Shown here piece by piece: positions 1 to 64,000 of a DNA stretch of 64,000 nt. This DNA comes from Solirubrobacter pauli (GTDB lineage: Bacteria > Actinomycetota > Thermoleophilia > Solirubrobacterales > Solirubrobacteraceae), in the NCBI RefSeq assembly GCF_003633755.1, contig NZ_RBIL01000002.1, positions 248,001 through 312,000 on the forward strand, read 5' to 3'. Numbering within the stretch: position 1 is the stretch's first letter; every line of letters begins with the position of its first letter. Position numbers and translations under genes: made by a program. The notes below the pieces were generated by a model. That model was not told the origin of the DNA, made no database searches, and saw only the letters and a program-made list of their open reading frames with translations.

Positions 1-843
1 GCGCAGTCGCTCGGTGGTGCCGGGCGGGACCTTGACCAGGAGGAAGTTCGCGGCTCCGGGATAGACGTGCAGCCCGGCCTGCCGCAGGCGGGCGGCGAGC
101 GCGGCCCGGTGCGTGGCGGTGCGCTCGATCACGCCGTCGTCCTCGGCGCGCTCGGCCCAGGCGGTCATCGCGGCGAGTGCGAGCGCGTTCACCGGCCATG
201 CCTGGCGGCGCGCGTCGAGGCGCGCGACGAGGTCGGGCGCGCCGATCAGGTAGCCGGCGCGCAGGCCGGCGATCGAGAACGCCTTGGTGAGGCTGCGCAG
301 GACGACCGTGTGCTCGCTGCCGGCGACGGACGGCTGCGGGTGGGCGACGAAGTCCATGAAGCTCTCGTCGACCACGAGCGTGCGGTCGGGGCGGGCGAGC
401 GCGCTCACGGCTTCGGCGCTGTGCAGCGTGCCGGTCGGGTTGCACGGGTTGGTCACGAACAGCAGCGCGACCTCGTCGTCCACCTCGGGCAGCGTGAACG
501 GCGGCGGGCGGTCGATCAGCGTGGGTGTGCGGCCGTGCGCGCGGAGCGCCGCGCGCGGCTCCCCGAAGGCGGGCATGACGATGCCCGCGGGGCCGTCGAC
601 GGTCGCCGCGAGCAGCCAGAAGCCCTCCGCAGCGCCGTTGAGCACCAGCACCTGCTCGGGGGCGACGCCGTGACGGGCGGCCAGCGCGGCGCGGGCCTTC
701 GTCTCGTCCGGGTACGGGCCGATGTTCGCCCAGGCGGCCTGGACGGCGTCCGTGAGCCAGTCGGGCGGCGGGCCGGCGACGACGTTGACGGCGAAGTCCT
801 CGTCGCCCGGCCGGACCATCTTGTCCCCGTGCGGCGCCTTCAT
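1..843 (-). CDS. cobC: Threonine-phosphate decarboxylase / HisC-like aminotransferase (partial, 3' end outside window)
   Basis: PLP enzyme of the class I/II aminotransferase fold that makes aminopropanol phosphate for the cobalamin nucleotide loop (P. denitrificans CobC, Salmonella CobD). 281 residues are visible from the ATG at 843, and the C-terminus lies beyond the left edge. I see the TNPCNPTG motif at 131-138, VVDESFMDF at 157-165, and the Schiff-base lysine K187 in SLTKAF followed by GLRAGY. The start overlaps the cobU stop by four bases (ATGA), so it is translationally coupled as the last visible gene of the cob operon. HisC is the main alternative, but the context argues for CobC. Naming is inferred from family and context. 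Confidence 0.88.
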
Positions 844-1367
844 ACAGGCCCAGGGCCTTTATCGAGGTCGAGGGTTCGGCCGGCGACGACGAGCACGACG
901 CGGTCGGCGTGCTTGGCGAGCGCCTGGTTGGCGTCGCCCAGCAGGTCCAGCCAGCGGCGCGAGGCCGGGTCGGGCGGCACCGGGCCCAGGCCGGCCTCCT
1001 CGGCCACGACGATCACCGGCTCGGGGTGCGCCTGGAGCGCGGCGACGCCCGCGTGCACGATCGGGTCGACCGCGCTCGAGTCGTTGTCGTCGAACGCGCC
1101 GTGGCGGTACATCACGCCCGCGATCCAGACGCCGAGGCCGTCGAGCAGGACAGGGCCACCGGCCTCCTGGAGCGCGGCGCCGAGGTCGTCCTCGACGTTG
1201 ATCGTGCGCCACTCGGGCCCGCGGCGCGCCTGGTGGACGGCGATCCGCTCGCGCATCTCGTCGTCGTTGGCGGTGGCCGTGGCCAGGTACGTGCCGCCGC
1301 TGAGCAACGACTCCGCGTACGAGCTCTTGCCGCTGCGGCGGCCGCCGAGGACGAGCGTGAGGCTCAT
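840..1367 (-). CDS. cobU: Adenosylcobinamide kinase / adenosylcobinamide-phosphate guanylyltransferase
   Basis: Bifunctional CobU/CobP enzyme that phosphorylates adenosylcobinamide and then transfers GMP to activate it for nucleotide-loop attachment. At 175 aa it is the usual length. The N-terminus [19 protein letters not shown] carries the P-loop GGRRSGKS at residues 8-15, and the central region has the [10 protein letters not shown] and LLDGLGVWI strings expected for the family. The ATG overlaps the cobH stop (ATGA), and the stop overlaps the start of cobC. Cytosolic. Family call is secure. Confidence 0.93.
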
Positions 1368-1945
1368 GCGTCGTAGTAGATGAGCGCGTTGACGGCGGCG
1401 ACGGCGACGGCTGAGCCGCCGCGCTCACCACGGTTGGTCACGAACGGCAGGGCCGATTGCGCGAGCGCCTCCTTGGCCTCGCTCGCACCGACGAAGCCGA
1501 CCGGCAGGCCGACGATCAGCGCGGGGTCGGTCGGCGGGTGCTCGAGCAGCTCGAACAGCGCCGTGGGGGCGTTTCCGATCACCCAGACGGCACCGGCCGG
1601 TGCTTCCCGCGTGGCCAGCCGCATCGCGGTCGCCGAGCGGGTCAGACCGGGCTCGGGCGTCTTCGCGCGCGGGTCGTCGAGCGGCACGATCGGCGTGCGG
1701 CTCGTGATGCCGGCCGCCGCCATCCGGGCGTCGCAGTAGACGGGCGCGCCGTTGAGCAACGCCTCGCGGCCCTTCTGCAGCGCGTCCTCGTCGAGCACGA
1801 GGCTGTCGCCGAAGCTCAGGTCGGCCGCGGCGTGGATGACGCGCTCGGCGACCGCGCGCGACAGCGGCGGCAGATGGCTGAGGTCGATCCGCGACCGCAG
1901 GATGCGGTAGCTCTCGACTTCGATCGGATGGATCACTCTGGGCAT
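1364..1945 (-). CDS. cobH: Precorrin-8X / cobalt-precorrin-8 methylmutase
   Basis: Moves the C11 methyl group to C12, giving (hydrogeno)cobyrinate. I start it at the ATG at 1945 ([16 protein letters not shown]), which gives 193 aa, close to the usual 200-210. The frame is open further upstream, but that part is arginine-rich shadow sequence across the preceding gene. Family motifs visible: [15 protein letters not shown]-like helix ([13 protein letters not shown]), and the glycine-rich [16 protein letters not shown] near the C-terminus. It overlaps the preceding CobE-like gene by 13 bases and the cobU start by 4. Confidence 0.93.
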
Positions 1946-2292
1946 TCGGCCACCGCGCAGGTCGCGTGTTCGGAACGGGTCTTGGGCACGAGCAGCCGCG
2001 TGCCGGAGAGCAGGGCGGCCGCCTCGGCGACGCTCGGCGTGCCGACGTGCCGCGCGACGACCGCGCTCGGCGTCGGCACGTCGACGGTCGCGAGCGCGTC
2101 CGCCGGGAACGTCCGCAGCGGCACGCCGAAGTGCGCCGCGGCCGCGAGCATCGCGGGCTCCTCGGCGCGCCGGTCGACGGTCGCGAGCGCGACGAGCTCG
2201 CCGGCCGGCAGCGCGCCTTCGACGAGCTCGACGAGCTCGTCGGGCGGGCACCCGAGCGAGCAGCCGACGCCGGCGACGAGCCGCGCCGTCAC
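1933..2292 (-). CDS. cobE: CobE / CbiG C-terminal-domain protein
   Basis: 119-aa protein starting at GTG 2292 (VTARLVAGVGCSLGCPP). It matches the stand-alone CobE or CbiG C-terminal domain: an N-terminal GVGCSLGCPPDELVELVE segment, LATVDRRAEEPAMLAAA, VPLRTFPADAL, the ...VGTPSVAEAAAL motif and a final [10 protein letters not shown]. The role in corrin synthesis (ring contraction or intermediate handling) is known only in outline. The CbiG N-terminal lactone-opening domain is absent from this ORF and from the window. GTGA overlap with cobL indicates coupling. Confidence 0.82.
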   Translation of the reverse strand: MTARLVAGVGCSLGCPPDELVELVEGALPAGELVALATVDRRAEEPAMLAAAAHFGVPLRTFPADALATVDVPTPSAVVARHVGTPSVAEAAALLSGTRLLVPKTRSEHATCAVAECPE

Positions 2293-3431
2293 CGGCGCCC
2301 CACGATCACGGTCACGGGGTTCTCGGCGGCCAGGCGGTGGCCTCCCGCGAGCGGCTTGACGCGGCTGGCTTGGAGCGTCGTCGCGTGCACCTCGAAGCGC
2401 GCGGACAGGGCCTCGATGGTCGGCGCGATGCGGTCGACCAGGGCGAGCGTCACGACCACGGTGCGGCAGTCGGTGTCGCCGACGAGCGTGAGGATGTCGG
2501 GCAGCAGCGCGCCGCCACCGCCGACGAACACGGCGTCGGGCGCGCGCAGGGCGCGCAGGGCGTCGGGCGCGGTGCCGCACACCGTCGTCACCGGCACGCC
2601 GTGGGCGGCGGCGTTGCGGGTGGCGAGCTCGATGGCGTCGGCGTCGTCGTCGATCGCGGTGACCGCGGCGCCGAGCCGCGCGCACTCGATCGCCACGCTG
2701 CCGCTGCCGCAGCCGACGTCCCAGACGTGGTCGCCGGTGCCCGGGCCGAGGGCGGCGAGCGCGAGCGCGCGCACCTCGGCCTTGGTGATCAGGCCGCGGC
2801 GGTGCTCGAAGTCGGCTTCCGGAAGTCCCCAGCGGGTGGGCGTGCGCGGCGGCCAGACCGTCGCGCGGCCGGTGGTCGGCTCGTGCACGATCACGACGTT
2901 CGGGTCGTTGAACGGCGGTGTGGCGGGCACGCGCTCGTCCGGTGTCCCGAGCGCCTCGGCCACGACCGGGTGGCGGGCCGCGAGCGCCTCGACGATCGCC
3001 TCCGCGTTGCCCGGCTGCGTGAGGATCGCGACCTTCGGGTGGCGCAGCGCGGTGTTGATCGCGGCGCGCGGGTCACGGCCGTGGGCGGAGACGACGAGCG
3101 CATCGTCCCAGGCGATCCCGAGCCGCGCGAACGCCACCGCCACCGACGAGGGCGCTGGGTGGACGACGAGCTCCCGCGTCAGCGCCGAGAGCGCGCGCAC
3201 GATGCCGAAGAAGCCGGGGTCGCCGGACGCGAGCACGACCACGCCGGCGCGCTGCACCAGCGCGCGCAGCGTCGCGTCCAGGTCCTTGCCGAGCACGACG
3301 TGCTCCTTGCCGGGCGCGAGCCGCTCGAGCACGGCACGGCCACCCGCGACGACCTGCGCGCCCGCGAGCAGCGACTCGGTCCCCGGCGGCACGGCGCCGC
3401 CCGCCACACCCAGGACGTGCAGCTCAGGCAC
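2289..3431 (-). CDS. cobL: Precorrin-6Y C5,15-methyltransferase (decarboxylating), CbiE-CbiT fusion
   Basis: Two-domain enzyme methylating C5 and C15 and decarboxylating the C12 acetate. 380 aa from GTG 3431 (VPELHVLGVAGG). Residues 1-190 are the CbiE-type tetrapyrrole methylase (GDPGFFG at 70-76). Residues 200-380 are the CbiT-type class I SAM methyltransferase with glycine loop DVGCGSGS at 238-245 and acidic DDD at 261-263. An ATG further upstream is in frame but would place 21 extra low-complexity residues inside cobM. Overlaps cobM by 8 bases and cobE by 4. Confidence 0.93.
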   Translation of the reverse strand: MPELHVLGVAGGAVPPGTESLLAGAQVVAGGRAVLERLAPGKEHVVLGKDLDATLRALVQRAGVVVLASGDPGFFGIVRALSALTRELVVHPAPSSVAVAFARLGIAWDDALVVSAHGRDPRAAINTALRHPKVAILTQPGNAEAIVEALAARHPVVAEALGTPDERVPATPPFNDPNVVIVHEPTTGRATVWPPRTPTRWGLPEADFEHRRGLITKAEVRALALAALGPGTGDHVWDVGCGSGSVAIECARLGAAVTAIDDDADAIELATRNAAAHGVPVTTVCGTAPDALRALRAPDAVFVGGGGALLPDILTLVGDTDCRTVVVTLALVDRIAPTIEALSARFEVHATTLQASRVKPLAGGHRLAAENPVTVIVGRR

Positions 3432-4215
3432 GCTTCTTCCTGTACCGGCTCGGTGCGCCGAGGCGGCGGTAGCGGTGGCCGTAGCCCGGGTCATAGACGT
3501 GCGACTGCCCCGCGTTCTCGGCGCTCCCGAGCGCGGGCCCGAGGAGCACGAGCGCCTGCGTGGTGATCTTGGCCTCGCGGATCTTCACCCCGATCTCGTC
3601 CAACCGGCAGCGGAACACGATCTCGTCCGGCCAGCTCGCCTTGTACACGACGGCGGTCGGCGTGTCCGGCGCGTAGCCGCCGTCGAGCAGGTCCTGCTGG
3701 AGCTCGCGCGGGCGGCGGACGGACAGGAACAGCGCCATCGTCGTGCCGTGCGCGGCCATCGCCTGGAGCTGCTCGTTGGGCGGCATGTTCGTCCGCTGCG
3801 CGCGGCGGGTGATGATCAGCGACTGGCTGACGTCGGGCACCGTCAGCTCCTGCCCGAGGCTGGCGGCCGCGGCCGACAGCGACGACACGCCCGGGACGAT
3901 CACGGTGTCCAGGCCGAGCGCCCGGCACGCGCCGAGCTGCTCGTGCAACGTGCCGTAGAGGGTCGGGTCGCCGGAGTGCACGCGCGCGACGTCCAGGCCC
4001 TCCTCGGCGGCGCGCTTGTAGATCGCGAGCACGTCGTCGAACGTCTTGTCGTCGGACGGGATCTGCTCGGCCTGCGGCGCGTGCGCGAGCACCTCCGGGT
4101 CGACGAGGGACCGTGCCCAGATCACGATGTCGACCTCGCCGAGGATGCGCGCCGCGCGGAGCGTCAGCAGGTCGGCGGCACCCGGCCCGGCGCCGACGAA
4201 GAACACGGTGCTCAT
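3424..4215 (-). CDS. cobM: Precorrin-4 C11-methyltransferase (CobM/CbiF)
   Basis: SAM-dependent tetrapyrrole methylase adding the C11 methyl group. 263 aa from ATG 4215. Motifs in order: FVGAGPGAADLLTLRA (5-20), the VHSGDPTLYGT loop, IVPGVSSLSAAAA and QSLIITR, and the C-terminal KITTQALVLLGPAL typical of CbiF. The C-terminal tail (residues 245-263) is basic and of low complexity. ATGA overlap with cbiM upstream. Confidence 0.93.
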   Translation of the reverse strand: MSTVFFVGAGPGAADLLTLRAARILGEVDIVIWARSLVDPEVLAHAPQAEQIPSDDKTFDDVLAIYKRAAEEGLDVARVHSGDPTLYGTLHEQLGACRALGLDTVIVPGVSSLSAAAASLGQELTVPDVSQSLIITRRAQRTNMPPNEQLQAMAAHGTTMALFLSVRRPRELQQDLLDGGYAPDTPTAVVYKASWPDEIVFRCRLDEIGVKIREAKITTQALVLLGPALGSAENAGQSHVYDPGYGHRYRRLGAPSRYRKKRA

Positions 4216-4856
4216 GCGGGGACGGTCTCTCTTCTTCGCGCGCGGACGAGGTCGGGTCTGAGCCCGAGCAGGGCCTTGATGATCAGCGCGGTGAGCACGC
4301 CCTCGATCAGCGCGACGATCGCGTACGGGCCGAGGATCGAGGCGGCGAGCGTGCCGCGGTCGATCGCGTGGTCGGCGCCCACGGTCATCTCGAACGTGAA
4401 GATGAGCGCCGCGAGCATCACGGAGATCGCGGCGGTGATCCCCGCGGCGAGCGGGAACGGCAGCGGACGCCGCAGCGCGACCAGCAGCGGATAGCCGAGG
4501 AACGCGGGCACGAGCGCGAGGTTCGTGATCGTCAGCCCGAGCGTGGTGAACCCGACGCTGCCGAACACGAGCGCCTGGATCAGGCACACGGTCGTGATCG
4601 TCAGCGCCCCGAGCCACGGCCCGAGCAGCGCGACCGCCAGCGCCCCGCCGAGCAGGTGCGCGTTCGTGCCGACCGTCAGCGGGACGAACGGCGCCTCGCC
4701 GACGAGGAAGAACGCGGCTGCCAGGCCCGCCACGGGCACGTCCTTCTCGCGCGCGGTCGCGGCCGCGCGGCGCAGGCAGACGCCCACGCCGATCACGGCC
4801 GGCACGAAGCCGAGCGCCGCGGCCTCGCCGGTCAGGAAGCCGTCGGGGATGTGCAC
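4212..4856 (-). CDS. cbiM: Cobalt ECF transporter substrate-binding component CbiM
   Basis: Membrane S-component that captures Co2+ for uptake. 214 aa starting MHIPDGFLTG; the N-terminal MHIPDG motif, with its metal-binding N-terminal amine and His2, is the family signature. About six hydrophobic segments follow, with the internal NAHLLGGALAVALLGPW segment. No PDGLE or CbiN-like extension is present at the C-terminus, and no cbiN gene is in the window. Works with cbiQ and the CbiO domain of the fusion further down the same operon. Overlaps cobA by 25 bases. Confidence 0.92.
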   Translation of the reverse strand: MHIPDGFLTGEAAALGFVPAVIGVGVCLRRAAATAREKDVPVAGLAAAFFLVGEAPFVPLTVGTNAHLLGGALAVALLGPWLGALTITTVCLIQALVFGSVGFTTLGLTITNLALVPAFLGYPLLVALRRPLPFPLAAGITAAISVMLAALIFTFEMTVGADHAIDRGTLAASILGPYAIVALIEGVLTALIIKALLGLRPDLVRARRRETVPA

Positions 4857-5554
4857 GTGAGCTCCAGCGCGGCGGCGGTGCCGACCACGAAGGTGACGGG
4901 GGGAGGCAGGGGGGCGGGCAGGTCGGTCAGCGTGCCGCGCAGGATCTTCTGGCGGTCGCGGGAAGCGGCGCTGATGGCGGCGATCGGCGTGTCCGGCGCG
5001 CGCCCGCCCTCGATCAAGGCGGCCGAGATGCGGCGGATGTGGCCGCGGCCGGTGAGGATGACCAGGGTGCCGCCGAGCGCGCCCAGCGCGTGCCAGTCCG
5101 GCGGCTCGGCGTGCTCGTCATCGTCGTCGCCGGAGACGAACGTGGCCGTGACCGAGTTCTGCCGCAGCATCAGCGGGATCCCGGCCGCGGCCGGCGCGGC
5201 GAGCGCCGACGACACGCCGGGGATGACGTTGACGGCGATGCCGGCGTCGCGGAGCGCGATCGCCTCCTCGCCGCCGCGCGACGCCACGAACGGGTCGCCG
5301 CTCTTGAGCCGCACGACGTCGCCCTGGCGCCCGAGCTCGACCAGCAGCGCGTTCACCTCGGCCTGAGGGAGCGCGCGCTGCCCGGGAGCGAGCCCGACGA
5401 CGTGGCGCTCGGCCGCCTCGGGCGCGAGCGCGACGATCGCGTCCATGCTGGGCCGGTCGTAGACCACGACCCGCGCGCCGCGGATCAGCTCGGCGGCCGC
5501 AAGGGTGAGCAATGAGGGATCGCCCGGGCCGGCGCCGACGAGGTGGACGGTCAC
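4832..5554 (-). CDS. cobA: Uroporphyrinogen-III C-methyltransferase (SUMT)
   Basis: Methylates uroporphyrinogen III at C2 and C7 to give precorrin-2, the entry to corrin and siroheme synthesis. 240 aa from GTG 5554 (VTVHLVGAGPGDPSLLT). Motifs: VGAGPGDPSLLTL, the VVVYDRP segment, LKSGDPFVASRGGEE, VIPGVSSALAAPAAAGIPL, and FVSGDDDDE in place of the usual FVTGH. No fused CysG or HemD domain. GTGA overlap with cobJ, and a 25-base overlap with the cbiM start. Confidence 0.92.
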   Translation of the reverse strand: MTVHLVGAGPGDPSLLTLAAAELIRGARVVVYDRPSMDAIVALAPEAAERHVVGLAPGQRALPQAEVNALLVELGRQGDVVRLKSGDPFVASRGGEEAIALRDAGIAVNVIPGVSSALAAPAAAGIPLMLRQNSVTATFVSGDDDDEHAEPPDWHALGALGGTLVILTGRGHIRRISAALIEGGRAPDTPIAAISAASRDRQKILRGTLTDLPAPLPPPVTFVVGTAAALELTCTSPTAS

Positions 5555-6351
5555 GCGGCACCGCCATGGGCGGGGGAAGCGGGTGCGGTGGGCGGCGCGG
5601 CGGCGGGCGTGACGGGCGCGGGCGTGGCGGCGGTGATCGGCGCGAGGTCGCGCAGCGCGACGAGCCACTCGCCCGACCACATCGCGGTCTCGCCGGCGAC
5701 CAGCACGAGCGAGCGCATCGTGACCGTCGACGGGTCGAGCGTCGCCAGCGTCGCGTGCTCGAGCGTCTCGCCCGCGCGGGCGACGTCGGTCGCGACCACC
5801 ACCGGCGTGTCCCCGGGGCGGTGCTGCCGCAGGATCGCCAACGCGCGGTCGAACGGCTCGGTGCGCGTCTTCGAGCGCGGGTTGTAGAGCGCGAGCGCGA
5901 CGCCGGACATCGCCAGGCCCGTCAGGCGGCGCTCGACCGTCTCGAGCGAGAGATGCAGGTCGGAGAGCGACAGGGTCGCCCAGTCGTCGGCGAGCGGCGC
6001 GCCCAGGCGCGCGGCCGTCGCCAGCGCCGCGGTGACGCCCGGCACGACCGTCACGTCGATGCCCTCGGCCATCGCGAGCGTGCGCGCGGCCATGCCGTGC
6101 ACGCCGGCGTCGCCGGACGACACCAGCGCCACGCGCGCGCTCTTCGCCCGCTCGACCGCCTCGCGCGCCCGCGCCAGCTCCTCGCCCATCTTGCCGCGCA
6201 CGACCTCCTGCTCACCGAGCAGGTCCGCGCACTGGTCGACGTACGGCCCGTAGCCGACTACCACCTCGGCTTCGCGCACGGCCCGTTCCGCCGCCGCGGT
6301 GCGGTGCTCAGGGCCACCCGGGCCGAGGCCGACGATCCACAGGCCGCTCAT
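5551..6351 (-). CDS. cobJ: Precorrin-3B C17-methyltransferase (CobJ/CbiH)
   Basis: Ring-contracting methyltransferase of corrin synthesis. 266 aa from ATG 6351. Motifs: LWIVGLGPGGPEHRT, GYGPYVDQ, the VSSGDAGVHGMA loop, VVPGVTAALATAARLGAPL, SDLHLSLETVERRL and YNPRSKTR, all characteristic of CbiH/CobJ. The last 25 or so residues are an alanine-proline tail (TPAPVTPAAAPPTAPASPAHGG) not needed for the fold. ATGA overlap with the cbiX-cbiO fusion upstream. The partner precorrin-3B synthase (CobG) is not in this window. Confidence 0.93.
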   Translation of the reverse strand: MSGLWIVGLGPGGPEHRTAAAERAVREAEVVVGYGPYVDQCADLLGEQEVVRGKMGEELARAREAVERAKSARVALVSSGDAGVHGMAARTLAMAEGIDVTVVPGVTAALATAARLGAPLADDWATLSLSDLHLSLETVERRLTGLAMSGVALALYNPRSKTRTEPFDRALAILRQHRPGDTPVVVATDVARAGETLEHATLATLDPSTVTMRSLVLVAGETAMWSGEWLVALRDLAPITAATPAPVTPAAAPPTAPASPAHGGAA

Positions 6352-8084
6352 GCGACGAGGGGGTTGAAGCCGGCGGGCAGCTCGAGCCGGTGCGCGCGCA
6401 TGAAGCCCTCGTCGGCCAGCACCTCGCGGGTGGGGCCGTCGGCGACGACCTGGCCGTTGTCGAGCACGACGGCGCGCGGGCACAGCTCGAGCGCGTAGGG
6501 GAGGTCGTGCGTCACCAGCAGGGTCGTGAGCTTCAACGACCGCAGCACGTCCAGCAGCTCGCGGCGCGCGGCCGGGTCCAGCGCCGCGGTCGGCTCGTCG
6601 AGGATCAGCACGTCCGGCCGGCACGCGAGCACGCCCGCGATCGCCGCGCGACGGCGCTCGCCCGCGCTGAGCGAGTGCGGGGCGCGCGTGGCCAGCTCGT
6701 GGATGCGCACGGCCTGCAGCGCCTCGTCCACCCGCGCGCGCAGCGCTTCGCCCTCGAGCCCCTGGTTGGCCGGGCCGAACGCGACGTCCTCCTCGACGGT
6801 CGGCATGAAGAGCTGGTCGTCGGTGTCCTGGAAGACGATCCCGGCGCGGCGGCGGATCTCGTTGCGGGTCCGGTTCGACAGCCCGACGCCGGCGACGGAG
6901 ACCGTGCCGGTGAGCTCTTCGATCGCGCCGCACGCGGCCAGGGCGAGCGTCGTCTTGCCCGCGCCGTTCGGCCCGAGGATCGCGACGCGCTCGCCGGCGC
7001 GCACGTCCAGGTTCACGCCCTCCAGCGCGGCCGTGCCGTCCGGATACGCGTAGCGGAGATCCTGCATCGAGAGGATCGTCGGGCCGGGCTCGACCGGCGC
7101 GGCGGGGCGGAGCGCGGGCAGCACGAGCGGCGCGCGCGTGGCCCGGCGGGACCGGCGCGAGCCGCGCGCCGGACCGTCGCCGTGCGGCGTCAACGAGATC
7201 GGCGTGCCGACCTTGTCCTCGTAGCCGGGCAGGCGCACGCGGTACGTGCAGAGGTCGCAGTTCATCCGCACGTCGCCGTGCAGCGCCTCGCGGTAGCGCT
7301 CGATCACGAGCCGGGCGAGCCGCCGGTCCGGCCCGAGGTGCGCGGCGGCGACCACGGCCAGGTCGGGGTGCTGGGCGGCGAACTCGTCCGCCTGCGCGTA
7401 GATGCGCGGGACGAGGATGCCGGTGAACAGGAAGAACGGGACGACGGCGATCCGCGTCGCACCCAGGCGGCGGCAGCGCTCCAGGGCTTCGGCGACGGTC
7501 GGCTTGGCGACGCCCGCGAAGGCCGGCTCGACCAGGCCCAGCCCGCGGTTGTCCGACAACAGCCGCGCGACCTTGTACAGGTCGGAGGTGGCGTCGGGAT
7601 CGCTCGAGCCGCGCCCGACGAGCACGACCGCCGTGTCCTCGGCGACGTCGCCGAGCGCCGCGCGGGCACGCTCCTCGACGATCTCCAGCACGACCGGCTC
7701 GATCCCGAGGTCGCGACCCATGTGGAAGTGCACGCCGGGATGGCGAGACCGCGCGCGGGTGAGCGCGGCGGGGCCGTCGTTCTTCAGATGCCCGGCGGCG
7801 AGCAGCACGAGCGGCACGGAGACGACCGAGCGGCTCCCGCGGGCGACGAGCTCGTCGATGCCGGCGTCCACGAGCGGCTCGGCCAGCTCGATGAAGCCGA
7901 ATCCGACCGACAGGTCGCCGGCGGCCTCGCGCACGTGCTCGGCGAGCGTCCAGAACTCCTCGGTGCCGTCGGCGTCACGGGTGCCGTGGCCGACGACCAT
8001 GAGCGACGGCGGGGCGGCCGCCGCGGGGGCGGCGAGCGTGCCGGCGGCCGGCGAGGACGCGTCGGCGCGGTCGTGCGCGGTCAC
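6348..8084 (-). CDS. Fusion of CbiX sirohydrochlorin cobaltochelatase and CbiO cobalt-transport ATPase
   Basis: 578 aa from GTG 8084. Residues 1-330 are a long two-halved CbiX: VVGHGTRDADG with His33, LLAAGHLKNDGP with His99, the second half VLVGRGSSDPDATSDLYK, then a cysteine-containing MNCDLCTYRVRLPG segment. A basic, Pro/Ala-rich linker (about 300-340) leads into a complete ABC ATPase: Walker A GPNGAGKTT, Q-loop FQDTDDQLF, signature HSLSAGERRR, Walker B VLILDEPTAALD and switch LLVTHDLP. The frame is unbroken through the linker. An internal ATG at 7067 could start CbiO alone, but I see no ribosome site before it. The fusion joins Co2+ import and insertion on one chain. Confidence 0.85.
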   Translation of the reverse strand: MTAHDRADASSPAAGTLAAPAAAAPPSLMVVGHGTRDADGTEEFWTLAEHVREAAGDLSVGFGFIELAEPLVDAGIDELVARGSRSVVSVPLVLLAAGHLKNDGPAALTRARSRHPGVHFHMGRDLGIEPVVLEIVEERARAALGDVAEDTAVVLVGRGSSDPDATSDLYKVARLLSDNRGLGLVEPAFAGVAKPTVAEALERCRRLGATRIAVVPFFLFTGILVPRIYAQADEFAAQHPDLAVVAAAHLGPDRRLARLVIERYREALHGDVRMNCDLCTYRVRLPGYEDKVGTPISLTPHGDGPARGSRRSRRATRAPLVLPALRPAAPVEPGPTILSMQDLRYAYPDGTAALEGVNLDVRAGERVAILGPNGAGKTTLALAACGAIEELTGTVSVAGVGLSNRTRNEIRRRAGIVFQDTDDQLFMPTVEEDVAFGPANQGLEGEALRARVDEALQAVRIHELATRAPHSLSAGERRRAAIAGVLACRPDVLILDEPTAALDPAARRELLDVLRSLKLTTLLVTHDLPYALELCPRAVVLDNGQVVADGPTREVLADEGFMRAHRLELPAGFNPLVA

Positions 8085-8815
8085 GCGACCCACCCCCGCG
8101 CGATCACGAGCACGGCCACCGCGGCGAGCGGCACGATCGCCGCGCCCACCCACGCCAGCGGCGACGCGGCCGGGGTCAGGTGCAGCGTCGGCATCCGCCC
8201 GTCGTAGCCGCGCGCGAGCATCGCGGTGTGCACGCGCTCACCGCGCTCGAACGTGCGCAGCGCCAGCGCGCCCATGCCTCGCGAGGCCGCGCGCGACTGC
8301 CACAGCCAGCGGGCCGCGTCGCCGCGCTGCGTGCGGGCGAGGCGCATCCGCCGCACCTCGTCGGTCAGCACCTGCAGGTAGCGGATGGCGAACCCGGCGA
8401 TGGCGACGAGCTGGCGCGGCATCCCGAGCCGCTCGGCGCCGCGGAGGATCTCCGCCGGTTGCGTCGTCCAGGCGAGCACGCCGGTCGCGAGCACCGCCAG
8501 GGTCGCCTTCGCGAGGATGCCGAAGGCCAGCCACCAGCCGTCCTCCGCCACGAAGGGCAGCACGACCACGAACAGCACGAAGGGGATCTCCATCACCAGC
8601 CGACCGGCCAGCATCCGCGGATCGACGCGCGCGAACACGGCCACGGCGAGCAGGATCGCAGCGTCGATCGCGTACGGCCACACGAGGTGCCCGCGCGGGA
8701 CGAGCGCGACCGCCACCACGAACAGGATCGTCGCCGCGACCTTGCACTCGGCCGGCGCGCGGTGCAGCGCCGTCTCGACGGTCGCGTTGACCTCCTGCTG
8801 GTGGGCCTGGCTCAC
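8081..8815 (-). CDS. cbiQ: Cobalt ECF transporter transmembrane component CbiQ
   Basis: T-component that couples CbiM to the ATPase. 244 aa from GTG 8815 (VSQAHQQEVNATVE). Hydrophobic segments near residues 25-110 and at the C-terminus (SPLAWVGAAIVPLAAVAVLVIARG). The cytosolic coupling helices carry two Ala-Arg-Gly-type motifs, seen as RLARTQRGD and AMLARGYDGR. It lies immediately before the CbiX-CbiO fusion, with GTGA overlaps on both sides, which supports assembly with that ATPase. Confidence 0.9.
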   Translation of the reverse strand: MSQAHQQEVNATVETALHRAPAECKVAATILFVVAVALVPRGHLVWPYAIDAAILLAVAVFARVDPRMLAGRLVMEIPFVLFVVVLPFVAEDGWWLAFGILAKATLAVLATGVLAWTTQPAEILRGAERLGMPRQLVAIAGFAIRYLQVLTDEVRRMRLARTQRGDAARWLWQSRAASRGMGALALRTFERGERVHTAMLARGYDGRMPTLHLTPAASPLAWVGAAIVPLAAVAVLVIARGWVA

Positions 8816-9480
8816 AGGCGGCCTCCGCGGCCCGCGCGGCGGGGCGGCGCGATCACGGTCGAGAAGTACGGCGCGCGGCCGTCCGGGGCGACGAGGGTCT
8901 GCTTCGCCCGCCCGAGCTCCTCGCCGTACACGGGCTCGCGGCCCGCTTCGTCCACGGCGCGCAGCACGTCCGGCAGATGGCGGCCGCCCTTGTAGACGAT
9001 CACGGTGTCGAAGCTCGCCAGCGCCTCGCGCAGCTTGTCGTCGCCCGCGGTGTACGGGACGAGCGCGAGCCGCTCCTCGCCCTCGGCCAGCACGGTGCCG
9101 GTGCGGGACGCGAGGTCCTGCATCGCGGTGATGCCGGGCACCGTCTCGATCGTCACGTCCGGCAGCAAGGCGCGCACGGTGTGGGCGATGTAGGTGAAGG
9201 TCGAGTAGACGTTCGGGTCGCCGATCGTGGCGAAGGCGGCGGTGCCGGCGCGGGCGACCTCGGCGATCAGCGCGCCGGCCTTGTCCCAGTGCTCGTCGCG
9301 GCTCGCGGCGTCGCTCATGGCGAAGTCCAGCGGCGTGCACTCGACGTGCTCGGACACGATCTCCGCCGCCCGTCCGAGCGACGGCACGAACACGCGGTCG
9401 GCCTCCTTCAGGGCGCGCAGCGCCTTCAACGTCAGGTGCTCGGGGTCGCCCGGACCCACGCCGATGCCGATCAGCCGCAC
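8812..9480 (-). CDS. cobI: Precorrin-2 C20-methyltransferase (CobI/CbiL)
   Basis: SAM-dependent tetrapyrrole methylase giving precorrin-3A or the cobalt form. 222 aa from GTG 9480 (VRLIGIGVGPGDPEHLTLKA). Motifs: GVGPGDPEHLTLKAL, the FATIGDPNVYSTFTYI loop, ETVPGITAMQDLASRTGTVLAEG, and VIVYKGGRHL, all close to the family pattern. The C-terminus ([12 protein letters not shown]) is a short basic tail. Overlaps cobB by 10 bases and cbiQ by 4. Confidence 0.93.
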   Translation of the reverse strand: MRLIGIGVGPGDPEHLTLKALRALKEADRVFVPSLGRAAEIVSEHVECTPLDFAMSDAASRDEHWDKAGALIAEVARAGTAAFATIGDPNVYSTFTYIAHTVRALLPDVTIETVPGITAMQDLASRTGTVLAEGEERLALVPYTAGDDKLREALASFDTVIVYKGGRHLPDVLRAVDEAGREPVYGEELGRAKQTLVAPDGRAPYFSTVIAPPRRAGRGGRL

Positions 9481-10751
9481 GCCGCCACCAGCCGGTCCGC
9501 GACCTCGGGCGTCGCCGCCCAGTGCGTGTGCAGGTAGGACGCGTGGACGTTGCCCTGCACGTGACCCTCGCGCCCGCGCTGGTGCTCCCACGCGTTGCCC
9601 GCCGCGGACACCTTCGAGTAGTGGAACTCGTGGCCGCGCGTGGTGGTTCCGGCCGGCCACACCGGATGGTCGGAGAGCGACGTCGCCTCGCGGTAGCCGA
9701 GCGTGAGCCGGTCGCCCATGTGGGCCTCGACCGGCAGCACGCCGCACATCGGGCGCTCGTCGAGCGTCTCGGCGAGGTACAGCAGGCCGCCGCACTCGGC
9801 GAGGATCGGGCCGTCGAAGCGCGCGATCTCCTCGCGCAGCGCGGTGTTGGCCGAGAGCTCGGAGCCGAACACCTCGGGGAAGCCGCCGGCGAGGATCAGC
9901 GCGTCCGCCTCGGGGAGCGCCTCGTCGTGCAGCGGGTCGAACTCGGCCAGCTCGGCGCCGGCGCCCGCCAGCAGCTCGAGGTTCTCCTGGTAGTGGAAGG
10001 AGAACGCGGGGCCGCGGGCGATCGCGACCCGCACCTTCGCGGTCTCCTCGCGCGGCGCCCACGCGTCGCCGGGCAGCTCGGGCGCGGCCTGCGCGAGCTT
10101 GACGAGCGCGTCCAGGTCCAGGTGCTGCTTGACCGCCTCGCCGAGGTGCTCGATCACCCTGCGGGCGCGAGGCGCGCGCTCCGCGACCGGCACGAGGCCG
10201 AGGTGGCGCTCGGGCACCTCGAGGTTCGCGTCGCGGTGCAGCGCGCCCAGCACCGGGATGTCCGGCAGCGCCTCGCGCAGGATGTCGGCGTGGAAGGACG
10301 AGCCGACGCGGTTGAGGATCACGCCCGCGACGTTCACGTCGGGGTCGAACGTGCGGTACCCATGGACGATCGCGGCCACGCTGCGCGCCATCGCCTCGCA
10401 GTTGACGACGAGCACGACCGGTGCCTGCAGCAGCTTGGCGACGTGCGCGGTGGACGCCAGTTCGCCGCGGCCGGACGCGCCGTCGTAGAGCCCCATCACG
10501 CCTTCGATCACGGCGATGTCGGCACCCTTGGACCCGTGGCGGACCAGCGGCGCGATCAGCTCGGGCGTGCTCAGGAACGCGTCCAGGTTCCGGCCGGGGC
10601 GACCGGTCGCGAGCGCGTGGTAGCTGGGGTCGATGAAGTCGGGGCCGACCTTGAACGCGGCGACGTTCGAGAGCGCGGCCATGATCCCGGTCGCGATCGT
10701 CGTCTTGCCGGCGCCACTGCTGGTGCCCGCGATGACGATCCGCGGGATCAC
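9471..10751 (-). CDS. cobB: Cobyrinate / hydrogenobyrinate a,c-diamide synthase
   Basis: ATP-dependent amidotransferase adding amides at the a and c positions, with glutamine as donor. 426 aa from GTG 10751; a second GTG three bases upstream is possible, but the 10751 one gives the usual GTGA overlap with cobO. The N-terminal dethiobiotin-synthetase-like domain has AGTSSGAGKTT (8-18). The C-terminal class I glutaminase domain has LILAGGFPEVF and the Cys nucleophile in ILAECGGLLYL, with HEFHYS and HASYLHTHW supplying the histidine. Typical length for the family. Confidence 0.93.
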   Translation of the reverse strand: MIPRIVIAGTSSGAGKTTIATGIMAALSNVAAFKVGPDFIDPSYHALATGRPGRNLDAFLSTPELIAPLVRHGSKGADIAVIEGVMGLYDGASGRGELASTAHVAKLLQAPVVLVVNCEAMARSVAAIVHGYRTFDPDVNVAGVILNRVGSSFHADILREALPDIPVLGALHRDANLEVPERHLGLVPVAERAPRARRVIEHLGEAVKQHLDLDALVKLAQAAPELPGDAWAPREETAKVRVAIARGPAFSFHYQENLELLAGAGAELAEFDPLHDEALPEADALILAGGFPEVFGSELSANTALREEIARFDGPILAECGGLLYLAETLDERPMCGVLPVEAHMGDRLTLGYREATSLSDHPVWPAGTTTRGHEFHYSKVSAAGNAWEHQRGREGHVQGNVHASYLHTHWAATPEVADRLVAACG

Positions 10752-11338
10752 CACTCGATCCCCTGCTGCGCTCTGATGCCCTGATCCATGGGGTGCTTGA
10801 TCTTGACGACTTCGCTCACCAGGTCCGCGGCCTCGATCAGCCCGGGCGACGCGTCGCGGCCCGTGATCACGATGTGCTGGAAGCCCGGCCGGTTCTTCAG
10901 CGTCGTCACGATCTCCTCCTCGGAGATCCAGCCGTACTTGATCGCGTACGTGAGCTCGTCGAGCAGCAGGAACTCGTAGCGCTCGGACTCGATCCGGCGC
11001 TTGACCTCCGCCCAGCCCTCGCGCGCCTTGTCGGCCGACTCCTCGAGGTCGCGGCTGATCCACGTCCAGCCGTCGCCCATCTTCTCCCAGTCGATGCCGC
11101 CGAGCTTCTCGGCCGCCTTCGCCTCGCCGACCTTCCACTTGCCGGACTTGACGAACTGGAACACGCCGCAGCGGTAGTCCCGGGCCCACGCGCGCAGGAG
11201 CATCCCGAACGCCGACGTCGACTTGCCCTTGCCGTGGCCGGTGACGACGATCAGCAGCGGCTTGTCGCGCGGCTTGCGCCGCTTGGGCTCGCTCGAGCCC
11301 TTGTCCTCGGGCGTGTGCGGGACGTCGATCTCGGTCAT
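10748..11338 (-). CDS. cobO: Cob(I)alamin / corrinoid adenosyltransferase
   Basis: CobA/CobO/BtuR-type adenosyltransferase that attaches the 5'-deoxyadenosyl ligand to reduced corrinoid. 196 aa from ATG 11338. A charged, likely flexible N-terminus (1-26) precedes the P-loop GHGKGKST (34-41). LLLDELTYAIKYGWI, VVITGRDASPGLIEAADLVSEV-type segment and the ending KHPMDQGIRAQQGIEW are the family signature. ATGA overlap with the chelatase ATPase gene. Confidence 0.94.
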   Translation of the reverse strand: MTEIDVPHTPEDKGSSEPKRRKPRDKPLLIVVTGHGKGKSTSAFGMLLRAWARDYRCGVFQFVKSGKWKVGEAKAAEKLGGIDWEKMGDGWTWISRDLEESADKAREGWAEVKRRIESERYEFLLLDELTYAIKYGWISEEEIVTTLKNRPGFQHIVITGRDASPGLIEAADLVSEVVKIKHPMDQGIRAQQGIEW

Positions 11339-13086
11339 GCGGCCTGCTCCAAAGGAAGGATTTGCGCGCCGGCCGCCTGCGCGAGCTGCGCGGCGAGGCC
11401 GAGGCGGACGGGGCCCTGCTCGCCGTCGAGCACCACGAGGCCGGCGGCGGTCTTCGCGAGGGACTGGATGGCGTGCAGCGCGGCCTCGCGGTCGTGCGCG
11501 CGGCCGTCGGTGACGACCACCACGAGGGCGCGGCGGCTGGGGTCCCGGCGCTGCTCGGTGCGGATGATCAGCTCCGCCTCTTCGAGGCCCCGTGCGAGCG
11601 GGGTGCGGCCGCCGGTCGGCAGCGTCCGGAGCGCCTCGGCAGCGCGCTCGACGCTGCTCGTGGGGGACAGGTGCACGACCGCGTCGTCGCCGCTGAAGCT
11701 GACGAGCGCGACCTTGTCCCGGCGCTGGTACGCGTCGGTGAGCAGCCCGAGGACCGCCGCCTTGACCTGCGCCATCCGCCGCCGCGCACCCATGGATCCG
11801 GACGCGTCGACGCAGAACACGATCAGGTTGCCCTCGCGGCCGGAGCGGACGTGCTCACGCAGGTGCTCGCGCGTGACGGGCCGGCCCGCGGCCGCGCGCA
11901 GCGTGGCGGCGAGCGCGAGGTCGGTCACGGTGCCGTCGGCGGGCTTGGAGTCCACCGGCTCGCCGGTGGTGGTGCGGCTGCGCCGGCCGGCGGCGCCGCG
12001 GCCCTTGCCCTCCAGGGTCAGCAAGGGAGGCTTGCCCGGGGTGCCCGGGGCGTCCATCCGCTCACGTGAAGGCGCGCCTTCACGCCACGGACGATCCTCC
12101 GGTGGTGGCGCACCGTGGTCCCCAGGTGACGGTGCTTCTTCTCCTCCACCGCTGGGGGGCGGGGTCGGGTCCGGCTCGTCATCGGGCTCGGAGTCGCTGA
12201 GCGCCTGGTCGAGCTCGGCGTCGTCGAGGCCGGGCTGCTGGAGCGGACCGCGGCGGCGACGGTGGGCGAGCGCGAGCTTGGCGGCGCGCTTGACGTGCTC
12301 CTGCGTGACCTCGTCGTCGCCGTCCAGCGCCGCGAGCGCCGTGGCCGTGCGGGCGGTGACGATGTCGGCGCGGTGGCCGTCCACGCCCAGGCGCGCGCAC
12401 GTGCCCGCGATCAGGAGGAGGATGCGGTCGGGGAGGCGGACGGCGGCCAGCCGCTCACGCGCGGCGGCGATCGTCGCGCCCAGCGCGCGCTCCTCGTCCG
12501 CGAAGCGGGCGGTGAACGCCGCCGGGTCGCGGTCGAACGCCAGACGGCGGCGGACGATCTCCACGCGCACGTCGGGGTCGCCGGAGCCGACCACCTCGAC
12601 CGAGAGCCCGAAGCGGTCGAGCAGCTGCGGGCGCAGGTCGCCTTCCTCGGGGTTCATCGTGCCGACGAGCAGGAAGCGCGCGTCGTAGCTCGTCGAGATG
12701 CCGTCGCGCTCCACATGGACGCGTCCCAGCGCGGCGGCGTCGAGGAGGACGTCCACGAGGTGGTCGGGCAGCAGGTTGACCTCGTCCACGTACAGCAGGC
12801 CGTCGTGCGCGTTGGCGAGCAGGCCGGGCTGGAACGTGGCTCTGCCTTCGCCGAGCGCGCGGTCCAGGTTCAGGGTGCCGAGCACGCGGTCGGCGGTGGC
12901 GCCGATCGGCAGCTCGACCAGCGCGCCGTCGAGCAACGGCGCGAGCCCGCGCACGGCGGTCGTCTTCGCCGTCCCGCGCTCGCCGCGCACGAGCACGCCG
13001 GAGATCGCCGGGTCGACGGCGCACACGAGCAGCGCCTCGCGGAGGTCCTCCTGGCCCACCAACGCGCTGAACGGGAACACGCTCAC
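11335..13086 (-). CDS. Mg/cobalt-chelatase-type AAA+ ATPase with VWA domain (ChlI-ChlD fusion)
   Basis: Energising subunit that would drive CobN metal insertion. 583 aa from GTG 13086. Residues 1-320 form the AAA+ ChlI-like module: Walker A GERGTAKT (35-42), LLYVDEVNLLPDHLVDVLLDAA with Walker B, GTMNPEEGDLRPQLLDRFGL sensor region. An acidic, proline-rich linker (about 280-345, PDDEPDPTPPPSGGG) follows. Residues 415-583 are a VWA domain with MIDAS DASGS near 427. Single-chain ChlI/ChlD proteins next to cobN are common in actinobacteria and replace CobS/CobT chelatase subunits. GTGA overlap with cobN. Confidence 0.88.
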   Translation of the reverse strand: MSVFPFSALVGQEDLREALLVCAVDPAISGVLVRGERGTAKTTAVRGLAPLLDGALVELPIGATADRVLGTLNLDRALGEGRATFQPGLLANAHDGLLYVDEVNLLPDHLVDVLLDAAALGRVHVERDGISTSYDARFLLVGTMNPEEGDLRPQLLDRFGLSVEVVGSGDPDVRVEIVRRRLAFDRDPAAFTARFADEERALGATIAAARERLAAVRLPDRILLLIAGTCARLGVDGHRADIVTARTATALAALDGDDEVTQEHVKRAAKLALAHRRRRGPLQQPGLDDAELDQALSDSEPDDEPDPTPPPSGGGEEAPSPGDHGAPPPEDRPWREGAPSRERMDAPGTPGKPPLLTLEGKGRGAAGRRSRTTTGEPVDSKPADGTVTDLALAATLRAAAGRPVTREHLREHVRSGREGNLIVFCVDASGSMGARRRMAQVKAAVLGLLTDAYQRRDKVALVSFSGDDAVVHLSPTSSVERAAEALRTLPTGGRTPLARGLEEAELIIRTEQRRDPSRRALVVVVTDGRAHDREAALHAIQSLAKTAAGLVVLDGEQGPVRLGLAAQLAQAAGAQILPLEQAA

Positions 13087-16000
13087 GTCGACGCTTCCTC
13101 CAGGTCACCCTCGACGTCGAGGTACGCCTCACGCAGCGTGTCGAGCGAGGCCTGCGACGGCGCCGCCCACAGGCCGCGGTCGGCCGCTTCGAGCAGCCGC
13201 TCGGCGATCGCGCGCAGCGCCCACGGGTTCGAGCGCGTCAGGAAGTCCCGGACCTCCTCCGCACCCACGTACTTCTCGGTCACCTGCTCGTACATCCAGT
13301 CCTCGACGACGCCGGTCGTGGCGTCGTACCCGAACAGGTAATCCACGGTGGCGGACAGCTCGAACGCGCCCTTGTAGCCGTGGCGCATCATCGAGCCGAT
13401 CCAGCGCGGGTTCGCCACGCGCGAGCGGAAGACGCGGCGCGCCTCCTCGGCCAGCGAGCGCGAGGCGGGCTTGGACGGGTCGGACGAGTCGCCGATGACC
13501 GCGCGCGGGTCCGCGCCCGAGAGGTGGCGGACGTAGGCGATCATGCCGCCGTGCTCGGCGAAGTAGTCCGAGCTGTCGAGCAGGTCGTGCTCACGCGTGT
13601 CGATGTTCTTGACCGCGACGTCGATCCGCGCGAACTGGCGGCGCATGGCGGAGCGCGCCTCGGCGCCGCCACGCCCGCGGCCGTAGGCGTGCCCGCCCCA
13701 GGCCTCGTAGACCTCCGCCAGGTCGGCGTCGTCGCGCCAGTTCTTGACGTCCACGAGCTGCAGGATGCCCGTGCCGTACGTGCCCGGGCGGCCGCCGAAG
13801 ATGCGCGCGGTCGCGGCCTTCCAGTCGCCCGCGAGCTCCTCGACGTCGGCGAGCACGTGCTTGCGGACGAAGTTCTGCTCGACCGGCTCGTCGAGGCCGG
13901 CGACCAACGTCACGGCGTCGTCGAGCACGTCCACGAGGTGGGGGAACGCGTCGCGGAAGAAGCCGGAGATGCGCACGGTGACGTCGATGCGGGGACGGCC
14001 GAGCTCCTCCAGCGGGATCACGTCCAGGCCCTTGATGCGGCGCGTCTCGGGGTGCCAGACCGGCCGCACGCCGAGCAGCGCGAGGATCTCGCCCGCGTCG
14101 TCGCCGGCGGTGCGCATGGCGGCCGTGCCCCAGACGACGATGCCGACGGTCTCCGGCAGCTCGTCGTGGGAGGCGAGCAGCGCGTCGGCGAGCTTGGTGC
14201 CGGTCTCGTACGCGAGGTCGGACGGCAGCGCGCGCGGGTCGACGCTGTACATGTTGCGGCCGGTGGGGAGGACGTCCAGGCGCCCGCGCGTGGGGGAGCC
14301 GGACGGGCCCGCGAGCACGTGGTGGCCGTGGAGGCCGCCGATCAGCGCCGGGATCTCGTCGGCGGTCGCGAGCAGCTTCGGCAGGACCTCGGTCTCGGCC
14401 AGCTCGAGCACCTTGTCGGTCGCCGGGTCGCCGGTCTTGGTGCCGTCGTGCAGGAAGGCGCCGAGGATCTCGAGCTGGCGGTCGTAGTCCGGCACCGCCT
14501 CGGGGAAGCCCTGCAGGCGCAGGATCGCGTTCAGCAGGCCGCGCAGCTGCTCGCCCTGCGGCACCTGGCCGAGCACGTGCAGGCCGTCGCGCACCTGCAG
14601 GTCCTTGATCTCGCACAGGTAGCCGTCGACGTGCTCGATCAGGTCGCCGAAGTCCTCCAGCTCGGGCTGCTCGGTCTCCTCGATCTCGAGATCACGGTGC
14701 AGCTCGGCCTCGTGGAGGAGCGTCCAGATGCGGTTCGCGAGCGTCGGCAGCTTGGCGGGGTCGAGCGCCTCGGCGCGCGCGTAGTCGTCGAGCAGCTGCT
14801 CGAGCTTGGCCAGCTCGTCGTAGGTCTCGGCGCGCATCATCGGCGGCACGAGGTGGTCGATCACGACGGCGTGCGCGCGGCGCTTGGCCTGCATGCCCTC
14901 GCCGGGGTCGTTGACGACGAAGGGGTAGAAGAGCGGGATGTCGGCCAGGCAGGCGTCCGGCGCGCACGCCTCGGACAGGCCGAGCGCCTTGCCCGGCAGC
15001 CACTCGAGGGTGCCGTGCTTGCCCAGGTGGACGATCGCGTCGACGCGCTGGCTCAGCCAGCGGTAGGTCGCGAGGTAGTGGTGGGCGGGCGCGAGGCCCG
15101 GGTCGTGGTAGATCGCGACGGGGTTCTCGCCGTAGCCGCGCGGCGGCTGGATCGCGAGGATCACGTTGCCGAGCTCGAGCACGGCGATCACGAAGTCGTC
15201 GCCATCGGTGTAGTGCTCGCCGGGCGGCGGGCCCCACGTGTCCAGGATCGGCTTCGTCAGCCCCTCGGGAAGCGAGTTGAACCACTCCGTGTACTCGGCC
15301 ACGGGGAGGCGGCTCGTCGCCTGGGCGAGCTGGTGGTCCGACAGGAAGTCCTGGTCGTGGCCGCCCGTCGCGATCAGCGCGTGGATGAGGGCGTCGCCGT
15401 CCTCGTAGTCGTGCTCGACCGTGTGGCCGGCCTGCTTGAGCGCCTCCAGCAGGACCATCGCGCTGGCGGGCGTGTCCATGCCGACCGCGTTGCCGATCCG
15501 CGCGTGCTTGGTCGGGAACGAGCTGAGCACGATGCCGGTGCGCTGCTCGCTCCGGTCGAGCGTGCGCAGGCGCGCGTGGTTCACGGCCAGCCGCGCGAGG
15601 CGGCCGCAGCGCTCGAGGTCGGGCGCGTAGTGGAGCGCCTCGAACGGCGAGTCCGGGATCGGCTCCTTGAAGGAGATCGGGACGCCGATGATGCGGCCGT
15701 CGAACTCGGGGATCGCGACCTGCATGGCGGCGTCCAGCGGGGTGAGGCCGCCGTCGGACTCGGCCCAGCGCTGGCGGGACGTGGTCGCGCACAGCGCCTG
15801 GATGACCGGGACGTCGAGCGCCTCGAGCGCCTCGGCGTGCCATTCGTCGCCCGCGTGGCTGCCGCCGGACGCGAGCACTGTGGTGATCAGCGCGTCGATC
15901 TCGCCGTCGAGGAGCCTGAGCGCGGGCGAGTCGCCGCGCAGGCTGTACGCCCAGACGGGGACGGGCTGGCCGCCGGCGTCCTCGATCGCGGCGCTCAGCG

Positions 16001-16535
16001 CGTCGATGAACGCGGTGTTGCCGGTGGCGAAGTGGCTGCGGTAGAAGACCACGCCGACGCGCGGGCGGCCGTCGCGGGCCGGGTTCTCCGGGTAGAAGCC
16101 GACGTCCTCGAGCGGCTGCGGGTCCTCGAACCCGAAGCCGGTGAGCGCGAAGGTGTCGCTCAGGAAGGTGAGCAGCTCGCGCGTGTTGTCGACGCCGCCG
16201 TGGCGCAGGTACTCGAAGGCCTGGCCGACGGCACCGGCGGGCGCGGTGCTCAGCTCCGCCAGCTCGGCGTCGGGGTCGGCCTCGCCGCCGAGGAGGATGA
16301 GGGCGGTGCCGTTGCGCTCGGCGAGCGCGCGCAGCTCGTTGATGCCCTCCGGCCAGGCTCGGCGGCCGCCGAGGAGGCGCACGACGATCACGCGCGCGCC
16401 GTCGGCGAACGCGGGGATGTCCTCGAGCGTGCTCGGGTTGGCACAGCGGACCTCGGGGAAGTCGGCGTCGAGCTGCTTGAGCGCATGCGCGGCGGCGAGG
16501 ATCTCGGTGTCGGCCGTGGTCAAAAGACGGAGCAC
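13083..16535 (-). CDS. cobN: Cobaltochelatase large subunit CobN
   Basis: Large metal- and tetrapyrrole-binding subunit of ATP-dependent cobaltochelatase. 1150 aa from GTG 16535, with a good AGGAGG seven bases upstream. Recognisable CobN/BchH features: RVIVVRLLGGRRAWPEG near the N-terminus, GVVFYRSHFATGN, the HLGKHGTLEWLPGKALGLSE block mid-protein, PLFYPFVVNDPGEGMQAKRRAHAVVIDHLVPP, and YGTGILQLVDVKNWR near the end. The visible start with its own ribosome site suggests some independent translation, although it overlaps cobQ by 16 bases. Confidence 0.94.
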   Translation of the reverse strand: MLRLLTTADTEILAAAHALKQLDADFPEVRCANPSTLEDIPAFADGARVIVVRLLGGRRAWPEGINELRALAERNGTALILLGGEADPDAELAELSTAPAGAVGQAFEYLRHGGVDNTRELLTFLSDTFALTGFGFEDPQPLEDVGFYPENPARDGRPRVGVVFYRSHFATGNTAFIDALSAAIEDAGGQPVPVWAYSLRGDSPALRLLDGEIDALITTVLASGGSHAGDEWHAEALEALDVPVIQALCATTSRQRWAESDGGLTPLDAAMQVAIPEFDGRIIGVPISFKEPIPDSPFEALHYAPDLERCGRLARLAVNHARLRTLDRSEQRTGIVLSSFPTKHARIGNAVGMDTPASAMVLLEALKQAGHTVEHDYEDGDALIHALIATGGHDQDFLSDHQLAQATSRLPVAEYTEWFNSLPEGLTKPILDTWGPPPGEHYTDGDDFVIAVLELGNVILAIQPPRGYGENPVAIYHDPGLAPAHHYLATYRWLSQRVDAIVHLGKHGTLEWLPGKALGLSEACAPDACLADIPLFYPFVVNDPGEGMQAKRRAHAVVIDHLVPPMMRAETYDELAKLEQLLDDYARAEALDPAKLPTLANRIWTLLHEAELHRDLEIEETEQPELEDFGDLIEHVDGYLCEIKDLQVRDGLHVLGQVPQGEQLRGLLNAILRLQGFPEAVPDYDRQLEILGAFLHDGTKTGDPATDKVLELAETEVLPKLLATADEIPALIGGLHGHHVLAGPSGSPTRGRLDVLPTGRNMYSVDPRALPSDLAYETGTKLADALLASHDELPETVGIVVWGTAAMRTAGDDAGEILALLGVRPVWHPETRRIKGLDVIPLEELGRPRIDVTVRISGFFRDAFPHLVDVLDDAVTLVAGLDEPVEQNFVRKHVLADVEELAGDWKAATARIFGGRPGTYGTGILQLVDVKNWRDDADLAEVYEAWGGHAYGRGRGGAEARSAMRRQFARIDVAVKNIDTREHDLLDSSDYFAEHGGMIAYVRHLSGADPRAVIGDSSDPSKPASRSLAEEARRVFRSRVANPRWIGSMMRHGYKGAFELSATVDYLFGYDATTGVVEDWMYEQVTEKYVGAEEVRDFLTRSNPWALRAIAERLLEAADRGLWAAPSQASLDTLREAYLDVEGDLEEAST

Positions 16536-17977
16536 GCGGTGCCTCCTGGCGGGATGGTCGGGAGCCCTTCCGGGGCGCCTTGTTCGATCAGGTTGATGAG
16601 CGCGGGGGCGTCGACGTGCTCGCCGAACCAGTCCGCGAGCCGGTCGAGGTGGGCTTCGCGCACGTCGGCGAACGCGCGGGTGCCCGGGGTCCAGTCGCGG
16701 CCGGTGCGCTCCGCGACCCAGCTGAGGATCGCGCGCCGCACCTCGTCCCCTTCGAGGAGGCCGTGCCAGGCGGTGCCCAGGACGTCCTCCTGCTGGATCA
16801 GCGGCTCGTCACGGTCGACGCGGCCGTGGCGGATCTCGTACCCGGAGGCCGGGAGGCCGAAGACGGTGCCCCGGACCTGGCGGAGCAGCTTCTCGGGCGC
16901 GAAGGTCGTGTTGACGTCGAGAAGGCCGAGGCCGGTCGCGCTGTCGGCCGACTCGATGCCGTCCTCGATGGCGTGGCCGAGCATCTGGTAGCCGCCGCAG
17001 ATGCCGAGGATCGGGCCGTTGCGGCGTTGCAGCGCGGTGTCCAGGCCGTCGTCCCGGAGCCGCTTGAGGTCTTCGACCGTGGCCTTCGTGCCGGGCAAGA
17101 CGACGAGGTCGGCGCGCTCGACGTCCGCCGGCGAGCGCGTGTAGCGGACGCTCACGCCCGGCTCGGCCGCGAGCGCGTCCACGTCGGTGAAGTTGCTCAT
17201 CCATCGGAGCCGGATGACCGCGACGTCGAGCGTGCCGGGCGTCGTGTGGTCCTGGCGGAGCGCGAGCGAGTCCTCGGCGTCGATGAACGGGCCGTCGAGC
17301 CAGGGCAGCACGCCGAACGTCTTCCGCCCGGTGAGGCCCTTGAGCATCTCCAGGCCGGGCTGGAGGATGCTCGGGTCGCCACGGAACTTGTTGATCAGGA
17401 AGCCCGCGATCAGCGCCTGGTCCTCGGGCTCGAGCAGCGCGAGCGTGCCGAACAAGGACGGGAACACGCCGCCGCGATCGATGTCGCCGATCACCAGCAC
17501 GGGGAGGTTCGCCGCGCGCGCGAGGCCCATGTTCGCGAGGTCGCCCTGCCGCAGGTTGATCTCCGCCGGGCTGCCCGCGCCTTCGCAGACGACGACGTCA
17601 TACCGCGACCGCAGGTCGGCCAGCGCCGCGACCACCGGCGCCTTGAGCTCGTGCTTGAGCTCCTGGTACGAGCGCGCGGTCGCGTTCGCGTACGGCTTGC
17701 CCATCACCAGGACCTGGCTCTTGCGGTTCCCGGACGGCTTGATCAGCACCGGGTTCATGGCCGCCTCGGGCTCGATCCCGCACGCCGCGGCCTGCATCGC
17801 CTGCGCCCGGCCGATCTCCGCCCCGCTCGGCGTGACCGTCGAGTTCAACGACATGTTCTGCGCCTTGAACGGCGCCACGGAGACGCCCTGCCGCTTCAGC
17901 CAGCGGCAGATCGCGGCCACCATCACGGACTTGCCGGCGTCCGAAGCGGTCCCGGTGACGAGGATCGCGCCCTTCAT
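16520..17977 (-). CDS. cobQ: Adenosylcobyric acid synthase
   Basis: Amidates carboxylates b, d, e and g using glutamine and ATP. 485 aa from ATG 17977. N-terminal ATPase-like domain with VTGTASDAGKS (7-17) and APFKAQNMSLNS. C-terminal class I glutaminase domain with nucleophile Cys327 in GICGGYQMLG and a downstream histidine in GTAWHGLLE. LPGTKATVEDL and ASGYEIRHGR are typical CobQ strings. ATGA overlap with cobD. Confidence 0.94.
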   Translation of the reverse strand: MKGAILVTGTASDAGKSVMVAAICRWLKRQGVSVAPFKAQNMSLNSTVTPSGAEIGRAQAMQAAACGIEPEAAMNPVLIKPSGNRKSQVLVMGKPYANATARSYQELKHELKAPVVAALADLRSRYDVVVCEGAGSPAEINLRQGDLANMGLARAANLPVLVIGDIDRGGVFPSLFGTLALLEPEDQALIAGFLINKFRGDPSILQPGLEMLKGLTGRKTFGVLPWLDGPFIDAEDSLALRQDHTTPGTLDVAVIRLRWMSNFTDVDALAAEPGVSVRYTRSPADVERADLVVLPGTKATVEDLKRLRDDGLDTALQRRNGPILGICGGYQMLGHAIEDGIESADSATGLGLLDVNTTFAPEKLLRQVRGTVFGLPASGYEIRHGRVDRDEPLIQQEDVLGTAWHGLLEGDEVRRAILSWVAERTGRDWTPGTRAFADVREAHLDRLADWFGEHVDAPALINLIEQGAPEGLPTIPPGGTACSVF

Positions 17978-19020
17978 CGCCGGCTCCAGGCGATCGCGAG
18001 CGCCGCCGTGACGAGCGCGACGTTGCGCGCGAGCTTGACGGCGCGCTGGACGTCGTGCGGCTCGGGCGCACGCCCGCGGCCCAGCTCCGGCCGGTGCTCG
18101 ACGCGCCCCTCGTAGGCGAGCGTCCCGCCGAGCTTGAGCCCGAGCGCGCCGGCGAACGCGGCCTCGACGACGCCGGCGTTGGGCGAAGGATGGGCGGACG
18201 CGTCCGCGCGCCACGCGCGCCACGCGGCCCGGCCCGGCGAGGGCGCGGCGGTGGGCGGCGAGGCCGCGGCGGCGGGCGGCGAGGCGGCGGTGGCGGGCGG
18301 TGTGGGCGGCGAGGCGGCGGGCGGCGAGGCGGCGGTGGCGGGCGGTGTGGGCGGCGAGGCGTCGCGCGGCGAGGCCGCGGCGGCGCCGGCCGTCGCGGCG
18401 AGCGCGACCGTCAGCGCGCCGGCCAAGCGTGCGGCCGGCCAGTTCGCGACGTCGTCGGCGCGCGCGCTCGCGGTGCCGAAGCGCGCGTACCGCTCGTTGC
18501 GGCGGCCGACCATCGCGTCCAAGGTGTTCACGGCGCGGTGCGCGAGCACGCCCGGCGCGCCCGCGACCGCGGCCCAGAACAGCGGCGCGATCACGGCGTC
18601 GACGGTGTTCTCGGCGACCGACTCGATCGCCGCGGCGCACAGCTCCGAGCCGTCCAGCGCCTGCGGGTCACGCCCGACGAGCGACCGGATGCGCACGCGC
18701 GCGGCCTCGATCTCGCCGCGATCGACGAGGTCCGCGACCGCCAGCGCTTCCCGCGCCAGCGAGCGCCCGCCCAGCGCGACGTACAACGCGACCCCACGCG
18801 CGGCCGACCGCGGCAGGACACGCTCGAGCGCCGCTCCGAGCAGCGCGGCGCCGCCCACGAGGACGGTCGCGTACGCCGCGCCCGCGCCGAGCGTCGGCCG
18901 GTACACGACCCGCTCGAACGCAGCGGCCGTCTGCCCGAACCCGGCGACGGGATGGAAGCGCCGCGGGTCCCCGAACACGGCGTCGCCGCCCACGCCGAGC
19001 ACGATCCCGGCCGCGGTCAT
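17974..19020 (-). CDS. cobD: Adenosylcobinamide-phosphate synthase (CbiB/CobD membrane protein)
   Basis: Integral membrane enzyme joining aminopropanol (phosphate) to adenosylcobyric acid. 348 aa from ATG 19020. Motifs: GDPRRFHPVAGFG near the N-terminus, ESVAENTVDAVIAPLFWAA, AHRAVNTLDAMVG, RNERYARFGTASARADDVANWPAARL and the C-terminal SPNAGVVEAAFAGALGLKLGG. Unusual: a Pro/Ala/Ser-rich insert at about residues 216-262 made of a duplicated 15-residue unit, which makes the protein longer than most CbiB. ATGA overlap with the phosphatase gene upstream. Confidence 0.92.
   Translation of the reverse strand: MTAAGIVLGVGGDAVFGDPRRFHPVAGFGQTAAAFERVVYRPTLGAGAAYATVLVGGAALLGAALERVLPRSAARGVALYVALGGRSLAREALAVADLVDRGEIEAARVRIRSLVGRDPQALDGSELCAAAIESVAENTVDAVIAPLFWAAVAGAPGVLAHRAVNTLDAMVGRRNERYARFGTASARADDVANWPAARLAGALTVALAATAGAAAASPRDASPPTPPATAASPPAASPPTPPATAASPPAAAASPPTAAPSPGRAAWRAWRADASAHPSPNAGVVEAAFAGALGLKLGGTLAYEGRVEHRPELGRGRAPEPHDVQRAVKLARNVALVTAALAIAWSRR
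18274..18363. repeat. Two tandem copies of a 45-bp unit inside cobD
   Basis: Bases 18274-18318 and 18319-18363 are near-identical direct copies, and diverge only in their last bases. The unit is in frame (45 = 15 codons) and gives the repeated peptide ASPPTPPATAASPPA, flanked by degenerate copies of the ASPP module. It probably arose by slippage or unequal recombination and lengthens a loop between membrane segments. Confidence 0.85.
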
Positions 19021-19613
19021 GCCGCCACGTCCGAACTTAAAGGTCCAGGACGTTTAACTTCGCGCTCGTTCACGCGCGTCACCGTCCACCGGCCGTCGTG
19101 GGCGTGCAGCTCGGTGATCGAGACGGGGGCGACGTCGATCCGCCAGAAGGCGCTCGCGGGCGCGTCGAGGGCGGTCACGACCGCGGCCTTGACCACGCCG
19201 CCGTGGGTGACGGCGATCCCGGTGCCGTCCTGCTGGGCCTGGTCGTCCAGCCAGCGGCGGACGCGCGCGAGCAGCGCGGTGAGCGACTCGCCGCCGTGCG
19301 GGGCGGCGTCGGGGTCGGTCATCCAGGCGTGGACGGCCTCCGGCTCGGCGGAGGCGATCTCGGCGAGGGGGCGGCCGGCCCAGGCGCCGAAGTCGCACTC
19401 GGCGAGGGCGGGCTCGACGCGCGTGACGGTCAGGCCCGCGGCGGTCTCGGCGGCTCGGCGGGCCGGGGAGATCAGGACCTCGCCCCGCGGGAGTCGCGCG
19501 GCCAGACGGGCGGCCGCGGCGGTGCCGGCGGCGTCGAGCGCTTCGTCCGCGCCGAACGCGGCCGCGCGGACAGCGGCCGTGGAGGCATGGCGCACGAGCA
19601 GGAGCCGCCGCAT
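19017..19613 (-). CDS. Histidine-phosphatase protein, probable alpha-ribazole-5'-phosphate phosphatase (Salmonella CobC type)
   Basis: 198 aa from ATG 19613, first gene after the cobalamin riboswitch. Phosphoglycerate-mutase fold with the RHG-type motif LLLVRHAST (His9), LISPARRAAETA, ALAECDFGAWAGRPLAEI and the second catalytic histidine in IAVTHGGVVKA. Operon position supports dephosphorylation of alpha-ribazole phosphate or the cobalamin phosphate intermediate. A ribosome site GAGGAGG lies 12 bases before the ATG. The C-terminal tail VKRPGPLSS is encoded by a palindromic repeat also found at 27349. Substrate is inferred. Confidence 0.82.
   Translation of the reverse strand: MRRLLLVRHASTAAVRAAAFGADEALDAAGTAAAARLAARLPRGEVLISPARRAAETAAGLTVTRVEPALAECDFGAWAGRPLAEIASAEPEAVHAWMTDPDAAPHGGESLTALLARVRRWLDDQAQQDGTGIAVTHGGVVKAAVVTALDAPASAFWRIDVAPVSITELHAHDGRWTVTRVNEREVKRPGPLSSDVAA
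19032..19062. repeat. 31-bp near-perfect palindrome, copy 1
   Basis: Inverted repeat with a single central base at 19047, 15-base arms and two mismatched pairs, AT-rich for this genome (contains CTTAAA and TTTAAC). It lies inside the 3' end of the phosphatase gene, just before the cobD start. It is nearly identical to the perfect palindrome at 27349-27379. Function unknown: candidates are a REP-like mobile palindrome or a protein-binding site. Confidence 0.8.
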
Positions 19614-19659
19614 ATGAACAACAGACCTCCTCGGGATGACGCGTCCCGTCGGTGGGGGC

Positions 19660-19756
19660 CCGCGAAGACACGGCGTTCTGGCTCCCGGGCACGAAGGTCC
19701 CGGTCACAGTGGCGCGACCGCGCCGGACTTGCACCGGCTTCCCCGCTTCCTCGCGG
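19660..19756 (-). ncRNA. Cobalamin (AdoCbl) riboswitch in the leader of the cob operon
   Basis: Read on the minus strand, the leader carries the class signature in order: GGAAGCCGGTGCAAGTCCGG (19723-19742), CACTGTGACCGGG (19699-19711) and GGGAGCCAGAAC (19675-19686). A closing stem pairs CCGCGAGGA (19748-19756) with TCTTCGCGG (19660-19668). The aptamer ends about 46 bases before the ATG at 19613. The ribosome site GAGGAGG at 19626-19632 follows a short GGGA/TCCC hairpin. Control by blocking translation seems more likely than termination, because I see no U-tract; that part is inference. Confidence 0.9.
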
Positions 19757-19798
19757 CTTGACCCGGCGGAGGATATCGGCCCGCCATCATGCGGCCCC

Positions 19799-20818
19799 GT
19801 GAACGTCGAGATCCAGCCGTTGAACGAAGTCGCCATGACCGCCGCGCGTGAGCGCCAGGCGCAGCTGGTCAAGCCGCCCGGGAGCCTCGGGCGCCTCGAA
19901 GCGCTCGCGATCTGGCTCGCCGGGGCGACCGGCGAGGAGCGTCCGCAAGTCCGGGCGCGGATCGTCGTCGCGGCCGCCGACCACGGCGTCGCTCAGGAGG
20001 GCGTGAGCGCGTTCCCGCCCGAGGTCACGGGCCAGATGCTCGCCACGTTCCTGTCCGGCGGCGGCGCCGTGTCGACGCTCGCGCGCGAGGTCGGCGCCGA
20101 GCTGATCTGCGTCGACGCGGGCGTCAACGCGAGCACGACGCACCTCGACGTCGTCCACACCGGCCTGAAGCCGAGCGCGAACCTCGCCGTCGAGCCCGCT
20201 CTGAGCCAGGACGACGTCCGCCACGCGATCAAGGTCGGCATGAAGCTCGCGGCGGCGGCCAGGACCGACGGCTTCACGATCCTCGCGGGCGGCGAGATGG
20301 GCATCGGCAACACGACGCCGGCGACGGCCCTCGCGTGCTGGCTGACCGGGGGAGACCCGGCCGAGCTGGCCGGTCCGGGCACGGGCCTGGACGCCGAAGG
20401 CGTCGCCCGCAAGGCCGAAGTGGTCAGGCGCGCGCTGGCCCGCGATGAGTCGGACACGGCGCTCGCGGCGCTGGCCTCCCTCGGCGGCGGCGAGATCGCC
20501 CTGCTGACCGGGCTCGCGCTCGGCGCCGGCCGGTACGGGCTCGGCTACGTGTGCGACGGCGTGATCGCGACCGCGGCCGCCGCCGTCGCCGCCGCGATCG
20601 CGCCCGACCTGAAGCCGCGCCTCGTCGCGGGCCACCTGTCGCCCGAACCCGCCCACGCGCGGCTGCTGGCGCACCTGGACTTGAACCCGATCCTCGACCT
20701 GCAGATGCGCCTCGGCGAGGCCAGCGGGGCGGCCGCGGCGCTGTCCATCCTCAAGCTCGCCGCCGCGTCCCACGACGGCATGCACACGTTCGCCGAAGCT
20801 GGAGTCTCCACGCAGTGA
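19799..20818 (+). CDS. cobT: Nicotinate-nucleotide--dimethylbenzimidazole phosphoribosyltransferase
   Basis: Makes alpha-ribazole phosphate, the lower-ligand nucleotide, from DMB and NaMN. I start it at GTG 19799 (VNVEIQPLNEVAMTAARERQ), giving 339 aa; the frame is open to 19652, but that would cross the riboswitch. Motifs: KPPGSLGRLE, ADHGVAQEGVSAFP, GEMGIGNTTPA, ARKAEVV and the catalytic Glu (about 307) in RLGEASGA. Divergent from the cob operon across 185 bases of shared leader. The stop overlaps the DUF4180 gene (GTGA). Confidence 0.93.
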   Translation: MNVEIQPLNEVAMTAARERQAQLVKPPGSLGRLEALAIWLAGATGEERPQVRARIVVAAADHGVAQEGVSAFPPEVTGQMLATFLSGGGAVSTLAREVGAELICVDAGVNASTTHLDVVHTGLKPSANLAVEPALSQDDVRHAIKVGMKLAAAARTDGFTILAGGEMGIGNTTPATALACWLTGGDPAELAGPGTGLDAEGVARKAEVVRRALARDESDTALAALASLGGGEIALLTGLALGAGRYGLGYVCDGVIATAAAAVAAAIAPDLKPRLVAGHLSPEPAHARLLAHLDLNPILDLQMRLGEASGAAAALSILKLAAASHDGMHTFAEAGVSTQ

Positions 20819-21078
20819 TCCGCACCAAGGCCGACATCATCGAGCGCGCGTACGCGACCGACGAGGACCCGCTCGTCATCGCGGTCGACGAGCTCGACCC
20901 CGCGTTCTTCGACCTCTCGACCGGCGTGGCCGGCGAGCTCGTCCAGGCGCTGGTCAACTACCGGCGGCGCGCGGTGGTCGTCGGCCCGCTCCCACCGCAC
21001 AGCGAGCACTTCGCGGACTTCGCGCGCGAGAGCCGACAGGTGCGCTTCGTGACCGTGTTGAGCGAACTCAACGGCTGA
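20815..21078 (+). CDS. DUF4180-domain protein, short form
   Basis: 87 aa from GTG 20815, coupled to cobT by a GTGA overlap. The core DPAFFDLSTGVAGELVQALVNYRRRAVVVG matches the DUF4180 consensus as I remember it, and FADFARESRQVRFVTVLSEL follows. Family members are usually nearer 110-120 aa, so this one lacks roughly the first 20-30 residues. Function of the family is unknown. Being in the cobT transcript may be chance rather than a cobalamin role. Confidence 0.72.
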   Translation: MIRTKADIIERAYATDEDPLVIAVDELDPAFFDLSTGVAGELVQALVNYRRRAVVVGPLPPHSEHFADFARESRQVRFVTVLSELNG

Positions 21079-21088
21079 ACGCGGCAGA

Positions 21089-21129
21089 TTCCCCCTCGCA
21101 GGAGGAGACCACACTTCCCGGAGGGGGAA
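21089..21129 (+). promoter_or_regulatory. Stem-loop that would mask the ribosome site of the X-Pro peptidase gene
   Basis: TTCCCCCTC (21089-21097) and GAGGGGGAA (21121-21129) are exact reverse complements with a 23-base loop. The 3' arm contains the Shine-Dalgarno stretch GGAGGGGG directly before the ATG at 21131. The loop itself contains another GGAGGAG. In RNA the stem could sequester the ribosome site. Regulatory role is inference. Confidence 0.5.
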
Positions 21130-21130
21130 C

Positions 21131-23392
21131 ATGAAGCTGGTCAAGAGGGTCGTGGGCGCGGCGGTGCTCGTCGCGGCCACGTTCGCGTCGTCGGCGCACG
21201 CGCAGACGACGCCCAAGTACGACTACGACGGCGCGATCCGCGAGCGCGTCTACATCCCGAACGGCCTCGACGCCGACCGCGACGGCACCGAGGACCGCAC
21301 GGCGATCGAGATCATGCGGCCGAAGGAGCTGGCGTCCGGCGTCCCGGCGATCATCGCGCCGAGCCCGTACTACACCAGCGCGTGCGGGCAGTTCGTCGGC
21401 GAGTGCATCGGCGACCTCGACAACGACGGGCTCAACGACCGCTGGCCGCTCTGGTACGACAACTTCTTCGTGCCGCGCGGCTACGCGGTGATCCTCGCCG
21501 AGATGGGCGGGACCGCGAACAGCACCGGCTGCGCGGTCAACGGCGGCCGCGAGGACGTCCAGTCCACCAAGGTCGTGATCGACTGGCTCAACGGCCGGAT
21601 CCCGGGCTACAAGAGCCTCACCGGCACGGCCGACCCGATCACCGCCGGCTGGCACAGCGGCAAGGCCGCGATGATCGGCCGCTCCTACAACGGCACGCTG
21701 CCGAACGCGGTCGCCGCCACGGGCGTCGAAGGGCTCACCACGATCGTCCCGATCGCCGCGATCAGCTCCTGGTACGACTACTCGCGGATGGGCGGGATCA
21801 TCGGATCCACCGCCCACTACCCGGCGTGGCTGGCCAACTACGTCACGGACGCGAACCGCCAGGCGATCTGCGCTCCCGTCCGCGACGCGATGAGCCTGCT
21901 CGACGGCGACGCCGACGGCAACATGAACGCGTTCTGGGACGAGCGCAACTACCGCCCGGACGCCGACAAGGTCAAGGCGAGCGTCTTCGCCACGCACTGC
22001 CTCCAGGACGACAACGTCGACCCGGACCAGACGGCCGAGTGGTGGTATCAGCTCGCGAAGCACAACGTCCCGCGCAAGCTCTGGCTGTGCCGTGAGGGCC
22101 ACATCGACCCGTTCATGACCAACCGCGCCGAGTGGATGCGCCAGCTGCACGCCTGGTTCGACCACTGGCTCTATGGCGTGCAGAACGGGATCATGGACGA
22201 GCCCCGCGTCGACATCGAGGACACCAAGGACAGCTGGGGCAAGTACAGCGACTGGCCGCTGCCCGGCAGCACGCCCACCACGGTCCACCTGCAGGGCGAC
22301 ACGCAGACGACCGCCGGCGCGCTCGGCGGCCAGGCCGGAGGCGGCAAGGCGGACACGCTCAGCTGGACCGACCTGTCGAACATGACCGAGGCGACCGCGA
22401 TGAACCTCGCGGCCGGGACCACGCAGAACAACCGCCGCGTGTTCCTGAGCGCACCGCTGAAGCGCGCGCTCCGGCTGTCCGGCACGCCCCGGATCGACCT
22501 CCGCGCGAGCCTCGACAAGCCGCAGTCGAACCTCACCGCGCTGCTCGTCGACTACGGCCCGAGCACCCAGATCACCCGCTCCGGCGACGGCCTGAGCACC
22601 CCGGCCGACGCGCCGGAGGACTGCTGGGGCCCGAGCTCGACGCGCAAGGGCCCGGACGGGACCGTGATGGACTTCGATTCCTGCTACCAGCAGCCGGTCA
22701 AGCCGACGGTCACGGTCACCGCGACCCAGGGCTGGCGCGTCTCCCGCGGCATCCTCGACAGCGCCAACCGCGAGTCGCTGTACTCGGACGCGCCCACCAC
22801 CCCGGGCACCGAGTACCGCTTCCAGTTCCCGATCATGCCCGTCGACTACGCGTTCGGAGAGGGGCACCGTGTCGGCATCGTCCTGATCGCGAACCTGAAC
22901 GCGCTGCAGCGCAACGGCACGACCGGCACGAAGGTCACGCTCAACGTCAAGCAGAGCTCGGTCAGCCTGCCGATCGTCGGCGGGTTCGACGCGGCGGTCG
23001 CCGCGGGCGCCTTCGCGGACACGACCTCGGCCACCGGATCGGTGGGCGGCACCGTGCCGGCCACGCTCGCCCTCGGGCTCGGCGCTCCGGCGACGTTCGG
23101 CACGTTCAAGCCAGGCGTCGAGGAGGAGTACCGCGCGTCAACCGACGTCACCGTCGTGTCCACCGCGGGTGACGCCTCGCTGACGACGTCCGAGCCCGGC
23201 CATCTGGCCAACGGCGCGTTCCGCCTGCCTGAGCCGCTGCAGGTCGAGCTGGGCAAAAAGGCCTGGAACGGGCCGGTTTCCGGTGACCGCGTGCCGATCA
23301 CGTTCAAACAGCGCATCAACGCCACCGACCCACTGCGGACGGGCACGTACGCGCAGACGCTGACGTTGACCCTGTCAACCACGACGCCGTGA
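21131..23392 (+). CDS. Secreted Xaa-Pro dipeptidyl-peptidase (S15/CocE-like)
   Basis: 753 aa. Residues 1-24 are a signal peptide (KLVKRVVGAAVLVAATFASSAHA). The alpha/beta-hydrolase domain carries PYYTSACGQF, GYAVILAEMGGTANSTGC, the nucleophile Ser185 in GRSYNGT, an aspartate in HCLQDDNVDPDQT and a histidine in CREGHIDPF, the order expected for PepX. The C-terminal part (about 390-600) is the beta-rich X-Pro C-terminal domain, and the last 150 residues form an extra sandwich-like region. Likely exported and active on proline-containing peptides; substrate not provable from sequence. Confidence 0.85.
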   Translation: MKLVKRVVGAAVLVAATFASSAHAQTTPKYDYDGAIRERVYIPNGLDADRDGTEDRTAIEIMRPKELASGVPAIIAPSPYYTSACGQFVGECIGDLDNDGLNDRWPLWYDNFFVPRGYAVILAEMGGTANSTGCAVNGGREDVQSTKVVIDWLNGRIPGYKSLTGTADPITAGWHSGKAAMIGRSYNGTLPNAVAATGVEGLTTIVPIAAISSWYDYSRMGGIIGSTAHYPAWLANYVTDANRQAICAPVRDAMSLLDGDADGNMNAFWDERNYRPDADKVKASVFATHCLQDDNVDPDQTAEWWYQLAKHNVPRKLWLCREGHIDPFMTNRAEWMRQLHAWFDHWLYGVQNGIMDEPRVDIEDTKDSWGKYSDWPLPGSTPTTVHLQGDTQTTAGALGGQAGGGKADTLSWTDLSNMTEATAMNLAAGTTQNNRRVFLSAPLKRALRLSGTPRIDLRASLDKPQSNLTALLVDYGPSTQITRSGDGLSTPADAPEDCWGPSSTRKGPDGTVMDFDSCYQQPVKPTVTVTATQGWRVSRGILDSANRESLYSDAPTTPGTEYRFQFPIMPVDYAFGEGHRVGIVLIANLNALQRNGTTGTKVTLNVKQSSVSLPIVGGFDAAVAAGAFADTTSATGSVGGTVPATLALGLGAPATFGTFKPGVEEEYRASTDVTVVSTAGDASLTTSEPGHLANGAFRLPEPLQVELGKKAWNGPVSGDRVPITFKQRINATDPLRTGTYAQTLTLTLSTTTP

Positions 23393-23397
23393 CGATT

Positions 23398-23437
23398 GGG
23401 CGGCCACGGACCGGGTAGCCGAGTCCTGTGGCCGCCC
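23398..23437 (+). terminator. Hairpin after the peptidase gene, overlapping the next start codon
   Basis: GGGCGGCCAC (23398-23407) pairs perfectly with GTGGCCGCCC (23428-23437) across a 20-base loop, starting six bases after the upstream stop. No T-tract follows. The 3' arm includes the GTG start of the STAS gene, so it could act as a weak terminator, a start-site mask, or both. Confidence 0.4.
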
Positions 23438-23781
23438 CATCCACTCCATTGACCGCGGAGATCGAAGAAGGGCCGGTTCCGGTCCTTCACGTCCGCGGCG
23501 AACTCGACCTCTCGACCGCGCCGGGACTCTGCGGCACGGTCGAGCAAGCCGCCTCCAACCGGCGCGTGCTGATCGACCTGAGCGACCTGAGCTTCTGCGA
23601 CTCCACCGGCCTGCGTGCGCTGGTCGGCGCTGTCCGCGAAGTCGAGATCAACGGAGGTCGAGCCGCGCTCGTTGTGCCCCCGGGCGGCGCGATGGACCGC
23701 GTGTTGCAGCTCAGCGGGCTCGGCGAGTTCCTCCACGTCGCCCCCTCGACCGACGTCGCGCTCGAGCGCCTCGGCGCGTAG
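23428..23781 (+). CDS. STAS-domain anti-sigma-factor antagonist
   Basis: 117 aa from GTG 23428. Single STAS domain: VPVLHVRGELDLSTAPGL, VLIDLSDLSFCDSTGLRALVGA with the phosphorylatable Ser59, and RVLQLSGLGEFLHV. Such proteins bind and release anti-sigma kinases (RsbW-like) in partner-switching systems. No kinase is adjacent here, although one begins at 63837. Converges on the next STAS gene with no gap. The start codon lies in a hairpin; a TTG at 23449 is an alternative start. Confidence 0.85.
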   Translation: MAAPSTPLTAEIEEGPVPVLHVRGELDLSTAPGLCGTVEQAASNRRVLIDLSDLSFCDSTGLRALVGAVREVEINGGRAALVVPPGGAMDRVLQLSGLGEFLHVAPSTDVALERLGA

Positions 23782-24093
23782 CTACTCGCCGAGCAGGCTG
23801 GCGAGCCCGGTGATCTCCAGCAGTCGCTGGATGGCGGGCGACGCCGACTTCACGCTGAAGCGGCAGCCCGCCTCCAGCGCGCGGCGGCGCGCCTTGATCA
23901 GCACGGCGACGCCGCTGGTGTCCATGAAGATGACCTCGCGCAGGTCCAGCCGGAGCCAGTCCGGCTCGCCTTCGAGCACGATCTCGAGCTCCCGGTTGAG
24001 CGCGACCGACGTGAGCAGGTCGACCTCGCCGACGACGCGTGCGGTCGCCACTCCGGCCTCGCGGGTGACGTGGACTTCGAGGCCGGGAGTCAT
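23782..24093 (-). CDS. STAS-domain protein (second, minus strand)
   Basis: 103 aa from ATG 24093. STAS features: VATARVVGEVDLLTSVAL, LRLDLREVIFMDTSGVAVLI with candidate phosphoserine Ser60, and SPAIQRLLEITGLASLL. It resembles the anti-sigma-antagonist group but is clearly distinct from its tail-to-tail neighbour. The stop codons of the two genes are directly adjacent. The ATG lies 21 bases from the divergent phzF-like start, so promoters must overlap. Confidence 0.83.
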   Translation of the reverse strand: MTPGLEVHVTREAGVATARVVGEVDLLTSVALNRELEIVLEGEPDWLRLDLREVIFMDTSGVAVLIKARRRALEAGCRFSVKSASPAIQRLLEITGLASLLGE

Positions 24094-24114
24094 GCAAACG
24101 GGCACGCTACAGGC

Positions 24115-24930
24115 ATGGCGCGCTCCTTCAAGCAATGCGACGTTTTCACCACCCGTCCGTACTACGGCAACCCGGTCGCGGTCGTGCTCGAGGCCGAAGG
24201 GCTCTCGACCGACGAGATGCAGCGCTTCGCGCGCTGGACGAATCTGTCCGAGACGACCTTCGTGCTCCCGCCGACGAGCGGCGGCGACTACCGGGTGCGG
24301 ATCTTCACGCCGACGGCGGAGCTGCCGTTCGCCGGCCATCCCACGCTCGGCACCTGCCACGCCTGGCTCGAGGCCGGCGGCGTGCCCGCGGGCGATGACG
24401 TGCTGCAGGAGTGCGAGGCGGGCCTGGTGCGCGTGCGCCGCGGTGACGGCCGGCTCGCGTTCGCGGCACCGCCGCTGATCCGCTCGGGGCCGGTCGAGGA
24501 GGAGGACGTCCAGCGCGCCGCCGACGCGCTGCGGATCGACCGCTCCGCGATCGTCGACGCCCAGTGGGCGGACAACGGACCGGGCTGGATGGCGGTCCTG
24601 CTCGAGAGCGCGGACGCGGTGCTCGCGCTCGAGCCCGGCTTCGTCGACTTCGACCTCGGCGTCGTCGGGCCGGGTGGGGCGGAGGACTGGGAGCTGCGCG
24701 CGTTCTTCCCGGTCAACGGCGCGACGGTCGAGGACCCGGTGACGGGCTCGCTCAACGCGTCCGTCGCCGAGTGGCTGATCGCGACCGGCCGGGCGAGCGC
24801 GCCGTACGTGGCCGCGCAGGGCACCGTGCTCGGCCGCGCGGGGCGGATCCACGTCCACGTCGACGACGACGGAACGCTGTGGGTGGGCGGCGGCACGGTG
24901 ACGTGCATCTCCGGAGAGGTCGCGCTATAG
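24115..24930 (+). CDS. PhzF-family isomerase-like protein
   Basis: 271 aa from ATG 24115. Starts FKQCDVFTTRPYYGNPVAVVLEAEGL and has the conserved acidic residue (Glu46) in NLSETTFVLPP, the RIFTPTAELPFAGHPTLGTCHAW block and EDPVTGSLNASVAEWL, which together define the family fold. PhzF members isomerise small metabolites, and most homologs have no assigned substrate. No phenazine genes are near. It precedes the dioxygenase-hydrolase pair and may be cotranscribed with it (33-base gap). Confidence 0.85.
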   Translation: MARSFKQCDVFTTRPYYGNPVAVVLEAEGLSTDEMQRFARWTNLSETTFVLPPTSGGDYRVRIFTPTAELPFAGHPTLGTCHAWLEAGGVPAGDDVLQECEAGLVRVRRGDGRLAFAAPPLIRSGPVEEEDVQRAADALRIDRSAIVDAQWADNGPGWMAVLLESADAVLALEPGFVDFDLGVVGPGGAEDWELRAFFPVNGATVEDPVTGSLNASVAEWLIATGRASAPYVAAQGTVLGRAGRIHVHVDDDGTLWVGGGTVTCISGEVAL

Positions 24931-24963
24931 TTGTGCGTGCAACTTCTTCGGGAAAGGCAGCAC

Positions 24964-25848
24964 ATGGAACTTCAGGGCCTTCACCACATCACGATGATCA
25001 CCGGCGACGCGCAGAAGAACGTCGACTTCTACGCGGACACGCTCGGGCTGCGGCTCGTGAAGAAGACCGTCAACTTCGACGCGCCGGACGCGTACCACCT
25101 GTACTTCGGCGACGAGCAGGGCACGCCCGGCACGATCCTCACCTGGTTCGAGTTCCCGGGCGCGCGCCGTGGCCGCGCCGGCGCGGGGCAGATCCACACC
25201 ATCCAGCTCGGCGTCGCGTCGGCTGACGCGCTGGACTTCTGGGCCACGCGGCTCGGGGTGGAGCGCTCCGGCGACGTCGTCGCGTTCGAGGACTACGACG
25301 GGCTGCGCTTCCAGCTGGTGGTGACCGACGCCGAAACCGGGCGTGCGGTGCATCCGGAGATCCCCGAGGCGTTCGCGATCACCGGCATCGTCGGCGCGCG
25401 GGCGTACGGCGAGACCGGCCCGCACCCGGTGCTGACCGACGTGCTGGGCTTCGCGGCCGACGGCGACGACTTCACGCTCGGCGGCTTCCGCTGGGGCTAC
25501 GACGCGCCGCCCGCCGAGCGGCGGCTGCTCGGCGCGGGCACGGTCCACCACATCGCGTGGGCCTCGCGCGACGAGGACCACCTGGCCTGGCGGGCGCGGG
25601 TGGAGCAGGCCGGGCTGAGCGTGAGCGACGTCCGCGACCGCGACTACTTCCAGTCGATCTACTTCGGCGAGCCGCGCGGGATCCTGTTCGAGATCGCGAC
25701 GCTCTCCCCGGGCTTCGCGGTCGACGAGGCCCCCGAGCACCTCGGCGAGGCGCTGCGCCTGCCGTCGCAGCACGAGCACCTGCGCTCGCAGCTGGAGCGC
25801 ATCCTGTCCCCGGTCGTCAACCCGCGCGCGAAGGAGCTGGCCCGATGA
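24964..25848 (+). CDS. Ring-cleaving dioxygenase, glyoxalase-fold (MhqO-like)
   Basis: 294 aa from ATG 24964. Two vicinal-oxygen-chelate modules: MELQGLHHITMITGDAQKNVDFYADTLGLRLVKKTVNFD and, later, GAGTVHHIAWASRDEDHLAW, with metal-ligand candidates His8, His in VHHIAWA and Glu in GILFEIAT. IYFGEPRGILFEIAT is characteristic of the MhqO group, which acts on hydroquinones or catechols in Bacillus. ATGA overlap with the hydrolase below matches the known mhqO-mhqD pairing. Substrate inferred. Confidence 0.82.
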   Translation: MELQGLHHITMITGDAQKNVDFYADTLGLRLVKKTVNFDAPDAYHLYFGDEQGTPGTILTWFEFPGARRGRAGAGQIHTIQLGVASADALDFWATRLGVERSGDVVAFEDYDGLRFQLVVTDAETGRAVHPEIPEAFAITGIVGARAYGETGPHPVLTDVLGFAADGDDFTLGGFRWGYDAPPAERRLLGAGTVHHIAWASRDEDHLAWRARVEQAGLSVSDVRDRDYFQSIYFGEPRGILFEIATLSPGFAVDEAPEHLGEALRLPSQHEHLRSQLERILSPVVNPRAKELAR

Positions 25849-26495
25849 GCACGATCTACCGCGAACGTCCCGCCGCCGGTGAGGCCGAAGGCCTGCTGGT
25901 CCTCCACCACGGCCGCGGCGCCGACGAGCATGACCTGTTGAGCCTCGGCGACACGCTCGACCCCGAGCGGCGGCTGCACGTCGTCACGCCGCGTGCGCCG
26001 CTCACGCTGGGCGGCTGGCCGGGCTACCACTGGTACGTCGTGCCGCGGGTCGGCTACCCCGACCACGAGACGTTCCACAACGCCTACCGCGGGCTCGCCG
26101 ACTTCCACGACGAGCTGTGGGAGCGGACGGGGATCGCGCCGGAGAAGACGATCTTCGGCGGGTTCTCGATGGGCTCGGTGATGAGCTACTCGCTCGGCCT
26201 CGGCGCCGACCGGCCGACCCCCGCGGGCATCCTCGCCTTCAGCGGCTTCATCCCGGTCGTCGACGACTGGCAGCCGGACCTGGACAAGCGGCCGCGCGTG
26301 TTCATCGCCCACGGTCGGCAGGACCCGGTGATGGAGGTCGGCTTCGCGCGGCGCGCGAAGGACCTGCTGGAGGCCGGCGGGCTCGACGTCGAGTACCACG
26401 AGTCCGACGCCGCGCACCACATCGACCCGGCCCACGTCCCGGCCGCGATCGACTTCGTCGGGCGGACGCTGGTAGGGGAGCGCGCTCCAAGATAG
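25845..26495 (+). CDS. Phospholipase/carboxylesterase-family hydrolase (MhqD-like)
   Basis: 216 aa from ATG 25845, coupled to the dioxygenase gene. Alpha/beta hydrolase with LLVLHHGRGADEHDLLSLG, nucleophile Ser108 in GGFSMGSVMS, aspartate in AHGRQDPVMEV and histidine in ESDAAHHIDP. This is the small esterase family containing B. subtilis MhqD. The pair suggests quinone or aromatic-electrophile detoxification. No MarR-type regulator is adjacent. Confidence 0.82.
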   Translation: MSTIYRERPAAGEAEGLLVLHHGRGADEHDLLSLGDTLDPERRLHVVTPRAPLTLGGWPGYHWYVVPRVGYPDHETFHNAYRGLADFHDELWERTGIAPEKTIFGGFSMGSVMSYSLGLGADRPTPAGILAFSGFIPVVDDWQPDLDKRPRVFIAHGRQDPVMEVGFARRAKDLLEAGGLDVEYHESDAAHHIDPAHVPAAIDFVGRTLVGERAPR

Positions 26496-26544
26496 GGAGG
26501 GTCTCCCGATGTGCCGCGGGGCTCGGATCGGTGAACTCCGCGGC

Positions 26545-27357
26545 ATGACGACGATCCCTTCTGAGCTCAAGACGCGCCACCGTGCGATGTGGGCCAGCGG
26601 CGACTACCCGGGAATGGTCGAGACCTTCCTGACGCCGCTCGGCCCACGGCTCGTCGACGCGTGCCGGGTCGGCCCCGGCACGCGCGTGCTGGACATCGCC
26701 GCCGGCACCGGCAACGCCTCGATCCCCGCCGCCGAGCGCGGCGCGAAGGTCACCGCCTCCGACCTCACGCCCGAGCTGCTGCACGCGGGCGCCGGCCGCA
26801 CCGACCTCGAGCTGGACTGGGTCGTCGCGGACGCGGAGTCGCTCCCGTTCGAGGACGAGACGTTCGAGGTCGTGATGTCGGCGATCGGCGTGATGTTCGC
26901 CCCGCACCACCAGGACGCCGCCGACGAGATCGTGCGCGTGTGCGAGACCGGCGGGACGGTCGGGCTGCTGAGTTGGACGCCCGAGGGCATGCTCGGCGCG
27001 CTGTTCCGCACCATGGCGCCGTACGCGCCGCCGCCGCCTCCGGGCGCGCAGGCGCCGCCGCTGTGGGGCGGGGAAGGGCATCTGCGCCGCCTGTTCGGCG
27101 ACCGCGTGGAGTGGACGTCGCTCGAGCGCGAGGTGCTGGAGATCACGTGCTTCACAGAGGCCCGCGACTACGGCGCGCTGTTCAAGGCCCGCTACGGCCC
27201 GACGATCGCGGTGCGCGCGAACGCCGAGCGCAACGGCCGCGCGGACGAGTTCGACGCGGCGCTGGACGCCTTCTGCGAGGAGTGGAACCTCGCCGGCCCC
27301 GGCGAGCCCGCGCGCTTCGAGATGGAGTACCTACTCGCGGTCGGCAGCCGAACTTAA
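26545..27357 (+). CDS. Class I SAM-dependent methyltransferase
   Basis: 270 aa from ATG 26545 (MTTIPSELKTRHRAMWASGDYPGM). SAM motif I VLDIAAGTGNAS (48-59), acidic Asp in TASDLTPELL, motif AESLPFEDETFEVVMSAIGVMFAPHH. UbiE/MenG-like fold; the substrate cannot be told. The stop codon TAA is supplied by the 31-bp palindrome at 27349, and the last 27 bases overlap the convergent LuxR gene. Confidence 0.8.
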   Translation: MTTIPSELKTRHRAMWASGDYPGMVETFLTPLGPRLVDACRVGPGTRVLDIAAGTGNASIPAAERGAKVTASDLTPELLHAGAGRTDLELDWVVADAESLPFEDETFEVVMSAIGVMFAPHHQDAADEIVRVCETGGTVGLLSWTPEGMLGALFRTMAPYAPPPPPGAQAPPLWGGEGHLRRLFGDRVEWTSLEREVLEITCFTEARDYGALFKARYGPTIAVRANAERNGRADEFDAALDAFCEEWNLAGPGEPARFEMEYLLAVGSRT

Positions 27358-29874
27358 ACGTCCAGGACGTTTAAGTTCGCGGCGGGACGTGACGCCCAGC
27401 TTCGACAGGACCGCGGAGACGTGGTGGTCGACGGTCTTGGTCGAGATGACCAGGGCCTGCGCGATCTCCGCGTTGGTCGCGCCGGTGCGGAGCTGGGCGA
27501 GCACCTCCGACTCGCGGGGCGTGAGCCCGCCGGGCGCGTTGCGGCTGGCGGGGCGCGGCCCGCGCGGGATCTTGCGCACCCCGTTGGCGCGTAGCCGCCG
27601 GCGCAGGTGCGCCGCCGTGCGGCTGGCGCCGAGCCGGTCGTAGACCTCGAGCGCCTCGACGTCGCCGGCCTCGGCGAGCGCGCCGGCGGCCTCATATGGG
27701 TACTGCATCCGCTGCCACGCGGCGGCCGCCGCGCGCCAGTCGCCGGCGGCCGCGAGCGCGTACGGCTCCGGGTCCTCCGGGTGGCCGGGGACGTCGCGGC
27801 CCGCGCGGCGCAGCCACATCGCCATGTCGGCCCGGACCCAGGGCTGCCGGCGTTCGTCGGCGAGCGCGTAGGTGGCCTCGAGGTGGGGGAGCTGCTCCTC
27901 GAGCCGGTCGTCGAGCCAGGCGTGCTCGGCCAGGCCGGCGACGGTCGGCGCGATCCGCTGCAGCTCGCCCGTCGCGGTCGCCCAGCGCCACGCCTCGTCG
28001 AGCGTGGCGCCCGCTTCCGGCTCGCCGCGCCGCGCCTGGAGGCGGCCGAGGCAGACCAGCCCGGGGCAGAGGCTCACGCCGCGCTGCTCGCCGAGGTCGA
28101 GCGACGCGCGCGCGTTGGCCTCGGCGGCGTCCCACTCCCCGCGGTAGAGGTGGACGTTCGCGCGGACGCCGAGCGCGTACTGCAGGTAGCCGTAGAGCTC
28201 GTGCTCGCGCGCGAACGTGAGCGCGGCGTCGAGGTCGGCGTCCACGCGGGTGTCCTCGCGCCGGCGCGACAGCGTGGCCGTGGCGCGGTTGATCAGCGCG
28301 CGGCAGGCGTTGTCGTCGTCGCGCGTGAGCTCGATCGCCTCCGCCAGCAGCGCCCGGCCGCGTTCGTGCTCCGGCCCGCCGATCAGCGCGGTGCCGACGT
28401 TGGTGAGCGCATGCACGACGGTCTCGTCGTCGCCGAGCCAGCGGGCCATGGTCGCGGCGCGCTGGCCGAGCTCGATCGCCGCCCGCAGGTCGTCGCCGAG
28501 CATGGCCAGCTGGGACTGCGTGCTCAGCGCCATCGCCAGCTCGCGCGTGGCCCCGAGCGGCTCCAGGATCGCGATCGCCTCATCGCCCGCCGCGAGCGCC
28601 TCCGGGCCGCGGCCGGACCACCACAGCAGGCGTGAGAGCCTGCGCAGGTCGTCGCCGAGCCGGCACGGGTCGTCGGCGTGGCGCTCGGCGAGCGTCCGCC
28701 GCGCCTCGATCCCGCGCTCGGGCCAGCCGCTCAGGTACGCCTCGACGGCGACGCCTTCGAGCGCCTCCTCGCCCGCGCCCGCCTCGAGCGCCGCCTCCCA
28801 CTGCTCGAGTGCCTGCTGGTGCGCGGCGCCCGCGGCCCGGGCGGCCCGGGGCGCGAGCCGGAGGATCGCCTCGGTGTCGCCGCAGCGCCGCGCGTGGTGC
28901 GCGAGCCTCGCGGGATCGTCGTGGCCGGCGAACTCCAAGGCGCCCAGCACCTGCCGGTCCAGCTCGCGCCGGCGCAGCGGCGGGATGCTGTCCTCGACCG
29001 CGCGCCGCGCGAGGTCGTGCCGGAATGCGAGCGCCTCGCCCTGCAGGTGCAGCAGGCCGGCGGCGATGCACTCGTCGATCGCGGCCGCCGGCTCGGCGAA
29101 CAGCCACAGCTCGGTCGCGCCCGGCACGACCGCTGCGAGCTCCACCACCGCCCGCGCCCGCTCCGACAGCGCGCCGACGCGCAGCTCGACCGCGTCCCGC
29201 ACGCTCGCGGGCACGCCGTCGCCGCCCGCCGCGAGCGCCTCGGTGACGAAGAACGGGTTGCCGCCGGTGACGGCGTGCAGGTCGGGCGCGTCGCGGCCCG
29301 CGAGCCGCGCGACGGCGGCGGGGGAGAGCGCGCCGGGCTCGATCCGCTCGCCCGGCAGCGAGGAGAGGACGCGCCGGACCTCGCGCCGCGCGTCCGGCCG
29401 CGCCGTGATGACGAGGCAGCCGGGCGCGCGCGGGCGCGAGCCTGCCCCCGCGGGCCGCGCGGCGCCGGTCGCGCCGCTCGCGCCGCTCGCGCCGGCCCCA
29501 CGGGCGAGGCCCCGGCCCAGCAGCGCGACGACGTCCAGCGTGGCGTCGTCCGCCCAGTGGAGGTCCTCGATCACCAGCAGCGCGGCGTTCGCCAGGGCCG
29601 CACGGGCCGCGGCGAGGACGTCCTCCCGCGCGCCGTCGGCGACGGCGCGGGCGAACGCGCCGCCGACCTGGCCGGCGACGTCGCGCAGCGGGCCTAGGGG
29701 GCGGGGCGTGATCAGCGGGTCGCAGGCGCCCCAGAGCGCGTGGCGGCCGTGCGCGGCGGAGGCCACCAGCGCCGTCTTGCCGATGCCGGCCTCGCCGAGC
29801 ACGACGACGACCCCGCCGGTCTCGATCGCCGTCTCCAGCGCGGCTCGCTCGTGATCTCGCTCAAGCAGCTCCAA
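27331..29874 (-). CDS. LuxR-family regulator with N-terminal AAA/STAND ATPase (LAL type)
   Basis: 847 aa from TTG 29874 (LELLERDHERAALE), chosen because the family typically starts with LLERExE and no ATG/GTG lies nearby. N-terminal ATPase with Walker A GEAGIGKT (27-34) and Walker B LLVIEDLHWADD. Long central TPR-like helical region (about 350-770). C-terminal LuxR HTH: LTPRESEVLAQLRTGATNAEIAQALVIS plus KTVDHHVSAVLSKLGV. The C-terminal tail is encoded by a palindromic repeat. Starts 20 bases after the EamA gene on the same strand, so the two may be cotranscribed. Inducer unknown. Confidence 0.85.
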   Translation of the reverse strand: MELLERDHERAALETAIETGGVVVVLGEAGIGKTALVASAAHGRHALWGACDPLITPRPLGPLRDVAGQVGGAFARAVADGAREDVLAAARAALANAALLVIEDLHWADDATLDVVALLGRGLARGAGASGASGATGAARPAGAGSRPRAPGCLVITARPDARREVRRVLSSLPGERIEPGALSPAAVARLAGRDAPDLHAVTGGNPFFVTEALAAGGDGVPASVRDAVELRVGALSERARAVVELAAVVPGATELWLFAEPAAAIDECIAAGLLHLQGEALAFRHDLARRAVEDSIPPLRRRELDRQVLGALEFAGHDDPARLAHHARRCGDTEAILRLAPRAARAAGAAHQQALEQWEAALEAGAGEEALEGVAVEAYLSGWPERGIEARRTLAERHADDPCRLGDDLRRLSRLLWWSGRGPEALAAGDEAIAILEPLGATRELAMALSTQSQLAMLGDDLRAAIELGQRAATMARWLGDDETVVHALTNVGTALIGGPEHERGRALLAEAIELTRDDDNACRALINRATATLSRRREDTRVDADLDAALTFAREHELYGYLQYALGVRANVHLYRGEWDAAEANARASLDLGEQRGVSLCPGLVCLGRLQARRGEPEAGATLDEAWRWATATGELQRIAPTVAGLAEHAWLDDRLEEQLPHLEATYALADERRQPWVRADMAMWLRRAGRDVPGHPEDPEPYALAAAGDWRAAAAAWQRMQYPYEAAGALAEAGDVEALEVYDRLGASRTAAHLRRRLRANGVRKIPRGPRPASRNAPGGLTPRESEVLAQLRTGATNAEIAQALVISTKTVDHHVSAVLSKLGVTSRRELKRPGRLSSAADRE
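27349..27379. repeat. 31-bp perfect palindrome, copy 2
   Basis: Perfect inverted repeat: 15-base arms either side of one central A at 27364, AT-rich centre-flanks with CTTAAACG and CGTTTAAG. It spans the convergent 3' ends of the methyltransferase (whose TAA stop it provides) and the LuxR gene (whose C-terminal KRPGRLSS it encodes). Homologous to the imperfect copy at 19032-19062. It could act as a bidirectional terminator stem, but there is no T-tract. Confidence 0.85.
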
Positions 29875-29894
29875 CGAGCGCGAGCCTATTCCCG

Positions 29895-30746
29895 TCAGGT
29901 CTGCGCGAGCAATACGGCTGCCACGACCAGGACCCCACCGAGAACCCCCGCGAGGCCGATCGTCTCGCCGAAGACGGCGAACGCGAGCAGGACGGTCACG
30001 AGCGGCTCGACGGTCGCGAGGATCGACGCGCGCGTGGGCCCGACCCGCGCGAGGCCGGCGAAGAACAGCGCGACCGCGGCGACGGTCGACACGCCCGCCA
30101 GGCACAGCAGCCACCACCAGCCCGCGACGGTCAGCTCGCCCGGCTGGAACTGGCCGACGAGCACGGCGCCGACCGTCAGCGCGCCCGCCGCGCCCGTGCA
30201 GACGAGCGCCGCGAGCGTGAGCGGCGACATCCGCTTCGCCACGCTCTCGCTCACGAGGATGTAGCCGCTGTACACGACGGCCGCCGCGAGGCCGAGCGCG
30301 ACGCCCACGGGGTCCAATCCGCCCGCGCCACCGACGACCAGCACGAGCCCCGCCGACGACGAGGCGAGCGCGACCACGCGCCGCCGCGTCAGCACCTCGC
30401 GCCCGAGCGCCACGGCCGCCACCGCGACGATCACCGGGAAGGTGAACACGAGCAGCGACAGCACGCCGGCGTCGATCCGCGGCAGCGCCGCGAAGTACAG
30501 CCCGGCCTGCAGCGCGTACCCGCCCGCGCCGAGCCCGAGCGCGAGCAGCACGTCGCGCCGCTCCAACCTGAAGAGGGACTGTCCCTCTTTAGCGACAAAT
30601 GTCGCGTTTCCGGCCCAGAAGAGCCCCGACGCGAACAGGAAGCGGAGCGCCAGCAGCGTCCCGACCGTGGCGCCCTCCGCGTAGGCGAGCTTGCCGAACA
30701 CGGCCATCGCGCCGAACGCGGCGCCCGAGGCGAGGCAGAAGTACAT
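29895..30746 (-). CDS. EamA/DMT-family permease
   Basis: 283 aa from ATG 30746, about ten hydrophobic segments arranged as two EamA repeats (for example MYFCLASGAAFGAMAVFGKLAY and VAKRMSPLTLAALVCTGAAGALTVG). Probably exports or imports a small metabolite or amino acid. Unusual: the short cytosolic stretch VAKEGQSLFRLERR is encoded by two adjacent perfect palindromes (30571-30605), as if inserted in frame. Divergent from a LysR regulator that may control it. Confidence 0.85.
   Translation of the reverse strand: MYFCLASGAAFGAMAVFGKLAYAEGATVGTLLALRFLFASGLFWAGNATFVAKEGQSLFRLERRDVLLALGLGAGGYALQAGLYFAALPRIDAGVLSLLVFTFPVIVAVAAVALGREVLTRRRVVALASSSAGLVLVVGGAGGLDPVGVALGLAAAVVYSGYILVSESVAKRMSPLTLAALVCTGAAGALTVGAVLVGQFQPGELTVAGWWWLLCLAGVSTVAAVALFFAGLARVGPTRASILATVEPLVTVLLAFAVFGETIGLAGVLGGVLVVAAVLLAQT
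30571..30605. repeat. Two adjacent perfect palindromes inside the EamA gene
   Basis: First: AAGAGGGAC, one central T, GTCCCTCTT (30571-30589). Second: GCGACA, two A, TGTCGC (30592-30605). Both are AT-richer than the surrounding gene and are followed in frame without disrupting the protein. The single-base-centre design resembles the 31-bp palindromes at 19032 and 27349. Confidence 0.75.
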
Positions 30747-30803
30747 GGCGCGCAGCTTCCTCCGCGCATCGTCAAGGAGCGATGCCGATTCCTATCGGTT
30801 TTC

Positions 30804-30820
30804 CGGTAGCGTTGCTACCG
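30804..30820. promoter_or_regulatory. Palindrome directly before the LysR start codon
   Basis: CGGTAGC, three bases, GCTACCG, ending one base before the A that precedes ATG 30822. It lies in the 75-base gap between divergent eamA and lysR genes. LysR proteins usually bind such dyads to control themselves and the divergent gene. Candidate operator; no Shine-Dalgarno is visible, so lysR may be read from a leaderless transcript. Confidence 0.5.
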
Positions 30821-30821
30821 A

Positions 30822-31682
30822 ATGCTCGAGCTGCGACGCCTTCGCCTGCTGCGGGAGCTGCACGAGCGCGGCACGATCGCCGCCGTCGCCGACGCGCTCC
30901 AGTTCACGCCCTCGGCGGTCTCGCAGCAGCTCGCGATGCTCGAGCGCGAGGCGGGCGTGAAGCTGATCGAGAAGGCCGGCCGGGGCGTCAAGCTCACCGA
31001 TCCCGGGCTGGTGCTGGTCGAGCACGCCGACGCGCTGCTGCAGCGCGCCGCGCTGGCCGAGGCGGACCTCGCGGCGGCGGCGGGCGACATCGCCGGGCGC
31101 GGACGGGTCGCGGCGTTCCAGTCGGCGGCCTTCAAGCTCGCGCTCCCGGCCATCGCGGCGCTGCGCGAGAGCGCGCCCCGCCTGCGCTGCGAGCTGGTCG
31201 AGGGCGAGCCGGAGATGGCGCTGCCGATGCTCGCGCTGGGCGACCTCGACCTCGTGATCGGCGACGAGTGGGACCACCACACGTGGCGGCTCTCGGACGC
31301 GCTCACCCGCTACCCGCTGCTGCGCGACCCGCTGATGCTGGTCGGCTCGGACCGGCCGCTGCGCGAGCTCAAGGACGCGCACTGGGCCGCGGGCCACCCG
31401 GGGATGTCGTGGGAGGAGAGCCTGCGTGGCGTGTGCCGCGAGCACGGCGGCTTCGAGCCGGACATCCGGCATCGCTCGAACGACGCCAACGTCGCGCTGG
31501 CGCTCGCCGCGCGTGGGCTCGCGACGACGCTGCTGCCGCGCCTCGTGCTCGGAGACGACGTGCCCGCCACGCCGGTCCCGTCGAGCCGCACGATCTACGC
31601 CGTGATCCGCACCGCCGACGTGCGGCGCCCGAGCACCCGCGCCCTGCTCGCCGCGATCCGTGATCAACTTCCAGCCTCATGA
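30822..31682 (+). CDS. LysR-family transcriptional regulator
   Basis: 286 aa from ATG 30822. N-terminal winged HTH (1-60): MLELRRLRLLRELHERGTIAAVADALQFTPSAVSQQLAMLEREAGVKL. The rest is a periplasmic-binding-like effector domain (FQSAAFKLALPAIAALRE, LVIGDEWDHH). Divergent from the EamA permease, the classic arrangement of a regulator and its exporter. Overlaps the next gene by 4 bases (ATGA). Confidence 0.88.
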   Translation: MLELRRLRLLRELHERGTIAAVADALQFTPSAVSQQLAMLEREAGVKLIEKAGRGVKLTDPGLVLVEHADALLQRAALAEADLAAAAGDIAGRGRVAAFQSAAFKLALPAIAALRESAPRLRCELVEGEPEMALPMLALGDLDLVIGDEWDHHTWRLSDALTRYPLLRDPLMLVGSDRPLRELKDAHWAAGHPGMSWEESLRGVCREHGGFEPDIRHRSNDANVALALAARGLATTLLPRLVLGDDVPATPVPSSRTIYAVIRTADVRRPSTRALLAAIRDQLPAS

Positions 31683-32032
31683 ACCGCGCGGTCCTCGGCC
31701 TGCTCTCGCTCCTGCTGCTGCTGTTCTGCCTGCCCTGGTCGGCGTTCGCGTTGCTGCTGGTGTTCGGGATCGCGCCGTACGAGGCCGAGGGCGTCTGCTA
31801 CGCCGGCCGTCCGCTGTGGGCGATCGGGCAAGCGCTGGTCGCGGTCGCCGGGATCGCGCTCACCGGCAAGGCCACGCTCGCCGGCCTGGCGGCCGCCGCG
31901 CAGGGGCACCGCGACGTCGGCCGGCGGTGGCTGTGGCTCGGGTACGCGCTGCTGGCGGTCGGCGCCTGGGTGTTCATCCTCGTCGCGCTCGAGCCGGACG
32001 GGACCCGCGTGGACACATCCCGCTGCGCGTAG
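31679..32032 (+). CDS. Small membrane protein of unknown function
   Basis: 117 aa from ATG 31679, coupled to lysR. Three hydrophobic segments: about 5-30 (GLLSLLLLLFCLPWSAFALLLVFG), 50-72 and 88-105. Short loops, with a C-terminal SRCA. No family recognised. The gene is probably real because the start is coupled and the hydrophobic pattern is coherent. Confidence 0.65.
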   Translation: MNRAVLGLLSLLLLLFCLPWSAFALLLVFGIAPYEAEGVCYAGRPLWAIGQALVAVAGIALTGKATLAGLAAAAQGHRDVGRRWLWLGYALLAVGAWVFILVALEPDGTRVDTSRCA

Positions 32033-32052
32033 CCCGGTACTGTCGCGGCACT

Positions 32053-33768
32053 TTGCGCCTTCTCGCCGCCGTCCTCCTCGTCTTCGCCGCGTTCGCCGCG
32101 CCCGCCGTCGCCGCCACCGAGTGCCCGTCCGGCGCGCGCTGCGGCAAGATCGACGTGCCGGTGGACCGCTCCGGCGCCGTGGCCGGCACGTTCCCGATCG
32201 CGTACGCGACCCTGCCCGCGACGGGCCCGCGCGTCGGCACCGTGTTCTTCCTCGCGGGCGGCCCGGGCGAGGCGGCGATCATCTACACCACCGAGCTCGC
32301 GACCGAGCTCGCGCCGATCCGCGACGCGTACGACATCGTGGTCGTCGACCAGCGCGGCACCGGTCGCTCCGGGGAGGTCGACTGCCGGTCGGGCGGCGGC
32401 TTCGGCGACGACGCCGTCGAGGGCTGCGCGAAGGAGCTCGGGAAGCGGCGCGCGTTCCTGACGACGGAGGAGACCGCGCGGGACCTGGAGGACCTGCGCG
32501 CCGCGCTCGGCCTGGAGAAGATCGTCCCGCTCGGCGTCTCGTACGGGACGAAGGTGGCGGGTGAGTACGCGCGCCGGTTCCCCGAGCGCACGGCGGCGGT
32601 CGTGCTCGACTCGCCGACCGGCGTCGGGCCGATCGACCTGCTGTTCCTGCAGGGGATCGCGGCGGCGCCGCGGGTGTTGCGCGAGGCGTGCGCGACCGGT
32701 CCGTGCGCCGAGTCGGTCAAGGACGCGGCCGTGGCCCTCTACGCGGCCGTCAAGCGCGTGGGCGGGCGCGGCCTGCCCGCGCAGGTCGGCCCGGCGGAGC
32801 TCGCGGAGAAGACGCGGATCAAGGAGGACTTCGTGCTCAACGCGCTCCTGCTCGGCGACGCCGACGCCGGGCTGCGCGCGGACCTCCCGGCCGCGCTGCT
32901 CTCGCTCTCGCGCGGCGACACCGCACCGGCCACGCACCTCCTCGAGCGCCTGATCGTCGCCTACGCGCAGGCCCCCGACGAGGACGACGAGGACGAGTCC
33001 ACGGACGAGCCCGACTCCGGCACGTCCCGCTACCTCGCCACCGCCTGCCTCGAGGCCGCGCTGCCGTGGGCGACCACGTCGGCGCCCGCCACCCGGCGCG
33101 ACGCGCGCCGCGCGTACATCCGGCAGCTCGGCCCGGGCCCGTTCGCCCCGTTCAAGCCGTCGACCGTCTGGGACGGCTCGCCGCTGGACCTGTGCCTGAA
33201 CTGGCCCGCGACGCCCGCGCCCGAGCCGGTCCCCGAGGCCGGCCCCGACGTGCCGGTGCTCGTCCTGTCGGGCCGAGCGGACCTGCGCACCCCGCTCGAG
33301 CTCGCGACCCGCGTCGCCGCCGACTACCCGCGCGCGACCCTGCTGGACGTGCCGCACGTGGGGCACTCCGTGATCTCCGCCGACCGCTCGGGCTGCGCCG
33401 TGCGCGGCCTGGAGACGTTCCTGAACGGCGCCGCACCGGCACCGTGCACGGCCGCGGCGGCCGTCCCCGCGGCCCGCTACCTGCCCGCGTCGGCCCGCGG
33501 GTTGAGCGCCAGGCAGGCCGCCCGCTCCACGGTCGACGCCCTGCTGCACGACCTGGTCGCGACGCGCGTGGTGGCCGGCCGGCGCGCGCGGTACGAGCTG
33601 CTGGGCCTGCGCGGCGGCGAGGCGACCGTGCGCAACGGCCGCCTGACGCTGAGCCGCGTCGCCTGGTTCCGCGGTGTGCGCGTGACCGGCAGCGTGAGCG
33701 CGAAGACGGGCAAGGGCCGCGTGACCGTCACCGGGCCCGGCAAGCAGCGCCGGACCGTACGGCTCTAG
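32053..33768 (+). CDS. Secreted alpha/beta hydrolase, TAP-like (tripeptidyl aminopeptidase family)
   Basis: 571 aa from TTG 32053, placed so that a signal peptide (LRLLAAVLLVFAAFAAPAVAA) opens the protein; no ATG or GTG fits. FFLAGGPGEAA oxyanion region, VVVDQRGTGRSG, nucleophile in PLGVSYGTKVAGEYARRFP, aspartate in VLVLSGRADLRTPLE and histidine in DVPHVGHSVI, the last two in the TAP-like C-terminal domain. An acidic stretch EDDEDESTDEPDSG lies mid-protein. Likely an exported peptidase. Confidence 0.82.
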   Translation: MRLLAAVLLVFAAFAAPAVAATECPSGARCGKIDVPVDRSGAVAGTFPIAYATLPATGPRVGTVFFLAGGPGEAAIIYTTELATELAPIRDAYDIVVVDQRGTGRSGEVDCRSGGGFGDDAVEGCAKELGKRRAFLTTEETARDLEDLRAALGLEKIVPLGVSYGTKVAGEYARRFPERTAAVVLDSPTGVGPIDLLFLQGIAAAPRVLREACATGPCAESVKDAAVALYAAVKRVGGRGLPAQVGPAELAEKTRIKEDFVLNALLLGDADAGLRADLPAALLSLSRGDTAPATHLLERLIVAYAQAPDEDDEDESTDEPDSGTSRYLATACLEAALPWATTSAPATRRDARRAYIRQLGPGPFAPFKPSTVWDGSPLDLCLNWPATPAPEPVPEAGPDVPVLVLSGRADLRTPLELATRVAADYPRATLLDVPHVGHSVISADRSGCAVRGLETFLNGAAPAPCTAAAAVPAARYLPASARGLSARQAARSTVDALLHDLVATRVVAGRRARYELLGLRGGEATVRNGRLTLSRVAWFRGVRVTGSVSAKTGKGRVTVTGPGKQRRTVRL

Positions 33769-33798
33769 CGCCACGGCCGGGCGGCGCCGGACAGGGCC

Positions 33799-33874
33799 GT
33801 GCTGGCTGCGCCGCGCCGTGCGGGCTGCGCCGCGCCGTGCGGGCTGCGCCGCGCCGTGCTGGCTGCGCCGCGCC
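33799..33874. repeat. 19-bp tandem repeat, four copies
   Basis: Four head-to-tail copies of GTGCKGGCTGCGCCGCGCC (K = G or T at one position) at 33799, 33818, 33837 and 33856, in the 174-base gap after the TAP-like hydrolase gene. The outer copies carry T and the inner two G. No spacers, so not CRISPR. A simple minisatellite; it may be variable between strains. Confidence 0.85.
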
Positions 33875-33942
33875 GTGGCGCCGCACCGCGCGGGCGCGCA
33901 CCCGAGCGTCGTGCCGCTCACCTGTGCGGTTATGCTCAGCAC

Positions 33943-34341
33943 ATGGGCCGGCTGGCGATCTCGCCGCTGCACCGCGCGCTCGTCCTGGCGACGCTCGCCG
34001 CGAACGGGCTCGTCGCGCTGGCGGCGCTCGTCGACTCGGCCGAGGCGTTCATCCTGATCCTCGGGTTCGCGGCGATGCCCGCGGCGCTGCTGTGGCTGGA
34101 GCCACACCCGCGGGCGTTCCGCTTCACGGCGGCGTCGCTCGCGCTCGCGTACGGGACGATCGCGGTCGTGCTGCTGCTGTTCGGCGGGCTCGTGTTCGCG
34201 CCCGCCGCGGTGCTGCTCGGATGGACGGCGCTGATGCCCAACGGCGACGGCCGCCTGCGTCAGTACCTCTGGGTCGTGCTGTGGTTCGCGGTCGCGATGA
34301 TGCTCGTGATCACCACGCTGCTGCTCATCGCGCGGCTGTGA
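33943..34341 (+). CDS. Hypothetical membrane protein
   Basis: 132 aa from ATG 33943. Four hydrophobic segments (about 10-32, 35-52, 62-98 and 108-130), e.g. FRFTAASLALAYGTIAVVLLLFGGLVF. No family recognised. The last 17 bases overlap the convergent aminotransferase gene. Preceded by the 19-bp tandem repeat. Confidence 0.62.
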   Translation: MGRLAISPLHRALVLATLAANGLVALAALVDSAEAFILILGFAAMPAALLWLEPHPRAFRFTAASLALAYGTIAVVLLLFGGLVFAPAAVLLGWTALMPNGDGRLRQYLWVVLWFAVAMMLVITTLLLIARL

Positions 34342-35533
34342 CGAGTGCCGCTTCGATCACGCGCGCGAGGCGCTCCGCGGCCTCGCCGAGCTGCGCCTCG
34401 CCGAGCGAGCTGTAGGACAGGCGCATCTCGTCGGCGCCGCCCGCCTCGACGTAGAACGGGGCGCCCGGCACGTAGGCCACGCCCGCCTCGGTCGCCGCGG
34501 GGCGCAGCTCACGCGCGTCCAGGCCCTCGGGCATCCGCAACCAGGTGAACATGCCGCCGGTCGGCTCGCTCCAGCTCACGCCCTCGGGCATGTGGCGCTC
34601 CAGCGCCGCCGACAGCGCGACCCAGTGCGACTCGTACAGCGCGCGCGTGTGCGGGAGCCGCTGGCCGAACAGCCCGGCGCGCCCGTACTCCTCCACCAGG
34701 CGCTGGCTGAGCGCGCCCGCGCACTGGTCGATGCCGCCCTTGGCCGTCGTCAGCTGCGCGATCAGCGGCGCCGGGCCGACCGCCCAGCCGAGCCGGGTGC
34801 CGGGGCAGAAGATCTTCGAGAACGTGCCGACCTGCACGGTCACGTCCGGACCGAGCGACCACAGCGACGGCAGCTGCGTGCCGTCGAACGACAGCTCCTT
34901 GTAGGCGACGTCCTCGACGATCAGCACGTTGAACTCACGGCACAGGTCGACCAGCGCGCGCCGCCGCTCGACCGTCATCGTGCGCCCCGACGGGTTCTGG
35001 AACTCCGGGATCGTGTAGAGGAGCTTGGGCCGGTAGCCGTCGTCGAGCAGCGCCTCGAAGGCGGCGACGTCGAGCCCGTGCTCGTCCATCGGCACGCCCG
35101 TCTGCACGGCGCCGTAGTCCTTGAAGGCCATGATCGCGCCGAGGTACGTCGGCGCCTCGACGGCGACGTCGTCACCCGGGTCCAGCAGGGAGCGGCAGAG
35201 CAGGTCGATGCACTCCATGCCGCCGCTGGTGACCATCAGCTCGTCGGCGGCCGGCTCGCGCTCCTGCATCTTGGCGGTGCGCTCGCGCAGGTACTCGCGG
35301 AAGCTCGGGATGCCGGCGCTGGGCGTGTACTGCAGCGCGAGGCCGGGCTCGTCGCGTACGAGCCGGGTGGCGATCTCCGCCAGCTCGTCGCTCGGGAAGG
35401 TGGACGCGTTCGGGAACCCGCCCGTCATGCCGAGCGTGCCGGGCGGCGGCCCGGCGAGGATGATCGCCAGCTCGGGATCGGCGCCGGCGCGCCCACGGGC
35501 GGAGAACAGCTGCGACACGTCCATGCGTGCCAT
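34325..35533 (-). CDS. PLP-dependent class I/II aminotransferase (2-aminoadipate / LysN-like group)
   Basis: 402 aa from ATG 35533; ATG 35524 is an alternative. Motifs: ISFTGGFP-type opening (GMTGGFPNASTFP), LQYTPSAGIPSFREYL, VTSGGMECIDLL, TIPEFQNPSGRTM, VEDVAYKELSF, the PLP lysine in VGTFSKIFCPGTRLGW and RLSYSSLGEAQL. This matches the MocR-related stand-alone aminotransferases that accept 2-aminoadipate or branched amino acids. Only 27 bases separate it from the divergent mmsA start. Confidence 0.82.
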   Translation of the reverse strand: MARMDVSQLFSARGRAGADPELAIILAGPPPGTLGMTGGFPNASTFPSDELAEIATRLVRDEPGLALQYTPSAGIPSFREYLRERTAKMQEREPAADELMVTSGGMECIDLLCRSLLDPGDDVAVEAPTYLGAIMAFKDYGAVQTGVPMDEHGLDVAAFEALLDDGYRPKLLYTIPEFQNPSGRTMTVERRRALVDLCREFNVLIVEDVAYKELSFDGTQLPSLWSLGPDVTVQVGTFSKIFCPGTRLGWAVGPAPLIAQLTTAKGGIDQCAGALSQRLVEEYGRAGLFGQRLPHTRALYESHWVALSAALERHMPEGVSWSEPTGGMFTWLRMPEGLDARELRPAATEAGVAYVPGAPFYVEAGGADEMRLSYSSLGEAQLGEAAERLARVIEAALVTAAR

Positions 35534-35560
35534 TGAACCAGGAGATGCTTACCTGTCCGT

Positions 35561-37054
35561 ATGAGCACCACCGCACTGGAGACGATCAACCACGTCATCG
35601 GCGGTGCGCAGACCGCCGGCGCGTCCACGCGCACAAGCCCCGTCTATGACCCGGCGACCGGGCAGGTCCAGCGCAACGTGCTGCTGGCCGAGCCGCAGGA
35701 CGTCGACACCGCCGTCCAGGCCGCCAGAGCCGCCTTCCCCGCCTGGGCCGACACGTCGGTCGTGCGCCGCGCCCGCGTGATGTTCCGATTCCGCGAGTTG
35801 ATCACGGCACACACCGACGAGCTGGCGCGGATCATCGCCGCCGAGCACGGCAAGACGGTCGAGGACGCCAAGGGCGAGGTCGTCCGTGGCATGGAGGTCG
35901 TCGAGTACGCGTGCGGGATCGCGGAGCTCACGAAGGGCGAGTTCTCCGACCAGGTCTCCACGGGCGTGGACCTGCACAGCTTCCGCCAGCCGCTCGGCGT
36001 GTGCGCGGGGATCACGCCGTTCAACTTCCCGATCATGGTCCCGATGTGGATGCACCCGGTGGCGATCGCCACCGGGAACACGTTCGTGCTCAAGCCCTCC
36101 GAGCGCGACCCGTCGGTGAGCAACTTCATCGCCGACCTGTACGCGCAGGCGGGCCTGCCGGACGGCGTCTTCAACGTCGTCCACGGCGACAAGACGGCGG
36201 TCGACGCGCTGCTCGACCACCCGGACGTCGACGCGATCAGCTTCGTCGGCTCGACCCCGATCGCCAAGTACATCTACGAGCGCGCGACCGCCGCCGGGAA
36301 GCGCGTGCAGGCGCTCGGCGGCGCCAAGAACCACGCGATCGTGATGCCCGACGCGGACCTCGCGTTCGCCTCCGACCAGCTGATCGCGGCGGGCTATGGG
36401 TCCGCCGGCCAGCGCTGCATGGCCATCAGCATCGCGGTCGCGGTCGGGGACGCCGCCGACGAGCTCGTCGAGAAGCTGCGGGAGAAGGCGCTGAACGTGA
36501 AGGTCGGCCCGGGGCTGGATCCGCAGTCGGAGATGGGCCCGCTCGTGACCCCGCAGGCCCGCGACCGCGTCGTCGACTACATCGGCCGCGGCGAGGGCGA
36601 CGTGGTCGTGGACGGCCGCGAGCTCAAGCTCGACGGCGACGGGTTCTTCGTCGGCCCGACCCTGATCGACAACGTGACGACCGACATGTCCGTCTACCAA
36701 GACGAGATCTTCGGCCCGGTCCTTTCGGTCACCCGGGTGGAAACGCTCGACGCCGCGATCGATCTGATCAACGCCAACAACTACGCCAACGGCGTCGCGA
36801 TCTTCACGTCCAGCGGCCACGCCGCGCGCGAGTTCCAGCGCCGCGTGAAGGTGGGCATGATCGGGGTCAACGTCCCGATCCCCGTGCCGATGGCGTTCTA
36901 CAGCTTCGGCGGCTGGAAGGACTCGCTGTTCGGGGACCACCACATCCACGGTCCCGAGGGCGTCCGCTTCTACACGCGCGGCAAGGTCGTGACGACGCGT
37001 TGGCCCGACCAGGCGCCGGATCCCACGCATCTTCACTTCCCGACGGCATCCTGA
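35561..37054 (+). CDS. mmsA: CoA-acylating methylmalonate-semialdehyde dehydrogenase
   Basis: 497 aa aldehyde dehydrogenase. Family-specific [44 protein letters not shown] (no general-base glutamate there, as in CoA-dependent MmsA/IolA), catalytic Cys286 in [11 protein letters not shown] and [16 protein letters not shown] near the end. Converts methylmalonate or malonate semialdehyde to propionyl- or acetyl-CoA in valine, inositol or beta-alanine breakdown. The neighbouring aminotransferase could feed the same route. Followed by xylA after 44 bases. Confidence 0.92.
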
Positions 37055-37057
37055 TAT

Positions 37058-37080
37058 TAGTTCGGGCGTCGTACGAATTA
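37058..37080. promoter_or_regulatory. Imperfect inverted repeat upstream of xylA
   Basis: TAGTTCG, nine bases, CGAATTA: arms differ at one position. AT-rich island in the 44-base gap before xylA, 18 bases from its start codon. ROK-type repressors (XylR) commonly bind such dyads before xylose genes. No xylR is in the window, so the assignment is a guess. Confidence 0.35.
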
Positions 37081-37098
37081 CTTCGAGGAGGAGTCTCA

Positions 37099-38241
37099 GT
37101 GGCGGAGCATCGCTTCACGTTCGGTCTGTGGACCGTCGGCAATCCGGGTCGTGACCCGTTCGGTGGTCCCACCCGGGCCGAGGTCGACCCTGTCGACTCG
37201 GTCCACAAGCTGGCCGAGCTCGGTGCGTGGGGCGTTTCGCTGCACGACGACGACCTGATCCCGATGGGCTCCAGCGCAGCCGAGACGGAGAAGATCGTCA
37301 CGCGCTTCAAGGGCGCGCTGGAGGAGACGGGGCTCGGCGTCGGCATGGCAACGACCAACCTGTTCGGCCACCCGGCGTTCAAGGACGGCGCGTTCACGTC
37401 CAACGACCGCGGCGTCCGGCGCGCGGCGATCGGCAAGGCCGCGCGCTTCATCGACATCGCGGCCGACCTCAACGCCGAGGTCTACGTCTTCTGGGGTGGC
37501 CGCGAGGGCACCGAGGTCGGGGTCGCGAAGGACCCGCGCGACGCGCTCGAGCGCTACCGCGAGGCCATCAACGTGCTCAGCCAGTACGTGATCGACCAGG
37601 GCTACAACCTGCGCTTCGCGATGGAGCCCAAGCCCAACGAGCCGCGCGGGGACATCTTCCTGCCGACGGTCGGCCACGCGCTGCACTTCATCGAGACGCT
37701 CGACCATCCCGAGATGGTGGGCGTGAACCCCGAGTTCGCGCACGAGACGATGGCGGGGCTGAGCTTCCACCACGCGATCGGCCACGCGCTGTGGGCCGAC
37801 AAGCTCTTCCACATCGACCTGAACTCGCAGCGGATCGGCCGCTACGACCAGGACTTCCGCTTCGGCGCGGAGGACCTGAAGGAGTCGTTCCTGCTCGTCC
37901 GCCTGCTCGAGCGCGCCGGCTACTCCGGCCCGCTGCACTTCGACGCGCACTCCTACCGCAACGAGAACGCCGCGGGCGTGTGGGACTTCGCCGCCGGCTG
38001 CATGGCGACCTACCGCGCGCTGGCCGAGAAGGCCGCGCACTTCGACTCGCTGCCCGAGGTCCAGGAGGCGCTCGCGGGCGCGTCCCAGCCGGAGCTCGCC
38101 GAGTCCTCCGCCGGTGGCGACACCGCCGAGACGCTCAAGGGCGAGGCCGAGTGGTCGCACCTCGACCAGCTCGCCGAGCGCGGCTACTACAACGAGAAGC
38201 TCGACCAGATCCTGGTCGAGGTCCTCTTGGGCGTCCGATAG
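37099..38241 (+). CDS. xylA: Xylose isomerase
   Basis: 380 aa from GTG 37099, with ribosome site GAGGAGGAG at 37085-37093. Actinobacterial-type short Xyl[29 protein letters not shown] with the catalytic His, [10 protein letters not shown], metal-ligand segment [43 protein letters not shown] and [11 protein letters not shown]. Converts xylose to xylulose (or glucose to fructose). No xylulokinase gene adjoins it. Confidence 0.94.
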
Positions 38242-38249
38242 CCCTCTCG

Positions 38250-38268
38250 GGGTGATCCCCGCTCGTCC
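38250..38268. promoter_or_regulatory. Operator-like site 1 (GGGTGA, 7 bases, TCGTCC)
   Basis: GGGTGA at 38250 and TCGTCC at 38263 with a 7-base spacer; a weak third half-site TAGCCC sits 5 bases to the left (38239). Ends 24 bases before the membrane-protein start at 38293. It is the weakest of the eleven related sites but has the right spacing. Confidence 0.45.
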
Positions 38269-38270
38269 CA

Positions 38271-38293
38271 CGCGCCGGGAGAGTCCCGGCGCG
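38271..38293 (+). terminator. Perfect GC-rich hairpin after xylA
   Basis: CGCGCCGGGA, loop GAG, TCCCGGCGCG: 10-base arms without mismatch, 30 bases after the xylA stop. No T-tract. It ends on the first base of the next gene's GTG, so it could also influence that start. Confidence 0.5.
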
Positions 38294-38784
38294 TGTGGCA
38301 CGGCGTAGAAGAGCACCTCGGGTCCGAGCAGGTCTCGCGCGTCGTCTACGGCGCGATCATCGGCATGGCGCTGATCGTCGTGCTCGAGCATCACCCGCCC
38401 AGCGCGGGCGTGACGACCGTGACCCTCGTGGCGACCGCGATCGCGGTCGGCCTGGCCGAGCTCTACAGCGACTGGATCGGCCACGTCGTCAAGCACCGGG
38501 GCGGCTTCCACCGGCGCGACCTGGGCCACATCGCCGCCGACGTGAGCGCGGTGGCGGTCGGGATCGTCTTCCCCGACGTGTTCTTCCTGCTCGCGACGGT
38601 CGGCGTGCTCGAGCTGGACACGGCGTTCACCGTCGCCAAGTGGACCGGGCTCGGCCTGATCACCGCGTACGGCTACGCGGCCGGCCGGCTGTCCGGCGAG
38701 TCACATTCGCGGGCCGCGCTGCAGGCGCTCGCCGTCACCGCGATCGGCGCCGCCCTGATCGGGTTCAAGGCGTTCGTGCATTAG
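38293..38784 (+). CDS. Hypothetical four-helix membrane protein
   Basis: 163 aa from GTG 38293 (a GTG at 38295 is out of frame). Hydrophobic segments about 17-33, 40-56, 84-105 and 118-135, then a final LAVTAIGAALIGFKAF. GLAELYSDWIGHVVKHRGGFHRRDLGHI between helices 2 and 3 is polar and His-rich. No family recognised with confidence. The final 84 bases overlap the convergent ion-channel gene. Confidence 0.65.
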   Translation: MWHGVEEHLGSEQVSRVVYGAIIGMALIVVLEHHPPSAGVTTVTLVATAIAVGLAELYSDWIGHVVKHRGGFHRRDLGHIAADVSAVAVGIVFPDVFFLLATVGVLELDTAFTVAKWTGLGLITAYGYAAGRLSGESHSRAALQALAVTAIGAALIGFKAFVH

Positions 38785-39153
38785 CCGCTCGATCTGGTCG
38801 AGCCGGTCGGCGATGTGGTCCAGCGTGATCTCCGCCGGCACGCGGCGCTTGCGCCGCGCCGACTCGACGAAGATCGCGGTGATCGTGGCGGTGATGACGC
38901 TCATGAAGCCGAGCCCGGCGATGATCACGAGGGTCGCGATCACGCGCCCTTCGGTGCTCGTCGGCACGCGGTCGCCGTAGCCGACGGTGGTGATCGACTG
39001 CATCGCGAACCACATCCCGGACCCGAGCGTCGGGAAGTCCTGGCGGTCCACGATCCACATCACGACGCCGCCCGCGATCGCGATGCTCAGGGTGAACACC
39101 GAGATCAGCAGCGCCGCGCGCCGGGCCGTGAGGTCCATCACGTCGCCGATCAT
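38701..39153 (-). CDS. Two-helix potassium-channel protein
   Basis: 150 aa from ATG 39153. First membrane helix about 12-34, pore helix and selectivity filter TTVGYGD (55-61), second helix about 70-95, then a basic and coiled C-terminus (RRKRRVPAEITLDHIADRLDQIERLMHERLE). KcsA-type minimal K+ channel with no ligand domain. Its start is 11 bases from operator-like site 2. The 3' end overlaps the 38293 gene by 84 bases, so the last 28 residues may be dispensable. Confidence 0.85.
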   Translation of the reverse strand: MIGDVMDLTARRAALLISVFTLSIAIAGGVVMWIVDRQDFPTLGSGMWFAMQSITTVGYGDRVPTSTEGRVIATLVIIAGLGFMSVITATITAIFVESARRKRRVPAEITLDHIADRLDQIERLMHERLEPDQGGADRGDGERLQRGPRM

Positions 39154-39164
39154 GCGCGCGTGCG

Positions 39165-39207
39165 GGATGACGGTTCCTCGCCCGGATCGGGTGATGCCCG
39201 CTCACCC
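39165..39207. promoter_or_regulatory. Operator-like array 2, four half-sites
   Basis: GGATGA (39165), TCGCCC (39178), GGGTGA (39189) and TCACCC (39202), with spacers of exactly 7, 5 and 7 bases. Lies between the divergent K+ channel (11 bases away) and the holin-like/phosphodiesterase gene (61 bases away). Same layout as the arrays at 43068, 46277 and 51528. Confidence 0.7.
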
Positions 39208-39268
39208 GTGCGCGCTCAAGCTTGAGCGGCGTGCCACGCTTGCACCCCTGTCGCTCTCCGAGCTCGCC

Positions 39269-41398
39269 ATGCCCGTCCGGCTGATCGGTCGCCTCACCGT
39301 CGTCCTCGTCCTGGACGCGGCGGCGCTGCTGTTGATCGCGTGGATCCTGCCCGGCGTGCACGTGGACTCGTTCTGGGCCGGGCTCGTGCTCGCGGCGACC
39401 ATGGGCATCGCGAACGCCGTGGTCTGGCCCGTGCTGCTGCGGGTCGCGCTGCCGTTCACGGTGCTCACGCTCGGCCTGGGCGCGCTGTTCCTGAACGCGG
39501 GGCTGCTGCTGGCGGTGTCGTCGCTGCTGGACGACGTGCGCGTCGAGGACTTCTGGAGCGCGCTCGGCGTGGTGCTGCTGCTGTCGCTCCTGACGATGCT
39601 GCTGGGCGGCGTGCTCGCGCTGGACCGCGGCGACCTCTGGTACCGGCTGATCGTGCGCCGCCAGCTCAAGCGGTCCAAGCTCGCGCGGCGCACGGACGAG
39701 CCAGGGTTCGTGTTCCTGGAGATCGACGGCCTCGCGCACGACGTGCTGCGGCGCGCGCTGCGCGACGGCAACGCGCCGTTCCTGGCGCGCTGGATCCACG
39801 ACGACGGCTACAAGCTCCACGGCTGGGAGACGCACTGGTCCTCGCAGACCGGCGCATGCCAGGCCGGGCTGCTGCACGGCGACGACCACGACATGCCCGC
39901 GTTCCGCTGGTGGGAGAAGGACCTCGGGCGGGCGATCGTCACCAACCACCCGAAGGACGCGGCGGAGATCGAGCGCCGGCACTCGAACGGGCGCGGGTTG
40001 CTGCACGACGACGGCGCCAGCCGCGCGAACATCCTCTCCGGCGACGCGACGCACTCGATGCTGACGATGAGCACCGTGCTCGACCGCGACCGGCCGGGGC
40101 GGATCGGCCAGGACTACTTCGCCTACTTCGCGTCGCCGTACGGCGTGGCGCGCACCGTGCTGCGGACGATCGGCGAGACCGCCGTCGAGCGCTGGTCGGC
40201 GATCCAGCAGGTGCGGCGCGACGTGCGTCCGCGCGTGCACCGCGGCTGGAGCTACGCCGGCGTGCGCGCGTTCGGGACCGTCATCCAGCTCGACCTGCAG
40301 GTCGCGGCGGTCACGGCCGACATCCTCGCCGGCCGGCCGTCGGTGTACACGACGTTCCTCGCCTACGACGAGGTCGCGCATCACAGCGGCTTGGAGCGGC
40401 CGGACACGCTGGCCGTGCTGCGGCGCGTGGACCGGGCGATCGGCACGATCGCCGCCGCGGTGCCGCACGCGCCACGCCCGTACCGGCTCGTGGTGCTCTC
40501 CGACCACGGACAGAGCCAAGGGGCAACGTTCCTGCAGCGGTACGGCGAAGGGCTCGAGGACATCGTCGCGCGCCACGGCGGCGGTGACGTGCGCGCCGAG
40601 GACGCGCACTCGGACGAGGGCCGCGCGGCGTTGACCGCGAGCGTGACCGAGTTCGCCACGCGCGACACGCCGGCGGGACGGATGATCCGCACCGCCGCCG
40701 GCGAGCGGATCGAACAGCCCGAACCCGACCCGACCGTGCCGGACGTGTCGGTGATGGCGTCCGGGAACCTCGGCCTGATCACGTTCCCGCGCATCCCCGG
40801 CCGCGCGACCGCGGAGCAGATCGAAGCCGAGCGGCCCGGGCTGATCGACGCGCTGCGCACGCATCCGGGCATCGGCTTCGTGCTCGTGGACGGGGTCGTG
40901 CTCAGCGACCGCGAGGACCCGCTCACGCCGTACGGGCCGAACGCGGCCGCGCACATCGCGCGCACCAACGCGTTCCCGCACTGCCCCGACATCATGGTCA
41001 ACTCCACCTACTGGGAGGACCTGGACGAGGTCGCCGCGTTCGAGGAGCTCGTCGGCTCGCACGGCGGGATGGGCGGCGGGCAGGCGCACCCGTTCGTGCT
41101 CGCCCCGGCCGACCTGCCGTGGCCGAGCGAACCCGTCGTCGGCGCGGACGCCGTCCACCGGGTCTTCCGGGAGTGGCTACACCTCGACGGTCCCGCCGGG
41201 AGCCACGACCTCGACGCGGGTCTTGCCGGTGACGGCGGCCGCGAACTCGAGCGGGGGATCGGTGAGCAGCCGCTCGTGACGGCGGCCGAGCCCCAGCGGC
41301 AGGAAGGTGCCCCAGTGAATGGGAACGGCCAGACGCGGCGCGATCAGGTCGATGACCCGGGCGGCGCCGGCGGGGTCGAGATGCCCGGGCCCGAGTGA
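39269..41398 (+). CDS. Fusion of phage-holin-family membrane domain and alkaline-phosphatase-superfamily phosphodiesterase
   Basis: 709 aa from ATG 39269; an ATG at 39194 lies inside the operator array and is rejected. Residues 1-125 are a four-helix PF04020-like membrane region (PVRLIGRLTVVLVLDAAALLLIAWILPGV). From 145 follows a phosphatase-superfamily domain: FLEIDGLAHDVL, WSSQTGACQAGLLHGDDHDMPAFRWW (likely Thr/Ser nucleophile), FLAYDEVAHHSG, VLSDHGQSQGATF and GSHGGMGGGQ histidines. The last 73 residues run antisense over the next gene and are low complexity, so the natural end is probably near 41177. Confidence 0.78.
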   Translation: MPVRLIGRLTVVLVLDAAALLLIAWILPGVHVDSFWAGLVLAATMGIANAVVWPVLLRVALPFTVLTLGLGALFLNAGLLLAVSSLLDDVRVEDFWSALGVVLLLSLLTMLLGGVLALDRGDLWYRLIVRRQLKRSKLARRTDEPGFVFLEIDGLAHDVLRRALRDGNAPFLARWIHDDGYKLHGWETHWSSQTGACQAGLLHGDDHDMPAFRWWEKDLGRAIVTNHPKDAAEIERRHSNGRGLLHDDGASRANILSGDATHSMLTMSTVLDRDRPGRIGQDYFAYFASPYGVARTVLRTIGETAVERWSAIQQVRRDVRPRVHRGWSYAGVRAFGTVIQLDLQVAAVTADILAGRPSVYTTFLAYDEVAHHSGLERPDTLAVLRRVDRAIGTIAAAVPHAPRPYRLVVLSDHGQSQGATFLQRYGEGLEDIVARHGGGDVRAEDAHSDEGRAALTASVTEFATRDTPAGRMIRTAAGERIEQPEPDPTVPDVSVMASGNLGLITFPRIPGRATAEQIEAERPGLIDALRTHPGIGFVLVDGVVLSDREDPLTPYGPNAAAHIARTNAFPHCPDIMVNSTYWEDLDEVAAFEELVGSHGGMGGGQAHPFVLAPADLPWPSEPVVGADAVHRVFREWLHLDGPAGSHDLDAGLAGDGGRELERGIGEQPLVTAAEPQRQEGAPVNGNGQTRRDQVDDPGGAGGVEMPGPE

Positions 41399-41902
41399 CG
41401 GGCCCCAGCCCCAGACCGGGATCAGCGCGCAGTCGACGCGGCCTCTGAGCGCCTCCATCGCCGGGTCGTAGTCGGTGTCGCCGGCGAACCAGACGCCGTC
41501 GACGAGGTACCCGAGCGTGTCGAGCTCCTCGGCGCCCGGCCCGGGACGGCGCCGGCCGTCGTGCCAGGCGGGCACGGCCTCGACCGGCACGCCGACGTCG
41601 ACCGTCTCGCCGACCCGGACCTCGTGCACGGCGTAGCCGGGCAGGTACTTCCGGGCGCCGACCGGAGCGAGCGCGGTCCGGCTCAGGTCCCGCAGCGACG
41701 GCTTGTGCAGGTGGTCGTGGTGCAGGTGGCTGATGAGCACGGCGTCGACGTCGCGCGGGCGTGCCGGCGTCGGCACCTGGCGCTTGAGGTGCAGCACGCG
41801 GTCGGCCAGCACCGGGTCGGTGAGCAGGCGCACGCCGCCGACCTCGATCAGCACGGTCGCGTGCCCGAGCCACGTCACCCGCCGTGCATGAGGTTCCGTC
41901 AC
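41177..41902 (-). CDS. Metallo-beta-lactamase-fold hydrolase (UlaG-like)
   Basis: About 241 aa from GTG 41902; GTG 41878 (VTWLGHATVLIEV) is an equally good start. Motifs: WLGHATVLIEVGGVRLLTDPVL, metal site SHLHHDHLHKPS, GYLVDGVWFAGDTDYDP, PVWGWGPSLGPGHLDP and a final histidine in VPIHWGTFLPLG. Cytosolic hydrolase of unknown substrate. Both candidate starts fall within operator-like site 3. The 3' end overlaps the phosphodiesterase gene by 222 bases. Confidence 0.82.
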   Translation of the reverse strand: MTEPHARRVTWLGHATVLIEVGGVRLLTDPVLADRVLHLKRQVPTPARPRDVDAVLISHLHHDHLHKPSLRDLSRTALAPVGARKYLPGYAVHEVRVGETVDVGVPVEAVPAWHDGRRRPGPGAEELDTLGYLVDGVWFAGDTDYDPAMEALRGRVDCALIPVWGWGPSLGPGHLDPAGAARVIDLIAPRLAVPIHWGTFLPLGLGRRHERLLTDPPLEFAAAVTGKTRVEVVAPGGTVEV

Positions 41903-41904
41903 CC
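41875..41904. promoter_or_regulatory. Operator-like site 3, three half-sites
   Basis: TCACCC (41875), GCATGA (41886; one mismatch) and TCACCC (41899), with spacers of 5 and 7. Ends 22 bases before ATG 41927 of the DUF gene and overlaps the start region of the divergent hydrolase. Confidence 0.6.
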
Positions 41905-41926
41905 GCCGCCCCCTGAGACTCGCCAC

Positions 41927-42298
41927 ATGACCTTCGGACCACTGCAGGTGCTCGTCATCAACTTCGACGAGGCGAACTTCGCCGGGCAGATCCAGGCTGA
42001 GCTGACCCGGCTCGAGGAAACCGGCATCGTGCGCATGCGCAAGGCGCTCGTGATCGCCAAGACCGCCGACGGCGACATCCAGGTGGTGCGCCAGGGTGGG
42101 GAGGACCCGGGCGAGCTGAGCCCGGACGAGCGCTCCGTCGCGGAGCTGCTCGAGCCCGGCGCGGCGGCCGCGATCGCGGTGCTCGAGCACCAGTGGGCGA
42201 TCCGCCTACGCGAGGCCATCATCAGCGCCGGGGGCACCGGCGTGCAGTCCGAGTGGGTGGACGCGGACCAGCTCGAGCAGCTCGGCGTCGCCATCTAA
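41927..42298 (+). CDS. Conserved hypothetical protein (DUF6325/DUF1269-like)
   Basis: 123 aa from ATG 41927. MTFGPLQVLVINFDEANFAGQIQAELTRLEETGIVRMRKALVIAKTADGD, then an acidic linker, then AAAIAVLEHQWAIRLREAIISAGG. The ferredoxin-like first half and alanine-rich second half resemble the DUF6325 group, whose function is unknown. No signal peptide. The stop overlaps the end of the convergent YihY gene by 4 bases. Confidence 0.65.
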   Translation: MTFGPLQVLVINFDEANFAGQIQAELTRLEETGIVRMRKALVIAKTADGDIQVVRQGGEDPGELSPDERSVAELLEPGAAAAIAVLEHQWAIRLREAIISAGGTGVQSEWVDADQLEQLGVAI

Positions 42299-43041
42299 GC
42301 CCTGATCCAGCGCTCGGCGATCGTGGCGCCGCCGGTGGTGGTTACGACCAGCACGGCGGCGACCGCGACGAACCACGTCAGCATCGCGAAGCCGATCCCG
42401 ATGATGCCGAACTGGGCCGCCGAGGTGGCGAGCGTGTGCGGCATCCAGATCACGCTCCACACGCCCACGCCGGCCATGCCGATCGCGCTCAGGATCGCGG
42501 CCGGCAGCAGCCGCATGGGGCGCACACGGCGGCCGAGCAGCAGATAGGGCGTGAGGAGCCACGTCACGGTGCCGATCGCGAGCGTCGCGGCCACCAGCAG
42601 CCAGCCGCGCAACGGCTCCACCACCACCGGGCGCAGCGTGACGATCGCCGCGATCGTGGTCAGCCACAGCAGGGCCCGCAGCGTGTTGCGCACGCCGAGC
42701 GTGGGCAGGCCGTACGCGCCTTCGTACAGCCGCTGCAGGCCACGCGTGAACGCGAGCGTGGAGACGAGCAGCAGCAGGATGCCGAGCGCGGTGACGCTCG
42801 ACTCGACCGCGCCCGAAGGGGCGAAGGCCTGCTGCACGCTGGCCGCCGCCGACCCCGTCAGGTCGAAGCGCTTGATCAGCAGGTCGGCGAAGCTCTTGTT
42901 GTCCGAGCGCGGCAGCAGCGACGCGTACACGATCAGCAGCGGGAGGAACGCCGAGTAGCCCTGCGCGGCGATCGCCATCGCCCGGTCGATGCCCTGCACG
43001 GCGACGAAGCGCTCGAACCAGTCGCGGAAGAACTGCACCAT
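42295..43041 (-). CDS. YihY/BrkB-family membrane protein
   Basis: 248 aa from ATG 43041. Five to six hydrophobic segments: about 22-42, 80-100 (ESSVTALGILLLLVSTLAFTRGLQRLYEGAYG), 112-130, 136-155, 168-185 and 200-232. The RGLQRLYEGAYG segment is characteristic of the YihY/UPF0761 family. Function unsettled (once called ribonuclease BN in error). Shares operator-like array 4 with the divergent DUF7144 gene. Confidence 0.8.
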   Translation of the reverse strand: MVQFFRDWFERFVAVQGIDRAMAIAAQGYSAFLPLLIVYASLLPRSDNKSFADLLIKRFDLTGSAAASVQQAFAPSGAVESSVTALGILLLLVSTLAFTRGLQRLYEGAYGLPTLGVRNTLRALLWLTTIAAIVTLRPVVVEPLRGWLLVAATLAIGTVTWLLTPYLLLGRRVRPMRLLPAAILSAIGMAGVGVWSVIWMPHTLATSAAQFGIIGIGFAMLTWFVAVAAVLVVTTTGGATIAERWIRA

Positions 43042-43067
43042 GGGTGCCGGGATCGTGCGCAGGAGCG

Positions 43068-43110
43068 GAGCGACGATGCCTCATCCCGTCAGGATGACGC
43101 TGGATCACAC
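43068..43110. promoter_or_regulatory. Operator-like array 4, four half-sites
   Basis: GAGCGA (43068), TCATCC (43081), GGATGA (43092) and TCACAC (43105), with spacers of 7, 5 and 7. Two half-sites are perfect, the outer two degenerate. Between divergent yihY (26 bases) and the DUF7144 gene (14 or 23 bases). Confidence 0.65.
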
Positions 43111-43124
43111 CGCCGGCCGCGACC

Positions 43125-43541
43125 GTGTCGGGCATGGCGACACGCACACAACCTCCGCGCGACACGACACGGGTCCGCTCACGGCCGGGCTGGATCACGT
43201 TCGCCGGCGCCTACCTGGTCCTCGCCGGCGCGCTCAACCTGATCTGGGGCATCACGGCCCTCGCGAACTCGACCTACTTCCGCGAGGAAGGCCTGCTGTG
43301 GGCGGACCTGCGGTTCTGGGGTTGGATCGCGGTGCTCGTGGCCGCCGTGCAGATCCTCGGCGGCGTGCTCGTCCTCCTGCAGAAGGGCGGCGGGATGGTG
43401 ATGGCCATCGTGCTGGCGATGGCGGGCATCCTGCTCAACTTCACGTCGATCGGCGCGTACCCGGTGTGGTCGAGCGTCGCCATCGTGTGCTCGATGCTCG
43501 TGCTGTGGGCGGTCACCGTGCACTGGGAGGAGGACCTGTGA
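43125..43541 (+). CDS. DUF7144-family membrane protein (paralog 1)
   Basis: 138 aa from GTG 43125; ATG 43134 is the alternative. Four membrane helices with the pattern WITFAGAYLVLAGALNLIWGITALANSTYF, DLRFWGWIAVLVAAVQILGGVLVLLQ, MAIVLAMAGILLNFTSIGAYPVWS and a last helix. The YPxW motif near the end recurs in the three other paralogs at 51109, 53410 and 53825. First of a three-gene unit joined by ATGA/GTGA overlaps. Function unknown. Confidence 0.78.
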   Translation: MSGMATRTQPPRDTTRVRSRPGWITFAGAYLVLAGALNLIWGITALANSTYFREEGLLWADLRFWGWIAVLVAAVQILGGVLVLLQKGGGMVMAIVLAMAGILLNFTSIGAYPVWSSVAIVCSMLVLWAVTVHWEEDL

Positions 43542-43732
43542 TCCTCGAGATCCGCGTGCGCGGGCCCGTCGCCCTGGAGGACGCCGACCGGCTCGGGCTC
43601 GTCGCCGAGGCCGCGCCGGTCGCGACCGTCCTGCGCGGGGCGCTCGAGGACCGCCCGGCGCTCCACGGCGCGCTCACCCGCATCATCGACGATGGCCTCG
43701 AGCTCGTCGAGGTGCGGAGGCTCCCGTCATGA
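43538..43732 (+). CDS. Small conserved hypothetical protein, paralog of the 47011 gene
   Basis: 64 aa from GTG 43538 (VILEIRVRGPVALEDADRLG). Alternates hydrophobic and charged residues like a beta-alpha-beta fold and ends DDGLELVEVRRLPS. It shares the pattern EIRVRG...LGL.AE..PV.TVLRG....LHG....GLELVEVR.LP with the 71-aa protein at 47011. No known family comes to mind. Coupled at both ends to its neighbours by 4-base overlaps. Confidence 0.7.
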   Translation: MILEIRVRGPVALEDADRLGLVAEAAPVATVLRGALEDRPALHGALTRIIDDGLELVEVRRLPS

Positions 43733-43920
43733 GCCTCGGCGCCTCGCTGTTCCTGATCGCGGTCGGCGCGATCCTGCACTTCGCCGTCACCGCCGACCTG
43801 GCGGGGATCGACATCCAGGTCGTCGGCACGATCCTGATGATCGTCGGCGTGCTCGGCTTCGCGATCTCGCTGTTCTTCTACTTCCAGGCGCGCGACCGCG
43901 GCGCGCCCCCGCCCCTCTAG
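43729..43920 (+). CDS. DUF6458-family two-helix membrane protein
   Basis: 63 aa from ATG 43729. MSLGASLFLIAVGAILHFAVTADLAGIDIQVVGTILMIVGVLGFAISLFFYF: two helices separated by a short IDIQVVG turn, the usual DUF6458 layout. Last gene of the three-gene unit. Ends four bases into the convergent HdeD-like gene. Function unknown. Confidence 0.78.
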   Translation: MSLGASLFLIAVGAILHFAVTADLAGIDIQVVGTILMIVGVLGFAISLFFYFQARDRGAPPPL

Positions 43921-44483
43921 GCGAACGAGGCGGTCTGCTCGACCGGCGTGTCGTCGACGTCGCGCAGGCCGCGCAGCTTGAAGCCGACGACGATGGCGAA
44001 CGCGCCGCGGACGATCATCGTGACGGCGAAGAAGACGGCGAGCGTGACGAGGCCGATCTCCGGCCAGGCCATGATCACGATGCCGACGATCACGTCGAAC
44101 GCGCCGAGCATGACGCCCCACCAGCGGCGCCCGTCGGAGCCGAACGCGAGCACGATCCGGAACACGCCCTCGGCGATCAGGTAGACGCCGAGCACGACGA
44201 CGATCGCCAGCAGGCTCTCGCCGGGGCGGCGGATGCAGATCAGGCCGGCGATCAGCGCGAGCACGCCGAGCAGGGCGCTGAGCGCGCGGTTCGCGGGCTC
44301 GGTGATGGCCTCGATGATCTCCATGACGGCGGCGATCAGGAGGTAGATGCCGGCCAGCAGGCCGAGCGTGAGGAGGGTGATGTCGGGCCAGACGATGGCC
44401 GCGATGCCGGCGGCGAGGCAGATGGCGCCGAGGACGACGAACAGCCACCAGTTCTTGCCCAGGGAGGGGACTTCGCTGATCAT
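43917..44483 (-). CDS. HdeD-family acid-resistance-type membrane protein
   Basis: 188 aa from ATG 44483. Six helices in three pairs, e.g. NWWLFVVLGAICLAAGIAAIVWPDITLLTLGLLAGIYLLIAAVMEIIEAI, with the repeated aromatic-rich WP-x(4)-L pattern (WPDITLLTL, WPEIGLVTL). Matches HdeD/DUF308. In enterobacteria HdeD belongs to acid resistance; here the role is only inferred as envelope stress. Shares operator-like site 5 with the divergent PrsW-like gene. Confidence 0.83.
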   Translation of the reverse strand: MISEVPSLGKNWWLFVVLGAICLAAGIAAIVWPDITLLTLGLLAGIYLLIAAVMEIIEAITEPANRALSALLGVLALIAGLICIRRPGESLLAIVVVLGVYLIAEGVFRIVLAFGSDGRRWWGVMLGAFDVIVGIVIMAWPEIGLVTLAVFFAVTMIVRGAFAIVVGFKLRGLRDVDDTPVEQTASFA

Positions 44484-44506
44484 GCGGGCGACGCTACGAC
44501 CGCCCA

Positions 44507-44525
44507 GGATGAGCTCGCATCACCC
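44507..44525. promoter_or_regulatory. Operator-like site 5, single palindrome
   Basis: GGATGA (44507) and TCACCC (44520), 7-base spacer. Single 19-bp unit between divergent hdeD-like (23 bases away) and prsW-like (15 bases away) genes. The flanking half-site positions are degenerate. Confidence 0.6.
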
Positions 44526-44540
44526 ACGCGGCATGGCATC

Positions 44541-45395
44541 GTGGATCAGGTGAAGGCGGTGTTGCCGACGTGGCGAGGCGTGCTCGGGTGCGGGTTGGCG
44601 TTGTGGCTGGCCTCGCTCGCGGCGCTCGTGCTGACCGACGACGACATCCTGCTGCCGTCGGTCGTGCTGCTGGGGAGCTTCCTCACGCCGGTGACGGTCA
44701 TCTTCTGGTTCGTCGACCGCGGCGGCACGACCGCGCTGACGCCGCGGCGGCTGCTCGCCGCGTTCTTCGTCGCGGGCGTGACCGGGCTGCTCGTCGCGGC
44801 GGTGCTGGAGACGTGGCTGCTGCCCGACCGGCTGCTGCCCAACGTGTGGGTCGGGCTCGTCGAGGAGCTGCTCAAGGGCGCGGGAGTGTGGGTGCTGGCG
44901 CGCGGCCTGCGCTCGTACACGGTGCGCGACGGCGTCCTGCTGGGCACGACCGTCGGGCTCGGGTTCGGCGCGTTCGAGGCGGCGGGCTACACGCTCTCCT
45001 GGGGGATGACCGCGTCCGGCTTCGACCTGTCGGACATGATCGCCGAGGAGGTGCTGCGGATCATCGTCGCGCCGTTCTGCCACGGGGTCTGGACCGGGCT
45101 GTTCGGCGGTGTCCTGTTCGCGTGTCGTGGCCGGGTCACGTGGAAGGTCGTCGGGGCGTACCTCGCCGCGTCCTCGCTGCACGCGCTGTGGGACGGGTCC
45201 TCGACCGCGGGGATCGTCGTGACCGTGCTCGCCGCGGGCACGCCGACGCAGCGCGACGACCTCTCCAACGGAGACCTGCCGATGCCCTCCTCGCTCGATC
45301 CGCAGTGGCTCTACGGCGGCGTGCAATGGGCGGTGATGATCGCCGTCGCGCTGCTCGGGGTGCTGGTGCTCCGCCAGCACTGGCGCGAGAGCTGA
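44541..45395 (+). CDS. PrsW-family intramembrane metalloprotease-like protein
   Basis: 284 aa from GTG 44541. Eight or so hydrophobic segments. Family motifs: VGLVEELLKGAGVWVLARGL (EExxK), GLGFGAFEAAGYT (FxxxE), APFCHGVWTGLFGG (H) and ASSLHALWDG (H), the proposed metal-binding set. PrsW cleaves an anti-sigma factor in Bacillus; the target here is unknown. Ends 6 bases from the convergent USP gene. Confidence 0.82.
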   Translation: MDQVKAVLPTWRGVLGCGLALWLASLAALVLTDDDILLPSVVLLGSFLTPVTVIFWFVDRGGTTALTPRRLLAAFFVAGVTGLLVAAVLETWLLPDRLLPNVWVGLVEELLKGAGVWVLARGLRSYTVRDGVLLGTTVGLGFGAFEAAGYTLSWGMTASGFDLSDMIAEEVLRIIVAPFCHGVWTGLFGGVLFACRGRVTWKVVGAYLAASSLHALWDGSSTAGIVVTVLAAGTPTQRDDLSNGDLPMPSSLDPQWLYGGVQWAVMIAVALLGVLVLRQHWRES

Positions 45396-45401
45396 GCGCC
45401 G

Positions 45402-46253
45402 TCACGCGGCGACGAGCAGCGCCGCCTGCGCGCGCGGCACGAGCAGCACCGGGCAGCGCGCGGCGGCGAGCACCCGCCGGGCGGTGCCACCGGGCAGCAC
45501 GACGCCGGCCGGCCCGTAGGCGCGCGAGCCGAGCACGAGGAGGCCGAGCCGTCCGGTCGCGCGGATCAATGCATCCACGGCGTCGCCGACGAGCACGCGC
45601 GGCTCGACGGCGACGCGCCGCGTGCGGCCGCGCTCGCGCACTTCCTCGTCCCACGCGTCCCCGCCCTCCCGTGCCGCCGCGGTGATCGCGGCGCCGAGGA
45701 TGCTCGCCGCCGGACCGCGCGTCGGGGAGGGGGTCTCAGGCGCGAGGCGCGCGGCGAGATCGGTCGCGTCCGCGAGGTCAGGGGACCGCCGCAGCACGGT
45801 GAGGACGAGGAGCGGGACGCCCGCCGCGCGTGACAGGGATGCGGCGGCGTGGAGCGCGCGCAGGGACTCCGGGGTCGGGAGGAGGCCGACGCCGATCGTC
45901 CCGAGCGCGCGCTCGCCGTGGCCCCGCGGGACCACCGCGACCGCGCGCGCGGCACCGTGCAGGACGCGTTCCGCCGTCGTGCCGAGCGCGACGCGGCCGT
46001 GCCGCGCCGTGGCCGGCGAGCCGAGCACGGTCAGCAGCGGCTCCTCCGCCACGATCAGGCGTTGCAGGCCCGCGGCGGCCGAGCTCGCCCGCTCCACCCG
46101 GGTGCCGGCCCGCACGAGCGGCGCGTCGTCCGGCTCGTCGGCCGCGGCCACCGCCACCGTATTCACGCCCACGCCGAGCACGCCCGCGATCACCCGCGCG
46201 AACTCCGCCGGCGCCGGATCGCCATTGGAGGCCACGAGCACGGTGGAGCGCAT
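45402..46253 (-). CDS. Universal stress protein, two USP domains
   Basis: 283 aa from ATG 46253. The first domain (1-110) is weak and ends ALGTTAERVLHGAARAVAVVPRG. The second (115-275) ends LLVLGSRAYGPAGVVLPGGTARRVLAAARCPVLLVPR, where the GS-x(9)-GGTARRVL stretch corresponds to the ATP-loop region. Cytosolic stress protein. Divergent from the B12-domain-like gene over operator-like array 6. Confidence 0.82.
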   Translation of the reverse strand: MRSTVLVASNGDPAPAEFARVIAGVLGVGVNTVAVAAADEPDDAPLVRAGTRVERASSAAAGLQRLIVAEEPLLTVLGSPATARHGRVALGTTAERVLHGAARAVAVVPRGHGERALGTIGVGLLPTPESLRALHAAASLSRAAGVPLLVLTVLRRSPDLADATDLAARLAPETPSPTRGPAASILGAAITAAAREGGDAWDEEVRERGRTRRVAVEPRVLVGDAVDALIRATGRLGLLVLGSRAYGPAGVVLPGGTARRVLAAARCPVLLVPRAQAALLVAA

Positions 46254-46276
46254 CGCGGCGAACCTACGCAGGCGCG

Positions 46277-46319
46277 GGATGACGCTCCTTCACCCGGACC
46301 GGGTGAGGCTCGTTCACCC
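46277..46319. promoter_or_regulatory. Operator-like array 6, four half-sites (best copy)
   Basis: GGATGA (46277), TCACCC (46290), GGGTGA (46301) and TCACCC (46314), spacers 7, 5, 7; all four match the consensus without mismatch. Lies 23 bases from the USP start and 46 bases from the proposed TTG start of the divergent gene. Confidence 0.75.
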
Positions 46320-46365
46320 GCGCGGCCGGGATGGTCCCGGCATCCACGACGGATCGGCGGGGATC

Positions 46366-46986
46366 TTGGACAGTGAGCCCTTGGTCGTGCGCCTCGAGCG
46401 CGCGGTCCATCGCTTCCGCCTGCAATCGGCGCACAACCTGCTCGACGAGGCGTTCGCGACGGTCCCGCCGGAGGCGTTCCTGCGTGACGTCGGCCGGCCG
46501 CTGCTCGCCCGTCTCGACGACGCCGCCGAGCTGCGCTTCGCGACCTCGCTGCTCGAGCTGCGGCTCCTCGCGCAGGCCCAGGGCTGGGAGCGCGTGCACG
46601 GCCCGCTGGTCGTGCTGGCGTGCGCACCGAGCGACGACGCCGTGCTCGAGCTGATCGCGCTCGGCCTGGCCCTCGCCGCCCGCCACTGCCGGATCTCCTA
46701 CCTCGGCGCGGCCACGCCGGTCGACGCGCTGGCCGAAGCCGTCGCGCGGCAGCGCGCGGCCGCGGTCGTCCTCGCCACCGAGAGCGCCGCGCTGGACCGC
46801 CGGGACGGCGCCGAGCTGCGTGCCCTGCCGTGCCCGCTGGTGGTGGTGGGCCGCGCCCGCGAGCCGATCGCGCGCAGCCTGGCGGGCGTCGCGCTGGACG
46901 CCGACGCGCCCACCACGCCGACCCGGATCGCCGGACTGGCACGGCGGCAGTCATCCCGTCGGAGCGACGAGCCGTCACCCACCTGA
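46366..46986 (+). CDS. B12-binding-domain-like protein without DNA-binding domain
   Basis: About 206 aa from TTG 46366; an ATG at 46279 lies in the operator array. Residues 20-75 resemble the helical B12-binding-2 bundle (LLDEAFATVPPEAFLRDVGRPLLARL, ATSLLELRLLAQAQGWER). Residues 85-190 resemble the Rossmann-like B12 domain (VVLACAPSDDAVLELIALGLALAARHCRISYLGAATPVDALAEA). The usual histidine-containing loop (E-x-H-x-x-G) reads SDDAVLEL, so the cobalt-ligand histidine is missing. There is no HTH, unlike CarH/MerR relatives. Possibly a sensor that lost cobalamin. Moderately sure of the fold. Confidence 0.65.
   Translation: MDSEPLVVRLERAVHRFRLQSAHNLLDEAFATVPPEAFLRDVGRPLLARLDDAAELRFATSLLELRLLAQAQGWERVHGPLVVLACAPSDDAVLELIALGLALAARHCRISYLGAATPVDALAEAVARQRAAAVVLATESAALDRRDGAELRALPCPLVVVGRAREPIARSLAGVALDADAPTTPTRIAGLARRQSSRRSDEPSPT
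46951..46980. promoter_or_regulatory. Operator-like site 7, three half-sites
   Basis: TCATCC (46951), GAGCGA (46962) and TCACCC (46975), spacers 5 and 7. It sits inside the last codons of the B12-like gene and ends 30 bases before ATG 47011, the only downstream target. Confidence 0.55.
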
Positions 46987-47010
46987 GTCGCAAGATGCCC
47001 CTGCCGCCGT

Positions 47011-47226
47011 ATGACGCTGAACTACGAGATCCGCGTTCGAGGCCGGGTGGGCGACCACCTCGCCGACGCGCTCGGGCTGGAGGCCGAGACCGAGCCCGTG
47101 GAGACCGTTCTGCGCGGACCCGTGACCGACCAGGAGGGCCTGCACGGGATCCTCGAGCACCTGCAGGAGCTGGGGCTCGAGCTCGTCGAGGTGCGCCAGC
47201 TGCCGCGCGCGCACAAGTCCCTCTAG
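47011..47226 (+). CDS. Small conserved hypothetical protein, paralog of the 43538 gene
   Basis: 71 aa from ATG 47011 (MTLNYEIRVRGRVGDHLADALG). Same motif order as the 64-aa protein at 43538: EIRVRG, LGLEAETEPVETVLRGPV, LHGILEHLQELGLELVEVRQLP. No signal peptide or membrane segment. Function unknown. Both copies lie just downstream of operator-like sites. Confidence 0.7.
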   Translation: MTLNYEIRVRGRVGDHLADALGLEAETEPVETVLRGPVTDQEGLHGILEHLQELGLELVEVRQLPRAHKSL

Positions 47227-47373
47227 CGTTGCGGCCGCGCTCGCGGGATCGCCGTCGAGTCACGCACCTCCCGCCGGCGCTCGTCGGCCGGCGAGTGGAG
47301 GCGGAATCCGCCGATGCGCAACAGACTGTCAATTGGAGCGCTCACACCTTTATCCGGTGAGCATTCCGCAAGC

Positions 47374-47402
47374 TCGACAAACCTTGCACACTCGCGTAGG
47401 TT
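47374..47402 (+). promoter_or_regulatory. Possible sigma-70-type promoter before the LuxR gene
   Basis: TCGACA (47374), 17-base spacer, TAGGTT (47397), 31 bases before ATG 47433, in a 206-base gap (47227-47432) that is AT-richer than its surroundings. No operator-like half-site array is visible in this gap. Assignment by eye only. Confidence 0.35.
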
Positions 47403-47432
47403 GGCACGCAGCATGCCGTACGGGGGCCGGTC

Positions 47433-50084
47433 ATGAGCGCAGCGGCTGTGCGTAGAGCACCAGCCCTCGTCACCCAGTTCGCGGTCCCGCCGTCGCCGTT
47501 CGGGATGGTGGAGCGGCCACGCCTGACCCAGCGGGTGCAGGCGGGCATCCAGCGGCCCGTCACGCTCGTGTGCGCGCCGGCGGGCAGCGGCAAGACCGCG
47601 CTCGTCGCCACGAGCGTGGAGCGCGCCGCGTGGGTGACGCTCGAAGCCACCGAGGACGAGCCCGGCCGGTTGTGGGACGCGGTGCTGACCGCGCTCGACC
47701 TGGCCGGTGCCGTGCCGCCCGACTCGGCGTTGGCGGGGCTCGCCGCGCCGGTCAACGACAGCCGTGACACGTTCATGCCGCTGCTCGTGAACGCGCTCGC
47801 CGCGCTGCCCGAGCCGGTGGTGCTCGTGCTCGACGACGTGCACGTCCTGCGCAGCCGCGGGTGCCTCGCGCAGCTGGCGTTCCTGCTGCTGCACACGCCG
47901 GACACGCTCCGGCTGGTGATGACCGCGCGCAGCGACCCGCCGTTGCCCCTGCACGTGCTGCGCGTGCGGGGCCGCCTGGAGGAGATCCGCGCGACCGACC
48001 TGGCGTTCACGCGCGACGAAGCAAAAGCGCTTTTGGAGGCGCACGGCCTCACTCTCGAAGACGAGCTGATCGAGGCGCTGCACACGCGCACGGAGGGCTG
48101 GGGCGCCGGCCTGCGGCTGGCCGCGCTGAGCCTCCAGGGCCGCGACGACCCGGCGACGTTCGTGGCCGAGTTCGCCGGCGACGATCGCGTCGTCGCCGAC
48201 TACCTGCTGGCCGAGGTGCTGGATCGCCAGCCGCCGAAGCTGCGCGCGTTCCTGCTGCGTACGAGCCTCGTCGACCGCATCTGCGGCAGCCTGGCCGACG
48301 CGCTCACCGGCGACACCCACGGGGCGGACACGCTGGCCATGCTCGAGCGCACCAACGGGTTCGTCCTGGGCGTGGACGGCCACCGCGAGTGGTTCCGCTA
48401 CCACCGCCTGTTCGGGAAGCTGCTGCGCACCCGCGCCGAGCGCGAGCTGCACGCGAAGCTCGCCACGCTGCACGCGCGCGCCGCTCGCTGGTACGCGGAG
48501 CGCTGCGCCGCCGTGGAGGCGCTCGAGCACGCCGTCCTGGCGGGCGAGCACGACCTGGCGGTGGAAGTCGTCGCCGCCCACTGGTTCGACCTCTACGTGC
48601 GCGGCGACGCCGCCGCCGTCCGCGAGCTGCTGACCAAGGTGCCCGCGGAGCGGCTCGAGCGCGACGCGGAGCTGTCCGCGGCGCTCGCCTGCGCGGCGCT
48701 GGACGTGGGGGACACCGATTCGGCCGAGCTGCACATGGCACACGCCGAGCAGGCCGATCATCCCGATTCGCGCCGGCGGCGCTACCTGGAGACGATGGCG
48801 CTCGCCGGCCTCGGCATCGCCCGCCTCGAAGGGGACTTCGACGCGGCGCTGCGGGCCGCGGACGCGCTCCTCGCCGAGGCCGCGACGCACGCCGGCCCGG
48901 AGGAGGACGGCGCCCGCGAGGCGCTCGTGCACGCCATGCTCGGCGAGACCGCGCTGTGGGCGCACGACCTCGAGCGGGCCGGGCAGGAGCTGCACAAGGC
49001 GGTCGCCGGGGCACGAGCGCACCAGCTCGACTACGTCGCGGTCTCGGCGCTCAGCTACCTGGCGCTGCACGACGTGATGCTGCACGGCCCCGCCGACGAC
49101 CAGGGCCACGGGCAGCAGGCGATCGAGCTCGCCGCGCGCCGCGGCTGGTGCAAGATCCCGCAGACCGCATGCGCGCACGCCGCGCTCGCGCTGCACGCGT
49201 TCTACGACCTGCGGCCGGCGGACGCGGCCGAGCACCTCGAGCGTGCGCGGGGCGCCGCCGCGAGGCTGCGCCGCCGCCAGCTGGACTTCGTGATCGCCCA
49301 CCTCGACGCCCGCATGCACGGCGCCGGCGGCGAGCCCAAGCTCGGGATCCGCGTGCTCGACGACTACGAGGCGCTGCATCGACACCACGGCCCGCCCCTG
49401 GTGTACGAGCGCGGCGCCGTGGCGGCGATGCGCGCGCGGCTGCAGATCCAGGACGGGGCCCTCGAGGAGGCGGCGCTGACGCTCGCGTCGGTCGAGGACG
49501 ACCGGTCGATGGCCGTCACGGCCGCGGATGCGCGCCTCGCGCTGGCAAGCGGCGATCCTGCCGAGGCGGTCGAGCTGCTCGAGCCGGCGGGCGACCAGCT
49601 GGCGATGCACGCGGTCACGAGGGTCGAGACGCTCGTGCTGCTGGCCATCTCCTACCACGAGAACGGCGAGCCGGGCAGGGCCACGCGGGCGCTCGAGGAC
49701 GCGCTCGCCCTCGCCGAGGGCAACCGCCACCGCTGGCCGTTCCTGGAGCTCGGCCGGCCGATGGAAGAGCTCCTGCGCCACCAGATCCGCGCCGGCACCG
49801 CCCATCGGGCGCTCGTCGGCGAGCTGCTCGACGCGTTCGCCGACCGGGCGCCGGCCACGCGTCACGTCGCCCCGCTGCTGGAGCCGCTGTCCGAGCGCGA
49901 GCAGGCGATCCTCCGCTACCTGCCGACCGCGCTCTCCAACCGCGAGATCGCCGCCGAGCTGTTCGTCACGACCAACACGGTCAAGACGCACCTGCGCAGC
50001 ATCTACCGCAAGCTCGACGTCGCCCGCCGGCGCGAGGCCGTCGAACGCGCGCGGGACCTACGGCTCCTTTCCTCCCGGCGCTAA
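47433..50084 (+). CDS. MalT-like STAND LuxR-family regulator (1)
   Basis: 883 aa from ATG 47433. P-loop APAGSGKTALV (about 46-56), Walker B-like VVLVLDDVHVLRS, arginine-rich RLVMTARSDPPLPL and the winged segment (FVAEFAGDDRVVADYLLAEVL), as in MalT. Long TPR-like middle (about 380-790). C-terminal HTH: LSEREQAILRYLPTALSNREIAAELFVTTNTVKTHLRSIYRKLDV. Such proteins bind an inducer, oligomerise with ATP and bind DNA repeats. Candidate binder of the nearby half-site arrays (inference). The last 27 bases overlap the next gene. Confidence 0.86.
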   Translation: MSAAAVRRAPALVTQFAVPPSPFGMVERPRLTQRVQAGIQRPVTLVCAPAGSGKTALVATSVERAAWVTLEATEDEPGRLWDAVLTALDLAGAVPPDSALAGLAAPVNDSRDTFMPLLVNALAALPEPVVLVLDDVHVLRSRGCLAQLAFLLLHTPDTLRLVMTARSDPPLPLHVLRVRGRLEEIRATDLAFTRDEAKALLEAHGLTLEDELIEALHTRTEGWGAGLRLAALSLQGRDDPATFVAEFAGDDRVVADYLLAEVLDRQPPKLRAFLLRTSLVDRICGSLADALTGDTHGADTLAMLERTNGFVLGVDGHREWFRYHRLFGKLLRTRAERELHAKLATLHARAARWYAERCAAVEALEHAVLAGEHDLAVEVVAAHWFDLYVRGDAAAVRELLTKVPAERLERDAELSAALACAALDVGDTDSAELHMAHAEQADHPDSRRRRYLETMALAGLGIARLEGDFDAALRAADALLAEAATHAGPEEDGAREALVHAMLGETALWAHDLERAGQELHKAVAGARAHQLDYVAVSALSYLALHDVMLHGPADDQGHGQQAIELAARRGWCKIPQTACAHAALALHAFYDLRPADAAEHLERARGAAARLRRRQLDFVIAHLDARMHGAGGEPKLGIRVLDDYEALHRHHGPPLVYERGAVAAMRARLQIQDGALEEAALTLASVEDDRSMAVTAADARLALASGDPAEAVELLEPAGDQLAMHAVTRVETLVLLAISYHENGEPGRATRALEDALALAEGNRHRWPFLELGRPMEELLRHQIRAGTAHRALVGELLDAFADRAPATRHVAPLLEPLSEREQAILRYLPTALSNREIAAELFVTTNTVKTHLRSIYRKLDVARRREAVERARDLRLLSSRR

Positions 50085-51167
50085 GCCGAAGCCGACCAGG
50101 CCGAGCGGCAGCGGCAGCCAGTAGGAGAACAGCCGGTAGGCGAAGGTGGCGAGCACGGCGTCGCCGGCCGACACGCCCGCGAGCGCGAGCATGGCGCTCA
50201 GGCCGGCCTCCACGAAGCCCAGGCCGCCCGGCGTGATCGGGATCTGCGCGAGCACCTGCGCGCCGCAGAACGCGAGCAGCACGAGGCCGGGCCGGGGATG
50301 GGAGCCGATGGCGGCCAGCGCGGCGAGCAGCGTCAGGTAGTCGAAGGTCCAGCGGCCGACGGTCGCCAGCAGGGCGCGCTTCCAGCGCGGACCGAGCGTG
50401 GCCAGCAGCCGGTCGCGCTCGCGCAGGAGCCGGTCGGGGAGCCGCGTCAACGGCTCCGAGCCGCGCCGCAGGCGGTTCCGCACGCGCTGGACCACGCGGC
50501 CCACCCACGCGAGCGGGCCGTCCATCGACAGCAGCACGGCGCCGAGCGCGCTGGCGGCCACGAACACGCCCAGGCCCGCGAACGCGGTGTGCTCGAGCGT
50601 GTCGTTCACGCCGCCGCGCAGCAGGGACGGGATGGCGAGCACCGGCATCGCCAGCACCATCGCGAACACGAGCACGTTGACGGCGGTCAGCGCGGTCACG
50701 GTCGCGGCCGGCGGCGCCCCCGCGCGGACGAGCATCTTGTACTGCAGCGCCGAGCCCATCGCCCCGCCTCCCGGCGCGATCTTCGCCAGCGCGTTCCCGG
50801 CGAGCTGGGAGCTGATCACGGCGCGCCAGCGCACGCCGTGCATCGCCACCCACTGCAGCGCCCACAGGCACGCGAGCGACGCGGCCTGCAGCCCCGCCAT
50901 CACCAGCAGCGAGAGCAGCGAGAAGCGCGTGATCTGGCGCCAGGAGCCGAAGACCTCGACGATGCTCGGGAACACCAGGTAGATCGAGACGCCGGTGACG
51001 GCGAGCCAGAAGATCGTGCGGCGGAGCCGGCGCGGGGTGGGCGGCGTGGCCTCGGTGGGGGCCGCGGTGTGCGCCTCGATCGCGTGCTCGACGCGATCGC
51101 CGAACGCGTCATGCGGTGGCGCGGCCGGTCCCGTAGACGGTGAGGGCGTAGATGACGAGGCCGTCAA
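50058..51167 (-). CDS. Lysylphosphatidylglycerol-synthase-type transmembrane protein (UPF0104/AglD-like)
   Basis: 369 aa from TTG 51167, the only start codon available in frame; it overlaps the DUF7144 gene by 59 bases. The first 45 residues are polar and Ser/Thr/Pro-rich. About eight hydrophobic segments follow. KIAPGGGAMGSALQYKMLVRAG and the late IPITPGGLGFVEAGLSAMLALAG are the conserved family motifs. Flippase or lipid-handling function is suspected for the family; no synthetase domain is attached. Confidence 0.8.
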   Translation of the reverse strand: MTASSSTPSPSTGPAAPPHDAFGDRVEHAIEAHTAAPTEATPPTPRRLRRTIFWLAVTGVSIYLVFPSIVEVFGSWRQITRFSLLSLLVMAGLQAASLACLWALQWVAMHGVRWRAVISSQLAGNALAKIAPGGGAMGSALQYKMLVRAGAPPAATVTALTAVNVLVFAMVLAMPVLAIPSLLRGGVNDTLEHTAFAGLGVFVAASALGAVLLSMDGPLAWVGRVVQRVRNRLRRGSEPLTRLPDRLLRERDRLLATLGPRWKRALLATVGRWTFDYLTLLAALAAIGSHPRPGLVLLAFCGAQVLAQIPITPGGLGFVEAGLSAMLALAGVSAGDAVLATFAYRLFSYWLPLPLGLVGFGLAPGGKEP

Positions 51168-51501
51168 GCACGAGGATCATGACCGACCAGACGGGATACG
51201 CGCCGAGCGACGTGAGGGCCACCACCGCGCTGATCAGCGCGAGGATCGCGCCGAGCGCCGGGCCGAAGGGGTTCCCGCGATGGAGCAGCCAGGCCGCGAA
51301 GAGCTGCACCACGCCGATGCACAGGTAGATCGTGCCCCACAGCGCGAGGTCGCCGAACAGCAGCTCGTCGGCGCGGAAGTAGTCGTCCTGCACCAGCGCG
51401 GCGAGGCCGTCGATCAGGTTGAAGCACCCGAGCACGAAGAACAGGCAGACGACGAACGCCGTCCAGTTCTGCCCGCGTTCGACTGGAGGTCCCGCGCTCA
51501 T
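51109..51501 (-). CDS. DUF7144-family membrane protein (paralog 2)
   Basis: 130 aa from ATG 51501. Four helices: WTAFVVCLFFVLGCFNLIDGLAALVQDDYF, ALWGTIYLCIGVVQLFAAWLL, GAILALISAVVALTSLGAYPVWS and VLDGLVIYALTVYG. Shares the DDYF, LLFGDL and AYPVWS landmarks with paralog 1. Divergent from the 51593 gene over operator-like array 8. Confidence 0.78.
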   Translation of the reverse strand: MSAGPPVERGQNWTAFVVCLFFVLGCFNLIDGLAALVQDDYFRADELLFGDLALWGTIYLCIGVVQLFAAWLLHRGNPFGPALGAILALISAVVALTSLGAYPVWSVMILVLDGLVIYALTVYGTGRATA

Positions 51502-51527
51502 CTCCCCGTGGACGTTCGGCCACGCGC

Positions 51528-51570
51528 GGGTGAGCGCGGATCACTCCGCCGGGATGACCACGCATCACCC
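51528..51570. promoter_or_regulatory. Operator-like array 8, four half-sites
   Basis: GGGTGA (51528), TCACTC (51541), GGATGA (51552) and TCACCC (51565), spacers 7, 5, 7; one mismatch in total. Lies 26 bases from the DUF7144 start and 22 bases from the divergent GTG at 51593. Confidence 0.7.
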
Positions 51571-51592
51571 GTGTCCTCGGGAGGCTCTGGCC

Positions 51593-52825
51593 GTGACCGA
51601 TGTGGTCCCCAACGACGAGGTCGAGCGGCTGCGCGCACGCAACGCCGAGCTCGAGCGCAAGGTGGCGCGGCGGGTCCGCGTCCGCGGCACGTTCTCCGGT
51701 CTCCTCCTCGTGCTGGGCTGCGGGCTCGCCGTGCTGTCGCTCGTCGCGGTGTGGCTGCGCGCGACGCTGCTGGACACCGACCGGTACGTGAGCACGGTCG
51801 CGCCGATCGCCGCCGAGCCCGGCGTGCAGGACGCGGTCGCCGCCAAGCTCGAGACCGCGATCTTCACCCGCGTCGACTTCACCTCGCTCGCGCGTGAGGT
51901 CCTGCCCGACCGCGCCGACCTGCTCGCGCCCGCGATCGAGACCGGCGCGAAGACCGTCATCAGCGACCGGATCGAGACCTTCACGCGCTCCGACCGCTTC
52001 CAGACGCTGTGGGTGGAGGCCAACCGGCGCGCGCACACGCGGCTGGTGGAGCTGCTGACCACCGGACGCTCGAACCGGCTCGCGCTCGACGACGAGACGC
52101 TCTACCTCGACCTGTCCCCGGTGGTGGACCGGGTGAAGACCGCGCTCGACGAGCGCGGGCTGAGCCGGATCGCGGCCGCGATCCCGCCGACCGTCGACGG
52201 CCGGATCGAGCTCGTGCAGTCCTCGGCGTTCGCCGACGCGCGCACCGGCGTCAAGGCGCTGAAAGCGAGCGCGATCGTCCTGCCGATCCTCGCGCTGCTG
52301 TGCCTCGCGGGGTCGGTGTGGCTGGCGTCGGGCTGGCGGCGCGGGCTGCTGCGCGCCGGCATCGGCGTCGCCGTGGCGATGGTGCTGCTGATCGCGTTGC
52401 TCGCGGTCGGCCGCTCGGCGTACCTGGACGCGCTCGATCAGGGCGCGCTCCCGCGCGACGCCGCATCCAACATCTTCGACACGCTCGTCGCCTTCCTGCG
52501 CGACGGCGTGCGCGTGACCGTGGTGGTCGCGGTGCTGGTCGCGCTGATCACGTACGTCGCCGGGCTGCCGCTGGCCGCGCTCGGGCGGCGCGTGTGGGGG
52601 AGCCGGCAGCGCACGTGGGTCGCCCGTCACGAGCGCACGCTGATGCTCGTCGTCGGCGGGCTGGGGCTGCTGGTGTTGTTCGCCTACAGCCCGCTCACCG
52701 GCGGCGTGGTGCTGGTCACGTTGCTGGTGGCCGGCGCGCTGTGCGGCGTGATCGCGCTGCTGGGCCTGGAGCCCCGTGACGCGCCGACCGACGAGGAGCA
52801 CCACATCATCGCCCCCAGTGGGTGA
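51593..52825 (+). CDS. Membrane protein with large extracytoplasmic domain, unknown function
   Basis: 410 aa from GTG 51593. A short charged coiled start (DEVERLRARNAELERKVARRVR) precedes helix 1 (about 32-55). A 170-residue extracytoplasmic region opens with DRYVSTVAPIAAEPGVQDAVAAKLETAIF, and four more helices follow (about 222-242, 250-270, 300-325 and 350-390). The DTDRYVxTVAPIAxxPxVQ pattern is familiar from actinobacterial membrane proteins of unknown role. The stop codon is part of operator-like site 9. Confidence 0.75.
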   Translation: MTDVVPNDEVERLRARNAELERKVARRVRVRGTFSGLLLVLGCGLAVLSLVAVWLRATLLDTDRYVSTVAPIAAEPGVQDAVAAKLETAIFTRVDFTSLAREVLPDRADLLAPAIETGAKTVISDRIETFTRSDRFQTLWVEANRRAHTRLVELLTTGRSNRLALDDETLYLDLSPVVDRVKTALDERGLSRIAAAIPPTVDGRIELVQSSAFADARTGVKALKASAIVLPILALLCLAGSVWLASGWRRGLLRAGIGVAVAMVLLIALLAVGRSAYLDALDQGALPRDAASNIFDTLVAFLRDGVRVTVVVAVLVALITYVAGLPLAALGRRVWGSRQRTWVARHERTLMLVVGGLGLLVLFAYSPLTGGVVLVTLLVAGALCGVIALLGLEPRDAPTDEEHHIIAPSG

Positions 52826-52838
52826 TGCCGTCCCACCC
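52809..52838. promoter_or_regulatory. Operator-like site 9, three half-sites
   Basis: TCGCCC (52809), GGGTGA (52820) and CCACCC (52833), spacers 5 and 7. Overlaps the stop of the upstream gene and ends 23 bases before ATG 52862. Confidence 0.55.
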
Positions 52839-52861
52839 CGGCTCGGCCGAGCATCCGGGGC

Positions 52862-53362
52862 ATGAGCACACTCGTGGCGATCGCCTATCCCGACAAGTCC
52901 ACCGCGGACGAGGTCGTGGCCACCCTGAGCCGCCTGCAGACCGAGCACCTGATCTCGCTGGAGGACGCCGTCGTCGTCACGCGCGACGAGAAGGGCAAGG
53001 TCAAGCTGCACCAGACGAACAAGCTCGTGGCCGGCGGTGCGGTCGGCGGCGCGCTGTGGGGCGGGCTGATCGGCCTGATCTTCTTCGTGCCGCTGCTCGG
53101 CATGGCGGTCGGCGCCGCCACGGGCGCCGCGACCGGAGCGCTCACGGACGTCGGCGTGGACGACAACTTCATGAAGGACCTGGGCACCAAGCTCGAGTCC
53201 GGAGGCGCGGCGCTGATCCTGCTCGTCCGCAGCGCGACGACCGACAAGGTCCTGCCGGAGATCGCGCACTTCGGCGGCGACGTCATCCAGACGTCGCTCG
53301 ACAACGACGCCGAGGAGCGCCTGCGGCACGTCCTCGAAACGCGCGAGGCGGCGACGGCCTAG
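52862..53362 (+). CDS. DUF1269-family protein
   Basis: 166 aa from ATG 52862. MSTLVAIAYPDKSTADEVVATLSRLQTEHLISLEDAVVVTRDEKGKVKLHQ, a glycine-rich helical hairpin GGAVGGALWGGLIGLIFFVPLLGMAVGAATGAATG, then ALILLVRSATTDKVLPEI. This is the standard DUF1269 layout (membrane-associated, function unknown). Followed by a strong hairpin at 53373. Confidence 0.83.
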   Translation: MSTLVAIAYPDKSTADEVVATLSRLQTEHLISLEDAVVVTRDEKGKVKLHQTNKLVAGGAVGGALWGGLIGLIFFVPLLGMAVGAATGAATGALTDVGVDDNFMKDLGTKLESGGAALILLVRSATTDKVLPEIAHFGGDVIQTSLDNDAEERLRHVLETREAATA

Positions 53363-53372
53363 CCGACGCGGC

Positions 53373-53400
53373 GGCGATCTGGCCGGGCGGCCAGATCGCC
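53373..53400. terminator. Perfect 12-bp hairpin between convergent genes
   Basis: GGCGATCTGGCC, loop GGGC, GGCCAGATCGCC, between the ends of the DUF1269 gene (53362) and a DUF7144 gene (53410). Symmetric, so it could end transcription from both sides. No T-tract. Confidence 0.65.
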
Positions 53401-53409
53401 CATGGCCGC

Positions 53410-53823
53410 TCAGCCGGCGAGGTTGTAGCGGTCGCGCCCGCCGTAGTTGAACAGGCCCCAGATGATGATCACGTCGACGAAGAACAGGATCATCGTCAGC
53501 GCCGGGTAGCTGTCGATCGCCAGGAAGTTGGCGATCATGTTCGCGGCGGCGAACAGGATGCCCAGCCAGCGCGCCCACTCCTTGGCGGCGAAGATGCCGC
53601 CCGCGGTGATCAGCTGCGCGCCGCCGAGGATCGTGAGCACCCAGCCCCAGAAGTTGAGGTTGGCGAGCACGAACTTCGTGTCGTTGACGAAGAACTTGGA
53701 GTCGCTGATCATCGCGATGCCGTAGATCAGGTTCAGCACGGCCACGATGCCGAGCATCACGCCCGCGAAGATGATCCAGGGCCGGCCGAGGTCGACGTCG
53801 TAGGTCGACGGGTCAACGTGCAT
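53410..53823 (-). CDS. DUF7144-family membrane protein (paralog 3)
   Basis: 137 aa from ATG 53823. Four helices: WIIFAGVMLGIVAVLNLIYGIAMISDSKFF, ANLNFWGWVLTILGGAQLITAGGIFAAKEWARWLGILFAAANMIANFLAIDSYPAL and VDVIIIWGLFNYGG. Closest in pattern to paralog 4, which it follows after 1 base on the same strand. Function unknown. Confidence 0.8.
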   Translation of the reverse strand: MHVDPSTYDVDLGRPWIIFAGVMLGIVAVLNLIYGIAMISDSKFFVNDTKFVLANLNFWGWVLTILGGAQLITAGGIFAAKEWARWLGILFAAANMIANFLAIDSYPALTMILFFVDVIIIWGLFNYGGRDRYNLAG

Positions 53824-53824
53824 G

Positions 53825-54262
53825 TCAGTCCTTCCGGGCGCCGTGGGCGACCAGGCCGTAGATGACGAGGATGTCCAGCGTGAAGAGCATCGCCGCCCAC
53901 CACGGGTAGGCGGGCAGCACCAGCAGCTGCACGATCGCGTTGATCGACACGACGGCCACGCCGACCCAGCGCGCGCCGGTCATCTGCGCCGCGACGCCGA
54001 ACGACGTCAGCAGCTGCGCCGCCGCGATCAGGATCAGCACCCAGCCCCACGTGCTCAGACCGCTGAAGACGAACTCGGTCTGGCCGACGAAGAACGAGGA
54101 CTCCGCCACCGCGGCGATCCCGTAGATGAAGTTCATGACGGCCAACAGGCCGATCATCGAGGCGCTGAACATCACCCAGCTGGGCGAGCTGTCCGCGCCG
54201 AGGAAGACGCCATCGGGCGGGCGCTGCTCCGTCCGGAAACGCGTGGGTTCGACCATGCTCAT
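53825..54262 (-). CDS. DUF7144-family membrane protein (paralog 4)
   Basis: 145 aa from ATG 54262 (ATG 54256 possible). A polar N-terminus of 28 residues, then four helices: WVMFSASMIGLLAVMNFIYGIAAVAESSFF, STWGWVLILIAAAQLLTSFGVAAQMTGARWVGVAVVSINAIVQLLVLPAYPWW and the last helix. First gene of a two-gene unit with paralog 3. Operator-like site 10 lies 35 bases upstream. Confidence 0.8.
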   Translation of the reverse strand: MSMVEPTRFRTEQRPPDGVFLGADSSPSWVMFSASMIGLLAVMNFIYGIAAVAESSFFVGQTEFVFSGLSTWGWVLILIAAAQLLTSFGVAAQMTGARWVGVAVVSINAIVQLLVLPAYPWWAAMLFTLDILVIYGLVAHGARKD

Positions 54263-54297
54263 GAGCCGAAGCTAATGCGCCTGCGGAGCGCCCGGCA

Positions 54298-54314
54298 TCG
54301 CCCGTTCCGGGTGA
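54298..54314. promoter_or_regulatory. Operator-like site 10, two half-sites
   Basis: TCGCCC (54298) and GGGTGA (54309), spacer 5; the outer positions are degenerate. 35 bases before the ATG of the DUF7144 pair on the minus strand. Confidence 0.4.
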
Positions 54315-54326
54315 ACTGCGCGGGGC

Positions 54327-56402
54327 TCAGGACGAGAGGAGCCCGAGCGCGGTCGCGCGGGTCACCGCCTCGTCGCGCGAGTGCACGCCGAGCTTGCGGT
54401 AGATCGAGCGCAGGTGGGTCTTGACGGTGTTCGCCGACAGGAACAGCGCGCCGGCGATCTCCGCGTTCGAGCGGGGTGTGGGCAGCTGCTCGAGGACCAG
54501 CTGCTCGGCGGGGGAGAGCGGCTCCGTCGGGCCTTCGACGGCGGTCCGCCGCAACGTCTCGGTGACGCGCTCGAGCAGCGCGGGCGCGCCGCCCGCGTCC
54601 CGGCAGTCGGCGATCACGGCGCGCGCCTCGGCGAGCGTGGCCTCGGCGCGGGCGAGCTCGCCGCGGCCGGCGCGCGCCAGCGCGAGCTCGAGCAGGATGC
54701 GGGCGCGGAAGGCGCCGGTGGGCCGCAGCGAGAGCGCGCGGTCGGCGGCGCGGACGGCCCGGCCGAGGCGTCCCTCGGCGCGCGCGACGACGGCGTCCGC
54801 GGCGTGCGCGCGGGCCTCGATCCGGGTGTCGACGTTGCCCGTCGACCGCACCACCAGCAGCGCCTGGTCGGCGTGCTCGCGCGCCGCCTCGAGCCGGCCG
54901 GCTTGAACCTCCGTGATGGCGATCGTGGCGAGCGCGACCGCGAAGCCGTGCGGGCGCCGCTCCGCCGTCGGGTGCTGGAGCGCCTGCGCGCACGTGCGGC
55001 GCGCGAGCGGCTCGTCACCGGCGTTGAGCTGCATCGCGGCGAGGGTCGCGAGCGCGGCGACGGCCAGTTCGTCGTCGGCCACCGCGACCGCCGCCTCGGC
55101 GGCCTCGATCGCCGCCGGCACGTCGTCGTCACGCGCGATCGCCGTGGTGATCCGCAGGATCCCCTCCTGGTAGGGCGTCCAGGCCTCGGGGTGCTTGGCG
55201 TGCGCGCGCCGGGCCGCGGCCAGCAGGCGCTCGACCTCGAACGCGGGCCGACCGCCGGCGCTGGCCGCGGCCGCGCCGGCGACCAGCGTCACGGGCCGCT
55301 CCGCGAGCTCGGACTCGGGCAGGTCACGCAGCCAGCGCAGCAGGGTCGTCGTGCGGCCGGAGCGCGTGAGCGTCAGCTGGTGGCGGTCGATCAGGTCGGC
55401 GATGAACGCGTGGTCGCCGCCGGCGCGGGCGTACTCCACCGCCTCCTCGATCTGGCCCTGGGCGTCGAACCACTCCGCGGCGCGCCGGCAGCGCGGCACC
55501 GGGTCGTCGTCGTCGGGCCGCACGAGCTCGCGGAAGAGCGGGTGGTAGCGGTGCCACCCGGCCTCGTCGTCGTCGAGCGCGACGAGGAACAGGTTGCGGC
55601 GCTCGAGCGCCGCGATCCGCTCGGCGGAGTCCTCGATCCGCAGGACGTGGTCGCACAGCGGCGCGCACAGGCGGGACAGGATCGCGGTGCCGACGAGGAA
55701 GTCGTGCAGCTCGGGCTCGAGCCCGGCCAGCACCTCGGTCGTGACGAACTCGGACAGGTGCCGGCGGGGGAGGGAGGTGACGTCGCCGCCGTCGCGGACC
55801 CACAGCGCGACGAGGTAGACCGCGGCCGGCCAACCTTCGGTGCGCGCGACCACCGCCTCCGCGTCCACGCCTTCGCCGAGCACGCGCGCCGCCTCCTCGA
55901 CGGTGAACGCGAGCGTCGGTGCGCGCACCTCGCCGAGGTGGCCCTGGACGCGCAGGCGCGCCAGCCGGATCGGCGGGTCGGCGCGCGAGATCAGGACGAG
56001 CCGCGCGAACACCCGCGCCGCGTGGCCGAGGGTGGCCAGGCAGTGCTTGTCGCTCAGCACGTGCACGTCCTCGAGCACGAGCGGCTGCTCGCGCTCGGCG
56101 AGCGCGTCGATGGCGACTTCGAGCGGTGCGTCGGGCAGCGTCGTGCCCAGCGCCGCCGCGGCGTACCGCCACAGCCGCACCGGGTCGTTGTCGGCGGCGT
56201 CGAGCGAGACCCAGGCCGCCGGCGCGTGCTCGAGCCAGGACGCCACGGCGACGGTCTTCCCGTAGCCCGCCGGCGCGGACACGAGCACGACCTCCGACTC
56301 GGCCGCGCGCTCGAGGGCGCGGGTCACACGCGGCCGGTCGACCAGGTCCGCGCGCGAGCGGGGCCGCGCGAGCTTGCTCTCGATGAGAGGAACCTCGAAC
56401 AC
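54327..56402 (-). CDS. MalT-like STAND LuxR-family regulator (2)
   Basis: 691 aa from GTG 56402. VPLIESKLARPRSRADLVDRPRV opening, P-loop APAGYGKTVAV (about 44-54), LVLEDVHVLSD, VLISRADPPIRLARLR, all MalT-like. A shorter TPR-like middle than regulator 1. C-terminal HTH: LSPAEQLVLEQLPTPRSNAEIAGALFLSANTVKTHLRSIYRKLGV. Lies 11 bases after the ZIP transporter gene on the same strand, so probably cotranscribed with it. Inducer unknown. Confidence 0.85.
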   Translation of the reverse strand: MFEVPLIESKLARPRSRADLVDRPRVTRALERAAESEVVLVSAPAGYGKTVAVASWLEHAPAAWVSLDAADNDPVRLWRYAAAALGTTLPDAPLEVAIDALAEREQPLVLEDVHVLSDKHCLATLGHAARVFARLVLISRADPPIRLARLRVQGHLGEVRAPTLAFTVEEAARVLGEGVDAEAVVARTEGWPAAVYLVALWVRDGGDVTSLPRRHLSEFVTTEVLAGLEPELHDFLVGTAILSRLCAPLCDHVLRIEDSAERIAALERRNLFLVALDDDEAGWHRYHPLFRELVRPDDDDPVPRCRRAAEWFDAQGQIEEAVEYARAGGDHAFIADLIDRHQLTLTRSGRTTTLLRWLRDLPESELAERPVTLVAGAAAASAGGRPAFEVERLLAAARRAHAKHPEAWTPYQEGILRITTAIARDDDVPAAIEAAEAAVAVADDELAVAALATLAAMQLNAGDEPLARRTCAQALQHPTAERRPHGFAVALATIAITEVQAGRLEAAREHADQALLVVRSTGNVDTRIEARAHAADAVVARAEGRLGRAVRAADRALSLRPTGAFRARILLELALARAGRGELARAEATLAEARAVIADCRDAGGAPALLERVTETLRRTAVEGPTEPLSPAEQLVLEQLPTPRSNAEIAGALFLSANTVKTHLRSIYRKLGVHSRDEAVTRATALGLLSS

Positions 56403-56413
56403 TCAGGCGGACT

Positions 56414-57097
56414 CTATGAGAGCCCGGCCGCGACCGCGAATCCCAGCACGGTCACGAGCCCCGCGATCCTCCCGGCCTTCCGGGTGGCGTCAGGGATCAT
56501 CGAGTCGACCAGCATCACCAGCAGCGCGCCCGCGGCGAAGCCGTTGATGCCGGCCTTGAAGTCGCCGGACGAGGCGTCGGCGATCGCGTAGCCGGCGACG
56601 GTGGCGATCACGCACACGACGGCCACCGCGCCCCACATGCGCAGGATCGTGGCTCGTGAGCGCTTGGCCTCGTGCAGCTCGGTCGAGGCGCCGATCGCCT
56701 CCGGCAGGTTGGAGACGAAGATCGCGGCCAGGAGGCTGATCGAGACGCCGTTGCCCGAGGCGAGCCCGATGCCCAGCACCGCCTGCTCGGGGATGCCGTC
56801 CAGGAGCGCGCCGAGCGCGAGCGCCGCGCCGGCGCCGGGGACCTTGTGCTCGACGATCCGGTCGAGCGTGAAGTACGTGAGCGCACCGGCGGCGAGGCCG
56901 ATCGCCACGGGCACGCCGCCGCCTTGCTGCACGCCCTCTTCGAACAGGTCGAAGCTGACCGCGCTGATCAGCGCGCCGGCGCCGAACGCCAGCACCGCGC
57001 CGACGAGCTTGTCCGGCCACGCGCGGGCGACGCCGAGCAGACCGCCGATGACGAGCGACGCGGCCGCGACCGCGCCCCAGACCAGCGCTGATCCCAT
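56414..57097 (-). CDS. ZIP-family divalent metal transporter
   Basis: 227 aa from ATG 57097. Eight hydrophobic segments. Metal-site helices carry LGALLDGIPEQAVLGIGLA and FVSNLPEAIGASTEL, the conserved ZIP helix 4/5 pattern (here D/P/E instead of H/xx/E, as in some bacterial ZIPs). Short variable loops and no His-rich loop. Likely takes up or exports Zn2+, Fe2+ or Mn2+; the direction cannot be told. Confidence 0.82.
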   Translation of the reverse strand: MGSALVWGAVAAASLVIGGLLGVARAWPDKLVGAVLAFGAGALISAVSFDLFEEGVQQGGGVPVAIGLAAGALTYFTLDRIVEHKVPGAGAALALGALLDGIPEQAVLGIGLASGNGVSISLLAAIFVSNLPEAIGASTELHEAKRSRATILRMWGAVAVVCVIATVAGYAIADASSGDFKAGINGFAAGALLVMLVDSMIPDATRKAGRIAGLVTVLGFAVAAGLS

Positions 57098-57120
57098 GGA
57101 CGCACGCTACCGCTTCGCGG

Positions 57121-57399
57121 TCAACCGAACACGCGCGGGCGGATGTCGTCGCCGCGCGCCGCGATGTCGCCCACCTCGGAGATGAACTCGACGAGGTCAC
57201 GGTCGGGCGGACCCACCTCCGTCGCGTGCTGGTACCCGGACGAGCGCGCGCCGAGCGCGATCCCGACGAGCCGCGCGATCAGGTCGTCGGCGGCTTCTTG
57301 CAGCGAGAACCCGACGCCGTAGGTGAGCCCGGCGAGCGTCAGGTGACAACGGCCGGCGGACTCGCGCAGCGAGAGCGGCGGTGACCACACATCAGGCAC
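57121..57399 (-). CDS. Small hypothetical protein
   Basis: 92 aa from GTG 57399 (VPDVWSPPLSLRESAGRCHLTLAGLTYGVG); GTG 57435 would add 12 residues. Contains LQEAADDLIARLVGIALGA and an acidic C-terminus. No family recognised. The composition looks like real protein, and the gene fits the gap between ZIP and the CoA-transferase gene. Confidence 0.6.
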   Translation of the reverse strand: MPDVWSPPLSLRESAGRCHLTLAGLTYGVGFSLQEAADDLIARLVGIALGARSSGYQHATEVGPPDRDLVEFISEVGDIAARGDDIRPRVFG

Positions 57400-57466
57400 A
57401 AGCCCGTTGCTGCCCCATTCGGTCTCCGGTGACACACCACCGTCGCGTCGGTGAGAATGCGAGCCG

Positions 57467-58600
57467 ATGAGCGGACCTTTGCACGGCGTCAGGGTGATCG
57501 AGATCGCGAGCATCGGGCCCGGCCCGTTCGCGGCGATGCTGCTCGCGGACCTCGGCGCGGACGTGATCCGCATCGACCGTGCGGGCGGCGCCGGGAATCC
57601 GCTCGGCGAGGGGGCCTGGAACTTCCTGCACCGGGGACGGCGCTCAGCGGCGGTGAACCTCAAGCACGACGGCGGGCGCGAACTGGTGCTGCGCCTGTGC
57701 GAGCGCGCCGACGCGCTGGTCGAGGGCTTCCGGCCGGGCGTCATGGAGCGGCTGGGCCTGGGGCCGGACGCCGCGCTCGCCCGCAACCCGAAGCTCGTCT
57801 ACGGGCGCATGACCGGTTACGGGCAGGACGGCCCGCTGAGCGCCCGCGCCGGGCACGACATCAACTACATCTCGATCGCGGGTGTGCTCGGCGCGATCCG
57901 GCGCACGGGGGAGAAGCCGCTGTTCCCGCTCAACCTGGTCGGCGACTTCGGGGGCGGCGGGATGCTGCTCGCGCTGGGCGTGGTGGCCGCCGTGCTGGAG
58001 GCGCGGACGTCCGGGCAGGGGCAGGTCGTGGACGCCGCGATGGTGGAGGGCAGCGCGCTGCTGGCGACGATGGTCCACGCGATGCACGCCGCGGGCCTGT
58101 GGAACGACGCTCCGGGCACCAACCTGCTCGACTCGGGCGCCCCGTTCTACGAGGTCTACGAGACCAGCGACGGCCGGCACATGGCCGTGGGCGCGCTGGA
58201 GCCGCAGTTCTACGCGGAGCTGCTGCGGCTCCTGGAGCTGGACCCGGAGGCGTTCCCGCAGTGGGACCAGCCGCGCTGGCCGGAGTACAAGGCGCGCTTC
58301 GCGGCGGTGTTCGCCACCCGCACGCGCGACGAGTGGGCCGCGCGGCTCGAGGGCGAGGAGGCGTGCGCGACGCCGGTGCTCGGCCTGACCGAGGCGCCCG
58401 CACACCCGCACAACGTCGCGCGCGGCACGTTCACGACCGTCGACGGGCGGCTGCAGCCCGCGCCGGCGCCGCGCTTCTCGCGCACGCCGGCCGTGATCTC
58501 AGGCCCCGCGAGCGAGCCCGGGGCCGACACCGACGCCGTCCTTGGCGACTGGGGCATCGACGACGTCGCCCGCCTGCGTGACGCTGGGGCCGTCGCGTAG
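57467..58600 (+). CDS. CaiB/BaiF family CoA transferase, alpha-methylacyl-CoA racemase type
   Basis: 377 aa from ATG 57467. GVRVIEIASIGPGPFAAMLLADLGADVIRID opening. The racemase-specific catalytic pattern is present: His/Asp in RAGHDINYISIAG, Asp in LNLVGDFGGGGML and Glu in VGALEPQFYAELL. These three distinguish racemases from CoA transferases in the family. Epimerises 2-methylacyl-CoA in branched lipid breakdown. The last 102 bases overlap the convergent AI-2E gene. Confidence 0.86.
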   Translation: MSGPLHGVRVIEIASIGPGPFAAMLLADLGADVIRIDRAGGAGNPLGEGAWNFLHRGRRSAAVNLKHDGGRELVLRLCERADALVEGFRPGVMERLGLGPDAALARNPKLVYGRMTGYGQDGPLSARAGHDINYISIAGVLGAIRRTGEKPLFPLNLVGDFGGGGMLLALGVVAAVLEARTSGQGQVVDAAMVEGSALLATMVHAMHAAGLWNDAPGTNLLDSGAPFYEVYETSDGRHMAVGALEPQFYAELLRLLELDPEAFPQWDQPRWPEYKARFAAVFATRTRDEWAARLEGEEACATPVLGLTEAPAHPHNVARGTFTTVDGRLQPAPAPRFSRTPAVISGPASEPGADTDAVLGDWGIDDVARLRDAGAVA

Positions 58601-59635
58601 GGCCGCCATCCGGGCGCGGCGCGGGGCGGTCGCCTCGCGGATCACGGTCTTGATCACGGCCGCGAACGGCACCGCCAGGATCGCGCCGACGATCCCGAGC
58701 AGCGCCGACGCGACCAGCACCGCGACGATCGTCGTGAAGGCGCTCAGCTCGACCGCCTTCTTGTAGACGATCGGGTAGACGATGTAGTTCTCGACCTGCT
58801 GGTAGATCAGCTGGATGATCAGCATGATCACGGCCTCGGTCGTGCCGACGGTCAGCGCGACGGCGACGAGGATGACCGAGGCGACGGTCGCGCCGACCTG
58901 CGGGATCAGGTCCAGCAGCCCGGCGATCACGGCCAGCACGATCGGGAACGGCAGGCCGAGGATGTACGCGCTCAGGCCGGCGATCGTGCCCGCGACGAGC
59001 GAGATCGCGATGTTGCCCAGCAGCGACGAGGAGACCGCGCGGATCGATTCCTCGACGACCGGGCTCCAGCGCTGCTCGGCCTCCGGCGGCGCGAACCCGA
59101 ACAGCCAGCTCGTGATCATCGGCCGCTCCATCAGCAGGAACAGCGCGAGGAAGGTCAGCGTGACCATGCTCAGGATCGAGCCGAACACGCCGCCCGCGGC
59201 GCCGAGCAGCGTCGAGGCCGCCTCGGGGAAGCCGCGCGCCAGGTCGGCGAGCCAGCTCTGGACCTTCTCGTCGAAGCCCGCGGTGCTGGAGAGGTCGTTG
59301 AACCAGTCCGACTCCTGCAGATCCTGCCAGTAGCCCGGGAGCGCCTGGATGAACTCCTTGATCTCGTCCCACACCGGGCCGGCCGTGACGAGGATCAGCA
59401 CGAGCACGCTGGCGAACAGCGCCGCGAACACGACCAGCGACGCCCTGCCGCGGTTCCAGCCCCGCTTGACCATGCGCGCCACGATCGGGTCGAGCCCGAG
59501 GGCGATCACCGCCGCCAGGAAGATCGACAGCAGCGTGCCGAGCGACAGGATCGCCAACACGACCAGCAGCCCGAAGACGAACACGGTCATCAGCGTCTTG
59601 ACGCCGATCACGATCTCCACCCGCTGTGGCTTCAC
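58499..59635 (-). CDS. AI-2E family transporter (PerM-like membrane protein)
   Basis: 378 aa from GTG 59635 (VKPQRVEIVIGVKTLM). About eight hydrophobic segments. Family motifs: FLAAVIALGLDPIVARMVKRGWNRGRASL, SMVTLTFLALFLLM, GLPFPIVLAVIAGLLDLIPQVGATVASVI and QVENYIVYPIVYKKAVELSAF. Some members move Na+/H+ or signals; the substrate is unknown here. Divergent from the TPP enzyme over operator-like site 11. The 3' end overlaps the racemase gene. Confidence 0.85.
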   Translation of the reverse strand: MKPQRVEIVIGVKTLMTVFVFGLLVVLAILSLGTLLSIFLAAVIALGLDPIVARMVKRGWNRGRASLVVFAALFASVLVLILVTAGPVWDEIKEFIQALPGYWQDLQESDWFNDLSSTAGFDEKVQSWLADLARGFPEAASTLLGAAGGVFGSILSMVTLTFLALFLLMERPMITSWLFGFAPPEAEQRWSPVVEESIRAVSSSLLGNIAISLVAGTIAGLSAYILGLPFPIVLAVIAGLLDLIPQVGATVASVILVAVALTVGTTEAVIMLIIQLIYQQVENYIVYPIVYKKAVELSAFTTIVAVLVASALLGIVGAILAVPFAAVIKTVIREATAPRRARMAALRDGPSVTQAGDVVDAPVAKDGVGVGPGLARGA

Positions 59636-59657
59636 GGCCGCATCCTCCGCCGCGCGC

Positions 59658-59687
59658 GGGGGACCCTGCCTCATCCGATGCGGGTGA
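59658..59687. promoter_or_regulatory. Operator-like site 11, three half-sites
   Basis: GGGGGA (59658), TCATCC (59671) and GGGTGA (59682), spacers 7 and 5; the fourth position (59695) is degenerate. Between the divergent AI-2E gene (22 bases) and the TPP-enzyme gene (30 bases). Confidence 0.55.
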
Positions 59688-59717
59688 CGCGCGCGGTCGC
59701 GGGGTAGGTGCAGGCCC

Positions 59718-61493
59718 ATGGCCGAAACAGTGGGCGCGCACATCCTCGACCGGTTGCACGGCCACGGCGTCGACCTCGTCTACGGCTACCCCGGCGACGG
59801 CATCAACGGCATCCTCGGCGCGTTCCACGACGCCGAGGTCGAGTTCGTGCAGGCCGCGCACGAGGAGCTCGCGGCGTTCATGGCGTGCGCGCACGCGAAG
59901 CTCTCCGGTGACGTCGGCGTGTGCCTGGCGACGAGCGGCCCGGGCGCGATCCACCTGCTCAACGGGCTCTACGACGCCAAGCTCGACCATCAGCCGGTGG
60001 TCGCCATCGTCGGCCAGCAGAAGGCGATCTCGCTCGGCTCCGACTACCAGCAGGAGGTCGACCTCGCGAGCCTGTTCAAGGACGTCGCGAGCGAGTACGT
60101 GCAGGTCGTGATGACGCCCGGCCAGACGACCCACGTGATCGACCGGGCGGTGCAGATCGCCCGCGCCACCCGCTCGGTCACCGCCGTGATCATCCCCGCG
60201 GACGTGCAGGAGGAGCCGTACGAGGCGCCGCCGCGCGCGCACGGGACGACCTACTCGGGCGGCGCGGTCCCGCGGCCGCGCGTCTTGCCGCAGCGCGACG
60301 ACCTCGCGCGCGCCGCGGAGGTCCTCAACGCCGGCGAGAAGGTGGCGGTGCTGGCGGGCGCGGGCGCGCGGGAGGCGGCCGCCGAGCTCGAGCAGCTGGC
60401 CGAGCTGCTCGGCGCGGGTGTCGCCAAGGCGCTCAACGGCCGCGACGTGCTGCCCGACGACCTCCCGTACGTCACCGGCTCGATCGGCCTGCTCGGCACG
60501 AAGGCCAGCGACGTGCTGATGCAGGAGTGCGACACGCTGCTGATGGTCGGCTCGAGCTTCCCGTACTCGGAGTGGCTGCCCGAGCCCGGCCAGGCACGCG
60601 GCGTGCAGATCGACCTGGACGCGCGCCGGCTCGGGATCCGCTACCCGATGGAGGTCAACCTCGCCGGCGACGCGCGCGAGACGCTGCGCGAGCTGCTGCC
60701 GCTGCTGCGGCGCAAGGAGGACCGGTCCTTCCAGCAGCGGATCATGGACGAGGTCGACCGCTCCTGGCGGGTGCTGGCCGACCAGGCCGAGGTCGCCGCG
60801 AACCCGCTCAACCCGCTGAAGGTCTTCCACGAGCTGAGCCCGCGGCTGCCCGACGCGGCGATCATCACCGCCGACTCCGGCTCGTCCACGAACTGGTGGG
60901 CCCGGCACCTGCGCTTCCGGCGCGGGATGCGCGGCGCCCTCTCCGGCACCCTGGCCACGATGGGGCCGGCGATCCCGTACGCGCTGGCGGCCAAGTTCGT
61001 CCATCCCGACCGGCCCGTGATCGCCATCGAAGGCGACGGCGCGATGCAGATGAACGGGCTCAACGCGCTGATCGACGTCGCCAAGCACCGCCACCGCTGG
61101 ACCGATCCGCGGTTCGTCGTGCTGGTGCTCAACAACCGTGACCTCAACCAGGTCACGTGGGAGCAGCGCGTGCTGGTCGGCGATCCCAAGCTCGAGGCGT
61201 CGCAGGTGGTGCCGGACTTCCCGTACGCGCGCTACGCCGAGCTGCTCGGCTTCAAGGGCATCCGCGTGGACTCGCCGGACGCGGTCGGCGCCGCCTGGGA
61301 CGCGGCGCTGGCGTCCGACGTGCCCGTCGTGCTGGAGGCGGTGACCGACCCGGAGGTGCCGCCGCTGCCACCACACATCGCCTTCGAGCAGGCCAAGAAC
61401 CTCGCCTCGGCGCTCGCCCACGGCGATCCCGCCCGGGGTCAGATCATCCGGCAGGCGCTCAAGGGCAAACTGCAAGAGTTGATCAACCGCTGA
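59718..61493 (+). CDS. Thiamine-pyrophosphate-dependent enzyme, pyruvate oxidase/dehydrogenase (PoxB) type
   Basis: 591 aa from ATG 59718. N-terminal TPP-binding domain with YGYPGDGINGILGAF and the catalytic glutamate in QAAHEELAAFMA, GVCLATSGPGAIHLLNGLYDAK, GQQKAISLGSDYQQEVDL. Middle FAD/linker domain. C-terminal TPP motif IEGDGAMQMNGLNALIDVAKHRHRWTDPRFVVLVLNNRDLNQVTWEQR, with GDG...NN. Order and motifs fit PoxB-like pyruvate:quinone or oxygen oxidoreductase rather than acetolactate synthase. Acts at the membrane in E. coli; substrate here inferred. Confidence 0.8.
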   Translation: MAETVGAHILDRLHGHGVDLVYGYPGDGINGILGAFHDAEVEFVQAAHEELAAFMACAHAKLSGDVGVCLATSGPGAIHLLNGLYDAKLDHQPVVAIVGQQKAISLGSDYQQEVDLASLFKDVASEYVQVVMTPGQTTHVIDRAVQIARATRSVTAVIIPADVQEEPYEAPPRAHGTTYSGGAVPRPRVLPQRDDLARAAEVLNAGEKVAVLAGAGAREAAAELEQLAELLGAGVAKALNGRDVLPDDLPYVTGSIGLLGTKASDVLMQECDTLLMVGSSFPYSEWLPEPGQARGVQIDLDARRLGIRYPMEVNLAGDARETLRELLPLLRRKEDRSFQQRIMDEVDRSWRVLADQAEVAANPLNPLKVFHELSPRLPDAAIITADSGSSTNWWARHLRFRRGMRGALSGTLATMGPAIPYALAAKFVHPDRPVIAIEGDGAMQMNGLNALIDVAKHRHRWTDPRFVVLVLNNRDLNQVTWEQRVLVGDPKLEASQVVPDFPYARYAELLGFKGIRVDSPDAVGAAWDAALASDVPVVLEAVTDPEVPPLPPHIAFEQAKNLASALAHGDPARGQIIRQALKGKLQELINR

Positions 61494-61539
61494 TCGGGCG
61501 CATGGCCCGAGCCCGTGATGGGCACCAGCAAAGAACGCC

Positions 61540-63798
61540 ATGTCGACCGGTGAGCACCCTGCCTTGCATCTAGAGCGAGACCTGCCAGTGAGCGAAGACG
61601 ACCCGGGTGAGCAGCCCACTCAGGAGCACCAGGCTCCCGAGATCACCTTCGACGAGAAGTTCTACCCCGCGCGGCCCAAGCGCTTCCGGCCGTCGGCGCG
61701 CCGTTCGCTGCGGCGCCGGCTGGCCGACCGTCTCGGCGGCGAGGAGATGGCCGACAGCCGCGAGTACGTCGAGTGGCTCGTCGAGGAGTCGATGCTCCAC
61801 GACGCCAACCGGCTGGCGACGCAGCTGTCGGGCACCGGCAGCATGTGGCAGAACCCGTTCGCGCACCCGGACCCGCGCGCGGCGCTCGAGCGCGCGTCCG
61901 TGTGGTTCACCGCGTACCCGCTGAGCTTCGTCACGCGCCAAGGCGAGTCCTACCTGGCGGCGCTCGCCGACCGCGGGCTGTGGGAGGCGTTCCGCCGGAT
62001 CGGCATCGACGCCGTCCACACCGGGCCGGTGAAGCTCGCGGGCGGCCTCAACGGCCGCCGCCTGACGCCGTCCGTCGACGGCCACTTCGACCGGATCTCG
62101 ATGAACGTGGACCCCGAGTTCGGCACCGAGGAGGAGTTCCGCACGCTGTGCGCGACCGCCGCGGAGTACGAGGGCACGGTGATCGACGACATCGTCCCGG
62201 GCCACACCGGCAAGGGCGCGGACTTCCGCCTGGCCGAGATGGGCTACCAGGACTACCCGGGCATCTACCACATGGTCGCGGTGGCGCCCGAGGACTGGGA
62301 CCTGCTGCCCGACGTCCCCGAGGGGCGCGACAGCGTCAACCTGGACGCCGAGACCGAGGCGGTGCTGGAACGGCGCGGCTACATCATCGGCCGGCTCCAG
62401 CGGGTGATCTTCTACGAGCCGGGCATCAAGGAGACCAACTGGTCCGCGACGCGGCCCGTGCTGGGCGTGGACGGCGTCGAGCGGCGCTGGGTCTACCTGC
62501 ACTACTTCAAGGAGGGCCAGCCGTCGATCAACTGGCTCGACCCGTCGTTCTCGGGCATGCGGCTCGTGATCGGCGACGCCCTGCACGCGCTGGCCGACCT
62601 CGGCGCCGGCGGGCTGCGGCTGGACGCGAACGGCTTCCTGGGCGCGGAGAAGAGCGCCGAGGAGGAGCCGGCGTGGTCGGAAGGCCATCCGCTGTCGGAA
62701 GCCGCGAACCACTTCATCGCGTCGATGATCCGCAAGATGGGCGGGTTCTCCTTCCAGGAGCTCAACCTGTCGATGGACGACATCAAGGTCATGGGCGAGT
62801 CCGGCGCCGACCTGTCCTACGACTTCGTCAACCGGCCCGCGTACCACCACGCGCTGGTGACCGAGGACACCGAGTTCCTGCGGCTGACGCTGCGCACCGC
62901 GATGGAGATGGGCATCGACCCGGCGTCGCTGGTGCACGCGATGCAGAACCACGACGAGCTCACGCACGAGCTCGTCCACTTCTCCACCGTCCACCGCGAC
63001 CAGCTCTTCGAGTGGCACGGGGAGGAGACGCGGGGCGAGGACCTCGCCGAGGAGGTGCGCCAGACGCTCAACGCGCGGCTCACCGGCGTCCGCGCGCCCT
63101 ACAACCGCACCTTCACCACCAACGGCATCGCGTGCACGACCGCGACGGTGATCGCGGCCACGCTCGGCATCCGCGACATCGCGCTGATCACGCCGGAGGA
63201 GCGCGACCGGATCAAGGACGTCCACCTGCTGCTGGTGATGTTCAACGCGCTCCAGCCGGGCGTGTTCGCGCTGAGCGGCTGGGACCTGTCCGGCATGCTG
63301 ACCGTGGACGCGGCGTCGGTCGCCGACCTGATCGCCGACGGCGACACGCGCTGGCTCAACCGCGGCGCGCACGACCTGCGTGGCGTCCCGGACCCGTCGA
63401 CCGAGGGTCGCATGCCGGCCGGCCGCTCCCTCTACGGGGCGCTGCCGGAGCAGCTCGCCGACCCGAAGTCGTTCGCGTCGGGCCTGCGCAAGATCCTCGA
63501 GGTCCGCGGCGAGCACGGCATCGCGACCGCGAAGCAGATCGACATCCCCGACGTGTCCAACAAGGCGGAGCTGGTGATGGTCCACGAGCTCACGGACGGG
63601 CAGCTCCAGATCACCGCGCTGAACTTCTCGGCGGAGGAGATCGCGGGCTCGGTCCGCTCCGAGCACCTGCCCGGCGGGTCGGTCCTCACCGACATGTTCA
63701 CGGGCGAGGAGCTGGGCACGGTCGACGACCTGCACACGTTCAGCCTCACGCTGTGCGGCTACTCCGGCCGCTCGCTGCTGGTCACGCCGCCGGAATGA
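61540..63798 (+). CDS. GH13-family enzyme, trehalose-synthase/amylase-like
   Basis: 752 aa from ATG 61540; GTG 61588 ([12 protein letters not shown]) is an alternative without 16 polar residues. GH13 barrel regions: [14 protein letters not shown] (lacks the usual Asn-His, has Gly-His); [18 protein letters not shown] with the nucleophile Asp; [15 protein letters not shown] with the acid Glu; [15 protein letters not shown] with the transition-state Asp. C-terminal beta domain ends [17 protein letters not shown]. Resembles TreS-like proteins, but the specificity is uncertain. The charged N-terminal 60 residues are extra. Confidence 0.78.
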
Positions 63799-63836
63799 GC
63801 GCCGTCCTCAGTGGCAGCTCCTAGAATCCGGCGCCG

Positions 63837-64000
63837 ATGACAGCCGTGGCGGCCCGTGAGCACTGGGAGCTGCCGGCCGAGCCGGAGAGCGTGACGTTGT
63901 CGCGCGGGCGCGTGCGCACCTTCGCGAAGGAGCACGGCGCGTCCGCGGAGGACATCGTCGACCTCACGCTGGCCGTGACCGAGGCGGTGACGAACGCGGT
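63837..64000 (+). CDS. Anti-sigma-factor-type histidine-kinase-fold ATPase (partial, 3' end outside window)
   Basis: 54 codons visible from ATG 63837: WELPAEPESVTLSRGRVRTFAKEHG then EDIVDLTLAVTEAVTNAV. The first strand plus the N-box TEAVTNAV are typical of RsbW/SpoIIAB-like HATPase_c_2 anti-sigma kinases. Truncated by the window edge, so the G-boxes cannot be checked. Would be a natural partner for the STAS proteins at 23.4-24.1 kb, but this is inference. Confidence 0.75.
   Translation, partial: MTAVAAREHWELPAEPESVTLSRGRVRTFAKEHGASAEDIVDLTLAVTEAVTNA

What the first reader, a model, noticed from the sequence alone, without database searches (positions are those of the whole stretch)
38250..59687. 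Undescribed regulon: eleven phased palindromic operator sites across a 21-kb stress/membrane island
Half-sites GGRTGA and TCAYCC alternate with spacers of exactly 7, 5 and 7 bases. Full four-half-site arrays occur at 39165, 43068, 46277 and 51528; three-half-site versions at 41875, 46951, 52809 and 59658; single pairs at 38250, 44507 and 54298. Fixed phasing over four elements cannot be chance. Most sites lie 11-46 bases from a start codon, six of them between divergent genes (K+ channel/phosphodiesterase, hydrolase/DUF6325-like, YihY/DUF7144, HdeD/PrsW, USP/B12-like, DUF7144/51593; AI-2E/TPP is a seventh, degenerate case). The unit nearest a gene is usually the 19-bp palindrome with the 7-base spacer, and units repeat every 24 bases. 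I noticed no such array in 1-38 kb. Closeness to start codons suggests a repressor or a core-promoter factor. An alternative sigma factor using GGRTGA direct repeats 18 bases apart is a second reading, but the three-half-site copies often lack that direct repeat on the coding strand.
Basis: seen in the sequence. Interest (0 to 1): 0.88.

Follow-up and report, generated by a model that had tools for sequence, protein, structure and literature searches.

The report
Operator code of MalT-like actinobacterial activators
The repeated short DNA palindromes found here are real, evolutionarily conserved control sites placed at a fixed distance from gene starts, and they most likely mark genes switched on by a poorly understood family of large sensor-activator proteins that soil bacteria such as Streptomyces also carry.

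Summary
In detail: GGRTGA/TCAYCC half-sites with 7-5-7 spacers sit at the 11 stated places, far above chance. The interpretation needs changes. The core unit is the 17-bp inverted repeat TCAYCC-N5-GGRTGA, not the 19-bp 7-spacer pair. A -10-like hexamer (xANNNT) starts exactly 32 bp from the core centre at 11 of 11 window sites. In 9 of the 12 window promoters to which a script assigned a gene, the start codon lies 0-4 nt from the implied transcription start. The third half-site lies on the promoter side (50 of 58 versus 5 of 58). This is activator (class II-like) rather than repressor geometry. The same repeat recurs near MalT-like STAND/LuxR (LAL) genes in Streptomyces, Actinoplanes, Lentzea and others: 144 exact copies at spacer 5, at most 6 at any other spacer tested. 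In this Solirubrobacter genome, 6 of 6 LAL proteins with an [NS]TVKT recognition helix have sites within about 1.5 kb, against 1 of 16 others within 2.5 kb. Targets are largely small membrane/stress DUF proteins. I infer a LAL activator regulon; binding, activation and signal are untested. I found no description of it in the searches named.

The parts
38239..38268 (+). Site 1: degenerate 5-spacer core (centre 38247) plus promoter-side half-site; -10-like GAGAGT at 38279-38284; faces the 163-aa ORF at 38293
   Evidence: ORF 83% identical in G004
39165..39207 (.). Site 2: four half-sites, core centre 39186; -10-like hexamers on both sides (39217-39223 + in two registers, 39149-39154 -); K+ channel (-, start called at 39141) and holin/phosphodiesterase (+, 39269)
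41875..41904 (+). Site 3: three half-sites, core centre 41883; -10-like GAGACT 41915-41920; start codon of the 123-aa gene at 41927 (no Pfam match)
43068..43110 (.).
44507..44536 (-). Site 5: exact 7-spacer pair plus degenerate third half-site, core centre 44528; -10-like TAGCGT 44491-44496 (-); DUF308/HdeD-like gene start 44483
46277..46319 (.). Site 6: four perfect half-sites, core centre 46298; TAGGTT 46261-46266 (-) for the universal stress protein (start 46253); GATGGT 46330-46335 (+) for the 206-aa gene at 46366
46951..46980 (+). Site 7: three half-sites (degenerate, core centre 46959); CAAGAT 46991-46996; faces the 71-aa gene (47011-47226), with LALa next downstream
51528..51570. Site 8: four half-sites, core centre 51549; GAGGCT 51581-51586 (+) for the 410-aa gene at 51593; GAACGT 51512-51517 (-) facing the DUF7144 ORF that starts at 51501 (the script assigned the LPG-synthase-like ORF further down instead)
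52809..52838 (+). Site 9: three half-sites, core centre 52817; GAGCAT 52849-52854; DUF1269 gene start 52862
54298..54314 (-). Site 10: core only, centre 54306; TAGCTT 54269-54274 (-); DUF7144 pair 54262-53410
59658..59687 (-). Site 11: three half-sites, core centre 59679; GAGGAT 59642-59647 (-); AI-2E family transporter start 59635
47433..50084 (+). LALa: MalT-like STAND ATPase-TPR-GerE regulator, 883 aa, recognition helix TTNTVKTHLRSIYRKL; leading candidate binder
   Evidence: (MalT 8bob E 7e-41)
54327..56402 (-). LALb: second LAL regulator, 691 aa, recognition helix SANTVKTHLRSIYRKL; second candidate binder

Best explanation
The sites are operators for MalT-like STAND activators of the LAL family (here LALa and/or LALb). 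An inactive LAL monomer senses an unknown signal with its NOD-TPR part, oligomerises, and its GerE domains bind half-sites GGRTGA. The basic operator is the inverted repeat TCAYCC-N5-GGRTGA centred about 44 bp upstream of the transcription start, where it can contact RNA polymerase in place of a good -35 box and activate transcription from a xANNNT -10 box. In Solirubrobacter and some relatives a third half-site (TCAYCC at about -28 to -23) is added on the promoter side, and divergent promoters share one core, giving four half-sites. The regulon consists largely of small membrane/stress proteins and, in part of the cases, the LAL gene itself. SHOWN from sequence: operator grammar, fixed distance to a -10-like hexamer, start-codon distance, conservation, link to LAL genes and to their recognition-helix type. 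INFERRED: that LAL binds, that it activates, that it oligomerises along the array, and the signal.
For: Spacer specificity: 144 exact TCAYCC-N5-GGRTGA in 79 LAL-anchored loci of named genomes (many of them related Streptomyces), at most 6 at any other spacer 0-20; reversed control 0 exact in all 80 loci. 69 of 77 actinobacterial loci have at least one, 0 of 3 non-actinobacterial. In 8 named genomes (69.5 Mb, picked for long contigs) 18 of 35 exact copies fall in the 8 LAL loci, about 0.25% of the DNA; reversed control 2 in total. Own genome: 7 of 22 long LAL/LuxR ORFs have a site within 2.5 kb (null mean 0.76, max 6); with helix [NS]TVKT[HQ] 6 of 6, with other helices 1 of 16. -10 geometry: xANNNT at +31/+32 in 147 of 288 oriented windows (other offsets mean 9.2, max 20) and in 66 of 116 in Solirubrobacterales (mean 5.0, max 13). 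Third half-site (up to 2 mismatches) on the promoter side 50 of 58 vs 5 of 58. Implied starts often coincide with start codons. The MalT box is GGA[TG]GA (PMC9628970, passages), and MalT-dependent pulAp/malPp800 carry four sites (PMC10427625, passages). LALa aligns with MalT (E 7e-41).
Against: No binding or expression data. 8 of 77 actinobacterial LAL loci have no exact core. Of 14 seven-spacer sites of this genome looked at (C1:1397180, C1:3264800, C1:1572014, C2:1120511) have no -10-like hexamer at +31/+32, and at the first two no LAL ORF was found in the 20-kb stretch. In G207, two core clusters (L231, L232) have no LAL found in 20 kb, though that genome has one beside another core. Autoregulation is not general: GerE proteins are 4 of 145 called targets but 11 of 120 control genes of the same loci. 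The LAL with helix NTLHSH (C1:1568150) has only a one-mismatch site 1.7 kb away. In the phylum sample the 114 genomes outside the five rich ones hold 57 cores against 25 reversed-control hits in all 119, so single cores are often chance. MalT boxes are usually arranged as direct repeats (recalled), unlike here. A 262-aa GerE-type ORF with helix TTVKTH also exists in this genome (L032).
Confidence: 0.74

Rival explanations
1. Another regulator with a GerE-type DNA-binding domain, such as a NarL-type response regulator, binds the repeats; the LAL genes are merely neighbours or targets.
For: A 262-aa GerE-type ORF with helix TTVKTH lies 2.4 kb from site C1:1397180 (L032); HisKA_3 histidine-kinase proteins are among called targets (2 of 145); some core clusters have no LAL found within 20 kb (L231, L232).
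Against: Sites follow the LAL recognition-helix type within one genome (6 of 6 vs 1 of 16). Four of 14 hand-picked genomes without a LAL match above about 56 bits (G196, G228, G260, G270) have 0, 0, 1 and 0 cores, whereas the ten with one have 1 to 19. The half-site resembles the MalT box.
Confidence: 0.13
2. The sites are repressor operators overlapping the core promoter.
For: The third half-site sits between -35 and -10, and sites lie close to start codons; SCO6993, a LAL, is reported as a repressor (PMC9628970, start of abstract and passages).
Against: In most one-sided promoters of the other genera sampled the third half-site is missing (22 of 119 have it, up to 2 mismatches), leaving only the core at about -44, a position typical of activators; MalT activates.
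Confidence: 0.1
3. The half-sites are promoter elements of an alternative sigma factor.
For: Fixed distance to the -10-like hexamer.
Against: The core is a two-fold symmetric repeat centred at about -44 and is used in both directions at some sites; half-site orientation alternates; the -10 is a generic xANNNT.
Confidence: 0.03

Closest known systems
MalT and the maltose regulon of E. coli
   Same: Same domain order (NOD ATPase, TPR, GerE); LALa aligns with MalT PDB 8bob over residues 26-423; half-site GGATGA fits the MalT box GGA[TG]GA (PMC9628970, passages); several sites per promoter (four in pulAp/malPp800, PMC10427625, passages).
   Different: Inverted repeat with N5 rather than direct repeats (MalT arrangement recalled); the third base is A or G; targets are membrane/stress DUF proteins, not maltose genes; the inducer is unknown.
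Actinobacterial LAL regulators (SCO0877, SCO7173, SCO6993, PikD and others)
   Same: Protein family and host phylum.
   Different: In the passages I saw no consensus site is given (PMC9628970 states that none could be predicted; PMC3282765 showed none).
LuxR/NarL/DosR-type GerE dimer sites
   Same: Inverted repeats recognised by GerE dimers; activators often near -42 (recalled).
   Different: Different half-site and spacing (their sequences are recalled, not compared here); no response regulator is implicated so far.

Membership tests
MalT-type STAND/LAL regulators (protein) | N-terminal STAND NOD ATPase | tested here: met
   MalT 8bob alignment 26-423, E 7e-41; AAA_16 E 1.1e-6 but 29.7 bits, below its cut-off of 32.6
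MalT-type STAND/LAL regulators (protein) | MalT-like TPR sensor | tested here: inconclusive
   LALa PF17874 44.7 bits vs cut-off 45; LALb 27.8
MalT-type STAND/LAL regulators (protein) | C-terminal GerE HTH | tested here: met
   PF00196 56.9 and 56.2 bits, cut-off 23.5
MalT-type STAND/LAL regulators (protein) | Inducer- and ATP-dependent oligomerisation before DNA binding | not testable with these tools
   needs purified protein
MalT regulon | MalT box GGA[TG]GA | tested here: inconclusive
   GGATGA half-sites fit; the commoner GGGTGA does not
MalT regulon | Maltose/maltodextrin targets | tested here: not met
   commonest target families are SHOCT, PLDc_N, DUF1269, DUF7144, DUF308 (25 of 89 families shown)
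Class II activator-dependent promoters | Site overlapping -35 with -10 at fixed distance | tested here: met
   (sequence only; transcription starts not mapped)
Class II activator-dependent promoters | Transcription depends on the activator | not testable with these tools
   no expression data
Alternative sigma factor promoter | Direction-specific -35 element | tested here: not met
   symmetric core, used in both directions at 4 of 11 window sites

The most novel reading that the evidence does not exclude
A STAND (NLR-like) oligomer assembles across the core promoter: two protomers on the -44 inverted repeat and a third inside the -35/-10 spacer (about -28 to -23), replacing -35 recognition. 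The one operator code TCAYCC-N5-GGRTGA serves a whole clade of actinobacterial LAL proteins (recognition helix NTVKTH), controlling a conserved membrane-stress regulon made mostly of uncharacterised protein families.
Probability: 0.35. Interest if true: 0.78.

Novelty: new variant of a known kind. Interest (0 to 1): 0.64.

Why it matters
LAL/STAND regulators are abundant in actinobacteria (22 long LAL/LuxR ORFs among the matches in this genome), yet in the papers I saw their operators have no consensus. An operator code with a matching recognition helix would let their regulons be read from sequence, would assign a common regulator to several uncharacterised families (DUF7144, DUF1269, DUF308, SHOCT/PLDc_N, a 71-aa family with no Pfam match), and gives a bacterial NLR-like protein with a simple promoter readout, in genera where genetics is routine, such as Streptomyces.

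Tried and rejected
Rfam scan of the window: one match only, a cobalamin riboswitch far from the sites. Repressor and sigma-factor readings: set aside on geometry. The 7-spacer palindrome as the basic unit: rejected because the other genera sampled mostly keep only the 5-spacer core (144 vs 12 exact). LAL at C1:1568150 as a clear case of linkage: withdrawn, because its helix is NTLHSH and its site has a mismatch and lies 1.7 kb away. Literature: searches showed no paper on this motif or regulon. Searches found 0 papers; the others list only the top of larger sets (20 of 66, 30 of 2,997, 6 of 7, 20 of 274, 15 of 61, 12 of 161), and the library is open-access PMC only, so absence there is weak. 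Papers seen: PMC9628970, PMC5930380, PMC3282765, PMC10427625 and PMC6468293, passages only; all others as listings with starts of abstracts.

Biases to know. Set B (Solirubrobacterales) was mostly fetched by the three-half-site pattern, so the fraction of three-half-site promoters is inflated; sidedness and -10 position were not selected for. In set A the asymmetry is weaker: 22 of 119 on the -10 side, 7 of 119 on the other. Footprint pairs were chosen where the partner core had at most 1 mismatch, so core conservation is inflated. Target genes were called by a simple script that favours the first start codon behind the -10. 43 of 205 exact cores (32 of 144 and 11 of 61; expected 90 and 45 by coverage) fall inside its gene interiors, in part perhaps wrong starts. 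The 22 LAL ORFs are the matches with open frames of at least 690 aa (150 of 161 candidates scored); at least one further long LuxR ORF exists (L028:14678-17479, 934 aa, helix HRTVSTH, 6.3 kb from the nearest site). Distances are to the matched stretch, not the whole ORF. The helix regexes missed some ORFs, and read two in the wrong frame, mended. The 14 genomes were picked by hand. For the Pfam comparison I scanned 145 of 312 unique targets (random) and 120 of 145 control genes drawn from 791; only the top 25 families are shown, so a family not shown for the controls has at most 2 members. DUF6325 appears with 2 controls and is not among the 25 shown for targets.
Full report
What is there. In the window, half-sites GGRTGA and TCAYCC alternate with spacers 7-5-7 at the 11 places reported. 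The 7-spacer pair with at most 1 mismatch occurs 12 times, other spacers 0-2 times; the 5-spacer pair 8 times, others at most 3; no 7-spacer pair with up to 2 mismatches is in 1-38 kb. The window is C2:248001-312000 of a 7.1-Mb genome. The genus is Solirubrobacter: the best named match to the window's 883-aa regulator (83%) is S. phytolaccae contig NZ_JAPDDP010000053.1, which has the same length (51,415) as the contig of G003 that carries the orthologous island, and G003 is listed as same genus. Genome-wide there are 11 exact 7-spacer sites (control 0), 38 with at most 1 mismatch (control 5) and 12 exact 5-spacer sites (control 0).

Conservation. The strict three-half-site pattern is found in 14 of 151 genomes, own included (45 places, 3 of them own), among them 6 of 7 of the genus; the reversed control is 0 in all 151. 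In genus relatives the island is wholly or partly syntenic and arrays sit at orthologous promoters (K+ channel/phosphodiesterase, the 248-aa membrane protein/DUF7144, HdeD-like, USP, DUF7144/410-aa, DUF1269). Over 14 orthologous promoter pairs identity is 88% in core half-sites (148 of 168), 83% in outer half-sites (140 of 168), 73% in N7, 64% in the -10 hexamers (107 of 168), 61% in N5, 52% in N10 and 47% in flanks (304 of 644) (pairs were chosen for a recognisable core).

Core unit. Loci were fetched from named genomes by similarity to the window's LAL protein alone (80 loci). In 79 of them (L105-L183) TCAYCC-Nk-GGRTGA occurs 144 times at k=5 and at most 6 times at any other k from 0 to 20; the reversed control gives 0 exact (all 80 loci). 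69 of 77 actinobacterial loci have at least one exact core, 47 have two or more, and 0 of 3 other loci (Clostridium twice, Desulfocucumis) have any. The 7-spacer extension is exact only 12 times in these 79 loci, in Dactylosporangium (L114, L116, L175) and one metagenome bin (L105). So the 5-spacer inverted repeat is the general operator, and the 7-5-7 array is a lineage-specific elaboration.

Promoter geometry. With all cores read in both directions, xANNNT shows a sharp peak at +31/+32 from the core centre: 147 of 288 oriented windows against a mean of 9.2 (max 20) at other offsets in the named loci, 66 of 116 against 5.0 (max 13) in Solirubrobacterales, and 16 of 34 against 1.3 (max 5) in the window with up to 2 mismatches. 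Counted by site, of the 144 named-locus cores 119 have it on one side, 14 on both and 11 on neither; of 58 Solirubrobacterales cores 42, 12 and 4. All 11 reported window sites have it at exactly +32 on at least one side, 4 on both sides. Taking the hexamer as the -10 box puts the core centre at about -44. Of the 12 window promoters to which assigned a gene, 9 have the start codon 0-4 nt from the implied transcription start (0-1 nt in 8); the other three are 24, 40 and 338 nt away. Over both sets 119 of 359 are within 3 nt (related loci not removed, and the script favours the first start codon). The third half-site (up to 2 mismatches) lies on the -10 side in 50 of 58 one-sided promoters and on the other side in 5 of 58 (set B, core at most 1 mismatch); in divergent pairs in 33 of 46 directions. 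In the other genera the figures are 22 and 7 of 119. The Solirubrobacterales grammar is TCAYCC-N5-GGRTGA-N7-TCAYCC-N10-xANNNT. Of 14 seven-spacer sites of this genome looked at singly, 10 have the hexamer at the expected place and 4 do not.

Who binds. The island holds two LAL regulators (47433-50084 and 54327-56402). LALa aligns with E. coli MalT (PDB 8bob, E 7e-41). In the own genome 7 of 22 long LAL/LuxR ORFs have a site within 2.5 kb, null mean 0.76 with a maximum of 6 in 20,000 placements; outside the island 5 of 20, null mean 0.53, reached in 2 of 20,000. Reading the recognition helices one by one: the six with [NS]TVKT[HQ] all have sites within about 1.5 kb; of the 16 others (KTVETH, RTVEYH, KTVDHH, NTLHSH and the like) one has a site within 2.5 kb, a one-mismatch copy 1.7 kb away. 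In eight named genomes 18 of 35 exact cores lie in the LAL-anchored loci, which make up about 0.17 of 69.5 Mb. In a sample of 119 genomes of the phylum (own included) five genomes hold 53 of 110 exact cores and all others have 0-2; reversed-control hits total 25. Of 14 hand-picked genomes examined with the LAL profile, the four without a match above about 56 bits have 0, 0, 1 and 0 cores, the ten with one have 1 to 19; in G171, G189, G207 and G239 a core lies within 1.5 kb of a LAL match. The half-site resembles the MalT box GGA[TG]GA (PMC9628970, passages), and MalT promoters can carry four sites (PMC10427625, passages). A NarL-type regulator as binder is not excluded.

What is controlled. 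Among 145 first genes behind a core plus -10 (random draw from 312): SHOCT 17, PLDc_N 15, DUF1269 11, DUF7144 10, DUF308 9, GerE 4, and DUF2252, SfLAP, AI-2E, BrkB and Phosphodiest 3 each. Among 120 other genes of the same loci: GerE 11, DUF7144 3, DUF2252 2, DUF6325 2; SHOCT, PLDc_N, DUF1269 and DUF308 are not among the 25 families shown. By sequence clustering the commonest target family is a 65-80-aa protein (38 members); the window's 71-aa member has no Pfam match and is predicted with pLDDT 91 as beta-alpha-beta-beta-alpha-beta, loosely like ACT/acylphosphatase folds (best E 3.6e-3). Some LAL genes are among the targets (cluster of 10), but GerE proteins are commoner among the controls, so direct autoregulation holds for only part of them; in the window LALa lies behind the 71-aa gene of site 7. 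The make-up suggests a membrane or envelope stress response; this is inference from family names.

Verdict. A real, widely conserved operator and promoter grammar, very probably read by a clade of MalT-like STAND activators. New as a regulon and operator code so far as the capped searches show, but of a known kind (activator regulon).

Noticed in passing
window 47011-47226 (+): 71-aa protein, member of the commonest target family of the core in other genera (cluster of 38), no Pfam match; predicted ACT/ferredoxin-like fold. May be a small ligand-binding partner of the LAL system.
   Followed up: partly
window 53410-54262 (-): Tandem DUF7144 genes; the window holds 4 of the 5 DUF7144 genes found in the genome; no paper in the library mentions DUF7144.
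   Followed up: partly
window 63782-63798 (+): Two-mismatch core-like repeat with a good -10 (TAGAAT) at +32; possibly a further weak site at the island edge.
   Followed up: no
window 19672-19743 (-): Cobalamin riboswitch match, 34.7 bits against gathering 31.5.
   Followed up: no
window 27334-30588 (-): A third LuxR-type large ORF with helix KTVDHH and no operator within 7 kb, a natural negative control for the specificity class.
   Followed up: partly
L231 and L232 (G207:C88): Core clusters, some with -10-like hexamers, but no LAL gene found in 20 kb, suggesting unlinked regulon members.
   Followed up: partly
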